Shown: piece by piece, positions 1 to 64,000 of the stretch
Position numbering within the stretch: the stretch's first letter is position 1
Layout: the number at the start of each line of letters is the position of its first letter
Assembly (NCBI GenBank): GCA_019914995.1
Contig: CM034127.1
Span: 9,672,001-9,736,000 of the forward strand
DNA from: Acanthochlamys bracteata
Lineage: Eukaryota; Streptophyta; Magnoliopsida; Pandanales; Velloziaceae
Direction of reading: 5' to 3'
Length of the DNA stretch: 64,000 nucleotides
Notes under the pieces: model-generated
Told to the model about the DNA's origin: nothing
The model's database searches: none
Seen by the model: the letters and a program-made list of their open reading frames with translations, nothing else
Program-made: the position numbers and the translations under genes

Positions 1-2490
<2,490 letters not shown>

Positions 2491-3303
2491 GAAGTAATTT
2501 CACGGCGAAGATTTCACCGGCGGACGGTGGCCGGCAAAGTGGTGGGGAGGTTATGGAACGAAAGATCGGAACGAGAGAGCTTCAACTGTATAAATGTAAT
2601 AATCAGGTTCTATATTCCTATTATTATTTTAGGAATTATTATTTTAGTATTAATATTATTTATAATATAATTTTATATTTAGTGCGCGTTTAATTGTACG
2701 AAATTGCGTATCATCAAAAACAAATTTCACAAGTAGAATTAATAAAAAGAAATAAAGATAAATTTAATAAATTCAGTAAAACTGAAATATAGAGAATAAT
2801 TTTAAATTAAAATTTAGCCATGAGTATGACAAAATTAAAATAAGCTCTAAATCTTCGTGAAAATTTATGGATGAGAATTGAACGTGATAAGTGAATGTGA
2901 ATACTGCATGAACTAGAGAACAAATGGTCATTATGAAAAACCACACTCGTAACAAGAGAAGATATTGGAGTTTCTTCGAAAGTGAGTTATAAAATTGAAT
3001 TCAATAAAAAATAATTAAAATTGAATCGAATTTGTTTTATAAAAATAAATTATAAGAAGTGATTTTGAATTTAAAATTTGAGAAAGAAAAATAAATCTGA
3101 TAAAAATAAAATAAGCACTAAATAAATTTAAAAACTAATTTCATATTTATAAAAAAATTATATCGTATTAAAATAATAATTAACAGTCTTACTATTCTTT
3201 GATCTACGTGAATGCAATAACACCCTTAGTGTTGACTAAATTACGAATAAACACAGAGGCTTAGCTATTAATTCACTGTTCTTCATTGCTATCAGATTCC
3301 AAA
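2491..3303. promoter_or_regulatory. Shared upstream region of the divergent SAC9 and AtuA-like genes
   Basis: The two genes are read away from each other, with about 810 bp between start codons. The part next to SAC9 (about 2491-2590) is G/C-richer and probably its 5' UTR. The middle (2600-3200) is AT-rich with no coding signal. I saw no convincing TATA box for either gene. A bidirectional promoter is inferred from geometry only. Confidence 0.45.
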
Positions 3304-6300
3304 ATGGAGACGACGAAAGAAATCTATCACCATGAATTGGGCAAAGTGAAGAATTGCGTCTTCAAACTAGTGAGTCTGAGCAGTTGAATTATTTCACTGA
3401 TTGAAATAGCAAGCATGTTCTTCTTTAATCAATCTAGTTTTAGGAGCAACGAGCGTTTTGATCTTTTTTCATTTTGCTTTTTATTTCTTTTACTTTTTCT
3501 GTTTGATCTCAGGATACTTTGATCCGATCTCAGAAAATTTTGTGGAAACATGCACCAAAAGAAACAAATTTGCTTTTTTTTTTATAATGTTTGTGACAGT
3601 ATGGATTTGATGAATTAAGATTTTGTAAAAAGAGTTTAATGTGGAATGTTTTAAAACACTTTTCCACCTTTATCTAGAGAGATGATTTGCTGAGGAGAAA
3701 GGAGAGAGTCCGAATAGGTTGCGGTGCAGGCTTTGGAGGTGATAGGCCATTGGCGGCATTAAAGCTTCTTCAGCGAGTGGAAGAGTTGGATTACCTTGTG
3801 CTAGAATGCCTAGCCGAGAGAACGCTTGCTGATCGCTACCAGCTTATGTTATCTGGAGGCAAAGGCTATGACCCAAGGAGTATGATGTTTTTTTTATTTT
3901 TTGCTTTAGTTCTGTTCGCTTGGAGACCTTTAGTGTTCGTATGAAAGTGCATGTCATTATTTGCTTTTGAAAGATAGAAATCAGAAACTTGAAACCAAAT
4001 TTTCTGTATGAGTGGTTTATGAAGTGGCCTTTGTTTATCTAGCTAGCACCTATACTTGGTAGAAATAACTCTACTACTGTAAACCTTTTCTAGATGAAAT
4101 TTTATTATGTGTTATTGGATAGCTCTGTACCTAATAAACCTTTTCTGAACGAAAGTTTGTTTTTGATATACATTTTTCTTTAGTAGTAAGTTAATATTTC
4201 TTATAACGTTTTAATGGAGGATGATTTTTTATTCTTGTGATTTTGTAGTTTCAGAATGGATGGAATGCCTTCTTCCATTGGCAATGGAGAGAGGAGTTCG
4301 CATAATTACCAATATGGGTGCTGGTGAGAATATCTATATGCTTCTAAAGGGTGTTCTCGTTCAGAAAACATGTATTTTCCTTTTGCTGATGGCCACTATT
4401 GTGCTTCTTTGCTTTTCCTTCAAAGTTGACCCACTTGGTGCTCAGCAAGTGGTCCTAGATGTTGCTAGCAGCTTGGGGTTTAGCATAACTGTGGCTGTTG
4501 CTTATGAGGTCTCTCCATTGATATCAGGTTGTTCAGTAATTTTTCTCAATGAATGTTCTTCATTCTCGACCAACTTTCAAGTGGAAGTTCTATCTTTCTA
4601 CCTTTTGTCTTGAGACTTGAGGTTAATTGCAGGGTCTAGTTTTACATGTCTTACTAGGTTTCATATGCCAACTAATTCCTCATGCTAGTGTGCCATCTTA
4701 CTTGTTTAATTGGAACTAAATTGTGTTTCATTACAGGATTCTCTCGACCATCTCATGGAGCCAAACAATTTGAAGGGGTTAGTTTAAAGCCTCTTTGCTT
4801 GCATATGGCATTGTATATTGCATAGTGCATTTAGTTTCTTGCTGTGTTGTAAAAAGATCTTATGTGTTGCATCATTAGCTCTTGGCGGTACCTTCATGAT
4901 ACTGTCATGATAAATAGATAGACTTTACATAGAAATACTAATGGTTACATTTTCACATGCAGGCACAAGAATGTACATGGATATATAGACGTGCTTACAC
5001 ATATAACCTACATACATTCATACATCCCACAAGGCTATCACCAAATAGAAATTTCAATGTATACATGAGCACACTTTTAACATGAATGTATATGTATGTA
5101 TATCAGCATCGAAGAAACATTCTTTTGCGTACTCAAGCTACTTGTTCATGTTAGTCTTCTTGCAAGATTGTTGTTAAGATTTTGGTAAATTGAATAATTG
5201 TTTCGTCAGGATTTGAGTTGCTTTGAAGCTCTATCAACTTATCTACTTGTGTATTGCGCACAATCTCTATAGTAGGCTTCGTTTGAGACTTTCTTAAAAT
5301 AGTTTTGATTTTAACGTGCTATGTAAGGGTCAAAGCACATATCTAGGAGCAGCTCCAATTGTTGAATGCTTGGAGAGATATGAACCTCATGTTGTAATTA
5401 CTTCGAGGACCGCTGATGCAGCATTGTTCATAGCACCTATGGTACGTCCATTGTATACCTTATAGTACTTCCTGAAGATCCCTTTCTTCTATTTCCAGTA
5501 TTTCTTTCAGGATGACATTCTTTTTATACAGTTCTCTTGGTTTTGCGAGAGAGATGCATGTATGCAGCTATCCATGTGGAGCTCATTTCAGTAAAAGCTA
5601 TAATATAAAGTTTCATGGGAAGATATATGCTTTTTCTCATGTAGATGACCATTAAGTCCATGACTTAGACACCTGGTAGCATGCCCTAGATCTCGTAAGC
5701 ATTAATTTCAGTATAGGACTGTAGGACATAGGACGCAATCTTTTGATAAACCTGTAAGCCATAAACAGTAGGAGTGCATTCTGGAACCAAACCAATGAAC
5801 ATAAATTTACATGCTTGGTTGAGGAAATTCCAGATATGAAATATTCTTGTAAAGCAAACATACTTCTAGACAATCTTTTGAAGACTGTTTTTGAATTCCT
5901 ACTCCTGAGAGGGAATGCAACTTGAACAAGAAAATTGCTGCCAAGTCCCAATGTCTCTATATGGTCAAGTATGTTTTCTCTTTGAAGGAGCTAGGTCACT
6001 TTTTTCAATAATTACATAACTAAAAAGTTGCTTTTCCTGGCTGCTTAGTTAGATAGTTGTTTCTCAGAAGTTATGTCCATGTCATCTGCTTTCATTCTTC
6101 TTGCTTAACAAAATTTCAGGGGACTCCTTTTAATCATTTGCGAACATCTTTGGTTTTATAGCCATGTCGAGGTCTTTAATTCACATTTAGATTTTCGAAC
6201 TAGGTTGGGATTGGAATGATTTTGGGAAGTTAGCACAAGGTGCCTTGGCTGGTCATCTTCTGGAGTGTGGCTGTCAGTTGACTGGAGGGTACTTCATGCA

Positions 6301-9300
6301 TCCAGGTCAAGGCATCCTTACAGTTTAGTAGGTTTCCTTGTCCAAAGGAAATGTAAATGTTACATGGCCTATATGCTTTTCGCTTTTTGTGAAAGTATTA
6401 ACATCTTGATCACTGCATTTATGCTTTAACTGATAATTTAGTTGGTACCATATGCCAGAGGATGATCATCGAAGAATTTCCTTTCAACAACTTTTGGAAT
6501 TATCACTCCCATATGCTGAAATTAATCACAATGGAGAAGTGCATGTAGGAAAAGCAGATGGTAGTGGAGGAATCTTAAATCTTAGCACTTGTTCTGAGCA
6601 ACTACTGTACGAAGTTGGAGACCCTGCTTCTTACATCACTCCTGACGTGGTGAGGGTTGTGGTCACTTATTTGCTGCAATTTGCATATATCCTCATATTC
6701 ACTATGTAGCTGCTATTTCTTTCATGCAGAATGTTGATATACGTGATGTATTCTTCTGTCCATTATCTGCTGATAAAGTTTCATGTCATGGGGCAAAACC
6801 ATCTGATGTGTGTATCCCTAATAAACTTCTCAAGTTGGTTCCTGTGGTAAGCTCTTTCAACTTTGACAATTTGAAAACTTGGCCATTATTTCCTTGTATC
6901 TAAGCCTTGACACATATGAGAGATTAGCTTATGAAGTAGAATGCTATCTCAATTTATAGGATTCACTTAAACCAAAGACTGTTTATATGGAAACAAAGTT
7001 ATGATATTAACTAATCCCCTTGGATTTCTGTATTCTCACCAGGTTTTGGGAACTTCCATATTCTATGAGGAAATACACTAACAAAGCTCCTTTCAACTTC
7101 TACGCTCTTCTTTGAATTATTTCTCAAATATCTCATATTCATTCCACCTTTGCGTTTTTTTCTTTTTGGAGAATTCATGAAAGCATGTAGAAATGCAACA
7201 TTTCTTATTAACAATGAGAAGTTGATGGCATTAAGCAATTTACAGTTATCATATAAGTGAAACATGACATGAGCATCTAGATAGAAGGAACTTCATTATA
7301 TACATTTTTTCTATCTAAAGTATGGATAGAGAATTCTGGAACTTCTGTAAAAAGTTCGATCTATTTGGTTCTGGTTGTTGAGCTCATTGAATCAATGAGA
7401 AATTGTTGACTTGCATGAACATGGAAAATATACTTTTAGTGAATAATGGTTTCTCTCTGTTACATGAATTACAAAACATTGTGACATTTGGAGACAACAT
7501 TAACTGGAAACGTCACACATATTTTACATTTCTGTTCTTAGTTAGAAGTAGTCTTATGTAACTTGAGATCCACATTCTTGTCTCACTGTTGTAATTAAGT
7601 GAATCCTGGATAGCGGCCTTGGTGAAATCATCTAACTAACAAGGTTCTTCGAAATAGATCTGATCCTGAAGTGACACTTCACTGACTGGAAGTTCGTTAG
7701 GCTCGTTATTTGCAAGGAAAGACATATAGCTTCAGTAATTTTGGTGATCAGTGGTGGGTAGGCATTGAATGGATTCAATTTCCCTATTATTGAATAAGAT
7801 CCTGATATCCTTAATAGCCCTCGGAAAAGAATGTGAGATCTGTAAAGAAAGTGTTAGTGCTGTTAAGGCTACATGTACAAGAAATTTGTCAACCAATTAC
7901 CGTTGTGCACTCAAATAGCTGTTTTAGTTTTTTGTTACGATTAGACAGCATTATAAAATGTCAATTGCTTATAATCAGGAAGCAGGATGGAAAGCATGGG
8001 GTGAAATTTCTTATGGAGGCCTTGGATGTTTGAAGCGTGCTGAGGCTGCTGAATATCTTGTAAGTTACCCATTATATGGATCTTTCGTGCATGATGTCTG
8101 ACGATTTTGCTGCAGCATTACTAAGCATCCTACTTATTGATACCTTGGCCCTCTTACGTACAGAAGTCTTCCCTTCTGAAAGTTAAATGTTACACAACTT
8201 TATTAGGTTTGTGGTGGTACATGTTAAGGTGCATGATGTCACTAAGCAATAACATTCCTGTTGTGTCTCAGGTGAAGTCTTGGATGGATGAAGCATGTCC
8301 TGGCTCCAAAAACTGTATATTATCTTATGTCATTGGACATGACAGCCTAAAAGCAAGGACATTTACTAACTGTAATTCAAACGTGAAGCAAACATCAGAT
8401 GTGAGACTTCGCATGGATGGCTTATTCAATATGAAAGACCATGGATTGCAGTTTGAAAAAGAATTTATTGCACTTTACACGAATGGGCCAGCTGGTGGTG
8501 GTGGTATCTGGTACTGATGTTAACTGGAGCTCTCTGTTCACAAAAGCAAGCATGAGCGTATACATGATTTCTATTCCGCCCTTGTAGAGTAGATCATATT
8601 CAATAGATTCTTCCTGAATGAATGAATGATTGAACAAATAGCTTTTGCTGCATATACAGATTTTGGTTTTCCTTCTCACCCTTTAACTTCTGATGCAGCA
8701 CTGGACATAAAAAGGAGATAGTCCTTCAGAAGGAACTGGTACGATTATCAACACTTCTATTGTATGTACTATAGTGGCATTGAGATTGCACAGTTTGTGA
8801 ATCCTGAGGAATTTGGTAGAGATATAGGCTCAACAATTGAAGCGGTTTTTGTTAATTTGCTTCGACTCTTTGCTCTTCCTTGAGTTGTTTTTGGGATTTC
8901 TTGTGATAAAATTGGAATATTTTTATTACACCTTTTTCAAGGATAGCTTCCTTTTCTGTTTAAATCTGAAAAGCAACATTCTCTTCGTCCCAATGTTTCT
9001 TAGTCCATCAGTATCTAGCAACATATATCTGTAAGCATTGGTTCTTCTACAAATTGTCTATAGTGTAGCTGTCTAACTTTTGTTTGATATTCTTCACATC
9101 CCTTTTCTTCGTAACTACTGTGTTGTTGCAGATTAGGCCTATACCTGATTGACCATATTAAGATGCAGTCTCCTCCATTTTAACAATCATGTGTACTATA
9201 TTAACTCCAGTTAACTTGTGCATCCAATTACCTCACGAAGTACTGCTTGCTATCAATCTTAATCTTAAATGCTTAAGAATATTATACTTTGTAAACTGCC

Positions 9301-9937
9301 CGGATATCATGTTCAGTATCTATTCCTGCCAAAACTTCAACAAAAAAGTTGTCTTATCTTGCAGGTTGAACGTGAAACTGTCCTCTGGCGAACTGAAAAG
9401 AAGCAAATTAAGATGAAAGACCCAGGCAGTCCAGGTACTGGTTTGAGCAGCTTCCTCAGAAGTAATATTGCCTCTACTCAACCACATTCATGTTTTGACT
9501 CTATTCGCAAGTATGGGGAAGGTGCGAGTACAAGTCCTATCACAACGCCTGCTCCATTTGGCGTGAAGATTCCTCTCTATCAAGTAGCCCACAGCAGGGC
9601 TGGAGACAAAGGAAATGACATGAATTTTTCAATAATTCCTCACCATCCAGAGGACATTGACAGGCTAAGGATGGTGATAACTGTAGAGTGGGTGAAAGTT
9701 GCGGTTTCAGCTCTTCTGGAGGTCTCCTCTTTCCTTGACTCTGATGCTTTGAAGTTGAAAGATGATATGCTCAGCCATGTGAAGGTGGAAATTTATGACG
9801 TCAGAGGCATCCGTTCCTTGAATATTGTGGTGCGGAGTATTCTTGATGGAGGTGTCAACAGTTCTCGAAGGATAGACAGGCATGGGAAGACCATTTCAGA
9901 TCTCATCTTGTCTCAAGAAATTGAGTTGGTGCCATGA
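3304..9937 (+). CDS. AtuA-like (DUF1446) family protein, 13 exons
   Basis: Exons: 3304-3369, 3678-3879, 4249-4323, 4426-4527, 4737-4777, 5328-5441, 6191-6305, 6459-6649, 6730-6846, 7979-8059, 8272-8510, 8699-8738, 9365-9937. All phases agree, giving 651 residues and no internal stop. The N-terminal AtuA domain is plain from IGCGAGFGGDRPLAALK, ECLAERTLADRY, STYLGAAPIVECL, AGHLLECGCQLTGGYF and ALYTNGPAGGGG. The C-terminal AtuA-like small domain is in exon 13 (AHSRAGDKGNDMNFSIIPHHP, then a GGVNSSRRIDRHGKTISD segment). Bacterial AtuA belongs to the citronellol/geraniol degradation cluster; the reaction of the plant protein is not established. Exon 8 uses an acceptor with a poor pyrimidine tract (TATGCCAG), chosen because it alone keeps phase. 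Exon 4 uses the weak donor GTTGTT for the same reason. The longest intron is 6847-7978. Confidence 0.9.
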
Positions 9938-10786
9938 TTATTACTGCATCGGCTGTGCCTTAGATTTTAAACATACAAATGTGTTGGTTGTCAAACAATA
10001 ACAATGTTCATGGTCTACATTTAGTGCTTGTGTGGGAACGAAGTCTTTAGTATTGTACTTATGAATGATGTAAGGGCTTCAATTGTGACTTAGCCAGAAA
10101 CTTGAATCTCCCTTTTTATTGTGAACTGAACCGAAAGTGAATATGATCCTTTCATTAGTTACTCCATGTCAAACTTAACTGTCTATGTCTGTAGTTTAGT
10201 CTAACTCCTCCAAGTTCTTAGAATCCTGATGCACCAGGTTTGGTTGAGCAGCACTTGAACAACAGGTTACACGTAACTGTTATAATTACAAGACGTATTG
10301 TATCCCATTTTTGGAAAACAAAAGGCAAGCGCTAGTCTGGATCAATCATTCCAGAAGCAGGTTGTCATCTACTCATCTTATGTCCAGATAAAATCTCGTC
10401 GATAAGAAATTGTCCATTTTTACCGTAAGAATCAATGGGTGATTTATTTGGTTTGCTATACATGGTAATGACTACTTTTTTTTAACTTTTTTTTTTCAGG
10501 AAATTCCAGAAATCTTATATTTTGACTCGTTCCTTGTGGTCTGCATCCTACAACCCCCGCATTTGTCTCCTAACTTCGCTCTCATTTCACCATCTTCAAT
10601 CAAAACTAAGCACATCCTATTCTAGTAGATTGCCTTAAAGCCTTCAATCAAGTTTCTTTTCCATCCTCCTTGAAAGAAAGAGCTCTTCCATTTATTCGCA
10701 TTCCGAAGAGCTCCAACTGCTTCTCCTTCCTTCTTCCTTGTTTGCATACGTTGCAAGAGAGTACTTGTGCCGAGTCTGTTATAACA
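9938..10786. other. Spacer between AtuA-like 3' end and LIM gene
   Basis: The first 200-300 bp are probably the 3' UTR of the AtuA-like gene. The rest is upstream DNA and pyrimidine-rich 5' leader of the LIM gene (about 10560-10786). No repeat, RNA gene or extra coding exon was recognised. Confidence 0.5.
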
Positions 10787-12016
10787 ATGGCAGCTTTCTG
10801 TGGGACTCAGGACAAGTGCAAGACTTGCGATAAGACAGTGCACTTCATCGACCTGCTGACAGCTGATGGGGTCCCTTACCACAAGACCTGCTTCAAATGC
10901 AGCCACTGCAGGGGATTACTTTCGGTTGGGTCACTGCCCTTGTTTTATAGATATCTAACGTTTTATTCTTCTGAATTTAACGCCATCTAGATGCTCGACG
11001 AATTGCAGTTAATTAGTTATACAGGTTGACGAATGTATCCACTAGATTTTGGTGAAATGTTTTTTTTTTCAGGTGAGCAGTTATTCGTCCATGGATGGAG
11101 TGCTCTACTGCAAGCCTCACTTTGAGCAGCTGTTCAAAGAGACTGGAAGCTTCACTAAGAACTTCCAAACTGGTAATAATCATTCTGCAACAAGTTCCCT
11201 TGCTTATAAATTCTTGTCAATATCAAATTACGGAACCTGATCTTGATGGCCTAATGCTTTCTATTATTCTTCCGTTTGGTAACTTGCGTGGCCTCGTTCA
11301 GCACACAAGAGCAATGATCAACTGGTATAGTTTTAATTCATTCGACTTGCTATATATATAATGATTGTTTCTAACACCGGTAATACAATCCTGAAATTTC
11401 ATTAAATTTTGTATTGCGCAGTCTAGGATACCAAGCAAGGTGTCGTCTATGTTCTCTGGGACTCAGGACAAGTGCGCAAATTGCAAGAAGACAGTATACC
11501 CTTTGGAGAAGGTTATACATCTACGTAAAAAAACTGAAACAAAATTTTGTTGTTTGAATTGTTTGCCTATACTCATTGATCTGGCTTTGGATCATGCCGC
11601 CTGCTTGGAATTTATTCATTTATTATTAATTTGGTCTGAAGTAGCGAGCAATTTGAATTCCAATGATCACAAAAACAACTCTTAATACCAACGGATCAAG
11701 GTATAGCAGTGTTATATTCTAATAGCATGTAGACGTTTTGCAGATTACTGTGGAGGGAGAACAATACCACAAGACATGCTTCAAGTGCGAACATGGAGGT
11801 TGCACTCTGACAACGTCATCCTACGCTGCACTTGAAGGTAACCTCTACTGCAAGCACCACTTTGCACAGTTGTTCAAGGAGAAGGGTAACTACAACAACC
11901 TGCTCAAACACTCGAGGCGCAATTCTGATGTACCAGCCGAGACAGCTAACCTTGAGGCTGAAGCTGAAGGCGAAGCTCCTGCTGCAGAACCTGTTGCAGA
12001 AGAGGCACAATCATAA
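10787..12016 (+). CDS. PLIM2: Two-LIM-domain protein, plant PLIM2 type
   Basis: Exons 10787-10924, 11073-11172, 11302-11324, 11422-11511 and 11744-12016 encode 207 residues. LIM1 has the zinc ligands CKTC, HKTCFKC, SHC and YCKPHF; LIM2 has CANC, HKTCFKC and YCKHHF. The two are joined by a linker ending LSRIPSKVSSMFSG. The C terminus is acidic and Ala/Glu-rich (AEAEGEAPAAEPVAEEAQS). Plant two-LIM proteins bind and bundle actin filaments in the cytoplasm, and PLIM types act mainly in pollen. The third exon is a 23-nt microexon encoding AHKSNDQL. Without it exon 4 would be read through a stop straight after the junction, so it is required. WLIM2 is the other possibility; the tail and the SSMFSGTQDKC linker fit PLIM2/WLIM2 better than WLIM1. 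Confidence 0.9.
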
Positions 12017-12756
12017 CTCATAAGCACAATAGAAATTCACGTTTTAAACATTTCAAACATTTACTTTGGTTTCTTTTGTAATGATCCTTCTTTTATTCTT
12101 TTCAACTTCCGAAACAAAAGTTTACACACGAAGCGGCGAACAAATATGTCCAATCTTTGTTGTTATATGCATTCTTTTTGAGTGCCACAAGCATACACCT
12201 ACATTGGAGACATTGAGGTTGTTGCTAGAAGGAAGACAGAAATTGTTGTAAAGCCAATTCTTGGCACTGAATATGTTTATTTTTAAGTCACTTCTTATAC
12301 AAAATGGCACCAACTTCAAATTTAGGATTTCGATCCGTATTGAGAAGAGGATGTGCCACAGAGGTTCACCGCTATGGATCATGCCCACTGGCTAACACCA
12401 TGTTAGCAACACGCTTCGTAGCAGAAATGTGACAAAAGATACCTTATCATTTAGGAACACTTAATCTCTTCAGCATTACCTTATCATTTAGGCACCATTT
12501 TATTTCTAAATGCCAGAGCTCTAGGAAAAGAAAAAGGAATATGCATAGTGCATAAATTGCTCTTTATAATAGAAAATATAAGTTACTAGTGAATGACGAA
12601 GAACAATACGCCCAAATTGTCGGTAATGATAATGCTAGTGTTTCTTCATTATTCCTTCGCGGATTCATAGAATTTCCAACCAAAACACCGAGAAGAACAT
12701 CCAGATCTAGATAACAAAATTTCAAACAGTTCTGCTATGTCTCGAGCTGCTTATGA
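12017..12756. other. Convergent 3' spacer between LIM and polygalacturonase genes
   Basis: Both genes end facing this 740-bp stretch, so it should hold both 3' UTRs and polyadenylation sites. A short direct repeat containing ACCTTATCATTTAGG occurs at about 12441 and 12478. No further gene or transposon was recognised. Confidence 0.5.
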
Positions 12757-15183
12757 TCAAGTCAGGCAAGAGATAGCAGGAGAAACGACTTTAGTAGTCG
12801 AGCCCTTTGCATTGCTGCAAGTAGCTTCAGTGACCTGCAGCGTCGGAGACGTGATGTTCACAGTGTCGAATACCAGACCAGTGCAAGGAGCAGTAATGCT
12901 GCACATCAAGTTTACCGCGATTTCGGTCTTTGAAGTCCCAAACAAATTGGAATATGTCACATATGTCACTTGCATTGCTCCACTTGCCTGAAGAACAACT
13001 CAAAATAAAGATTCTCAATTAGCTAGCGCAACCCGTTTGAAATTATTTTTAGGTTTTGAGATGAAATGTTAGCATTGATTAATATTACCTGGTTATCTAA
13101 CTGTGTAAATCTGTTATTGACATAAAACTGATCGATTATAACTGGATTCGAGACGTCGAAGAAATTTAAATGATCAAATGTGACGTATTTCACAAATCCT
13201 TTGCCACCCTTCCAGGTTTTGATTCTTGCCCCGTTGGTAGTTCCATAAAAGTTGCAATGACTTACGTGAACGTTCTCCACAAAACCTCCGCTTCCATTTT
13301 CGCCTAGGCTTCCTATGCTGCAGCAGCTCATCATACATTAATTCATCATATAAGTTTAAAATCATTGTGACCAAATATTTACGAATTGAGATGGTTAGCT
13401 ATATATAGACCTGATGCCGTGACCTGGACCACAGTTCACGCCAGTAATGTGGAGATTGTTTGTGCCCGTTCCAATCGAGATGCAATCATCACCTGTTTCG
13501 ATGAACACAAAGAAAAACAAAATATATACCATGTTGAGTTTCAAATTTCTTGAGATTTAATGAAGTTATTATATATATATGACCGGTGCTAATTGTTGAG
13601 GCTTGGATATAGACTTGTGAGGAGTCCATAAGATGGATGCCGTCGGTGTTAGGGGCATCTGCGGGAGTGGTAACTGAAATGTTGGTGATGTTCACGCCGT
13701 TGCTGGAGAGAACAATGATGTGGAACAATGGCGAATTCATGAACTTGACATTTTTGATGACGAGACCATTGCAAGAGGTGAACAGCACCATCTGTATGTA
13801 TACGTAACTGATAAAAAAAACGTAAACAAATACATATGTGCAAAATCGTTTCTGTTTAAGTTTCAAAGATATAGATACTCACGTTTGGTGCGTTTCTGCT
13901 GCTGCATCCATTCTGCAAGGAAATCAAAAGAGATTTCTAAGCAAGCTAATGAAAATATTCTAAACAGATATATGTGTTGAAGTTTTTTGTCAATACCGCG
14001 CGACTGAATTTGCAGTTTCGTTTCCACCATTGCGACCCCTTGCCATCAAAGATCCCTGTGCCGTCCACCGTGAGTCCGTTAACACTCTCGAAAACCAACC
14101 AGTTACTCGTACCGACGGTGAACTCACTAGGATTCGCCGGTGCCACCACATCGCTATAAATCTATCAAGAAAAGCCACATTTTCTAAGATTTTAGTTAAT
14201 TAAAAGGGCATATATATAACATTTTTTATACCTGAAAATTAATTTTGGATGCTTTGCATGGGCCAATAAACTGGGTTTCTTTCAGCAAGAAGGTTCCTCC
14301 TCCGGCAACAATTACGGTGTTTTCAAAGTTCACAGTACTGCATGCTGCATTCCATGCTCGAAGAAAAGCCTGAAAATTTCATATAAAACACGTATGTATA
14401 TATATATATATATACTAAGTATTTATATAAGCATATACGTGTGTATATGTATAGGTAAAGATCGACGTAATATGTTGATCGATAAAATACTTGCGAGTTA
14501 TCTGTTCTGCCATCACCGACTGCGCCAAAATTGAGAACGTTGAACTGGTTAGTTGCAGCATTGGCAGACAAAGAGTTTACGAGGAGAATCGATAACAGTA
14601 GCAAGAAGGTTACAATTATGAAACCCTGTAATAATCAAATGAATAAAATAAAATTCAATAAGTTGAAAAATGGATCCAAAATAATAGGAAAAAATACGAG
14701 TCGGTTGAGTTGTAGCTTATGATTAACATATAGATATAATTCTAATTTCTCACCATGGATTGATTTCTATCTCTATGACAGAAGACGCAGTAGAGTATTC
14801 TGAAAGAACTAGTTGTTGTGCTCTAAAAGAATTAATGAAGATTAAATAATCTTTTATGGTTTTGAACTAACCATAGTTGGAAATTAATAAAGATAACGTA
14901 ATTTATTCATATATATATATATATAGGAGGCAATCTTTTTCAAACAAAATCTCTTGCAATATATATGTTGCTATACAATCCAAAATCATGAAATCTTTTT
15001 CTTAGAAAATTAAATATAAAATTTGAGTTGATCCCCATAGGTTAAAAGTTTACATATTTCTTTTTGAAAAAAAAGGTTACTATTATATAAAAAGCTTTTA
15101 AGAAAACAAATGACCAATTAAATATTGCAAGAGCATAAAGGCAAAAGGTCAAGTAGTTAAGTTGTTACCTTTTTGATCTTCAT
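12757..15183 (-). CDS. Polygalacturonase, glycoside hydrolase family 28, secreted
   Basis: Exons on the minus strand: 15169-15183, 14491-14625, 14232-14369, 13997-14161, 13883-13912, 13584-13791, 13411-13492, 13089-13317, 12757-12987. They give 410 residues with consistent phases. The start MKIKK joins [16 protein letters not shown], an ideal signal peptide with a basic n-region. The mature protein opens [19 protein letters not shown], the usual GH28 start. All four GH28 motifs are intact: NTDG (N209, D211), DD (232-233), GHG (H255) and RIK (R289). The enzyme hydrolyses alpha-1,4-galacturonan of pectin in the cell wall. A TATA box about 95 bp upstream of 15183 supports this start. An ATG at 14754-14756, directly before a GTGAG donor, could be an alternative first exon joining the same acceptor in frame. 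Family members serve in pollen, abscission or fruit; the sequence does not say which. Confidence 0.9.
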
Positions 15184-15277
15184 TCTTGTGATTGAAGAAT
15201 ATGGCTTCTTTCTATCCTTATTTGCTCGATCTCTTGAGTTCCAAGAACAAATTTGATGAAAATTTCTTCGGTCTAAA

Positions 15278-15288
15278 ATTTATATAGC
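15278..15288 (-). promoter_or_regulatory. TATA box of the polygalacturonase gene
   Basis: Read on the minus strand the site is CTATATAAATT, about 95 bp upstream of the start codon at 15183. That spacing leaves room for a leader of about 65 nt. It favours the 15-nt first coding exon over the ATG at 14756. Confidence 0.6.
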
Positions 15289-15289
15289 T

Positions 15290-18076
15290 GTTTTTCAAAA
15301 AAAATTATGATTGTTTGATTTCGAGAAGTATGGATACGAGTAGTCGTCGTTAAATTTGAAGGCAACTCTTTGTATTTTACGTAAGGCATTCATGCACTGA
15401 TTTTACGTTTATCTTTTGGAATTCTTCATGCATGCCTTACAACATCTCCCAGTACAGAACTTGTTCTTAATTAGTATATATTATGTGTTATGATCCACGT
15501 TACACATAGTTCTCTATTAATTAAGATCTCCAATAGTTGTCAAGGAAGACAATAGGTAATTAGTCTTTGAGAACTCTTCAAGAGGCGGACGTACGATGGA
15601 ATTAATCAAGGTTATTACTCACCTTGTTCCTTCCAAGAACATAAGTGTGACAATATAAATTAAAAGATCAAATTAAAATCGCCCATTTAATAGTCGAATT
15701 AATATTATTTAATTCTAATATAATTAATTATTTATATAGGTTCAATTGTCAATTCTAATTCAATTCATCTAATAAATAGATCAAATTCGGATGTATCTAT
15801 TTAATAATTAAAATTATTAAAATAAAAATCATAAAAAATAACTTCTAATAATAGTAGATAAAAATTATTATATACTAAATATTCATGGCAAAAAAAAATA
15901 ATAAAGAAATCGAAACATATAGAGACTAAATTAAAATTCAATATCCTTATTTTAAAATAATAATAATATTATTTACCTAATATATATTATATAAATAATT
16001 AAATTGATTATATTATTTAGATCAATAAAAATATATTCGAATCTATTTAATTAAATTGATCAATTTCGAATTAATTCAAAAATGATTCAAATCTGTCTGC
16101 TATTATATCCAAATCTAATTTAAATAGATAATCCGGAACAGAGCTGCATATAATTAAGCAAGTTTTGCGGCGTATTTTAAGAACGAATTAACAAGACAAT
16201 TGACGTTATAAATCACAGCTAATCATCTGCAGAAGCTTCTCTATATATAATAAAGCAAGTAGTTTATACTTCACCGTATATATATACGTAGCTGTGCTAA
16301 CATGGTTCTCCTCATTACATTTTTCCAATTAATGTAATAATTATCCGAATAACTTGCTTCTAGGGATCACCAACGACTTATACTTTCAATAGTAAACGCT
16401 ATTGTATTTACTAAACTAAGTCATTGTATATAACAAGTCAAGCTAATTAAGCTCTTAGAATTATAATATCGCAAGTTGCTATATTATTCTTCTTTCACAT
16501 GATCATAAGAATTTTATAAAAAAAACGAGTAAGTGTTAATTTCTTAATTTGTTTATTATATTAAAGAGGAAGGTTTTACTAAAAGTTACACCATTAGTCT
16601 TTACTTATATGAATTATTCTTATCTTAATTACTCTTTAGAAATAACGTTGCCCATCTTTAGAAGTAAAGAATATAATTCCATGTTATTCATATAATTGCT
16701 AGCAAGATGTTTATATGACGGCAACCATGTGAATATATACTCTGCGATTGAGGTGTTTTGCGTTCCATTTTAGAAAGATGATTTTAAAAATTTTTAATTC
16801 ATATTTTTTAATTTAAAAAAATAGTTTAAAAATTTTAAAATATATAAAAATTTTAAGTAATAAAAAAATTTATTATTTATTTTTATTATTTATTAAATTA
16901 AAAAAATAGAGCTATATTTAAAAAAAATAAATATATAAAAAAAATTTATTTCAAAAGAACACTTCATATTGTCTCTACTCTTTTGAAAAGCTAATTTTAT
17001 TATTTATGCATTTTTTTTGTGAGACATCTTATTTTAATTATTTATGCATCACATTATTTCACGGTCTAATTAACATGAAATTAATGAAAATAAAAAACAT
17101 ATTAGATTTGTTTCAGCACATTATTCTCTCATTGGGATTTTCAAATTCAAAGGTACGTATTATTATTCATAATTTCAAACTTTTAACAGTAATAAAAACT
17201 TCATATGAACTATTAAATCTTCAATTTCATCTTCAATATCCATCAATCAAGCACGTGAAATTTATATATCGATTTCGATTTCGATAGAACGCAGTATCGA
17301 TCGGTCAACAGTCAATGTTGGAATTAGTTGTCATCACTAATTATTAATTTTGGAGTTTAAACAAAATATCTAATTTTATTATTTATGTTCCATTTCATCA
17401 TCCAATTAGAAATCTTAGTTGACATTGCAGAACAATATTCAGACAAATTTATATAAACAATCTCTTGCGTTTTTTTTGTTTTTTTTTTTTGTTTCTCGTT
17501 TTTAATATTAACTGGCGACGGAGCACGCCTTCGCCTCTTCTAAAGATTCCCCTAAAAAATAAAACAAAAGGTTTTAAAAAATTGTTTTTCAAGTTCTTGA
17601 GAAATTCTGTATGTTGACTTTGCAGGGAATCCGAAGCACTTGCCGTATTATCATGAAGCAAATGATTGAAATATCTCACTTGAGTCAGAAAAAACTATTT
17701 AAACTTTTTTTTTTATTTAAATTTTGATTAGGGAATCTTTATCACCTCATCTATGATATTCGAACAGCTCAGCTTCAGATTGAAATGCTTCACTGGATAT
17801 ATAGCTAGCAAGCTTGCTAGCTCGAGAAAAATATTTAATCAAGAATCCTATGAATTATATATATATATATATATATATTCCAACCAGCAGTCTCTATCAT
17901 ATCGTTGGTTGCAAGTAATGGACATTCCTCTGCTTCCAATTTCTACAATTTTTTTCAGGAATTGCTAATTAACGTAGGTATACGCAAAAGAATAAACAGC
18001 AGCTAACTGAAGAAGCAAGCACCAATCATCAGGACGTACGTACGTTGATAGCTAGACGTAGGGAGCTATTAATTAG
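15290..18076. other. AT-rich spacer between polygalacturonase and MYB genes
   Basis: No gene is recognised in these 2.8 kb. About 15655-16140 reads like a heavily eroded relative of the hAT-like family in reverse orientation (stretches resembling its Asn/Asp-rich-looking ends, such as AAATAGAT with CGAAT motifs), but no ends or target duplication can be seen. About 16755-16975 is an A/T-only block of the MITE type. The last 300 bp are MYB upstream sequence and hold the palindromes listed separately. Confidence 0.4.
17803..17822. repeat. Perfect 20-bp palindrome upstream of the MYB gene
   Basis: The site is AGCTAGCAAGCTTGCTAGCT and equals its own reverse complement over all 20 bases. It lies about 255 bp upstream of the MYB start. 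A second, 12-bp palindrome made of three ACGT units is at 18034-18045. Either could bind a dimeric factor (ACGT is the core of bZIP sites) or simply be a chance structure. Confidence 0.6.
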
Positions 18077-20278
18077 ATGGGGTGTAGAAGTGGTGAGAAG
18101 CCGAAAGTGCACTATAGGAAAGGGTTGTGGTCGCCGGACGAAGATCAGAGATTGAGGGATTATATTCTCAAGCATGGACATGGATGTTGGAGCGCAGTTC
18201 CTATCAAGGCTGGTCAGTTCTTCTTTTTTATCATCAATCTTCTGGATGATTTTGTTTTAACGTTTATATCGATCTATTGAGTTATTTTCATACATGCATG
18301 AAGCTTTTTAGTTGTATATTCTTTATATATTGAGAATATATGCATGAGATTGCATGCACTCATATAGATAGATGGTACTTGGAAGTTCTTTGATAAATCA
18401 TGTCTTGCATACTTGTTTTGCTATAGTGCTCCTGTTTGTCATTCACATTTTATTTTAAAAGTGCAATGATCCATATAAATTCAGTATTTCTAGAATTAAA
18501 AAAAATAGAAAGTAAAAAATATTATACTTTGTAAAATTTTTATGTTTATAATTTTTTCTAGTTCAAAATTTTCAGAAAAGTTTTCAGAAAATCATTCTTT
18601 CAAAAAAGAAAAAAAGCTACTTATTATAGGTATTCCCAAGAATCCCCTAAGACTAATTGATAGCTCATGCCCGCAGATTCAAAACTAGTACTCCTGAAAA
18701 TATATGCATATTCTCTTTCCTAGAATGATATAGCATATATAACCATTATATATAAACTGACATTTTTAATACAGAAGATTCAAGCTATATATGTCTACAG
18801 AAGATCCACTACCATTGAAGGCTTGAAGCAGCAAATATAGCATTTCTGTGGTTGCTCATGCATTCACATTCTTATTGAACCTTGCATTATCAAGTTATTA
18901 TCTCTTGTTATTCTTTACTTAAAAATTCACATATTTAAGAGTTCCTTCCTGTTGATGTACTGCAGGTTTGCATAGGAATGGAAAGAGCTGCCGCTTGAGA
19001 TGGATCAACTACTTGAGACCTGGACTAAAACGGGGAGTGTTTTCTCCAGAAGAGGAGCAGATAGTCATGAATCTTCATGCAATGTTAGGCAACAAGTAAG
19101 ACAACTAATATTTATTTGTTTTTTAATCCATACATACTCAAAGATAAATTTAAGTAAATTATTTTGATACTGTGACAAATATATACATGTTGTACACGCA
19201 AACATTGATATGATTACTACTGTTGTAGTCATCGCTACGCAATTATTGATTGATTGAATGATTGTTGTGCAATCATTTCACAATGATCATATAATTACTT
19301 TCAACTTAGTTTTGTCAGATCATTGCAGCCTTATAACATATTCTAAACAGCACCACCATTAATATTCTGGTTGTACCTTGTCTCTTTAGGCATAGACACT
19401 AATTAATGACTAGTTCAAATTTCCGTTTATTTTCTTGGATAAACTAGATCACTTGAATTACGCCAACATTTAAATTTTCTATTGCAGTCAACATAAAATG
19501 AATGAATGCATATGATAATCGTCGTATAATTAATTAGGACAATTTTTTATTTCTTATTATTGTGTTCAGGTGGTCACAGATAGCTGGACATCTTCCTGGA
19601 CGAACCGATAACGAAGTGAAGAACTACTGGAACTCTTACCTCAAGAAAAAAGTCGCCAAACTCGAAGGATCGTTAAACAACACAACAGCAAAACCATCTC
19701 ATCGGAACAATTCCAGCAGCACCACCAAAATTAGGCAAAGTGCTCCAAAGATCAAAACAACATCAGCTCATCAAGATTCACAGAACAAAGTTTTGCAGCC
19801 TTTAGAATCGAACTTATCATCAGTATTGGAAAATGTTCCTTTTTCCATCGATCAAGTGCCGGTTAAAATAAGGCAGCTGCTGCAAAGCAGCAGCAGTCTG
19901 CAGTCCAAGATTTCGTTCGGCGAGTGGAACTCTTCGGAGACCAATGCAACAATTGTTAATAGTTTATCGCGCATAAACTCGAATTCCAATTCGACAGAGG
20001 TAATAAGTTACACCCAATGGAACTCTTCGAATTCCGCTTGTAATAATTATGGTGATATTTTTCGCCGTGAGTCTTTTCAAGAAAACAACGCAGCAGCATT
20101 ATATGATCAGAAGCTGTTTAATGGATATGGAGATAGTGGTAGTAGTCTTTATGGAGGGTTTCAATCGCAGTTCGCGTCATCGTCAGGCCAGATGATTCCA
20201 GGAAGTGAGTTCTTTGATATGTTGTCCATGAGTGATATGAGTTGTAACTTCAGTACAGGTCATGATTTGTTGTATTAA
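18077..20278 (+). CDS. R2R3-MYB transcription factor, LAF1/MYB18-like
   Basis: Exons 18077-18212, 18966-19095 and 19570-20278 encode 324 residues. The two introns sit at the positions usual in R2R3-MYB genes. R2 is complete ([20 protein letters not shown], with [20 protein letters not shown] following). R3 runs from [16 protein letters not shown] to [20 protein letters not shown], with Phe at its first tryptophan position as is normal in plants. The start [20 protein letters not shown] and the GHGCW and PIKAGL segments resemble the MYB18/LAF1, MYB19 and MYB45 group. LAF1 in Arabidopsis promotes far-red (phytochrome A) responses. The C-terminal 210 residues are Ser/Asn-rich and not conserved, as expected of an activation region. 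Group placement rests on memory of the family, so no symbol is given. Confidence 0.9.
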
Positions 20279-21694
20279 AATGACAATCAAATTCTTGTCA
20301 TTGTAATGGTTTGTTTTCATATGTAGAGACTATATATGTATTCATCTTCTCAGTGAATATAGGACGTTATATTTTACTTGATACTGCATGTTTGATAGAG
20401 ACTTGTATACATACAAATTATTCAAAATAAAAAAAAAGTTACCGACTTCTTTAGAAACTAAAGAAGACATTTGAGTTTCCCTTCCTATCATAATTTGTAG
20501 CTGTAAATAGAAATCCTGAAAAATATAACAAGAAGAAATCTGGGGTATAATTACATCTTTTGGACCGGTATTTTTGTATACACGAACATTACTTTCTTCT
20601 TTTAAATTTTGAGTTAAATACGTATTTTAATTTTCACTCCAAACTCTACGTACTCTTTTACACCAAACTATATATCTACCAAAATTTTATGTCCAGCTTC
20701 ACTTTATATATTTTAATTATCTAACTCTACCTTCACCGAACTTTAATTTTCATCCAATCTACTTTCATAAAAATCACTTTATCAAAATTCATTTTTTATT
20801 TTATCTTTCATGTGATTGAACCATTCCCAAAGCTAATAACTTGAATAGATTTGAGAACAGATTCTTACAAAATGATCATGACATACTTCTCCAATGGGGT
20901 AGTGTAGGAGTACCAGGAAACTCCAACTATGCTTTATACGAAGAGCTCAAAAATGAGTTTTGCAAAAATACTTATAAGAAAAAAGTTTTTGAAATAAAAA
21001 AAAATTTTTATTTAAAAAAATTCTATTTTTATCTCAATAAATAATAATAATTAATATAATAAAATTTTACGATGCAAATTATAGTATTTTTTTAAATTTT
21101 TAAATAAATTTTATAGAATATTATAAAAAATTATTGAAAAACTAATTCAAAAAAAAAACTTTAAATTGGGGGCGTTTGGAATTGCATTTTTCAAATATTT
21201 CTTTTCAATTTTTCATTTCACATTTTACAATACATATTTTATAAATATTTATAAAATTTATTTAAAAATTTAAAATATTAAAAAAAATTACATACTAAGA
21301 TCTTTTTATTAAATATTTTTATTATTTTTTAAAAATAAAATCGTTTTTAAAAAAAAATAAAAATATTTTTTATTTTAAAAAAAAATTATTTTATAAGCAA
21401 TACCAAAAGCCCAGCACATGTACAAATGCTCGAGCTAACAAGTTTCCAGGCACCAGCTATAAATTAATCTAAAGGAATAATATACTATTTACATGGTTTT
21501 CAATAGCACCTGTGTGGCTGTACCTTGTTAGAATCGGCTGGGGCTTCAGAGACTTCATTCGTACTGGTTAGTCCATCATCTGTTAGCACCAGCGGAGAAA
21601 GCAGAGAGATACATATCTATCCGCCTACTATGTATTTACATGGAGGATTCAGGTAAAATCACATATCAGGATGCATGTTTGTATTCAGGTAAAA
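20279..21694. other. MYB 3' region and spacer to the carboxypeptidase gene
   Basis: The 3' UTR of the MYB gene probably takes the first 150-200 bp. The remainder is AT-rich with one MITE (21168-21412) and the 3' UTR of the minus-strand carboxypeptidase gene next to 21694. No further coding signal was found. Confidence 0.5.
21168..21412. mobile_element. AT-rich MITE, Tourist-like group
   Basis: The left end is GGGGGCGTTTGGAATTGC; the right end, read in reverse, is GGGCTTTTGGTATTGCTTAT. These form imperfect inverted repeats around 245 bp that is almost only A and T. There is no coding capacity. The ends match the other elements of this group in the window, for example at 61312 and 56738. Confidence 0.5.
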
Positions 21695-21718
21695 TCACAT
21701 ATCAGGAAGCATGTTTGT
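21647..21718. repeat. 36-bp tandem duplication spanning the carboxypeptidase stop codon
   Basis: Two units, 21647-21682 and 21683-21718, differ at one base. The stop codon of the minus-strand carboxypeptidase (21695-21697) falls in the unit that is read first, so that unit encodes the last residues TNMLPDM and the other unit is 3' UTR. Confidence 0.85.
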
Positions 21719-24700
21719 TTGTTTCGACAGGTGTCCTGTGAGCTCCCCCCCTGTCCAACTCCACAGCATTTCTAAAGCAGGTTTTGGCTGATCCATTGGG
21801 ACCATGTGGCCTGCATCATGGACCTGCTCCATATAACAAGAACATTAGGTATTGATATGACGAGTTGGATCAAGGACCTTAAGCTGATCCGAATAGGTTA
21901 AGACAGAAACATTTGAGAAAAAATCAGCTGATCTATACATGGATGGTGGTAACAGGGTATATAATTGGTTTATGATACATGAGCATGTCTGCAAGTAATT
22001 CTTTTGCTCATAAAAGCGTCAGTATCTTTGTTTTGCAGGTCATGAAACGGAGAAGGGTGGTTAGCTTTGCCGTGCCATTTGTAAACAGGAGAAAAACTCT
22101 TTGCGATATACAAGAATTTTGAGGCTGTTGTTTGTACAACAATTTTGACTGCTTTTATCAGTCAGAAAATCAGGCAAACTCCAAAAAGCAAATCCCTAGA
22201 TACAGATTGGAATTCGACATAAATACAAAGAAAATCTCTATAGAACATCTACTTTCATCAGTTGGAGAATGTCTTTTATAAAGCACTTATGATTCTGAAA
22301 GTAATGCAAAATGAATGGTGTGAGTAACAAAAAGTACCTTTAAAAAGCTAAGAGGTCCATAAGTTTTCAGTACTCCAGCCTCCTTGTTGTCAACAATAAA
22401 GGGTAATTCTGATGACAATCTGAATGCACTTTGACCAGACCATTCCATTGAGTGAACCCATCTTGAATTCCCTGTTCAAATTAAGTACAGTATTAAACAT
22501 AGGTGACAGTAACATGGAAACTTAGAAGTGAAGAGAATCCCTGAGGTGTACAATAAAATAAAAAGAACATTTTATCAAAATCTTCAAATGTCCAATCAAG
22601 GTAGCTGTTAGTATTAAACATCAAATAAAAAATAAAGGATGCTCGGTTCCTTCACATGACATCTCCTATAGCTTGAAACTTTGCCTTTCTATCAACATAT
22701 AGGTAATTCATTGTAAAAAAGTTGTTGAAGCTTCAGATGTTTAAGCTAACCTTTATGGTTATGTACAGGACTCTCCAATTGTTTCTTCATGTGTTTTTGA
22801 CCTGCTGAGGTAGTTATCCTTTTACTTTAGCTTTCTTGTGCATGACCGGCATACATAAGTTTTATATACTCTTTAAGAGCTACATACCAAATGTTAAACT
22901 AGTGAACTAAAACTAAAATGTCTTAGACTGTAGAACTGACTGGGTGAAGGCTTGTAAATAAAAATGTGTCTAAAGGTCAAACCCTGACTTATAATTGAAA
23001 CTTCTTGCTCTATCAATTGCAGCTATAGCATATTCAGCCATTGCACATACGTTTTAGTAGTAAGAATAGGCTCATGAATAAATATGAGATCACGCGTCTT
23101 CTTTTATCATTGCTGCTACCAGTTAGACTGCTTCAAAGCAATTAATTATACTAGACAAGCTAATAAAATACTAAGACAGCACAATTTCCTAAGACGTAAA
23201 ATTGTAGTTAAACAGCTGCATTACCTAGCCAGTTGCATATAAGATCATATTCCCCAGCATAAACAAGCAGCTTGATCCCGTCTTCAAGCAATGCAGGAAT
23301 ACCAACTTCTAGGTTCCTCATCCAATCTGCAAGCATTGCATTATACACAGAGGGGCTACATGAGACAAATTCTATATTTCCAACTCCAAGAGCATCTCTA
23401 ACAGATTTCTGGTTTAGGAACTTTTCCAAGTCTGAGAAATCATAGCAGAGATCTCCTATGCATTGCTTTCTGATGTCATAATACTGCAAAAGTCAACAAA
23501 TGTTATAATTAGCCTACTTACATGTTGCAAAGAGAACTCATAGATACAAGTCTACTTACATTAACATTCCCAGATGCCCTCAGAATAGAATCAAATATAG
23601 TATTGCAAACTAAAAGTGAAGCCTGGCAATGTATAGCGCTTCCTGATTTAGCTGTCACATCAAGACAACATCAATCATCCAACACTTAAAACCAAAATTG
23701 CACAAGAACTTCCAAATTTGTAGCACAAGTAGCATACTGTATGTACTAAGCATAACCCAAACTTGACTTACTTTAAGCTTATCTATGCAACTGTCAATTA
23801 TCCATAATTTAGGTTTCTTAATTACCATCTAGCATTAGTTAGCTTCAAGTAGGAAGTTGGTAGAAACAGCTCATCCAATTACTTCACTTCATCCAATTAC
23901 CCGTCAAACTGATCGGGAAAACAGCTCATTGTCATCAATCATGACAGGACACTTACCACAATATGCAATAGCATCTTCACAGTCTGGATAGTCTCTGTTA
24001 ATTTTTAGGTAATCAGACTCTTTAATCAATCCCATATCTAATGCATAGTCAGTATATGCTTTGTACTGGATTGCGGGATCAGTCAAACCATTGCCAATAG
24101 CAAGACCCTGCAGAGATGATAGATGATGTCACTTCCACAAAATTTAGAAGCGTAGATCAAATAAGGGTCGGTTTACCTTTAAGTTTATGTGAATCCCTTC
24201 ATTAGCTTTGTTGCCTTGGTGAACACGGCTTGCGAAAGCTGGAATGTAATGCCCCGCATATGACTCCCCAGTTATATAAAAGTCATTTTCCACAAAATCT
24301 GGGTGCTGTATGAAAAATTCCTGAGATAAAAGAACAGAACTTACTCCTTCAAAATAATCACAATAAATAAATGAATAAATAAACAGGCAGGCAGAGGTAG
24401 ATTGCGGGCAAGACAGTTAGAAACTCTGGAACTAATTATACTGTCCTCTATGCAGCCCAACTGCCCAAACAACAAGAAAACACTTCTTCCCATGCAATTA
24501 AATAACTTAGAGATTTAGGAAATTAGATAGCATTCCCACAGAAGAGTTTCTTGGTGGAAGAGGACTCATTCTTTACATAAACGGGATAGGAGACTCCGGC
24601 AAATTCTTTTAGTAAAGTTGCTAAGAGATAATGTAGTTTGTTTCTTTCTATTCCATGACCACTTCGAAGGTCAACATATTAGACATTGGTGATTTTTCTT

Positions 24701-27700
24701 TAGATCATTGGAGAAGTGTTTGATGTAAGAAATAGATACTGTTACTCGAAACACAGTCTGAACAAATGAATGTAGTCAACGACAGCAAAATCCCCATTGG
24801 CATGGCATCCACTAGAACTTTTCCTTTTTCTTTCCCCAACAGCGAAAATAAAGAAATGAAATCTTTTGTTTTGGAAATGTAATAAAATGTATTTACTGTT
24901 ACCTCAAACTTTACAAATTTTATGTTTCTAGGAAATAGTGGCAACTGTTTTACCTGCATAGTTAACATCCAATAAAACATGACTGTTATTTTAATTATTA
25001 CAGAAATATGAAATAATAGATTGAAGATTCTAGAGTAATCTGATATAGTACTACAGTATATGGTATGCCTAAATATTTTTAGAATAAGATCATCAACATC
25101 CTAATATGCCCCATTAAACTACATAACTATAAGATCTAGACTTATATGATGCTCGCTCATGAATGATATATCTAACATGCATAAAATGTCTATGTAGCCA
25201 TTTGTTTGTCTCTTGCTCATCATGACCTTCTATGATCACTTTGATATTTGTCGGAAGTAGTATTAAAGCCACTTAGCAAAGGAACTGAGCCAAGCCTGAC
25301 TAGAAGATGGCAGTAAGGCAAGTAGAAGAGGAAGTTGAAGGCGAAGCTGTTTGGTCACCGCCGTGACACCCAGTGAGCTGAGGTACGCCATGACATAGGT
25401 GAAGGAGGTAAGTAGTGACATCTTTGAGAAGCTCAAGCATTAGCTGCAGCTCATGGCTCCGGCTGCTGATAGGAAAGCGACAGTTTCAGCAGCTCTGCCG
25501 ACCTAGAACAGTTGGGTGTCACCAAATTCATGATGTGTTGACAGCACATGGATGTGCTATTACTGCTGGTAGCTAGCCAGAGAAGGTGCTAGCCCAGCCA
25601 CCAGCTTGATAATGCCTATATTATGTACAGGCAGCTGGGCTGACATGTAGGTATTGGCACATATGGCTGATGACAGTTGGATAAATTCATTCGTATAGGT
25701 TATTCAACTTCAGACATGTTTGGTGATTGTCAAATGACGCTCTTGGCATCTTGAAATTACTGCAAACGAGTTCCCATTCATATAAAGTGGAGCGTTAATA
25801 ACATTGTTAAAACTTAGTGGCTTTATTCGTGGTGATGCCTGTGGGCTTTACTCTTCCTTAGGAGGAGGTTCCCACGTATCTTTATGATTCTTTGTGGTTT
25901 TCTCTTCTACTCGCTACTCTACCTGGATTATGAACTCCTTGGGCTTTGTTGGGTTCATCATAGAACCCGTATGTCTAAGTGTCAATCCCCAAGAATATTC
26001 ACATTGACTTTTTCATGAAGAGCCCTCAAAGGACAGGCTACAAACAAAAGACTTCAAAGGGGAAATTGTTGCCATCTTGTGCAACATAACAGTACATACC
26101 TGGAGGAAATCATATAAATCATTGCTAATGGTATCTTCATTGTGGCGAATATCACGACTATCTGAACTGTAGCTAAACCCAGTCCCAGTAGGCTGATCCA
26201 CATAAATAAGGTTTGATACCTGCAAAAATTTGAGAAAATCATTATTCTTTTGTTATCAATTAATGTTGCAATGAAAGTGAGACAAGAAAAAAAAATGATA
26301 ATATGGCACATGTAATTATTCCACACAGACAATTCCAATAGTAGCAATGATTGTAAGTGCATACTAACATCAGAGATTAATTAATTCTTCTCAAGTATGC
26401 ATAAACATCAACAACTATCAATTAATTTTTCTCATGTGGTTTACCTCATCCCAACCAAAGTCATTTAAAACAAGTGATAAGTTATCCGCTATTCTGAAAG
26501 GTCCATTCTCGTAGAAAAGAGCCATCTCACTGCTACAACCAGGTCCTCCCGTCAACCATATCACAACAGGGTCATTCTTCCTGTGCCTTGATTCAAAGAA
26601 AAGGTAGAACATCCTAACCAGAAATGAAAATAGTAAATTGTTATTAAAAGGATTAACTTCAATAAGCAGAACAAAAATTATTCTTGTTAGTTCTACATGC
26701 TCATAATATGTGAGTGAGTGGTTCAGCTAACAAGCAAACAAAAAGCAACAAGTCAAAGATGGTATGCTAGTGCTCATAGGTACACAGCTGCAGTCAGAAG
26801 TCCTAGCTGAAGGTGCGCCTGGTGAGGCTCACAGTGGTTTTGGAACAAGAGGCTGTTGGGTCCCCAAACATGCTCAAGATCCTCTCATTATTTTTATTTT
26901 ATTTATTTTAATTATTTTTTATTAGATTATAACTTGCTCAAGTTCCATGAAGTTGATTAAAGAAGAGGATATTTGATAAGCATACAATACAAACTATTGG
27001 TTTCTAACTACCACAAAATTTTGCCAGCATGCTATCGATTTGATGAAAAAAATCTGATCTAAAGACACCATAATGGGTGTGATTCATAACCTATACAAAG
27101 ATCTATCGATTCTTTCTCAATTAATAAGCTCAGTGTCACTTTGGCATTTTGCCTAACATGTTCTAGACTTCCACCTAAAAGACTATGGTCCTTACCTTGA
27201 ATTTCCAGCTACAACAGAAAATTACAAACTTTCCGCCTTCAAAAAAATCTAATTTTCATTGCCCTTAATATCCAACTTATATCTCAATAAATATTCCACA
27301 TCCAACAAGTAATAAGAGAAAATGGTAACATGTAAAATCAGGAAGCAAGTAACTAAACAGCAAATGAACAACCAGTATGTAAATCAGCCAAGCAACTATC
27401 AACAACGTATTTCCCACTAAACTATCTCATTTATCATCAAAGTAAATCAATCAGAGTAGATGTCGGTGGTGACCTACATCTTACTATTATTAACAACCAT
27501 CAGTAACGAATAAAAAATCTGAACCCAAAAAACTTCACCTTGCATCATGGGTATGAGGAAGACGGTAGTATCCGGCATGGTGACCGAGTTCTTCAGCTGA
27601 CATCTTCCCATCAAGAACAGAAGAAGAAGACCCAGATAACAAATCGAACTTTCTCTCAAAAATCTTACTACTTGAAAGATTTCCATGGTTTGCTGAATCT

Positions 27701-27900
27701 GAAACACCAGTTGGGTGGTTCTGTGGTGATGGATCTGCCGGTAAGAGATTGAGTGCCCTGATGAAATGCTCTGCTTGAAATAATGGAGTTGGTCTTGAAA
27801 GAATGTTGGTGATTAATGGTCTTGCCGATGAAGAGAATGAAGAGAGAAGAAGCAGTGAATTGAAGAAGATGATGAAGAAAAAATGAAGAATTTTCTTCAT
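21695..27900 (-). CDS. SCPL: Serine carboxypeptidase-like protein (SCPL48/49 type)
   Basis: Exons on the minus strand: 27539-27900, 26445-26613, 26100-26219, 24177-24320, 23957-24107, 23560-23651, 23225-23483, 22338-22471, 21695-21823. Phases agree and give 519 residues, normal for peptidase family S10. A hydrophobic signal peptide (residues about 1-26) and a propeptide-like stretch come first. The substrate-binding motif TGGPGCSS follows. The catalytic triad is complete: Ser237 in GESYAG, Asp426 in AGEYDLICN and His483 in [12 protein letters not shown]. The closest family members I recall are Arabidopsis SCPL47-49, presumed to act as carboxypeptidases in the vacuole or secretory route. The C terminus is about 16 residues longer than usual, within the tandem duplication described above. 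The intron 24321-26099 is unusually long and contains a compositionally distinct segment. Confidence 0.92.
25190..26020. other. Compositionally distinct segment inside carboxypeptidase intron 3
   Basis: This roughly 0.8-kb stretch of the 1.8-kb intron is clearly richer in G and C than the surrounding AT-rich intron. It has no open frame of note and no similarity that I recognise. Its sharp change of composition suggests an old insertion, perhaps part of a transposable element, but I could not define ends, inverted repeats or a target duplication. Confidence 0.35.
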
Positions 27901-28021
27901 TGTTTTATTATTATTATTATTTCCAAATTTTCACAGAGTGAAGAACTGAAGAAGAAGAGAAAGAAAAGAAGTTGCTCTGTGCAAGACGGAATAGGGAAGA
28001 GAGAAAGAATAAAATATTCAT

Positions 28022-28033
28022 CTATTTATATAG
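28022..28033 (-). promoter_or_regulatory. TATA box of the carboxypeptidase gene
   Basis: On the minus strand the site reads CTATATAAATAG. It lies about 125 bp upstream of the start codon at 27900, leaving a leader of roughly 90-100 nt. Confidence 0.6.
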
Positions 28034-28330
28034 AAAGACTTGTGCAGATTTTAGATTTTCTGATATTTTTATTTGCGACATCTGCCCAATAACACTGTGG
28101 TTCGCATGCGTTAATTTAGAAATTATGTGAGAATTATTAGAGGTCATGAGAAATAAAACTACATAATAGTTAAAAGAAGTGAAGTTAAAGAAGTAATTAG
28201 TTGCCCTAAATTGCAAAACGAAGGCGTGAAACAATTGAAGAAGAGAGAAAGACCAATTTGATTGAAGTTCTGGAGACATGCGTCGCTTGTATAGTGCAGT
28301 TTACTTCTTGTGTTTCTTCAAGTAGTACTA

Positions 28331-28331
<1 letters not shown>

Positions 28332-28385
<54 letters not shown>

Positions 28386-28402
28386 TATATTATTATTATT
28401 AT
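28332..28402. repeat. (ATT)n microsatellite
   Basis: About eighteen perfect ATT units run from 28332 to about 28385 and continue imperfectly to 28402. It lies about 430 bp upstream of the carboxypeptidase start. Confidence 0.95.
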
Positions 28403-30497
28403 ATAATGAGTGGCATTAATCGACATAAATAAGTAATACAAAATACAAGTATGGAGTTGATGAGTTTTTTGTTTGTGAATGAACAAGCTAAGGGAAATTG
28501 TAACAGGTGTCCATTTGAGTTGGCTTTCGCCAGCTTTCTTTTCTCAGAAACTACAATTTATGAGTGTTTTTAAAAATAATTTTTTAAATAAAAATATTTT
28601 TTAGCTTGATTCGATATTATTTTAATTTAAAAAAAATTATTATGTAAAATTTGTTTATTTTTTTATAAATTTTGATAAAAAATTATAATTCTATTATAAA
28701 ATATAAATAAAAAAATGAAAAATAATTTTTATCCAAAAGGCCCTTAGTGTGGGAACCAACTGCTGCTGTGCGTGTGTTGTAGGTAAAGGTGGATGGCACT
28801 TGTTTTGTTGTCCAGGACAAGTAGAACAGGTACGTGTACGGCTGGTAAGGTTTTTGGTATTGTTTCGGTCCTTCGGTTTTGATTCTACTTTGGCGTATGA
28901 AATTTTTTTAAAATAGAAAATATTTTTTTAAAAAAATAGTAAAAATATGTAATAAAAAGATCTCACTCTGTTGAATTTTTTTACACTTTTTAAATTTTTA
29001 AATAAATTTTTTATATACTTATAAAATCTATATTAAAAAATATATAATTAAAAAAATTAAAAAATAGCTTTTAAAAAAATAAACCATTGTATTTTATTTG
29101 TACTTCCAGAACTTAGAATTAGGATATAGTTTTATGAACTAAAATAAAATAAATTGCTGTAAATAATTGATGAAGGTAAATTTAATTATAGTTTGACAAA
29201 ATAAATTAAAATTTTTCTTTTGCTAACCGAAATGAGTTTGAATATCTTTTTATAACGTATATTGCTTATTCAAAATAAATTTTTAAAAAAACAATAAAAC
29301 TTAAGTTATTAGAAAGTAAAGTTTTAAGAATATTTATAAAAACATACATAGTACATGATTTGATAATAGTTTGTTAAAAATTCTTTCTCAATTTATTTAA
29401 GGTGAATTAAACAGACTCGTACTTGCTTCTCAAATAACTAGGCTTGATAGATATTTTACTTATTATTTTTTTTAATACTTCTTTCATGTGTCAAAAAAGA
29501 TTTAATCATATTTTATTTATTAATAATTATGAAATAATATTTATAAAAATTTAAGTTCTCTTTTATTATCATCAATTAATTTTGAAAATTTTTTAAATTA
29601 TCACATGATAAAAAAACAAACTGGACCGATCGATTCAAAATATGAGTTAAAATTAATTTTATTATTTAATTTATTCAGAATTTTTATGATGTATATTATT
29701 TAGAGCAAATAATTTGTTTTATTTTAAGACATACAGTACGTTTCATTAAAAGATATTTCTCTATTTTATTTTAGAATAAATAAATTATTTTATTTTATGA
29801 CAGATAATTTATTTTATCTAATTTATTATAAAACAAATAGTCTGCCGTAGTTGATCACTCTAAAAAAAAAAAAATCATTCCTCATATTACCAATTATTTT
29901 GAAAAAAATTTTTAATTCATCACACTCTGCAAGTCTGCATCATATCATTGGTGTGAATGACTATTTATATAAACACAACCTTCCTATTATAAACCTTGAT
30001 TTAATTATTGGCATGTTTCAATTACTCAAAACTCTTCATGTTCTTATAAAAATAAGTTCGCAGACACTTTTTGTATTTTAAGTTTATCTAAAATGAACTA
30101 ATATTTCAAATCTATTTTTTAATTCTCTTTCAAATTTATTTTTAAATTTATTTCTTTCAACATACAATTACGTTCAGACAGTTTTTAAATAGAACTAACG
30201 TATACAATTGGATTCACATTTCATAGAACTCAGCTCTCAAATTAAAGTACAGAGGTTTCTATCTGGCCATTTATTGGTTTGTGTATGAGATAATTTATGT
30301 AGTTATAGGTTTAATTGTTATTATTATGGTAGGACATATGGAGAAACAAGCTTTTTTTTATATAAATAAATAATAAAAATAAAAATAAGTGTTTTTATAC
30401 TTTTTTAATAAATTTTATAAAATATTATAAAAAATTATTTAAAATATAAAATTAAATTGAAATTTTTTTCTAAAAAATAAAACCAAATGTATTTTTA

Positions 30498-30634
30498 GGG
30501 CTTGTTTCAAACACCCGTAATTTTAGTTTACCAATAAGAATTTGAGTTTCGAACAGTTCATATGTTTCAATTACAAAAGAAATTATATCTATTTTTTATT
30601 TTCATGAGATTCAGTTACGGATATTTGAAACACG
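30498..30634. mobile_element. Small MITE-like repeat, GTTTCAAA-ended subfamily
   Basis: The left end is GGGCTTGTTTCAAACACCC; the right end, reversed, is CGTGTTTCAAATATCC. The inner part (TTTCGAACAGTT, then ATTTCAATTACA) recurs at 58799-58910, where the left end is GGGCGTGTTTCAAACGCCC. Two copies sharing ends and body make this a family rather than chance. Confidence 0.45.
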
Positions 30635-30730
30635 ATATTAGTATGAAAAGCCAATATTGAGGGAACACCCGAAAAAAAAAAAGAAATAAATAATTAGATA
30701 CATTCTTCACAGGGTAGATTCAGAACTCGT

Positions 30731-30979
30731 TTGGTATTACTTATCAGAAAAATATCGTTTCAATTTTTTATTTTATATTTTTTAATATATATTTTATAAA
30801 TATATAAAAAATTTATCTAAAATTAAAATTATAAAAAATTATACGTAATGAGATATTTTTATTACATATTATTATAATTTTTTTTAAAATAAAAATATTA
30901 AACTCATTTTTTTAAAATATATATTTTTATATTTTTAAATAAATAAAAAATTCTATTTCATAAATATCTCAAACGCCCA
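30731..30979. mobile_element. AT-rich MITE, Tourist-like group
   Basis: The left end contains ACTCGTTTGGTATTACTTAT; the right end, reversed, is TGGGCGTTTGAGATATTTAT. Between them is about 210 bp of nearly pure A/T. It belongs to the same group as 21168-21412. Confidence 0.45.
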
Positions 30980-32648
30980 ACCAAATTGATGAAGCTTTCA
31001 TTAAATTGTAGCAATACATAAATTGATATGTTTTGTTATAGAAGAGAAGCTGTAGGTAGATTTTTTTAAGATGGAATCTCTAATTTGGTGGCGTTGAAGT
31101 GTTCTTATGTCAACGTTAACGCACGTCTAGTTTTATTAATTTTCGTTAGTAAAGCATATCTTTTATGTGTTCTTCTACTTGTAGCTACTAAAAGTTTGAT
31201 TTCTTATTTAAAAGATCCAAGTTTTTTTTTTTCCACATTCACTTTGTTTTGGATGGATACTTCAAATGGCGACGATTAATTTTTCATTTTTTTAAAATTT
31301 TTTTGTTTGTTAGTGGAATGTGGATTTGATCAAAATGAATTATTGGTTGCATGTAGTACGTTTTTATTTTGAATTAATTTTTTAAAAAAATTAATAATAA
31401 AATATTTTACAAAAGTAAAATTTTATATTTATTTTATATAAAAATAAAATTTTGAATATAGAAATAATTTATTTTAAAATTTTATAGTTATAATATCTCA
31501 GATATGTGAATTTTGGGCTTTATGAACATTTAGTTTAGGTATCTTTTTCTTCTTCTTGAAATAAATCGCTTTAAAAACTTTTTAATTTACGGTCAAGTTA
31601 ACAACGCTCATTCATTCTATCAAAGATATTTTTCGCCTTATTATAACATCAAGAATTTGTGTACACAATATTGTTGACTTAACTGTTTATAAGTATATAA
31701 TAACTGATAATTTTGTAAATATCTTTTCATTATATAATTTATTTTTCTTACTTTCATATTTTAAATTATAATTAATAATGAATTATTTTTATGATAATTA
31801 TTACTTTAATTATAAAAAATACGAGTGGATTTTTTTTATTTCCTATGGGCAAAATTTTACAGAGAAATGAGCACTTACAAGCTTTATGGTTCATCTTCAT
31901 TTTTAAAGCATTTTAAGGTTTTTTTTTTTTTTTTTGTGGTATAATGGAGATAATGTGGCATGACATGGAAGGGGGTCATTTTTAAAGTACTTAAAAATAA
32001 ATAATTTTGAAAACTTTATATTGAAGTGCTATACAAAAAATAATTTTTAAAAAATAATTAATATATATAAGTTATAATGTACAGTTATATATACTTTTCA
32101 ATATTAAAAATTTTTAAAAACTATAGAAAACTATTAAAATAAAATGATGAAACGAAATGAAATGAAATGGAGCTACCAAAAGCTAGCCTGGTATTTTATT
32201 TTCCATTCCGACTTTGTACAATTCGTTTCGTTTAGTGAGCAATAGAGTTCGTTATGGTAACTAAAATATGTGAATAAAATTTTGATACAAATTTAAGTAT
32301 GAAATTATAAATAAAGTTAAAATAATAATTAAATATATAAAATATTGAACTCAAAATTTGATAAAAAAATAAAATTTGATGGTAATTGAAACATGCACTA
32401 AAATGTACGATACTATCACAAGGAAACACATTATCTGTATCAATTGGTTTCATATTCGATTAGTATAAGCATTGTGTATTATTATTAGAGATCTTCTATT
32501 TTAACATTTTTGGTATATAAATAATATGAAATATCCTATATTATTTTTTCCAGATGTGCACCTTATGTTTTATTAAATGAAATTTGTTTTTCTAATCAAT
32601 AATATTGATTCAGTTTCAACTTTCATTAACCAAATCTGTAATGAAAGT

Positions 32649-32911
32649 GGACGTTTGGCTGAGCGTTTCATCAATACTTTTTTTTAATTTTTAATTATAT
32701 ATTTTTTAATATATATTTTATAAATATTTAAAAAAATTTATTTAAAAATTTAAAAAATATAAAAAATTTTATATAATGATATCTTTTTATTACATATTTT
32801 TATTTATTTTTTTAAAAATAAAAAAATAGAGCTTATTTTTAAAAAAAATAAAAATACTTTTAATTTTAAAAAAATTTATTTTATAAGCACTTCCAAACTC
32901 CTCTTAATAAG
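32649..32911. mobile_element. AT-rich MITE, Tourist-like group
   Basis: The left end contains GGACGTTTGGCTGAGCG; the right end, reversed, is GAGGAGTTTGGAAGTGCTTA. The body is the same A/T block seen in the other members. The element is eroded and its exact ends are uncertain by a few bases. Confidence 0.45.
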
Positions 32912-33344
32912 TTATTCTAAATTTCTAGTGGTATATTCTTTTAAAAAATTTCTGTTATCATTGATGGAAGTATGTAACACATTGGGTTGAAATTAAATTA
33001 TTATAGAAACAAATTTACTTATAATTCCATCTCACTTTAAATCATTTTTATTGTTTGTAAATAACTAAATACCAAACCATTAATAGCCATTACTAATACC
33101 GAGTCTGAATTCATATTTCATGACAAAAATAGAAATATATCAAGGGTGAGGATAGAGTAACCACATCACACTTATGAAACACCCATACTTAGAATGCTCC
33201 AAATTTAATCTTCATCATTGTATATAAAAATTTATGAGTTAGAATATCTATAAAAAAATTAATCTCAATCGAACTGTGAATCAATATTTATATGATATTT
33301 TGATTAAGAGTATATATATCGTTGGAGCATTTGGTGGGATCAAT

Positions 33345-33800
33345 TGATGAAATTGAGAATGATAGAAGACATAAAAGAAAGAGAAGAAGAGAAATTAAGA
33401 TAAAAAAGAGTATTCTCTCACATTGGCCGACGATCGAAGTTTCTTATAGAGCTGGCCGACGGTTAGATAAAAGCGGTAATTGAAAAAATTAGTGATGGTA
33501 GAAAACGTAGAACAAAAAAAGAGAAGAAATTTTAAAAGATTATATGATCCAACTGTAATCCTTACTTGGCGATCGAAAGCTCCGACCGAGGCAAAAAAGT
33601 GGTAGGATTTGAAGCTTTCGGCCGAGGGAGACTCAAATTTTTAGAGACGGTTGAAGGAAGAAAAAAAAGAAAAAAAACTCAAAGGAGCGGCGAGTAAAGA
33701 AAAAAAATTGACCAAAAAAAATCGATCGGGAGTGAGAGAAAAAAACATCGCTGTGAGGACGACTACAGCGAATGAGGAAAATAGGAAAGAAAATAACTAA
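33345..33800. other. Purine-rich segment of unknown nature
   Basis: The plus strand is dominated by GA and A runs, broken by repeated short motifs of the type GGCCGACG, GGCGATCGAAAG and GGCCGAGGG. There is no open frame of note. GC content is higher than the neighbourhood. It could be a fragment of a retroelement leader or an unrecognised transposon; I cannot assign it. Confidence 0.35.
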
Positions 33801-34257
33801 ATTGGATATGCTACAATAATTATGTAAGTTTTTATTCTATTGCTGTGAGCGTGTATGTTTTGACTGTTAGATTACTGATTTAACGGCTAAAACATAATGT
33901 ACGTGGATGTGCAGAAGAACCGAATGTACATATATCCGATTCATATATATATGAAAGTCGATTTTTTATTTTATTGAACTAAAAATTTGTTACACAAATT
34001 TTGAAATATAGTTATTGATATCCAACCGTATAAATTAAAATTAGAGAATTTTAAGTAGGGAGTACCATCTAGCTCTAAGGGTGAGGGTGCTCTTATGTTC
34101 AACGATATATCAAACATTAAACTAACTAATAATTGACAAATTATTTCACTTTATATATTTGTCTCACTTTTCTAAACCACCCTTGCTATGTTGTAAAAGT
34201 TTTAACATTTTTTTTTTCTTCATTCTAATCGTATTATAATGACAGTTTGTTCTTTCT

Positions 34258-34289
34258 TGCATGCATGCAGAGAACGCATGCATGCATGT
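34258..34289 (+). promoter_or_regulatory. Paired RY-type CATGCATG motifs upstream of the polcalcin gene
   Basis: TGCATGCATGCA at 34258-34269 and GCATGCATGCATG at 34276-34288 lie about 285-310 bp upstream of the start. CATGCA is the RY element recognised by B3-domain factors such as ABI3/FUS3. Function at this gene is an inference. Confidence 0.4.
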
Positions 34290-34569
34290 GATCTGGTTGT
34301 TCAACGTAGAACCTCCGCATTTAACGGTCTTTGATCCAACATTTCCTCTCTTTCATCAACTGATTTAACTGTCAAAAACAACCCTAGCCACGAACTCATC
34401 CAGTACCAACCTCCTATATCTTCCCTAGCTTATTCTCTTCTTCTCTTAATTAATTTAAAAGACAACAACAACATATCACTGGCCCAAAAAATTCTACGTA
34501 CATACGTACATTCATTCAGTCATTCATTTATTAAGAATTAATTCGTTCTAACAGAGAGATCAATCGAAG

Positions 34570-34875
34570 ATGGCCGGAGAAATTAGTAGTGACATGGAGA
34601 GAATCTTCAAGCGCTTCGACACCAACGGTGACGGAAAGATTTCTTCTGCAGAGCTCCGTGAAGCTCTGCGTACTCTTGGATCGACTTCTACAGAGGAGAT
34701 CCAGCGTTTGATGGCGGAACTCGATACAGACGGGAACGGTCACATTGATTTCGAAGAGTTCTGCGCCTTCTACCGCGCCAACGCTGGGCTCATGAAGGAC
34801 GTTGCTAAGGTCTTTTTGATTTTTGCATGCATGATTTTGAAATATTTGTTTACTGTTTTATGTTTTGATGATTGA
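34570..34875 (+). CDS. Polcalcin (two-EF-hand calcium-binding pollen protein) with extended C terminus
   Basis: A single exon encodes 101 residues. Two canonical EF-hand loops are present, DTNGDGKISSAE (residues 17-28) and DTDGNGHIDFEE (52-63). The protein matches polcalcins such as Phl p 7, Bet v 4 and Ole e 3, which bind calcium in pollen cytoplasm and are known allergens. Those proteins are 78-86 residues and stop directly after a terminal KDVAKVF or KDVAKIF. Here KDVAKVF ends at residue 82 and reading continues for 19 hydrophobic residues (LIFACMILKYLFTVLCFDD). The bases after GTCTTT are TTGA, so one T fewer in the T run would place TGA exactly after Phe82. An intron using the weak donor at 34810 and the acceptor before 34989 would instead give KDVAKVLLGD. 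The start has clear family support (DMERIFKRFD). Confidence 0.88.
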   Translation: MAGEISSDMERIFKRFDTNGDGKISSAELREALRTLGSTSTEEIQRLMAELDTDGNGHIDFEEFCAFYRANAGLMKDVAKVFLIFACMILKYLFTVLCFDD

Positions 34876-35947
34876 TTATAGTTTAGATTTTCGTCTATCT
34901 GATGAGTGAATTAAATTAATTGGTTAATTTCCTTAGATAAATGCATTACTAGATTGACCTGTCACTGATGTATATATGTTGGTGGTAGGTCTTGCTTGGA
35001 GATTGATCTTCACAAAGGGGAAGGGAAATTTTTACATCGATCATCATCGCCGACATTAGTTCCGCAATATTGTTTTTTTTTTTTCATTTTTTTTTTCAAT
35101 TTCAGTTTCTTAGAACTGGATTTGAACCTGAAGCACTGAGAAGATTCGTAGTTTGTTATATACATTATATGGGTACCAAGTTGTTTGTAGCTAATTACAT
35201 ATTTTCCAGTCATAGATCCAACATGACATTCCAAATTATTGAAGTTTCGATCCAACATTATTGATTATATGTTCTTATTTGGATGAGAAGAACATTATTG
35301 CGAGCTAGTAACTTGGAAAAAAGAATATCAGCACAGTAAATGTAATTGACAAATTAGGTGGTATTTGAAAGTGCACGTTTATGAATAGAATTTTTTAAAA
35401 CGAAAAATATTTTTATTTTTTTTCAAAAAATAAGCTTTATTTTTAATCTTAGAAAATAAGCGATAACAAGTACAATGTATAATTTTTCTATATTTTTTAA
35501 ATTATTAAATAAATTTTATAAAATTTTGTATAAGATTTATTAAAAAATATAATATGAAATGAAATGTTGCAAAGGCAACGCTAAACGCAGCTTTGAACAA
35601 ACAGGGAAAATAATAAACGGTTAACCGTCTAGTGATACGAAATCTAAACATGTACATGCTCGGAGTTGCAAGTTTAAAATTCAAGCACCTCTAATTGCTC
35701 CTAGAGCTTAGGATCATCTTCTGGCAGAAAAAAAAAACGTTCATTCACAACTTTATCACTATATGTAGCATAGAATAAAATCCCGGAAAACAATACATTT
35801 TCTTCTTGCCTTAATTAATTGGCATTCAGGTTGCCTTGCTAGCCAATTGTTCATTCAGGAAAGATTGATCTCCCAAGTGCTGAATTCGGTCATTGTTGTT
35901 GAATTGTTTATTGTTAGAACGAGGATTGATACCCAAATATAATAAAG
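34876..35947. other. Polcalcin 3' region and repeats up to the first hAT-like element
   Basis: The first part is 3' flank of the polcalcin gene. An A/T block of MITE type lies at about 35350-35560. About 35610-35745 contains a segment with a SINE-like look (see findings). No gene was recognised. Confidence 0.4.
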
Positions 35948-36795
35948 TAGGGGTGGCAATATATGATCCGATTCAAAAATTTAATTCGAAACTGATATGT
36001 TTAATCAGAGTTAAGGTTAGAAAATTTGACCCGTATAAATATATGGATTGAGTTAGGGTTGAACGAATTTGATCCGGTTATTAAATAGATCGATCCGGAT
36101 TAACCCGAAATTAATCTACCAATCCGAAATGTCATTTTTTGAAAGAACAATTCTTAATTTTTTCTTACCGTATAATAAAATATTGGCAATAAAAATAATC
36201 GATAATAATTATTTACAAACTATTAAATTATATTATATTTATAATTAATTTTTTTATTTTTATACCTTAAAAAATAGTGTAATAATATTATCGAAAATAT
36301 TACTATGTAGGTATTTTTAATAACGAATTTAGATTTCATATAACAATTTTTATAAAAATTTTATTAGATAGATATATTTATCAAAATTTTTATCAAAATT
36401 ATTAATATGTATATATAATCATAAATTTCAACTGTTATCATATATTTTTAAAAATAAAAATAATAATTTTTTTTGGATATTTTAAGGACCGATTAAGATA
36501 TTAAGGAATGCATATTTTGTCGGACATAATTATATCTCGTCAGTAAAAATATCGTGCACTTTCATTGAAACTGATCTTATAATTTTACTGAAGCTTAAAA
36601 ATATATAATTAATAATTAATAATTTTAATTATTAAATAGGTCGATCCGAATTTGATCCGATTATTAGTATGTTAGATTAAGATTGACAATTTTGACCCGT
36701 ATAAATTTATAGATTGGATTAAGATTGAATAAATTTGACCCGATTATTAAATGGGTCGATCCGAAACCGACTACCAACCTATATTGCCACCCCTA
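35948..36795 (+). mobile_element. Non-autonomous hAT-like element, copy A
   Basis: This 848-bp element starts TAGGGGTGGCAATATATG and ends TATATTGCCACCCCTA, so its termini are inverted repeats. The flanking 8 bp are TAATAAAG (35940-35947) and TAATAAAT (36796-36803), a target duplication with one mismatch. It has no coding capacity. A direct repeat of about 100 bp lies just inside each end (about 36010-36110 and 36668-36772). Eight-bp duplications are typical of the hAT superfamily; the autonomous source is not in this window. Confidence 0.8.
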
Positions 36796-36803
36796 TAATA
36801 AAT

Positions 36804-38046
36804 GTCGAAAAATTGAATCCCTGCATGAAAGCGAAGGGAAAATACGAATTCACCGTATGAATGTGCTTTACTTCTAAAAAGGCTAGAGAAAACTCCTAAG
36901 CAAGAACTAAGCAAGACGAGAGCTTGAACTAAAGTATAAATATGCTTGCTTTATAATGTGCCAATATATTACCGTAAAAAATAGAGCCAGATAGCACCAC
37001 ATGTATAAGAATAAAAAGCAAAGTAGCTTCAAATAAAATAGAAACTCAGTTTTGCATACTTATCAAAGATCACTTTAACAGTTAGTGTGATATGTGGCAA
37101 CTCCTGAAGGAGGACTAGGCAGGACGATCTCTCGGTCAAGCAATGACAGAGGTGAAGCACATTCATCATAAAACTTAGGGCTGTGTTGGCAGTATGTTTC
37201 ACTTTGCCTTTCATTCTAAATTTTTACATTTTTTAATATTTCAAAAAATATTCTCTAGAAATTTGAAGAATAAGAATGAATTATATGTGATAAAATGTTG
37301 TCTATTTTTCAAAACTCTCAAAAGAAATTTCTTCGTAAAAAGCTTCTTAGCAGTTACTGGCATATAAGAAATCAGATTTGACGCTAGCTGACAAACAAAA
37401 TGTTACTTGCGCATAATATGAAGAAACTCACCGTTCAGTTGAGCGTTTTCATAAACTAACTTTTTAATTTTTTATTCCATATTTTATAATATATATTTTA
37501 TAAATATTTAAAAAATTTATTTTAAAATTTAAAAAATATAAAAAAATTTACATAATAAATTTTTTTTATTATATATTTTTATTTTTTAAAATAAAAAAAT
37601 AAAACTTATTTTAAAAAAAATAAAAATATTTTTTATTTTAAAAAAATATAATTTTATAAGCCCTCTCAAATGTCCAGTAAAAAAGATACAGCAGTTAGCA
37701 AATCGTGATTATAGGAAATTATATTGACAGTAGTTGACAATCATCAAATTGCCAGTGTTCCACAATATTCTCTTATGTATTTAGGCAGCTGCTGAAAGCT
37801 ATCCACTTTTATAACATGATACTTCATGACTGAAAATTCTATTCCATGTCTCCAGTTTCGCATATGTTTTACAACAAGCTTCATTAGGAAAAGAAGCCAC
37901 CATACGAGCACATTCAATAGTATCAGTACTAATTCAGGTTGCATCCTGAAGAACCGGCTGCAAAAGCTACTACATACACAATATGATACATATACAATCT
38001 CAATATCTCGTGAGTTGAACTTAAATTATGCATGCACTTAGATCCA
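36804..38046. other. Spacer and 3' UTR of VPS24
   Basis: The stretch next to 38046 (to about 37720) has normal base composition and probably includes the VPS24 3' UTR. A MITE lies at 37436-37678. The stretch 36804-37250 is unassigned; short frames in it have no recognised family. Confidence 0.4.
37436..37678. mobile_element. AT-rich MITE, Tourist-like group
   Basis: The left end contains TTCAGTTGAGCGTTTTCATA; the right end, reversed, is TGGACATTTGAGAGGGCTTA. The body is the shared A/T block. The termini are more diverged than in other copies. Confidence 0.4.
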
Positions 38047-41000
38047 TCAGGACCTCACCCTCGCAAGCCTTGCTCTCATCTCTTCCAAATCCCCATCATC
38101 ATCAATGCTCTCAGCAATTGCATCTTCCTGTAAAAATATATCAGCTCACCCTTTTTAGCAATATGTTAAAAGGCTGAGTTAATAGAAATGAAGGCAACTG
38201 TGAAGATCATTTTTATACCTCTGCAGCTCTTTCACTTGCTACAGGTTGCTTCAACTTCTCCTTTCTAACAGCATCTGGTAGTTGTGATATAGTCTCTCCA
38301 GCTATAGCAGCAAGCACCTTGTCCACTTCCTCTTCAGTCTCTTCCTCTATGTCTTCTGAATCCAGAGCAGTGTCGACAGCATCATTCACCATCTCTTCGA
38401 TGACACCCGCCTAAAATGTTGCAACACACTAATCAGTAAAGTGATAAAACTTTCCAGAAATCAAGTCAATTTATTCATACATTTTCATTGATGGCCAAGA
38501 AACCATATTAGAAATCCTAACAACTACGCAAGTTGTAAACTTATTACCACCAAAACCTAGGAACAGGCTTAGAACTACTAGAATAATAGGATATCAGTTT
38601 CCAGAAAAATCAAAGATGACATACGAGAAATCTAAGAAATTCTATGCAAGTTGTAACTTATGACCACCAAATCCATAAGATGCCATTTTACTAGATACGT
38701 GCCACATGAAGCAACCACATATCCTTTCCTGAGGAAATATCAAGTGCTAAGCAACAGTAATCATTATCTTAATGCCTAATCAATTCCCATCATAACTTTT
38801 AGTTCATATGTCACTCTGGGAGAAAACACTATAAGAATCCTTGAGATTGCCAGCAGAAACTTCTGACATAAGAGTAGAACTCATTTCGATATCAAATATT
38901 ACTAATAATAGAAAACGTCAAACTAAACAACTTCAATTAAATTAGCTTGAGAAAAGAAAGGTGGCATATGGCACCTTAGTCATTTCTTTGTTGAATTCTT
39001 GCATGGTAGCAGCAACTTCTGGAGCTTTCATAAGGCCATTGACAAGCTTCATCACTTCTCCACTCTTAGCCAAGTGTCCTACAGTCCTTGCAGTTGCTAC
39101 AATTTTTTTTTTAAATGGTTAGTATTTGGTGAAAATGTACTTTCAATAAGTGAATACACAATAAAAATCACGCAGCACTATGCAACCATTCATCTACATT
39201 TAACTATAAATGCTAACATTCGTATCACAAGCAACTTTAAGTTCCAATTGAAAAAAAAAACGATCTCAGAACCTCTGAACATCACGGTTCCAGATAAATA
39301 TCAACCTATTCCAAGTTACAATACTATCAAATGCATTGAAGATTCTCAGGGTCATTGATCCCAGCTAGTGCCCAGAATGTGAGTTTAATTAGTGCTATCC
39401 ATGATAAACTATGTACGAAATTTTCAGCTAAAAACGAAACATGCCTGATGAAAATTATAGGACAAATGTGGTACTTGTTTCTGTCTAAGTTATGAATCTA
39501 GTAGCCAAATAACTTGCCTCGATCAATTAATGTTAGAGAAAATAGACACAAACAACATGGTAATGTAAATTTGATTAGTCAATGAAAAATTTTGCAATCT
39601 CCATAGTTTAGATGTAAGGGATCCACCAGTTGTAGAAGTAGCAGTAAGTAACACTACGAAATTCTCTTACCAACCATTTCACCAAGGTGCATTGAAATTG
39701 AATTCAATTGTGCTTTGTTCTCATGAAGACGGTTCACTGCTCGTCTTGACCTCACAATCTCCTTAGCAAGCGTCTGCAGATACAGAAAAGAGTGAATTAG
39801 CACAGAAATTCTTCGTCTACTATCTATCGATCTAGCATAGATTCACATATTAGAAGACTTAATAATATCTCAAGGTATTAAAGTCACAAGGATACCTGCA
39901 TATATGGTCTCCAAATATATTGCTCTATATCAGTTGACTAATGCGTATTTATCGGTTATCAGTTAAGTAACATCTGTTAAAGTCATATGTAATCCATTTA
40001 TCGGTTAAATAACATCTAACCTCTATTCTCAGCAATAAAAACAAGTTTCTAATTGAACATAACACTGCTCCTGACTTGTTCCTGCAAAAGAAAATGTCTA
40101 AAACTCATGAAGTTCAACTAAGACCAGAATATACCAAATGCTTAAACGTAGGGATATCCTATAAAACTCGCATCTTTCTGAATACCAAAATCTAGTGAAT
40201 CCCACAAGAGTTTTAATTATTAGATGATGGGGACATTTCGGAGTGCTTATGACAAAGGATTTCTTGAATGAAGGATATTTTGAGAATTTTTTGGAACACG
40301 AGCTTGATTTTTTTGAACTAAACTTAATAATAAAATTATACATATAAAGATTGTATGATATACAATTCACTTGTACTTTCCAAAATTTAAAAAAAAAATC
40401 TACAAATTACAATAGAAGGTTTATTGGAAACATGAGAACCTTTGGAGAACGAAAAGTAGTGCCATAAGCGCTGTCAAACATCTCTGAAATAACCTTTGAC
40501 CCATTCAAAATAAACCCAAAAGCAGGACTTTTACATCTCTCCATTCAAGTAAACTCCATTAGAAGCAAAGCAATATGCATGAGCCAATTAATGATAGTGA
40601 AAACAAACATAAACAATCAATCTTGTGAGCATTATATCATCATATCGTCAACAAGTTCACCTAGAAACCAATATAATAGCATTTGCACTTTTATGATATA
40701 CATGAGCTCTAAGACCTGTTCATCTTCAATTTTTTTCTTAATACAACTCAACAACACCTAACTAAAGTGGGGGAAAAAGAAAATGTAACTACAAATCCCA
40801 GGCCAGAAACAAGCGAATTTAAGATACACGTGCATTCATTCAGAGCTTCAACAATGATGAACTGAGTACCACCCGAATTGATAGCAAATTAAGGGGGTAA
40901 CAAAGGAATTTTCAAATAAACTGGGAAACAAAATCTAACCTTGGCAGAGTTCATATCGTTCCTTTTCGCAGCATCCTTAATCGCTTTCTGCACGCTCCTC

Positions 41001-41241
41001 TCTTCCCTCTCCACATCTACACCGAATCCAAAATAATAAATCATCAAATTCAACAGCCCAACACAATCAATTAACGAATTGTTTCAGGCAATCAAATCAT
41101 GAATGCAAATACAGTTAAATAAAACTAACCTCGGATCTGTCGCTCGATGTTTCGGCCCTCTTGTCGTAGGCGCCGCTGCCACTCTCGCAACTGCTGCTGC
41201 GGCGTTGGCTTTGGCTTCAACAACCCCTTCACCCTCTCCAT
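38047..41241 (-). CDS. VPS24: VPS24 (CHMP3-type ESCRT-III subunit)
   Basis: Exons on the minus strand: 41130-41241, 40940-41016, 39671-39773, 38975-39096, 38219-38410, 38047-38127. They encode 228 residues, the expected length for VPS24. The basic N-terminal helices (KPKPTPQQQLREWQRRLRQE, then NIERQIRDVEREERSVQKAI) are followed by TLAKEIVRSRRAVNRL and a MHLGE motif. The acidic tail ends DLEEMRARLARVRS, the C-terminal MIM1 motif bound by the VPS4 ATPase. VPS24 polymerises with VPS2 on endosomes to close intralumenal vesicles of multivesicular bodies. The start at 41241 matches the family; an in-frame ATG further upstream (41400) would add a low-complexity stretch encoded by the TC/CA repeats and is rejected. 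Confidence 0.94.
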
Positions 41242-41248
41242 CCCTCCC

Positions 41249-41290
41249 GATCTCTCTCTCTCTCTCTCTCTGTCACAGACACACACACAC
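41249..41290. repeat. (TC)n and (CA)n microsatellites in the VPS24 leader
   Basis: A TC run (about 41249-41271) is followed closely by a CA run (about 41278-41290). Both lie just upstream of the VPS24 start and so are probably transcribed in its 5' UTR as GA and TG repeats. GA-rich leaders are common in plant genes. Confidence 0.85.
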
Positions 41291-41445
41291 GCAGAAGAAA
41301 GAGGAAAGAAACAAGAATCAACTTTGATTTTGGGAAAGCTAGAACTGAAATCGTTAACAATCTGAAAAGAGAACCTTTGATTAATAAAGGAATCGAACAA
41401 CTCGTTATTAAAAGTCGCTCGTTAGTTATTCTACCGAGTTACGTT

Positions 41446-41505
41446 TGGGCCGAGACACAGGCCCAGTAGTTGGTCTTGGACTTTCTATTGGGCGGCGATT
41501 GCCCA
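41446..41505. promoter_or_regulatory. Cluster of site II motifs in the VPS24 promoter
   Basis: TGGGCC at 41446-41451, GGCCCA at 41460-41465, TTGGGC at about 41489-41494 and GCCCA at 41501-41505 crowd into 60 bp, 205-265 bp upstream of the start. TGGGCC/T is the site II element bound by TCP factors and enriched in housekeeping promoters. No TATA box was seen, which fits that class. Confidence 0.55.
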
Positions 41506-41534
41506 GCCTAATGGAATCACTAGGTTCCGAGTTA

Positions 41535-41735
41535 GGATGTGTTCTTTTACACGTGACTTCTTTTATATTAAGAAGTCATTTTTAATTTATTTTTTATTTA
41601 AAAAAATATAAAAAATTACTTTCAACTTATTTTCAATATAAAAAAATATATCACTTTCAACAACATTATTTTTAAAATTTTATTTTTAAAAAATTACTTT
41701 CTAAAAATTCACTTTTAAAACTAAAAAACGCACAC
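41535..41735. mobile_element. MITE, Tourist/PIF-Harbinger-like, with TTA duplication
   Basis: The ends are GGATGTGTTCTTTT and, reversed, GTGTGCGTTTTTTA. TTA flanks both sides (41532-41534 and 41736-41738), as expected for PIF/Harbinger MITEs. The 201-bp body is A/T-rich with no coding capacity. It inserted next to the site II cluster of VPS24. Confidence 0.5.
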
Positions 41736-42059
41736 TTAGTGCTGCATAGCAAACCATACATGTTGACCGTTTAACATTTAGGATTTTTTTTTATTCGGAA
41801 GTAAGTTATTTAGAAGTAAATTACTAAATAAATTAATTACTATAAATAATATTAGAAAATAAATTAAACATTATATTATTTTTTAAAAAGAAATAAGTTG
41901 AAATGATTTTTTATATAGCTGAAAAGTGCATCGAAAATAACCATTTAGTAAAAAGAAATGAGTTATAAGGGTGAAAAAAACAACCCTTCTCATTTGATGT
42001 CAAAGTTAGGTAGACGAAATGCAAATTTCCATCTGCGGTAAGAAAGGTCCGTCAACCAT

Positions 42060-43450
42060 AGATGTCTAATTAGTTAGAATTTAAAGTTTTTAAAGAGTTT
42101 GAGTTTTATTAGAAAATTATTATTTGTTTCTTGTTATATATTAGGTTCCAATTAGATTGAATTTCTAACTCAAGATGAGCGTATAAGTTTAGCATTCTCT
42201 TCGAATGGCTTATTTACCAACTCATCGAACTCATTTTTTTCAAACTCAATTTTAATACAAAATAAATTAAAATTTTAAATAAATTATTTTCTATTAAAAA
42301 TTTATTTTTTAAAAATTTATTTTAAAGTTTACTTTTAATATAAAAACTTATTTTTTTGTTAAATATTTTTAATTTTTAATTTTAGCTTTTAAATTTACTT
42401 CTAAAAAAAATGAGTTTATCTCAAAGTAAACATGTTTATAAATTATGAGTCCTCGTTATAAATATAAGTTTCGATAGCTCATATAATTAATAAATATTAG
42501 GTTTATTTTATGTACTTTTTAATACTATTTCTAATTCATCTATTTCTCACAATGTTCAATCTATTCCTATTTTATTCATCTATCTTTTCTAGTTCATCTA
42601 CTTTTTATTTTATTGTATTTATTTTTCGTCTAGTTTGTATTCTATTCTCATCATATGTTTTTAATGTGTACCAATTCATATCGAAGGCAAATCAATTCTA
42701 TAAAGAATCGAATTTTTGCTGCACTATCATATCAAACACAAGTTATTAACATTTGTATTGACGAATCCTCATAAAGGTAAAATACATCGACATTATTGGA
42801 ATTGATCAGTGCAATCCATAATTATCTTTTATGATCAACGCTACTATATTTTTATTAGACCGCTACAAATAAGTTCACAGTTTATATCGGTCATCTTGCA
42901 TGTTGTTATTATTTTCCAAGTACTTATTTTAGTGGTATGAGCGATTTCAAATTTATGATGCATTGGCTATTGTCAACCTTGAGGACAATGTTGACTTTAA
43001 TGGAGATGAAACGTTACAGTAGTTTATGTAGGCTAATGAGTTAGGATTTGAGTTTTCTTAAAAACTTTGAGCTTTTTAAAAGTTTATTATTTATTTTTTG
43101 TTAGCTATTCCATTTGGGTTAAAGTCTTAACTAAAGATGAGTTTTAACTATAAATAAGAGGCTTAATACCTCATGTAATCAATGAACACCTATTATGACA
43201 GAGGATTGAGGACTTGAGTCAGGTGCATTTGACATTGCGAGTTGTCCTACTGAGGTCCGTAATTGCATCGAAGGAGTTAGAATTTGAATCTCAATAGATT
43301 TAAGAGCACACGAGTTTCATTAGAAGACTAGTGTTAGTATCCAAATTAGGTTAAAGTTCTAACTTTAGTTGTAGTAGAGTTAAAATTTTACTCACAAGAG
43401 AAGAGGTGTAGTTATTTAATAAAAGTGCTTGTACTCATTAAAGATTATGG
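42060..43450 (+). mobile_element. Fossil LTR retrotransposon remnants, Ty3/gypsy-like
   Basis: Three related LTR-like stretches are visible, at about 42060-42500, 43030-43200 and 43270-43450. They share a GAGTTTTATTAGAAA and TAACTAAAGATGAGTTTTA type sequence and a TATAAATA box. Before the second is ACCTTGAGGACAATGTTGA, which resembles the sequence between the polyprotein end and the 3' LTR of plant gypsy elements. The first is interrupted by a nested AT-rich MITE (about 42204-42430). The remnant is old and heavily broken, and no complete element is present. The family call is tentative. Confidence 0.35.
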
Positions 43451-46400
43451 AAGAACAATTTAATTAATTATTTTATTCTAGTTTTACAGTTTAGTTTTTT
43501 AATTTATTTAGTATTAGAATAGCTTCGCGGTTCGTGTGATTACGAATCGTAACGACATCATGTTTATTTTCTTGACCTTTTCACTACTATTTTTCTAATT
43601 CATCTATTTCTCTCCTTGTATAATATATTTTCATCCTACAGTCCTACTTGTCTAATTGTTTTCTAATTTATCTACTTTTTATCTTATTCTGCCTTTTTCT
43701 TATATTATTTATCTATTTTTCTTTAGTTCATATATTTCTAACTTTATTATGTTTATTTCGTCTTATTTTTTTCTATTTTTGTCTTTTTCTCTTTATTTTG
43801 TATCACCGTCTCATTGGATCATTAAGCGCTTTTTTATTTAACATTAAATGTTTCCGAAGAAAGAGTTTAAAAAGATAAGTTTTTAAGAAACAAGTTATTA
43901 AAAAATAAAGTTATAAAAATAAATATAGAAAATTATTGGGATTAAAAATTACATTTTTTTGTGAATGAATTTTTAAAAATAAGTTACTAAAAAATAAATT
44001 TATGCGAATGAATATGAAAAATACTAATTTTTGAGAAAGTCTCTCGGGATTAGGCGATTCAGAATCATTAATTCATTCATTTATTTGACATCGATTCATA
44101 GTTATTACTTGGATGGTAATTTCATTTGAAGAATTAAAACACAATATTATTTTTCAGAAAGAGAAGTAGCAGCAGTTTGAAAAAGAAGAGTTTAATACTT
44201 TACAACCAAATCACCTCCTAAATTGTTCAGTCGTTTGAAGTTGCTTAAAATAAAATTCTTTTATAAAAAATTAATTTAGAATTTTTAAATAATAAACATT
44301 TTAAGATTAAAATTAACATATAAATGTATAACAATTTTATATTGTATAATTTATTTATGCGGCCTAAAATTTAAAAGGAGAAATACTGAATCCAAAAGTT
44401 ATTTTTAGGCTCAATAGAGAGAGTGAGTTTGGAAAAATGTAGGTTTTTAAGTTTGATCTAAGTCTGAATTAGTTGCGAAAAGGTTAGAAATAATACTCAA
44501 ATAAAAAAACTAGATTAGTCAACTTAGAATTAGACTAGTAATTAATATTAGATTTGATCAAATAGATTTTGATTTGATTGGCCTAATAGTTTATACTTTT
44601 TAATAGTTTCATATTAGTTATGCGCTTGATTAAATATGTATTTATAAGTGAGAGATATTAATTTCAAAATAATTGGTCAATTATTTTAGATTGTGAATCA
44701 GATTCTCATTATGTGCACCCAAAATGCCATCCCAAAGGAGCACTTGTGTGATAGGAATACCTGGGATTTTAATTATGTGCCCAAGGAGGGTCCTCTGAAT
44801 TAACGAAAAAGAAAATGAAGAAAAGAATTTAGCATGACCTGCAACCTAACTACTTACTGTTGATGATTATAAACGTATCATTTGAAACAGAGAACTTAAC
44901 AACTTTTGGTCAATGTCCTCACTTCAATGAATAGAACTCTTGAAACAGAACTGATCGATTCATATGCAGAGAAACACACTTAAGGTTGGTAAGCCATCAC
45001 CAGTTCAGCAAAATGCCAAACAATTCAAACTCCTGCAATTCTGCATGGATTATGTATGTAATTTTTATGCGTCACCGACAGTGCTTCTTTAGTCATTTTC
45101 ATACAGACATTTAACTTGTTTTTTAATAACAATCTCTTATTGTTTGGGTTTTTTTTTTCATGTTCATTTCATTCATTTTCTGAGAATATATATGTAAGAT
45201 TGCCAACTGCAGAGGGTTAAAGAGTCGATGTATAGTAGTACTAGTAGAAACAGCTGTACCTGCTGCTAGCTTAACAGATGAAAGTGTTCAAATTCATATA
45301 AACAGTCTGCCCAATTTGACAAAGTATACAATTCAATAATATTAATAAGATGTTTAAGAATACTTATTGAAAAAAAACTTTTTTAAAATATAGCGTATTA
45401 GAAAAAAAATTTAAAAATAATTTTTTTAAAACTAAAATAATTAATAATAAGATTTTATATATATAATTTTTTATATTTTTTTAAATTTATAAAAATTCAG
45501 GAAAATATTATAAAAATTTTATTAGTAAATATAAAATAAAAACTAGAATAAAAATAAATTTTTAGGTTCTTCCAACTATCCACTAACTATAATTGGATTC
45601 GAAAACTTATTTGGGATTGTATTTTTTCAACGGTATTTTTTAATTTTTTTTTTAATATATATTTTATAAATATTTAAAAATTTATTTAAAATTTAAAAAA
45701 TATAAAAATTTTACATAATAAAAATTTTTTATTATATATTTTTATTATTTTTTTAAAAATAAAAAAATAAAAATATTTTTTATTTTAAAAAAATTGTATT
45801 TTATAAGCAAGTACCATCGTTTGGGGTCATCAAAAGATGGATGAAATAGTTATGAGCGGCGCACAACTCAAATAAATGAACCTGCAATCTCTTCATCCGA
45901 TATAAACAGTTTTTTCGCCCTTTCCTTTCTTAAATGAATGGACCGATATGAGTTTTATCAGCAAGCAAATGGCAACTTCTCGCACACGCAAAACTTTCAA
46001 CAGTCTTCTTGAAGAAATTGAATACTGAAATTGCTGAAAAACTTGACAACAAGATATATCACGTGCATTTATCTCCAAAATTTTAATTTTACTATTTGCA
46101 AAAAGCACAAAAGCTTTTAGCTTCTGATATAATAATAGCATATCATCTGAATTAATCTAAGATTTGTTTCAAACCATGTTCTCTGATTAAACAGAAAAAC
46201 TTTTTCGTTGTCAGATAAGATTGTAAGAAAGATTGCGACAAAGTTTTTCTTCATTTATGTAACGAAGAAATGTGTTCTTATACCAATCATAAAGAAGAAA
46301 ACCAAGTTGCAGAATAGATAATTTCAAATTAAAACCAAAATATTTTTTCAAGCTTGAAATAAATTTCGTCGGCGGGCTGGGGTAAGCCAAAGGATACATA

Positions 46401-47129
46401 ACCCCTAGTTTGATACGGATACTTTATCTGAAAATAACTTATCATAATCATAATATTAGAATATGTAGACAATATTAACGTGAGTCAATATATATGTAAA
46501 TATTCTAATTATATATATTTTTTATTTAGAAATTTTCTTACTTGTTATATATAGAGACTATATATATATTTGCATGAGTATTGATCGATTGAATGAGATT
46601 GAACTAGATTGAAATATTTTTATATATACTTACTATTACCTTCTGATATTTTGTGAAATTTTAATTCATTAAGAAAAAAGTTTCATAAATTTTATAGATC
46701 ATTCATATATGTGTGCATATGGGCTTTCAGATTTAGATAAGTTTGTTAATTCATATAAACAGCTAAAATTTGATAGAATGAACGATAAACCTTAACCTAT
46801 ATACGTGTATAAAAAGACTTGATTAAAACAGAACGCGTTAAATCTAATGCACGAACTTGCCAATATAACTATTTTAGAAAGACAGAAATTCAATCGAACT
46901 AATGCTCGTGAAGGCTGTATTTATTAATATCTATTGCTGCTCAAATTATCCTAATTTCAGCTCAATGAAATGAAGTGTCTAAAAATTATACATAACTTCA
47001 TAGCAGACTAATGCATACAAAGTTGTATTCAGAGTTTCTCCTCTAGACATTTAGGGGCTTTTTTAATTAAATTAAAATAAGTTTCGCAAAAATGATTTTC
47101 AAAAGAGTCAAATTTAGTAAGAAGTACCG

Positions 47130-47240
47130 TTCGGTAAAAATACAATTTAGAGTGGTAATTGTAACTCGTGAAGTTCGGAGTTAAATTTTGATGAAAATAA
47201 AATTTGGTATGAGTGATAATTAGAACACAAAATGACTAAT
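47130..47240. repeat. Single copy of the dispersed 76-bp-type repeat, upstream of XTH
   Basis: This stretch (with GTGGTAATTGTAACTCGTGA and AAAATTTGGTATGAGTGATAA) resembles the units of the tandem array at 50158-50440 on the other side of the XTH gene. It is an imperfect, probably older copy. Confidence 0.4.
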
Positions 47241-47940
47241 ACTCAAAATTTAGAGGAAGGAAGTGAAATTCTTTGCAATTAAAATATGATGTTATTCTTC
47301 ATTTCAATGTAGTGGTTGGAATTAAGAAAAACTCTGGCAATGATCAGTATCAATAGTAGGTACATGTTACAGTATCAGTATCAGTAGTAGATACTAAGAG
47401 GTCGTTTGCAGTTTTGAAGAAGATAAACTTTTTGTAGGTCTTTTAGAAAGTACTTGCCATCCTTTGGATTAAAAAGAATTAATTATATATATAATATAAT
47501 TTTATTATATATAAAATATTGTAAAATCTTTTGAAAAAAATAAGAAATTAAAAAGAAGACGTAATAAATTGCGAAATGTGCCTGAAGTTTGTAGCAATGT
47601 GTCATGAGAATTAATATAGAAATGGTTTGCTGTACTGATGCAATCATACCCAATGAAGACAATGGTACGTAATTAAGCAAGCAATCGTAACTAAGTAATT
47701 CAGTATCAGCAAATATATTCTAAACACTTTCGGGCAGTAAACAATTCAAGTTTAGGAAACATGGAAGATATAACATATTAAATTTTCCCTCTAATCTTCA
47801 ATATCTCAAATCTTCTTGCTCTTGTCTCTATCTAAGACAAAATTTTCAATTCAACCAAAAAATAATAATAATAACAAAATAAAATTCCATTCAACTTATA
47901 ACGAAATCTTCTCTGTTTCAGTGGACCATTTAAGTGTTCC

Positions 47941-47948
47941 TATATAAA
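47941..47948 (+). promoter_or_regulatory. TATA box of the XTH gene
   Basis: TATATAAA lies 58-65 bp upstream of the start codon at 48006, which implies a short leader of about 30 nt. Confidence 0.7.
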
Positions 47949-48005
47949 ACTTCACCATTCTGTTTCCATTCCTTGCACATAAACTCTTCTTCTATAAACA
48001 GAACA

Positions 48006-49442
48006 ATGGCTACTACTACACTCCTCTGCATCGTGTTCATGGTAGTTCAGTCTGTCAATGCTCAACCTTCACCTGGTTACTATCCAAGTTCAAAGCTCGT
48101 AGCCATGAAGTTCTACCAAGCCTTCAACAATCTTTGGGGTCCAAGTCACCAATTACTTTCTCACGATCAATCTTCACTTACCATCTGGCTCGATCGTGCT
48201 TCAGGTTCATATGCAGTCCACAACACTCATCATTAAATTGTATGCTCATCTTTTTCAAGTGTGTTGATTTGTTTTGCAATGTTCGATAATGCAGGAAGTG
48301 GGTTCAAGTCGAATACGCCGTACCGAAATGGTTACTTTGGTGCCTCAATCAAGCTTCAGTCTGGTTACACTGCAGGAGTGAACACAGCATTCTATGTGAG
48401 AAAAACGAATTGCGTCGTACATACATACTACACAATATCAACTAAAATTTCGTTTTTCTATATAGATTTTTGAATGTTTTCGAGAAAATTTGTTTTTCAG
48501 CTTTCTAACAATGAAGCACACCCTGGGTTCCATGATGAAGTTGACATCGAGTTTCTTGGCACGATACCTGGCGAACCGTGGACTTTGCAGACTAACATTT
48601 ACGTTCGTGGGAGCGGAGACGGGAGGGCCGTTGGAAGGGAGATAAAATTTCACTTATGGTTTGATCCAACTGGAAGCTTCCATCACTATGCCATTCTGTG
48701 GAACCCTGGTGAGATAATGTGAGTACTGCAATATTTTAACAAATTGAAGAAGCAAAGCAATAATCACAGTAGTGAAAATTTAAAAAAAATAATTACTGAG
48801 AAGACTATAAATTACGAGTTTGAATTTAGTAAAGTTTCTAGCGACAGGTATGGGTAACAGAATTGCCAGAAATCCAACTAACTTTATGGGCTGATATTAT
48901 ATAGCTGAGTAGAAATAAATGAATTACATCTAAGTTAGATGGTGATTGTTCATAAGCAGTATCGCATACGGAATACTGATGATTATTGATTATCAAAAGA
49001 ATCAGTTAACATTTTTGAGTAATCTTTGGACGCATTACTTGTCAGTAATTTGTAGAACATTTAAATTGAATAATGCAGATTCTTCGTAGACGATATACCG
49101 ATCAGAAGATACTCAAGGAAAATTGAAGGAACATTTCCTGATAGACCAATGTGGTTATACGGGTCAATATGGGATGCATCTTCATGGGCAACAGATTACG
49201 GAAAATACAAAGCTGACTATAGGTACCAGCCATTCGTTGCAAGATTCACAAACTTTAAAGTAAGAGGATGTTCTGCTTATGCGGCTCCACACTGCCGTCC
49301 AGTAGCAGCATCTCCAATCGGTCGCGGTCTCAGTTCTCAGCAGTACGCAGCAATGCAATGGGCTCAGAGGAACTACATGGTCTACGACTACTGCAGGGAC
49401 AATACCAGAAACCATGGGTTAACTCCAGAGTGCTTTGCATAA
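48006..49442 (+). CDS. XTH32: Xyloglucan endotransglucosylase/hydrolase, XTH31/32 group
   Basis: Exons 48006-48204, 48295-48395, 48501-48718 and 49079-49442 encode 293 residues. A signal peptide ([19 protein letters not shown]) is followed by the GH16 domain. The active site [10 protein letters not shown] carries nucleophile Glu113, Asp115 and acid/base Glu117. The C-terminal XET domain has its four Cys ([18 protein letters not shown]). [13 protein letters not shown] after the active site and [25 protein letters not shown] fit group III-A (XTH31/32), whose characterised members favour xyloglucan hydrolysis over transfer. It acts in the cell wall, loosening the xyloglucan network. All splice phases agree. 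Assignment between XTH31 and XTH32 is uncertain. Confidence 0.93.
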
Positions 49443-51975
49443 AGCTTGAAGCCTTAAAACGTTTTTCTTTTTATTTGGTGATTGCTCCACATTCTTGCCT
49501 ACTACTATGTGGTAAACTAGTAGTCGAGGTTATCAAATTATTTTAGTTTGAGGTCTATCAGTGTTTTTACTACAAATTGTTATTAATAATAAACGAAATT
49601 GTTTGTGTTTCATGCTTGAAGTTAGAATTAAATGTTTTTAAGTTCATTTTATGAAGTACCTATAGTGGCATTTTCTGATAATGAGCTTACAACCAGGGAT
49701 TGCTTAACCAACAATCATCCTGGTCAATATAATTTACACCTACAATCTCTTCTAAAGAAGGATATCGTAGTAGTAGACCAACTAGTAACCGAACTTCTAC
49801 AACAGAGGTCATCCCTGGATGGATCTGTGAGAATAATTCCACATTGATATAGCTATATTTTGGGGGCTTATAAGGAAGGGACACCCTCGTTTAACATCCG
49901 GTTATTGAGTGGCACCCTCACGAAAAACGTACGAATTAATATAGCTATATTTGGCAGTATGTATCTTGTTATTTCCTTTTCATATCTTCATTTCAAATAA
50001 ACTACCACAAACATCAAGGCAGTTAAAAACGGACAAATTCTATAACGTTGAGACACAACTGCACTGATTTTGGGTCATTTCAGTTGTTCTTTGGCCAAAA
50101 TACAAAAACGAAAAGAGAAGTGCTCCGTGAAGGGCTTGGGTGCAAACTTCCGGAAAGTGTTCAATAATGGAGATAGTAGGAGTATAATTTAGAATGATAA
50201 CTGAAATATATGAAGTAAAATTTGAAATAAAAATTTTTGTAAAAGTGAATCTCGATTGAAAGTGAAATTTGGAGTGATAACTAAAATAAGTAAAGTATAA
50301 AATTAAGTTTTATGAAAGTAAAGTTCAATAAAAATAGAATTTGTAGTAGTAATAAAACACCTGAAGTAAAATTTGGAATGAAAATTTTTATGGAAGTGAA
50401 GCTCGACGTGAAATTGGAATTCGAAGTGGTAATCTGGATGGAGAATAAAGGTTGGTGCATTTGACACATGCTTTTAGACTCCATGAATATTTGCAGACCT
50501 GGAATTGTTCGCTTTACTGTCTTACCAGAAACTATTTGAGATAGATGAACAACTGATACAACAAAACGCCATTTCGTTGTTCCAGTGGATCGGTTGTGCC
50601 ATTCCTTTCATCTCTGACCAAAAGTTTGATCAGAATTTGAAGAGAACAAACATGACCAACCCAGCAAACAAGTGCCTGAAACTTTTTATTTTCCCATTTC
50701 CTTGATATACAAAGAATCACAGTAAGCTCCGCAAGCGTAAGTATTGGATACTGAAACCAATATAAACCCCAAAGTGCTTTTCCATTTCATTTCAAATTTT
50801 GTTTTCTAATAAATCTTTTACGGTATTCTAAAAATTTCCTTAAGATTGAAACTATAAGTAAAATACATATCGTCAAACTCTATAATGCAACATGTCTTGT
50901 ACCTCTAATAAACCTGAAAGGGCACCTAATAACGATTTAGATTGTCCCATATTCTGTTCAAGCCTTCTGTCTATCGATAGCTGTAATAACGGCATGAGAT
51001 ATAAATTAACATAATTTTGTTATTCATTAAAATGAAGCGATCAAACATATAACTCGTTACTGGCTCGTTGTGGTGGTTTTTTTTTTTTTTGGTTTTTTAC
51101 TTTTGATGTATAAGTATAGATGTTCATCCTGTTTTAGTTATTACTTATTAACTTCATAGCAAGGATATTAACATGGCATTCAAAATTTCTAGCACTTATA
51201 TATGTAAGAAAAGCAAAAAAAAGGAAACCAGTAGAAACATACTAATGATAAAACTCAACTTGAACCATCTCTCATACCACGCTATCAGTTTAAAAATTTA
51301 TCTCAAAATTATCTAGCAATATGAAGAGTTGGCTTAAAAGCCTTAGGAATAGATACTTGGGGCCTTAAAAATCTAACTTTTTCGAGAAATATAGATATAC
51401 TTGAGGCCTTAATTCAATTCTAAAACTTAAAATATTTTTTCTATAATTTTTTTCAATAAATATTCTTAAATATCTCGTTATCCAAAGGCGTGTTTATAAC
51501 TCTCTAAATTTTAATTTTTTAAATTTATTTTTAATATAGAATAAACAAAAAATTAAAATAATATTTTTTTATCAAATTTTTTAAAATTCAATTTTAAAAT
51601 TTACTATTAATATAAATTAATATAAAATTTTATTTTTTATTAAATATTTTTAATTTTTAATTTAATTTTTTAATATATTTTCTAAAAATTCAAATTCACT
51701 GACTTCAGGTAAACAAGCCCAAAGACTCCAAAGAACGTGTTTACTATAGAATAAACTCATTTTTTTAAAAATAAATTTAAAAAATAAAATTAAAAACTAA
51801 AAATATTTAATAAAAAATAATATTTTATAATTATTTTATATTATAAGTAAATTTTAAAATTGAATTTTAATAAATAAATTATTAACAAAAATAATTTATT
51901 TTAATTTTGAAGTTATTTTTTATTAAAAGTGAATTAAAAAAAATAATTTTGAAGAAATACGTAAATAAGCTCAAA
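49443..51975. other. Spacer downstream of XTH
   Basis: The first 150-200 bp should be the XTH 3' UTR. Then come a tandem repeat (50158-50440), unassigned sequence of normal composition (50440-51480), and two eroded MITEs at about 51487-51720 (ends GGCGTGTTTATA and, reversed, GGGCTTGTTTACC) and 51733-51970. No gene is recognised. Confidence 0.45.
50158..50440. repeat. Imperfect tandem repeat, about 3.7 units of 76 bp
   Basis: Units begin at about 50212, 50288 and 50363, preceded by a half unit at 50158. Each contains a variant of GAAGTAAAATTTGGAATGAA, then an AAGTGAAGCTCGA-type segment and a GAAGTGGTAATCTGG-type segment. Units have diverged considerably and include no open frame. A related copy lies upstream of XTH at 47130-47240. 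Confidence 0.6.
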
Positions 51976-52797
51976 TAGAGTTGGCAATATATGACTCGAT
52001 CTGAAATCGACCTATTTAATTAGAGTTAGGATTGAAAATTTTGACCCATATAAATATATAGGTTGGATTAGGATTGAACGAATTTGACCCGATTATTAAA
52101 TGGGTTGATCCGAATTAATTCGAAATTGACCTACCAATCTGAAATATCATCTTTTAATGGAACACTTCTTGATTTTTTCTTACCGAATAATAAAATATTG
52201 GTAATAAAAATAATCGATAGTAGTTATTTACAAACTATTAAATTATATTGTATTTATAATTAATTCTTTATTTTTATATCTTAGTAAAATAGTGTAAAAT
52301 AATACTATGTAGGTATTTTTAATGACAAATTTAAGTTTCGTATAAAGATTTTTATGAAAATTTTGTTAGACAGATATATTTATTGAAATTTTTATCGAAA
52401 TTATTAATATATATTTATAATCATAAATTTCAGATGTTATCATATATTCTCAAAAAATAAAAATAATAATTTTTTTGGATATTTTAAGGGCCGATGACGA
52501 TATTAAAAAATACATATTTTGTCAGACATTATTATATCTCCTTAGTAAAAATATCATGCACTTTTATTCAAACTGATTTTATAGTTTCGCTGAAGCTTAA
52601 AAATATAAGATTAATAATTAATAATTTTATTTATTAAATAAGTCGACCTGAATTTGATGCGGTTATTAATAGGTTGGGTTAGGATTGACAATTTTGACCC
52701 GTATAAATTTATAAATTAAATTAGAGTCAAACAAATTTGACCCGATTATTAAATGGGTCGATCAAAAATGACCCACCAATTCATATTGCCACCTCTA
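51976..52797 (+). mobile_element. Non-autonomous hAT-like element, copy B
   Basis: This 822-bp copy starts TAGAGTTGGCAATATATG and ends CATATTGCCACCTCTA. Its 8-bp target duplication AGCTCAAA is perfect (51968-51975 and 52798-52805). The body aligns with copies A, C and D throughout. It ends 140 bp upstream of the Cdc25-like start codon. Confidence 0.88.
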
Positions 52798-52853
52798 AGC
52801 TCAAAGTATAAATGAATTTGATTGGACCCGTCGACCCTTACCGCTTGGTCCGG

Positions 52854-52876
52854 TGGGCCTTAATCTTTTAAGCCCA
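52854..52876 (+). promoter_or_regulatory. Two site II motifs in the Cdc25-like promoter
   Basis: TGGGCC at 52854-52859 and AGCCCA at 52871-52876 (TGGGCT on the other strand) lie 60-85 bp upstream of the start. The spacing and motif match site II elements of housekeeping promoters. An AATTTATATG stretch at about 52893-52902 is a possible TATA box. Confidence 0.5.
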
Positions 52877-52936
52877 TTCACATAAACAAACAAATTTATA
52901 TGCCCTTTCTCTCGAGCGAAGATTCGAAGGGAAGTC

Positions 52937-55769
52937 ATGGCGCGGAGTCTCACCTACATCTCATCCGCTGAGTTCCTCCCTCTCGCTAGAAACCCTAAAA
53001 TCGCCATCGTCGATGTCAGGCAAGAAATCAATTTCAATTCGATATCCCGTCGGTTCCTTAACATTGATTCTGCTAATTGGTTGCGATTTGATTTCGTTCG
53101 GTTTAAAATTTCAGGGACGAAGAACGGAGCACCGAGGCACACATAGCTGGGTCCCATCACTACGCTAGCGACAAGTTCTCGGATCGCATGCCGGAACTGC
53201 TCCAAGCCGTTCGAGGCAAGGACACCGTTGTCTTCCACTGTGCTCTCAGCAAGGTCTCCTTATTCTATCTGTTTCTATTCTATGCTTTAAGTCAGTGTTT
53301 GATTCTTGTGTTTCGGATTCCATTTCTGTGATATTTTTGTATGGAGTTTGTGATGCATGCTTATCTATGCGTTGGTATTAGACTTTGGATTACCAAGATG
53401 ATGCTTATATATGCCGGGCTAACTGTGGTTTGATCACAACATGTCGTTTGCTTGATGTGATGAAACTAGAAGGTTGTGGTTGGAGAAATCCTGAACGGAG
53501 TTTGTACAGCTTTCTGTTCACAAAGTTCGGCATACTTGCCTGGGTTGACATTTTGCTTCATGTTCAGTATATGCAAAACGAGATTATTTGGAATCATGAA
53601 CTTAGCTGTTTCTTTTAATTTTAGGTTGATAGTTAGAGTAGCTATATGGAACCATCCCAAATATCGATTTTCCAAAAAGTTTTATACATTCTGCAGTGCA
53701 AAAGGATGTTTCCAAATATTAATTGCACATCTGCTGACTAGTTTCGAGGTTACACCTAGATTGCAAGTGTTTGTACATGTTATGGGCTTGGGAGAGTGAT
53801 TTTGAAGATTAACAATCACGGTATGGGTTGATCACTTTGTTGTTGTGGCACATGCTTTAAGGTATGGACTTTTTTGAAAGGAGACTGCTCCTGTAGTGTT
53901 CTTAGTCAAATACATAGGCCAAAAGAAGACTATAAAAAACTTCGGCACTCATGTACGACAATCTTGTGAAGTTAGTTACATGCAACTAGCTTTGGAGAAT
54001 CAAATGCATTCATGGTCATCTTTTACCTATTACTTACATGCCTTTGAGATAGCATGAGGATTATTATATTTCGAAACAATTATTATCTTTTGTGACCGAG
54101 GAAGGAAAAATTAAAAGTATCAGTTGTTAGTAGGGGTGGCAATATATGACTCGACCCGAAAACTAAACCCGAAACCGACCTGTTTAATCAGAGTTAGGGT
54201 TGAAAATTTTGACCCGTCTAAATATATGGGTTGGGTTAAGGTTAAACGAATTTGACCCGTTTATTAAATGGGTCGATCCGGATTAACCCGAAATTGACAC
54301 ATAAATCCGAAATATTATCTTTTGAAGGAACAATTCTTGATTTTTTCTTACTATATAATAAAATATTGGCAATAAAAATAATCGATAATAGTTATTTACA
54401 AACTATTAAATTATATTGTATTTATAATTAATTTTTTATTTTTATACCTTAGTAAAATAGTGTAAAATAAAAATTATAATTTTTTCGAAAGTATTACTAT
54501 ATAGATATTTTTAATGACGAATTTAGATTTCATATAAAAATTTTGTTAGATAGATATATTTATCAAAATTTTTATCGAAAATATTAATATATATTTATAA
54601 TCATAAATTTCAGATGTTATCATATATTTTCAAAAAATAAAAATAATAATTTTTTTTGATATTTTAAGGGCCGATGAAGACATTAAGAAATGCATATTTG
54701 TCAGACATAATTATATCTCGTTAGTAAAAATATCGTGCACTTTTATTCAAACTGATTTTATAATTTCGCTGAAGCTTAAAAATATAAAATTAATAATTAA
54801 TAATTTTAATTATTAAATAGGTCGATCCGAATTTGATCCGATTATTAGTAGGTTGGGTTAAGGTTGACAATTTTGATCCGTATAAATTCATGGATTGAAT
54901 TAGGGTTGAAAAAATTTAACCCAATTATTAAATGGGTCGATCCGAAACCGATCTACCAATCTATATTGCCACCCCTAGTTGTTAGGCCTTCCTTTTTGCA
55001 TAGTTTTTGAACTTGAACACGCCTCACATTTTTTGCTGCGGTATTAATGACAGTAACAAAGGTTGTGCCCAGTGTTAAGTGAAACATCTTATGTAAGAGG
55101 GATTTTGAAAAATAAGCATATGACTTTAAAGCTAACATATAATGTCTTTACCTTCTCAAACTTTACAACACAAATGAAATATGTGCAAGCAGTTTGTCTG
55201 TGTTAAAAAGAGTATATTTGAACTGCAGGTACTTTGTCATTGTTTTCGCATTATAAAAGTTTTTAATTGTGAAAGCACGAGAAACTTGTCATCTCAAATA
55301 TCTAAGAAATTTTGTGTAGCCTTATGTTTATACCATTGGATAATGGTTTAGGTGGGAGCAATAGGTGTTGCAAATTGTACCTAGTAGCACTTGTGTTGTG
55401 AAGAACATTTAGTGGACCAACTATAGTTTGGTTCATTTAATCATTCAAAATGAAACTAGATCCCTGATTATAGCTAAAGGTACTGCTGAGACGCCTGTTA
55501 TCTCCAGATGGCATTGAAATAGTTTGATACATGGCTAATCGTTATGCTTCTGCCTGTAGATGTTCATTTATTCATATTCTAGGTGTATTTATTTTCAGGT
55601 GCGAGGCCCCACCTGTGCTCGTATGTTTTTGGATTATCTGTCTGAAACAAAAGAGAGGGAAAATATTAAGAACGTTATAGTCTTGGAACGTGGCTTTAAT
55701 GGGTGGGAAGCTGCTGGCAGTCCTGTATGCCGCTGCACGGACATTCCTTGTAAAGGAGAATGTAAATAG
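52937..55769 (+). CDS. CDC25: Cdc25-like phosphatase / arsenate reductase, rhodanese fold
   Basis: Exons 52937-53019, 53115-53253 and 55599-55769 encode 130 residues. The protein closely follows Arabidopsis CDC25/arsenate reductase: [20 protein letters not shown], then the catalytic HCALSKVR (HCX5R, Cys70 and Arg76), [11 protein letters not shown] and a Cys-rich end [12 protein letters not shown] that binds zinc in the Arabidopsis protein. Reported activities are tyrosine-phosphatase activity in vitro and reduction of arsenate to arsenite. Intron 1 is of the rare GC-AG class: exon 1 ends AG at 53019 and the intron begins GCAAGA, and only this junction keeps frame with GACGAAGAACGG. Intron 2 (2.3 kb) separates the catalytic Cys from the Arg and contains hAT-like copy C. 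Confidence 0.93.
54131..54977 (+). mobile_element. Non-autonomous hAT-like element, copy C, in an intron
   Basis: This 847-bp copy starts TAGGGGTGGCAATATATG and ends TATATTGCCACCCCTA. The 8-bp target duplication GTTGTTAG is perfect (54123-54130 and 54978-54985). It lies inside intron 2 of the Cdc25-like gene, in the same orientation as transcription, and disturbs neither splice site. It is among the best-preserved copies. Confidence 0.9.
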
Positions 55770-56029
55770 AGAGAAGTGACTGAAAGTTTTATCAGATGAG
55801 TTAATGTTAGACAGCTTAAAACCACCATAGCTATTTTATCATGGTTTAGAGTGTACTGTTTGAGGTAGATTGTATCATGTAGTGAGATTCTTGATAAACG
55901 TGTGAGTTCTGAACTAGGATTCTACGACCCTCGTCACATTATTTTCAGCATAGTGATATGTTTTCTAGAACTACTCTGCCCTTTTCCTGATTTTCAGTAT
56001 AGTGATATGTTCCTTTAAGAGATGAAGAT

Positions 56030-56205
56030 TCAGATACGTGAGTTAATTTTCGGATTGATCTATTTAATAAACGGATTAAATTTGTTCAATTTTTATTTAA
56101 TCTATATATTTTTATGGATTAAAATTTTTAACTCTAACTCTAATTAAATGGATTGGTTTCGGATTGCGTTTTCAGATCGGATCATTGATTGTCATTCTTA
56201 TTTGG
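56030..56205 (-). mobile_element. Fragment of the hAT-like family, copy E
   Basis: Read on the minus strand this aligns with the first 160-170 bp of copies A-D (GATCCGATCTGAAAAC, TTTAATTAGAGTTAGAG, then AAATAGATCAATCCG). The right-hand four fifths are missing and the outer end is eroded. It is the only clear member in reverse orientation. Confidence 0.65.
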
Positions 56206-56341
56206 CGGTAGATATTGTCTAATAATAACGAAAAATTCTCTAATAAACTATTCTATAAAAAGCTTCCTTTAAGATTAATTTTTTAAGAGAAGGCAAGAGT
56301 CATCGTAGCAAGGCAATGAGTATAAAATTTTTTTATGAGCA

Positions 56342-56343
<2 letters not shown>

Positions 56344-56375
<32 letters not shown>

Positions 56376-56376
56376 T
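56344..56376. repeat. (TTA)n microsatellite
   Basis: About ten to eleven perfect ATT/TTA units in a row. Confidence 0.95.
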
Positions 56377-56491
56377 GGTTCTATATGAGTAGATTAGTTT
56401 TATATTTAAGAAAGAAAGATAAAAAAAAGTTAATATACTAGAAAGTTGTAAAATCTATTAGTTTAACTTTTTAGACTGGATTGGATATTCA

Positions 56492-56733
56492 GGGCGTGTT
56501 TACCAACACCCCTAAAATTCATTTTTCTTAAACTCAAGTTTCACATAAATACTTATAAAAATTAAAATAATTTTTTTTTATCACTAAATTTTTTTTTAAA
56601 TTCAAATTTATAACTTACTAAATATATATAATTAATATAAAATTTTATTTTTATTAAATATTTTTAATTTTTAATTTTATTTTTTAAATTTATTTCCTAA
56701 AAACTCCACTTTCTACCTCTTGGTAAACACGCC
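56492..56733. mobile_element. MITE with GGGCGTGTTTACCAA ends
   Basis: The left end is GGGCGTGTTTACCAA and the right end, reversed, GGCGTGTTTACCAA, an almost perfect inverted repeat around 242 bp of A/T-rich DNA. It adjoins the next MITE with only four bases between. Related ends occur at about 51487-51720. Confidence 0.6.
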
Positions 56734-56737
56734 TTTA

Positions 56738-56995
56738 GGAGCGTTTGGGAGTGTTTATAAAATAAAATTTTTTTAAAATAGAAAATATTTTTATTTTTTA
56801 GAAAAATTAGCTTTATTTTTTTATTTTCAAAAAAATAATAAAAATATGTAATAAAAAAATCTCACTCCGTAGAATTTTTTTATATTTTCTAAATTTTTAA
56901 TTAAAATTTTTAAATATTTATAAAATATATATTAAAAAATATAAAATAGAAAAAAATTAAAAAGCGGTTTTTGAAAAGCTGTTCCAAACGCGCCC
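56738..56995. mobile_element. MITE, Tourist/PIF-Harbinger-like, with TTA duplication
   Basis: The ends are GGAGCGTTTGGGAGTG and, reversed, GGGCGCGTTTGGAACAGC. TTA flanks both sides (56735-56737 and 56996-56998). The 258-bp body is the common A/T block of the group. Confidence 0.6.
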
Positions 56996-59900
56996 TTAGT
57001 GTAGAGCTAGATTCTTTAGATATTTTAATTTGGATTAACTATTTTGATATTGTGTCTCCACAATAGTACTATTAGAATCGATAATTTGGGAGAGCTCACG
57101 CATGTAGTAGCTTTTATTAATAATGAGTGAGTAAATTAAGAGCAGTTAATTCATATGGGGTTTTACATGATGAAAGAAGATTCAAAACAAGTTAGATTCT
57201 TATTACTAGCTCTTTGTTCAACATAAAATAAAAAAGAATTAGTTTACCAATAGTTTCAAAATATATTGGTTTAAAATTTTTAATTAGATTGAATTTTTTA
57301 GTGCAGGAGTATGACCATTTCGATGTTTAATTTTAATTGGTTTCCCTGTTGTTGTATTTTTCAATATTATTAGAAAAAACAAAGGACAAACTCCACTTGA
57401 TGCATGCGTGGTTCTTTTTAAACCTCTTTCCAAAATTTGCTTTTGTCCCTTGGAGCCAAGCAAAACAAAGGATGATATCACAAATCAGAAACCGTTTACG
57501 TTAGCAATCTTCTATTATCAATATGCCTTTAAAAACTTTTCATTGAACCTCATCAACACAAGTGGTAGTTACAAAATTCTTACTTATCCATAACCATGCC
57601 TTCCTTTCGGTGGTTGTCATAATCCATTTAACCAAAATTACTAGTAAAAAACGACCGATTGGATTGTTCTGTTTTCTTTCGAATTTTTATTTTATTAAAC
57701 AACATGCTTGGTACCGAAGAGTAGAAGTTCTTTTCAACATAGTCGTTCCATATCAAAACCAAACTCTAATTGTTGGGAAGCACATCAAGATCAACATGTT
57801 TCAGTATTTGTTTATTTTGATTAATGTGTACAACACAACGACACCAATTTAAAATTTATTTAAAATTTTTAAATATATATAAAAATTATATTTCGAAAAA
57901 TCTTATTATTATTATTTATTTATTTTTAAAATAAAAAATAATATTCATTTCAAAAAATATTTTTTAAAATAAATTTTTATAAAAAAATTTATTTTATAAG
58001 TAATCTTAAACTGGAAACAAAGCTGTGCCAAGTCAAATTAGTAAACTAAAAAATGTGCTTATATGATATAGTTCGAACAATTAGTCCCAAGTCAAGTTCT
58101 TCGACATTATTAATATAATATTTTAGATGTTTAGAGTTGGTCCCCAATTTTCCAGATATTGAATTCTGATTGAAATCTACATAACATTAAAGAACTTAAA
58201 GTGGATAGATACTTATTTCTTTTAAGAATAATAAAGAACAACTTGCTCAACATCATAGTGGAGAACTGGAAATCTTGTTCAATTGAGTTCATTCTCTTTT
58301 GCTAATATCTGAGAAATGGACCAGCTTTGAGTATTTGAAAAAGATCTCTAGTTCTCTTGTAGCATAGAGAGAGAAAGTTTTTATATTGAGGATAATTATC
58401 TGCTATTTTTGTGAAAATTTTGAATCAATATGTATGATGGTATAATAGTAAAGAAACATAATCACATATACACATATCCTTATATATGTTGAAAGACTCA
58501 TGGATATATATAGATGAATGTACCATACCAAAATAAAATGTTTAATTGTTTACATCATGCTACACAATATAAGAATACATGATGAGAAATTAATATAGGC
58601 ATTCCTCTTCTTATTAGAGACTCACACTTTCATAATCTAATCATCCGATCAAATAATTGTACAGTGATGATTGACACGTTTGATCTCTACATCCATGATG
58701 ATTGATCGAATAACAATCGTTCAATCGTTTGATCAGATAAATTTGTAAAAAAAGTGTCTATGTGGCCTATATTTCTAAATGAAAAGAGAGAGATATTAGG
58801 GGCGTGTTTCAAACGCCCATAAATTTTTTTTTTTTTTTAAATTTTGAATTTCGAACAGTTAATATATTTCAATTACATAAACAATTCAGAGTTATATTTT
58901 TATATACGGAACTCTATTTTTAATTTTTTTATTTGTATATTTTTTAATACAATTATATATTTTAAATTTTTAATATATTTCTAAAATCTATTAAAAAATA
59001 AATACTAAAATTTACTTTTATTTTATTTTTTAAAAAATTTTATATTTTATTTTTATTTTTATAAAACTCAATTACATAACATAAAAGTAGCGCGGTCGTC
59101 ATTAGCTGGTGGGAAGTGCGTCCAAGCCCTCTCTTGTCTTCTAGCGAATACTACCTGTATGTGTGAAGGTGAAAGGAGGGAGCTACCACGACCAACAGAA
59201 TATTTGAGTGCGCTTAAAATAACAGATTTTTTAAAAATTTTGAGATTTTTCATAAATAAAGTAGATCGTTTTGTCTAAATTATTATATATAATGATGTAC
59301 AGTTCACTTATCTTTTTAAAATTATTAAAGATATTTTTAAATACTACAAATTTTTTTTAAAATAAAAAGTTGAAATCAAAGAGACGTTTGAAATAAATAA
59401 AAAAAATTTCTACAATGTAATTTATTTTATGACTGCTTTTCTAAAAAAATTAAAAATTTATATAATATACAATTCATTATATAACTAAATTTTTTTATAA
59501 AATTTTAAAATATTTTATAAAATTTATTAAAATTATCTGAAATAAAAACAGCTTTATTAGCACCGCCAAACACCTTCGAAATGGTAATAAATAAAATGAA
59601 ATGAATTAGCAAAGATATCCTTGGTCCTACATGTGATATTAAGAAATTCCAATTTGTGCATATAGCTTTTGGTAACATTTAACATTGCATTCGAAATATT
59701 TATCATTATATTTTATATTTTTTAATAACTTTTTAATAAATTGTATTAATAAAATTTTCAAGATATAAAAATATTTCGTAAAGTTTTTTTATATATTATA
59801 TCTGTTAAAATTTAAACTGTGGAACTTATTTAAAAAAGTTTAAAGTATTTTTTATAACCACCGACAACCGTCTGGTCCTTCTTCTTCCGTTACGCAAAAA

Positions 59901-60008
59901 GCACGTGCCGAGACAATTGGAAGAGAGTTTTTTTGAGTCACGGGTGATGTTGACCTGCGCTAGCTATTTTGTTATTAGCTTACAACCGTCCCACTTCTAA
60001 CCATATTC

Positions 60009-60863
60009 TAGAAGCAGCAATATATGACCTAATTTAAAATTTTAATTCAAAATTGATCTGTTTAATCAAAATTATAATTGAAAATTTTGATCCGTATACA
60101 TATATGGATTAGGTTAGAATTGAACGAATTTGATCCGATTATTAAATAGGTCGATCCAAATTAATCCGAAATTAATCTATAAATTCAAAATATCATTTTT
60201 TTAAAAAATAATTCTTAATTTTTTCTTACCGTATAATAAAATATTAGCAATAAAAATAATCAATAATAGTTATTTACAAACTATTAAATTATATTGTATT
60301 TATAATTAATTTTTTATTTTTATACCTTAAAAATAGTGTAAGATGAAAATTATAATATTATTGAAAATATTACTATATAGGTATTTTTAATGACGAATTT
60401 AGATTTCGTATAAATATTTTTATGAAAATTTTGTTAGATAGATATATTTATCAAAATTTTTATTGAAATTATTAATATGTATTTTAATCATAAATTTCAG
60501 CTGTTATCATATATTTTCAAAAAATAAAAATAATAATTTTTTTTGGATATTTTAAGTACCGATAAAGATATTAAGGAATGCATATTTTGTCGGACATAAT
60601 TATATCTTGTCAGTAAAAATATCGTACACTTCCATTCGAACTGATTTTATAATTTCGCTGAAGCTTAAAAATATAAAATTAATAATTAATAATTTTAATT
60701 ATTAAATAGGTCGATTCGAATTTGATTCGGTTATTAGTAGGTTATGTTAGGATTGACAATTTTGATTCATATAAATTTATAAATTAGATTAAGGTTGAAC
60801 GAATTTGATCCGATTATTAAATAAATCGACCTAAATGACCGACCAATCGATTTTGCCACCCTA
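60009..60863 (+). mobile_element. Non-autonomous hAT-like element, copy D (oldest)
   Basis: This 855-bp copy aligns with A-C over its whole length but has eroded ends (TAGAAGCAGCAATATATG; GATTTTGCCACCCTA). The flanking 8 bp CCATATTC and TCACATCC agree at five positions, and all three differences are C/T transitions. It is flanked by MITE-rich DNA upstream of the ACR10-like gene. Confidence 0.75.
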
Positions 60864-61311
60864 TCACATCCTCCTCTTTCAAAGAAGTTTGTAATTAGAA
60901 TTTAGTATTGCATAAATTAGCAACTTACACTTATTTTACACATCAACCTCCTTGATCTTTTCTCAAATAGCAGTTCCTATATTATGATTGAAATTACATA
61001 TATATATTTTGTGAAGTGGCATTCTAATTCCAATTTGTAGATATAGTTTTCTTCATTTCTGATGTATGAAATAGTAACATTGACTAAAAATTGGCAATTT
61101 GTTTTTAAGTCGACCTTGTTTTGCAAATACTATGATTAATATTTTAGGATATAACAAATCAATCCTGCGAGATTATAATTTCAGAGTTCAACTCGTCTTC
61201 AAATTCTTCGTGGCCGAGATACTCGAAAGGATGGACGGTCTTTCGCGCTCAATTTAAGAGAAATATTTCAATCGAGTTGCACAAGCGTCCGTTGATGCTG
61301 AACTTAGATTA

Positions 61312-61566
61312 GGGTGCGTTTGAAATTGCTTATAAAATAGAACTTTTTTAAAATATAAAATATTTTTATTTTTTTAAAAAAATGAGCTCTTTTTTTACTT
61401 TAAAGAAATAATAAAAATATGCAATAAAAAGATCTCATTATATAAAATTTTTTTACACTTTCTAAATTTTAAATAAAATTTTTAAATACTTATAAAATAT
61501 ATATTAAAAAATATGAAATGAAAAATTGAAAAATTTTGTTAAAAAAAAACAAAAACAAACGCACCT
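61312..61566. mobile_element. MITE, Tourist/PIF-Harbinger-like, with TTA duplication
   Basis: The ends are GGGTGCGTTTGAAATTGC and, reversed, AGGTGCGTTTGTTTTTG. TTA flanks both sides (61309-61311 and 61567-61569). The body is A/T-rich, 255 bp, non-coding. It is the best-preserved member of the group in this window. Confidence 0.65.
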
Positions 61567-61701
61567 TTAATCTCAGCCGTCACTGGTCGGTATAAAATGT
61601 TTGAAGTGGGGTCCATGTTGTGCTGCTTCCAGCGACGTGGTGCCACGTAACAAAGTCTAGAGTATTACAGGTCTATGAGGAGTGCAGTAAACGTTAAGCC
61701 T

Positions 61702-61731
61702 TAGTGAAACGTTCAGCGAAACGTTTCACTA
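61702..61731. repeat. Perfect 12-bp inverted repeat with 6-nt loop
   Basis: TAGTGAAACGTT (61702-61713) and AACGTTTCACTA (61720-61731) pair without a mismatch around CAGCGA. GTAAACGTTAAG just upstream (about 61687) and GTGAAACGTTTCCC at about 61978 repeat the AACGTT core. It lies about 735-765 bp upstream of the ACR10-like start. Confidence 0.7.
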
Positions 61732-62290
61732 GTAAAAAATTCATGAGAAAGAAATCTGTGATCTTCTTACCACATTTGCCCTTAAAAATGCGTTGTAGAA
61801 ACTAAATTAAAAATAAGAGTAAAAAGAACAGAAAATAAGAGTGTGTATATTTGTGAAAAAAATAAGTATTAAATTAATTTTAGGTAAAAAATAAATACAA
61901 AATTTTACTAATTTTTATTTTTAAGTAGAAAACTATGAATTCCGGTGGAAAATAATTACTTCCAAAAACTTGGAATGTGAAACGTTTCCCAGCATCTCAG
62001 GAATTGGATTCTGATTCGGCAGACAGCTAGTAAACCACTTGCTTTTAATTTTATTAGCGTAGAAGAAAGCAGGTTTCACCCACTCACTACCGCTCACTCT
62101 TTTATCGCATTCTTCTTCCCTCTTCTCAATCTTTCCTCTTCGATATTAACCAACAAACATCACTAGCAGCAATCTGATTCGATAACTCAACCCACCAACC
62201 AAACAACCAACAAAATTTCTTCACAAAATTTTAACAACAACGACATCGATTTCAAACTCACACTGATTCATTTATTCAACTAAAAAAGAA

Positions 62291-62386
62291 ATGGATATTC
62301 CGATTCCAATCAATCTAAGATTTCAATATCCTGCTTCCCTACTGCTGCTACTTCTCCACCATCCCATCTTATCCGATAAATCCTGA
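62291..62386 (+). other. Possible upstream ORF in the ACR10-like leader
   Basis: An ATG opens a 31-codon frame ending 79 bases before the main start. Its product begins MDIPIPINLRFQYP and continues with a run of six leucines. It would matter for translation only if this part of the leader is retained in the mRNA. Confidence 0.35.
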
Positions 62387-62465
62387 AGCAAAACAAAGCT
62401 GCAGCATCTTAAGCTCGTTCATTGTTGTTGTTCTTTGAATTTTTGCAGGAGTAAAGTTTTATTCT

Positions 62466-63803
62466 ATGGGAATTCATTGTGATGACGTGGTGGTGATCCG
62501 GGAACCGGACAGAGCCGGGGAGCCGACGGTTATCACTGTAAACTGTCCAGACAAGACTGGTCTCGGCTGCGATCTCTGCCGTGTTATTCTCTTGTTTGGC
62601 CTTAGTATTGTCCGCGGAGGTTTGTTAATTTTATCCATCAGGTTAAGCTTTTAGATTTGAGTATTCTGAGATGCTGATTTATGTTAGCCTGTAATTAGAA
62701 AGAGCAATTTTAACGTGGATATTTGATTTAGATTTTAAGATTTTAGGACAATTACTAGTTGTTTGGCTGTCTTCACTGGGATTATTGATTTGGACTGTTA
62801 GTAGCTCGTTTATCGCTTAAGTTTTTAAAGTCGGAGTGATTCGCTGATAGTTATGAGATGAGCAGATGTGAGCACGGACGGGAAGTGGTGCTATTTAGTG
62901 TTCTGGGTAGTGGAAGGGCGGGGGTCGGTATCACACGGTGCCACAAGATGGGGATGGTTGAAGAAACGGCTGCTGGAGGCGTGCCCTTTGGCGTCACCTG
63001 CATCGGGGCTGTACAATAGCTATTACAGGCCACAGGAGATACTGCAGCTTGAGCGAAGCTCGCAGGTTTACCTGCTAAAATTCTCCTGTTATGACCGAAT
63101 GGCTCTCCTTCATGGTAAATATTGTTAATTTGTTGGACGTTTGGTTTAAAAACTGAAGTGTAGTTTTCAATGTTCCTTTTCTTTAGCTGGTAGGCTCTTG
63201 TTTGGGTTGGACTTTGACCAGTTGCTGGTTTGGTTAAAACGTTGCTTTCCTTATATGAAGGTTAATTTTATTTCTGCAAATTAAACTATAAAGTATAGGG
63301 CAAATGACATGAAGTCTGGTTGGAGTTGAGCAGAACCCATTATTTATTGTTTATGAACTTGAAAGCACTTCCCCCTTTGTACGCCGTATGCAGAAAATGT
63401 TAAATTAGAAGTGCTATTGGGGGTTAAGCTCAAACTTCTTGAATAATAGCTCACTTGAGATGTTAAATATTTTGACTAAAGTTTTATTCACATAGAATGT
63501 CATGTTGTGCATATCTTCTAGTGGATCTCATTTTCTATCTTTCCTTTTTACTGAGATAAAGCTCTATGTTTTATTCCTATTTATATTTTGATATGATGAC
63601 CTACAATAGTAGATGTTTCTGGGATATGTCTGTGAGTTGGGATGTTTTTAGTTTTGGCATATAGGTTTTTATTTGCTGTTAATTGGTAGGTTGGCAGATG
63701 TGATGCAGGTACTATGTGAGCTGGAGCTCATTATAAAAAGGGTCAAGGTTTCCACCACTCCTGACGGAAGAGTTATGGACCTCTTCTTTGTTGCAGATAC
63801 CAG
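62466..63803 (+). CDS. ACR10: ACT-domain repeat protein, ACR10-like (5' part; runs off the right edge)
   Basis: Exons 62466-62619, 62866-63114 and 63698-63803 give 169 residues so far, in phase, ending ADT plus a split codon. Family proteins have about 410-425 residues and four ACT domains. The first ACT domain starts at PTVITVNCPDKTGLGCDLCR and runs to GDVSTDGKWCYLVFWV. The second begins near YLLKFSCYDRMALLHDVMQV and includes VSTTPDGRVMDLFFVADT. GDVSTDGKWCYLVFWV agrees with ACR10 better than with ACR9. ACR proteins lack the uridylyltransferase domain of bacterial GlnD and are thought to sense amino acids; exact ligands are not known. The next exon must lie beyond the window, as no in-frame acceptor fits in 63804-64000. 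Confidence 0.88.
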
Positions 63804-64000
63804 GTGATGTTTTTCTGCATTCTGCTTTTGACAATAAGATATTTTCTTCGGACGATAGGAGTTATGTCCACCAATCCTATAGCGAAATATTTGCTTATTG
63901 ATGCAGCAACAATCAACTGAGCCTTTGATACACCATGATATCAGAAATTCCTTACATCTAGAATACGATCAATTGATATTAGAAGTAGGTTTAGTGGTAT

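What the first reader, a model, noticed from the sequence alone, without database searches (positions are those of the whole stretch)
35940..60871. A compact family of non-autonomous hAT-like elements with four full copies
Copies at 35948-36795, 51976-52797, 54131-54977 and 60009-60863 share termini starting TAGGGGTGGCAATATA and align along their whole length. Copies B and C have perfect 8-bp target duplications (AGCTCAAA, GTTGTTAG), copy A has 7 of 8, and copy D 5 of 8. The graded decay gives a relative order of insertion: B and C young, D old. Eight-bp duplications are established for hAT transposons, but the length, ends and lack of coding make this a family I cannot name.
Basis: partly seen in the sequence, partly recalled or inferred. 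Interest (0 to 1): 0.7.

Follow-up and report, generated by a model that had tools for sequence, protein, structure and literature searches.

The report
Non-autonomous hAT transposon (MITE) family
Four short, gene-less jumping-DNA copies in this plant-like genome belong to a family of several hundred that was very probably moved by a longer hAT transposon with the same ends, found elsewhere in the same genome; it is a well-supported but ordinary kind of mobile element.

Summary
Copies A-D are full-length relatives (85.5-89.8% pairwise) with inverted ends and the flanking 8-mers as described. Of 71 curated genome copies, 59 have flanking 8-mers matching in at least 6 of 8 bases, 31 perfectly; swapped flanks reach 6 in 0.8%. 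Between copies, sequence identity falls to chance immediately outside the ends. One copy sits inside another, a natural empty site with one 8-bp duplication.

The missing partner exists. Four longer elements (4.2-5.8 kb) share the ends, have perfect 8-bp duplications and encode hAT transposase domains. One is nested in a sibling with the same signature.

The short element is not a simple internal deletion: about 60 bp (left) and 200 bp (right) match the longer elements well, a right-end module is repeated directly near the left end, and about 480 bp of filler has only short matches in them. That resembles maize Ds2/Ds1.

Verdict: new member of a known kind; interest low.

The parts
35948..36795 (+). 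Copy A, full length, 848 bp, 16-bp perfect inverted ends
35940..35947 (.). Copy A left target duplication TAATAAAG
36796..36803 (.). Copy A right target duplication TAATAAAT (7 of 8)
51976..52797 (+). Copy B, full length with small internal deletions, 822 bp; 139 bases upstream of the ATG of a rhodanese/CDC25-like gene
51968..51975 (.). Copy B left target duplication AGCTCAAA
52798..52805 (.). Copy B right target duplication AGCTCAAA (8 of 8)
54131..54977 (+). Copy C, full length, 847 bp, 16-bp perfect inverted ends; inside intron 2 of the rhodanese/CDC25-like gene (gene model read by eye)
54123..54130 (.). Copy C left target duplication GTTGTTAG
54978..54985 (.). Copy C right target duplication GTTGTTAG (8 of 8)
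60009..60863 (+). Copy D, full length, 855 bp, damaged ends
60001..60008 (.). Copy D left flank CCATATTC, putative decayed duplication
60864..60871 (.). Copy D right flank TCACATCC (5 of 8, three C/T mismatches)
54131..54190 (+). Copy C left end shared with the left end of the coding elements (52-70 bp aligned, 81-89%)
54193..54280 (+). Copy C left-side copy of the right-end subterminal module (matches 54857-54944 in direct orientation, 82%)
54300..54777 (+). Copy C filler (boundaries approximate); only short matches (up to 56 bp) in the four coding elements
54778..54977 (+). Copy C right end, 200 bp, 82.6-83.6% identical to the right ends of coding elements C1 and C3
15642..15820 (-). Degraded right-end fragment of a related element
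56008..56194 (-). Degraded left-end fragment of a related element

Best explanation
A-D are copies of a non-autonomous hAT transposon (MITE) family of roughly 0.85 kb. An hAT transposase encoded by longer elements with the same ends bound the terminal and subterminal sequences (GAYCCG motifs cluster near both ends), excised copies and inserted them elsewhere with staggered cuts that duplicate 8 bp. Shown: shared ends, exact 8-bp duplications, natural empty sites for one short and one coding element, hAT domains in the coding elements. Inferred: that this transposase moved the short elements in trans, that GAYCCG is its binding site, and that amplification was a past burst (the closest pair of the 71 sampled copies is 5.0% apart, and the longest open frame among close transposase relatives is 544 codons).
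For: Duplications: 31 of 71 copies perfect, 59 of 71 at least 6 of 8; exact at 8 bases in 31, at 5-7 or 9-12 in none, at 4 in 4; swapped-flank control 0.8% at 6 or more. Pairwise identity of the 71 copies is 0.90 and 0.81 in the first and last 16 bases but 0.27-0.29 in the 40 bases outside, 0.276 expected from composition. Left-end 19-mer: 185 exact sites against 0 for the reversed control, 746 against 3 with up to 2 mismatches; 28 of the first 30 exact sites, on C1-C2, start a MITE-type copy. Empty site: copy C1:6822346-6823200 lies in another copy, and removing it plus one duplication restores the family sequence. Partners: C3:1139894-1145654, C7:7106218-7111531, C13:5958934-5963170, C1:5377229-5383014, each with the same ends and a perfect 8-bp duplication. 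zf-BED and Dimer_Tnp_hAT on pieces of the C1 element, hAT-like_RNase-H on a piece of the C13 element; PF05699 in all four. The C1 element is nested in a sibling; joined host flanks match the element's own sequence over 112 of 112 bases. GAYCCG on both strands: 10 in the terminal 378 bp of the family majority, 0 in the middle 482 bp; base-shuffled mean 0.12, max 3 in 2000.
Against: No mobility was observed and no other genome of the species or a relative was available. In the coding elements read, the transposase frame is split between frames or by stops, by introns or decay. The 335-aa middle piece of the C1 transposase matches no Pfam family at E 0.01 and no PDB chain at E 1. Similarity at the ends is only about 80-89%, so the actual source of transposase could be a lost or unread relative. 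The filler has no known source. 12 of 71 copies, D included, match in 5 of 8 or fewer. Of 30 hAT-domain loci held with 1.5 kb flanks (L009-L038), only 4 show right-end similarity, though ends of longer elements lie outside such flanks.
Confidence: 0.93

Rival explanations
1. The short family was mobilised mainly by a different, unread or extinct hAT lineage, and the coding elements found here merely share conserved ends.
For: End identity is only about 80-89% and the filler is not found at length in the four coding elements. Many other hAT loci exist (150 scored of 316 first-look candidates for PF05699), and locus L022, whose transposase is about 32% identical to the C1 piece (C3:19403), also shows right-end similarity (109 bp, 80%).
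Against: The closest-ended transposase group found has the same 16-bp left end (one mismatch in the C1 copy) and 8-bp duplications in all four members read; 28 of 30 end-word sites lead to the short family.
Confidence: 0.2
2. The copies are spread by segmental duplication or are an ordinary dispersed repeat rather than a transposon.
For: Three of the four window copies lie within 9 kb of each other.
Against: Flank identity between the 71 copies is at chance right outside the ends, 31 of 71 have a perfect duplication of their own, and the nearest relatives of A, B, C and D among the 71 lie on other contigs (C1, C12, C12, C7), not next to each other.
Confidence: 0.02
3. The element is a simple internal-deletion derivative of the coding element.
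For: Both ends are shared with it. The left alignment to C1 and C13 can be extended weakly to about 180 bp (69%), and short filler matches exist: copy C 302-353 with C13 (78.6% over 56 bp, E 8e-6), copy C 329-353 with C7 (96% over 26 bp, E 3e-5), copy C 460-527 with hAT locus L037 (78.6% over 70 bp, E 3e-6).
Against: About 480 bp of AT-rich filler has no longer match in the four coding elements, and positions 61-151 match the right end of C1, C3 and C7 at 85-90%, better than any left end.
Confidence: 0.1

Closest known systems
Maize Ds2 and Ds1 (non-autonomous partners of Ac)
   Same: 8-bp duplications, short shared terminal repeats, subterminal repeated hexamers, about 200 bp or less of shared end plus filler unrelated to the autonomous element; 331 Ds1 copies in B73 (passages of PMC3260210).
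   Different: Different inverted end (16 bp here, 11 bp in Ac/Ds), different motif (GAYCCG here, AAACGG in Ac), one common 0.85-kb form with a directly repeated right-end module near the left end.
Plant hAT MITEs such as BniHAT-1 and BniHAT-2 of Brassica nigra
   Same: 666-673 bp, 12-25 bp inverted ends, 8-bp duplications, 70-75% AT, 331-434 copies (passages of PMC7385995); here about 0.85 kb, 16 bp, 8 bp, 75% AT, 746 left ends with up to 2 mismatches.
   Different: Sequence relationship not tested; Repbase and P-MITE are not among the tools.
Rice nDart1/aDart1
   Same: Non-autonomous hAT element with an autonomous partner in the same genome (start of the abstract of PMC4585910 in the listing; table passage of PMC12595863).
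   Different: nDart1 is active; no activity is shown or suggested here.

Membership tests
hAT superfamily | 8-bp target site duplication | tested here: met
   31 of 71 perfect, 59 of 71 at least 6 of 8; empty sites
hAT superfamily | short terminal inverted repeats (10-25 bp, as stated in a passage of PMC3942097) | tested here: met
   16-bp perfect inverted ends in A and C
hAT superfamily | transposase with hAT dimerisation domain, BED zinc finger and hAT RNase-H fold in the partner | tested here: met
   PF05699 E 9.6e-32 and PF02892 E 2.8e-8 on pieces of the C1 element, PF14372 E 3.8e-23 on a piece of the C13 element; on the C1 element PF14372 is just below its cut-off (26.7 of 27 bits)
hAT superfamily | autonomous element of 2.5-5 kb (passage of PMC3942097) | tested here: inconclusive
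   4.2, 5.3, 5.8 and 5.8 kb: three of four are longer; inserts inside them were not looked for
hAT superfamily | clustered subterminal motifs | tested here: met
   10 GAYCCG in the terminal 378 bp of the family majority, none in the middle 482 bp; that they bind transposase is inferred
MITE | short, AT-rich, non-coding, multicopy, inverted ends (passages of PMC7385995) | tested here: met
   median 858 bp in the main group, 75% AT, longest stop-free stretch 69 codons in A-D, 746 left ends with up to 2 mismatches
MITE by internal deletion of its autonomous partner | whole sequence found in the partner | tested here: not met
   strong match only over about 60 bp left and 200 bp right, plus a module from the right end; filler has matches of at most 56 bp in the four coding elements read
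hAT group Ac, Buster or Tip | transposase phylogeny and target consensus (nTnnnnAn for Hermes in a passage of PMC10368747; nnnTAnnn for Buster is recalled) | tested here: inconclusive
   31 perfect duplications: nTnnnnAn 5 (3.4 expected), nnnTAnnn 0; A at position 6 in 18 of 31 (10.9 expected); no tree with reference transposases was built
Active transposon | near-identical copies, insertion polymorphism, intact transposase | tested here: not met
   closest pair of the 71 sampled short copies 5.0% apart; coding frames split in the elements read; polymorphism could not be tested. The nested coding pair is closer (97-99%), so a coding element may have moved later than the sampled short copies did

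The most novel reading that the evidence does not exclude
The short family is a re-engineered element: it combined a left tip, a second copy of the right-end motif module placed next to that tip, and foreign filler, so that all ten GAYCCG motifs point the same way, whereas the left ends of the coding elements carry both orientations. This altered end arrangement could explain why it reached hundreds of copies while about 22 loci of the coding element are seen, making it a test case for asymmetric end recognition by BED-domain hAT transposases.
Probability: 0.15. Interest if true: 0.45.

Novelty: new member of a known kind. Interest (0 to 1): 0.2.

Why it matters
It gives a non-autonomous/coding pair for a plant-like genome, with natural empty sites and a filler-type make-up parallel to maize Ds elements. 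It also shows that eight-base duplications are too short to rank insertions by age. It is useful for annotation of this genome rather than surprising in kind.

Tried and rejected
Ranking A-D by duplication decay: rejected. Deletion-derivative origin: disfavoured. Source of the filler: the interior of copy C gave 40 long matches, all 90% or more, from 40 scored of 1386 first-look candidates, so a diverged source could not appear; the interior 21-mer has 300 sites against 1 for the control, of which the first 100 (contigs C1-C8) are listed; none of those lies in the coding elements on C1, C3 and C7, and C13 is beyond the list. Empty site in the flanks of other copies: of 79 spanning matches 77 belong to the nested copy C1:6822346; one (C1:5266269) I judge a self-match of its own right flank; one (C18:6729847 with window 51518-51650, 70.7% over 140) was not followed. 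Target consensus: inconclusive. PDB match for the transposase middle: none at E 1. Text search for the 12-base end word: 3 listed papers contain it; by title and start of abstract they concern neurology, a tea WRKY gene and forensic genetics; I did not open them. Name of the species: not determined.

Rows dropped: of 80 rows, 9 were left out of the 71 (three overlapping projections at C1:5566000-5566128, two at C1:6824721 and 6824799, C1:5374225, C1:6627822, C3:7612867, C2:6001291) as truncated, rearranged or misplaced; their flanks scored 1-4 of 8, so 59 of 80 is the figure without dropping. Sampling is biased to well-preserved copies: the 41 best matches to copy C, the first 30 of 185 exact end-word sites and 8 more end-word sites picked by hand from C3-C9, with overlaps. 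Of the 16 coding places asked for, four were read in full.
Full report
What was checked. The gene around copies B and C (ATG at 52937, stop at 55767-55769, read by eye) encodes a rhodanese-like protein whose best PDB match is 1t3k, E 3.3e-56, labelled dual-specificity tyrosine phosphatase (that 1t3k is Arabidopsis CDC25 is recalled). I therefore take the genome to be a plant's.

The four copies are real. A 35948-36795, B 51976-52797, C 54131-54977 and D 60009-60863 align end to end, 85.5-89.8% identical over aligned bases. A and C have perfect 16-bp inverted ends. None has a stop-free stretch over 69 codons.

The family. Copy C finds 41 long matches in its own genome, itself included, from 40 scored of 2394 first-look candidates; the best other one is 91% identical, and the true number is larger. 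The left-end 19-mer has 185 exact sites with 0 for the reversed control, and 746 against 3 with two mismatches. Of the first 30 exact sites, all on C1 and C2, 28 begin a MITE-type copy, one begins a coding element (L042) and one a rearranged copy (L043). At about 0.85 kb each, 746 ends would be about 0.3% of the genome (inference; some are fragments or coding elements).

Duplications. I curated 71 copies with flanks. 31 have identical flanking 8-mers, 20 match in 7, 8 in 6, 2 in 5, and 10 in 4 or fewer. Exact duplications occur at length 8 (31 copies), at length 4 (4 copies) and at no other length from 5 to 12. With flanks swapped among copies, 6 or more matches occur in 0.8% of pairs. Mean pairwise identity between copies is 0.90 in the first 16 and 0.81 in the last 16 bases, and 0.27-0.29 in each 10-base block outside, where composition alone gives 0.276.

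Natural empty sites. Copy C1:6822346-6823200, with ATTCTAAG on both sides, lies inside another member of the same family. Joining its flanks with one duplication kept gives a sequence that runs through the junction in many other copies, for example 87.5% over 96 bases with copy D and one gap opening; keeping both duplications lowers this to 80.8% over 104 with two gap openings. This shows directly that the insert is the element between the inverted ends and that one 8-mer was duplicated.

The coding partners. Four longer elements carry the same ends and perfect 8-bp duplications: C3:1139894-1145654 (5761 bp, CTTTTGGA), C7:7106218-7111531 (5314 bp, GTTTGCTT), C13:5958934-5963170 (4237 bp, GATATAAT) and C1:5377229-5383014 on the minus strand (5786 bp, GGGATAAT). 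All four carry PF05699. Pieces of the C1 element match zf-BED and Dimer_Tnp_hAT, a piece of the C13 element matches hAT-like_RNase-H (E 3.8e-23); on the C1 element the last is just under its cut-off, and its 335-aa middle piece matches no Pfam family. The C1 element is itself inserted in a sibling: the host's flanks, joined with one GGGATAAT, match the inserted element's own sequence at 112 of 112 positions. So the longer elements moved by the same reaction. By my count 22 loci are 50-100% identical to the 335-aa piece (several are fragments, one to three rows each; 120 of 232 first-look candidates scored), and the next group is near 34%. The longest open frame listed among these is 544 codons (C10:5099853, with one TGA inside the match); the Ac transposase has 807 residues (passage of PMC3260210). 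In the elements read, the transposase is split between frames or by stops. Introns could account for part of this.

Anatomy of the short element. Compared with the coding elements, the first 52-70 bp match their left end and the last 200 bp their right end, at about 80-89%. With C1 and C13 a weaker left alignment (69%) runs on to about position 180. Positions 61-178 of the majority sequence match positions 738-845 in direct orientation (84.7%), and positions 61-151 match the right end of C1, C3 and C7 at 85-90%, so I read this stretch as a copy of the right-end module. The middle, about positions 180-660, has only short matches in the four: the best are 56 bp at 78.6% (copy C with C13) and 26 bp at 96% (copy C with C7); hAT locus L037 has a 70-bp match at 78.6%. 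These are AT-rich stretches and I give them little weight. GAYCCG motifs number 10 in the terminal 378 bp and none in the middle 482 bp, against a base-shuffled mean of 0.12. All ten lie in one orientation in the majority sequence, whereas the left ends of the coding elements carry both. As a single strand (DNA parameters), copy C folds better than 20 of 20 dinucleotide shuffles (z -4.4), with the ends paired and an internal palindrome, as expected of an inverted-repeat element.

Age. The 71 copies fall into a main group (59) and a more diverged group (12) by transversions from the majority. Changes are mostly C-to-T or G-to-A relative to the majority, for example 74 against 6 reverse transitions in D and 55 against 13 in B. 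I infer decay of methylated cytosine. Transversions put A at 1.65%, B 1.46%, C 1.42% and D 1.52%. By total divergence C is the least changed of the four and B and D the most. The closest pair of the 71 is 5.0% apart, which argues against recent movement of the short family, though sampling was partial; the nested coding pair is closer (97-99%).

Comparison with the known. Passages of PMC3260210 describe maize Ds2 as about 200 bp of Ac ends around filler, and Ds1 as a short element with a common filler; both give 8-bp duplications and can be moved by Ac. The present family works like these. Brassica hAT MITEs are of similar size, AT content and copy number (passages of PMC7385995). Passages of PMC10368747 report that Hermes BED domains bind the left end and not the right end; that makes the right-end module near the left end here worth a binding test, but nothing here shows an effect. 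I could not search Repbase or P-MITE, so a named relative may exist. Placement in the Ac, Buster or Tip group is open.

Verdict. The finding is correct in substance, the proposed partner search succeeded, and the result is an ordinary, well-evidenced non-autonomous hAT family. The one unusual point, the composite left end and unexplained filler, has precedent in maize Ds elements.

Noticed in passing
window 52937-55769: Gene for a 130-aa rhodanese/CDC25-like protein (best PDB match 1t3k); copy B ends 139 bases upstream of its ATG and copy C lies in its second intron (gene model by eye).
   Followed up: partly
G000:C1:5375503-5386544: Coding hAT element inserted in opposite orientation into a sibling, producing a near-palindrome with arms 97.4-98.7% identical over 1.7 and 3.5 kb; transcripts through it could form long hairpins (inference).
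   Followed up: partly
G000 C1:13529435, C2:13014379, C3:7806737, C13:7370153: Long open hAT-like frames (660-715 codons, no stops in the match) 33-34% identical to this transposase piece: other hAT families or domesticated transposase genes.
   Followed up: no
window 35948-60863: Four family copies in 25 kb, although the interior 21-mer has only 300 sites in 195.5 Mb; their closest relatives among the 71 lie elsewhere, so this looks like clustered insertion, not duplication. The window was picked because of it, so significance is uncertain.
   Followed up: partly
G000:C4:5817849 and C4:5818693: An hAT dimerisation domain about 700 bp from an interior word of the short element; could be chance or a coding relative with the filler. 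The stretch could not be fetched.
   Followed up: no
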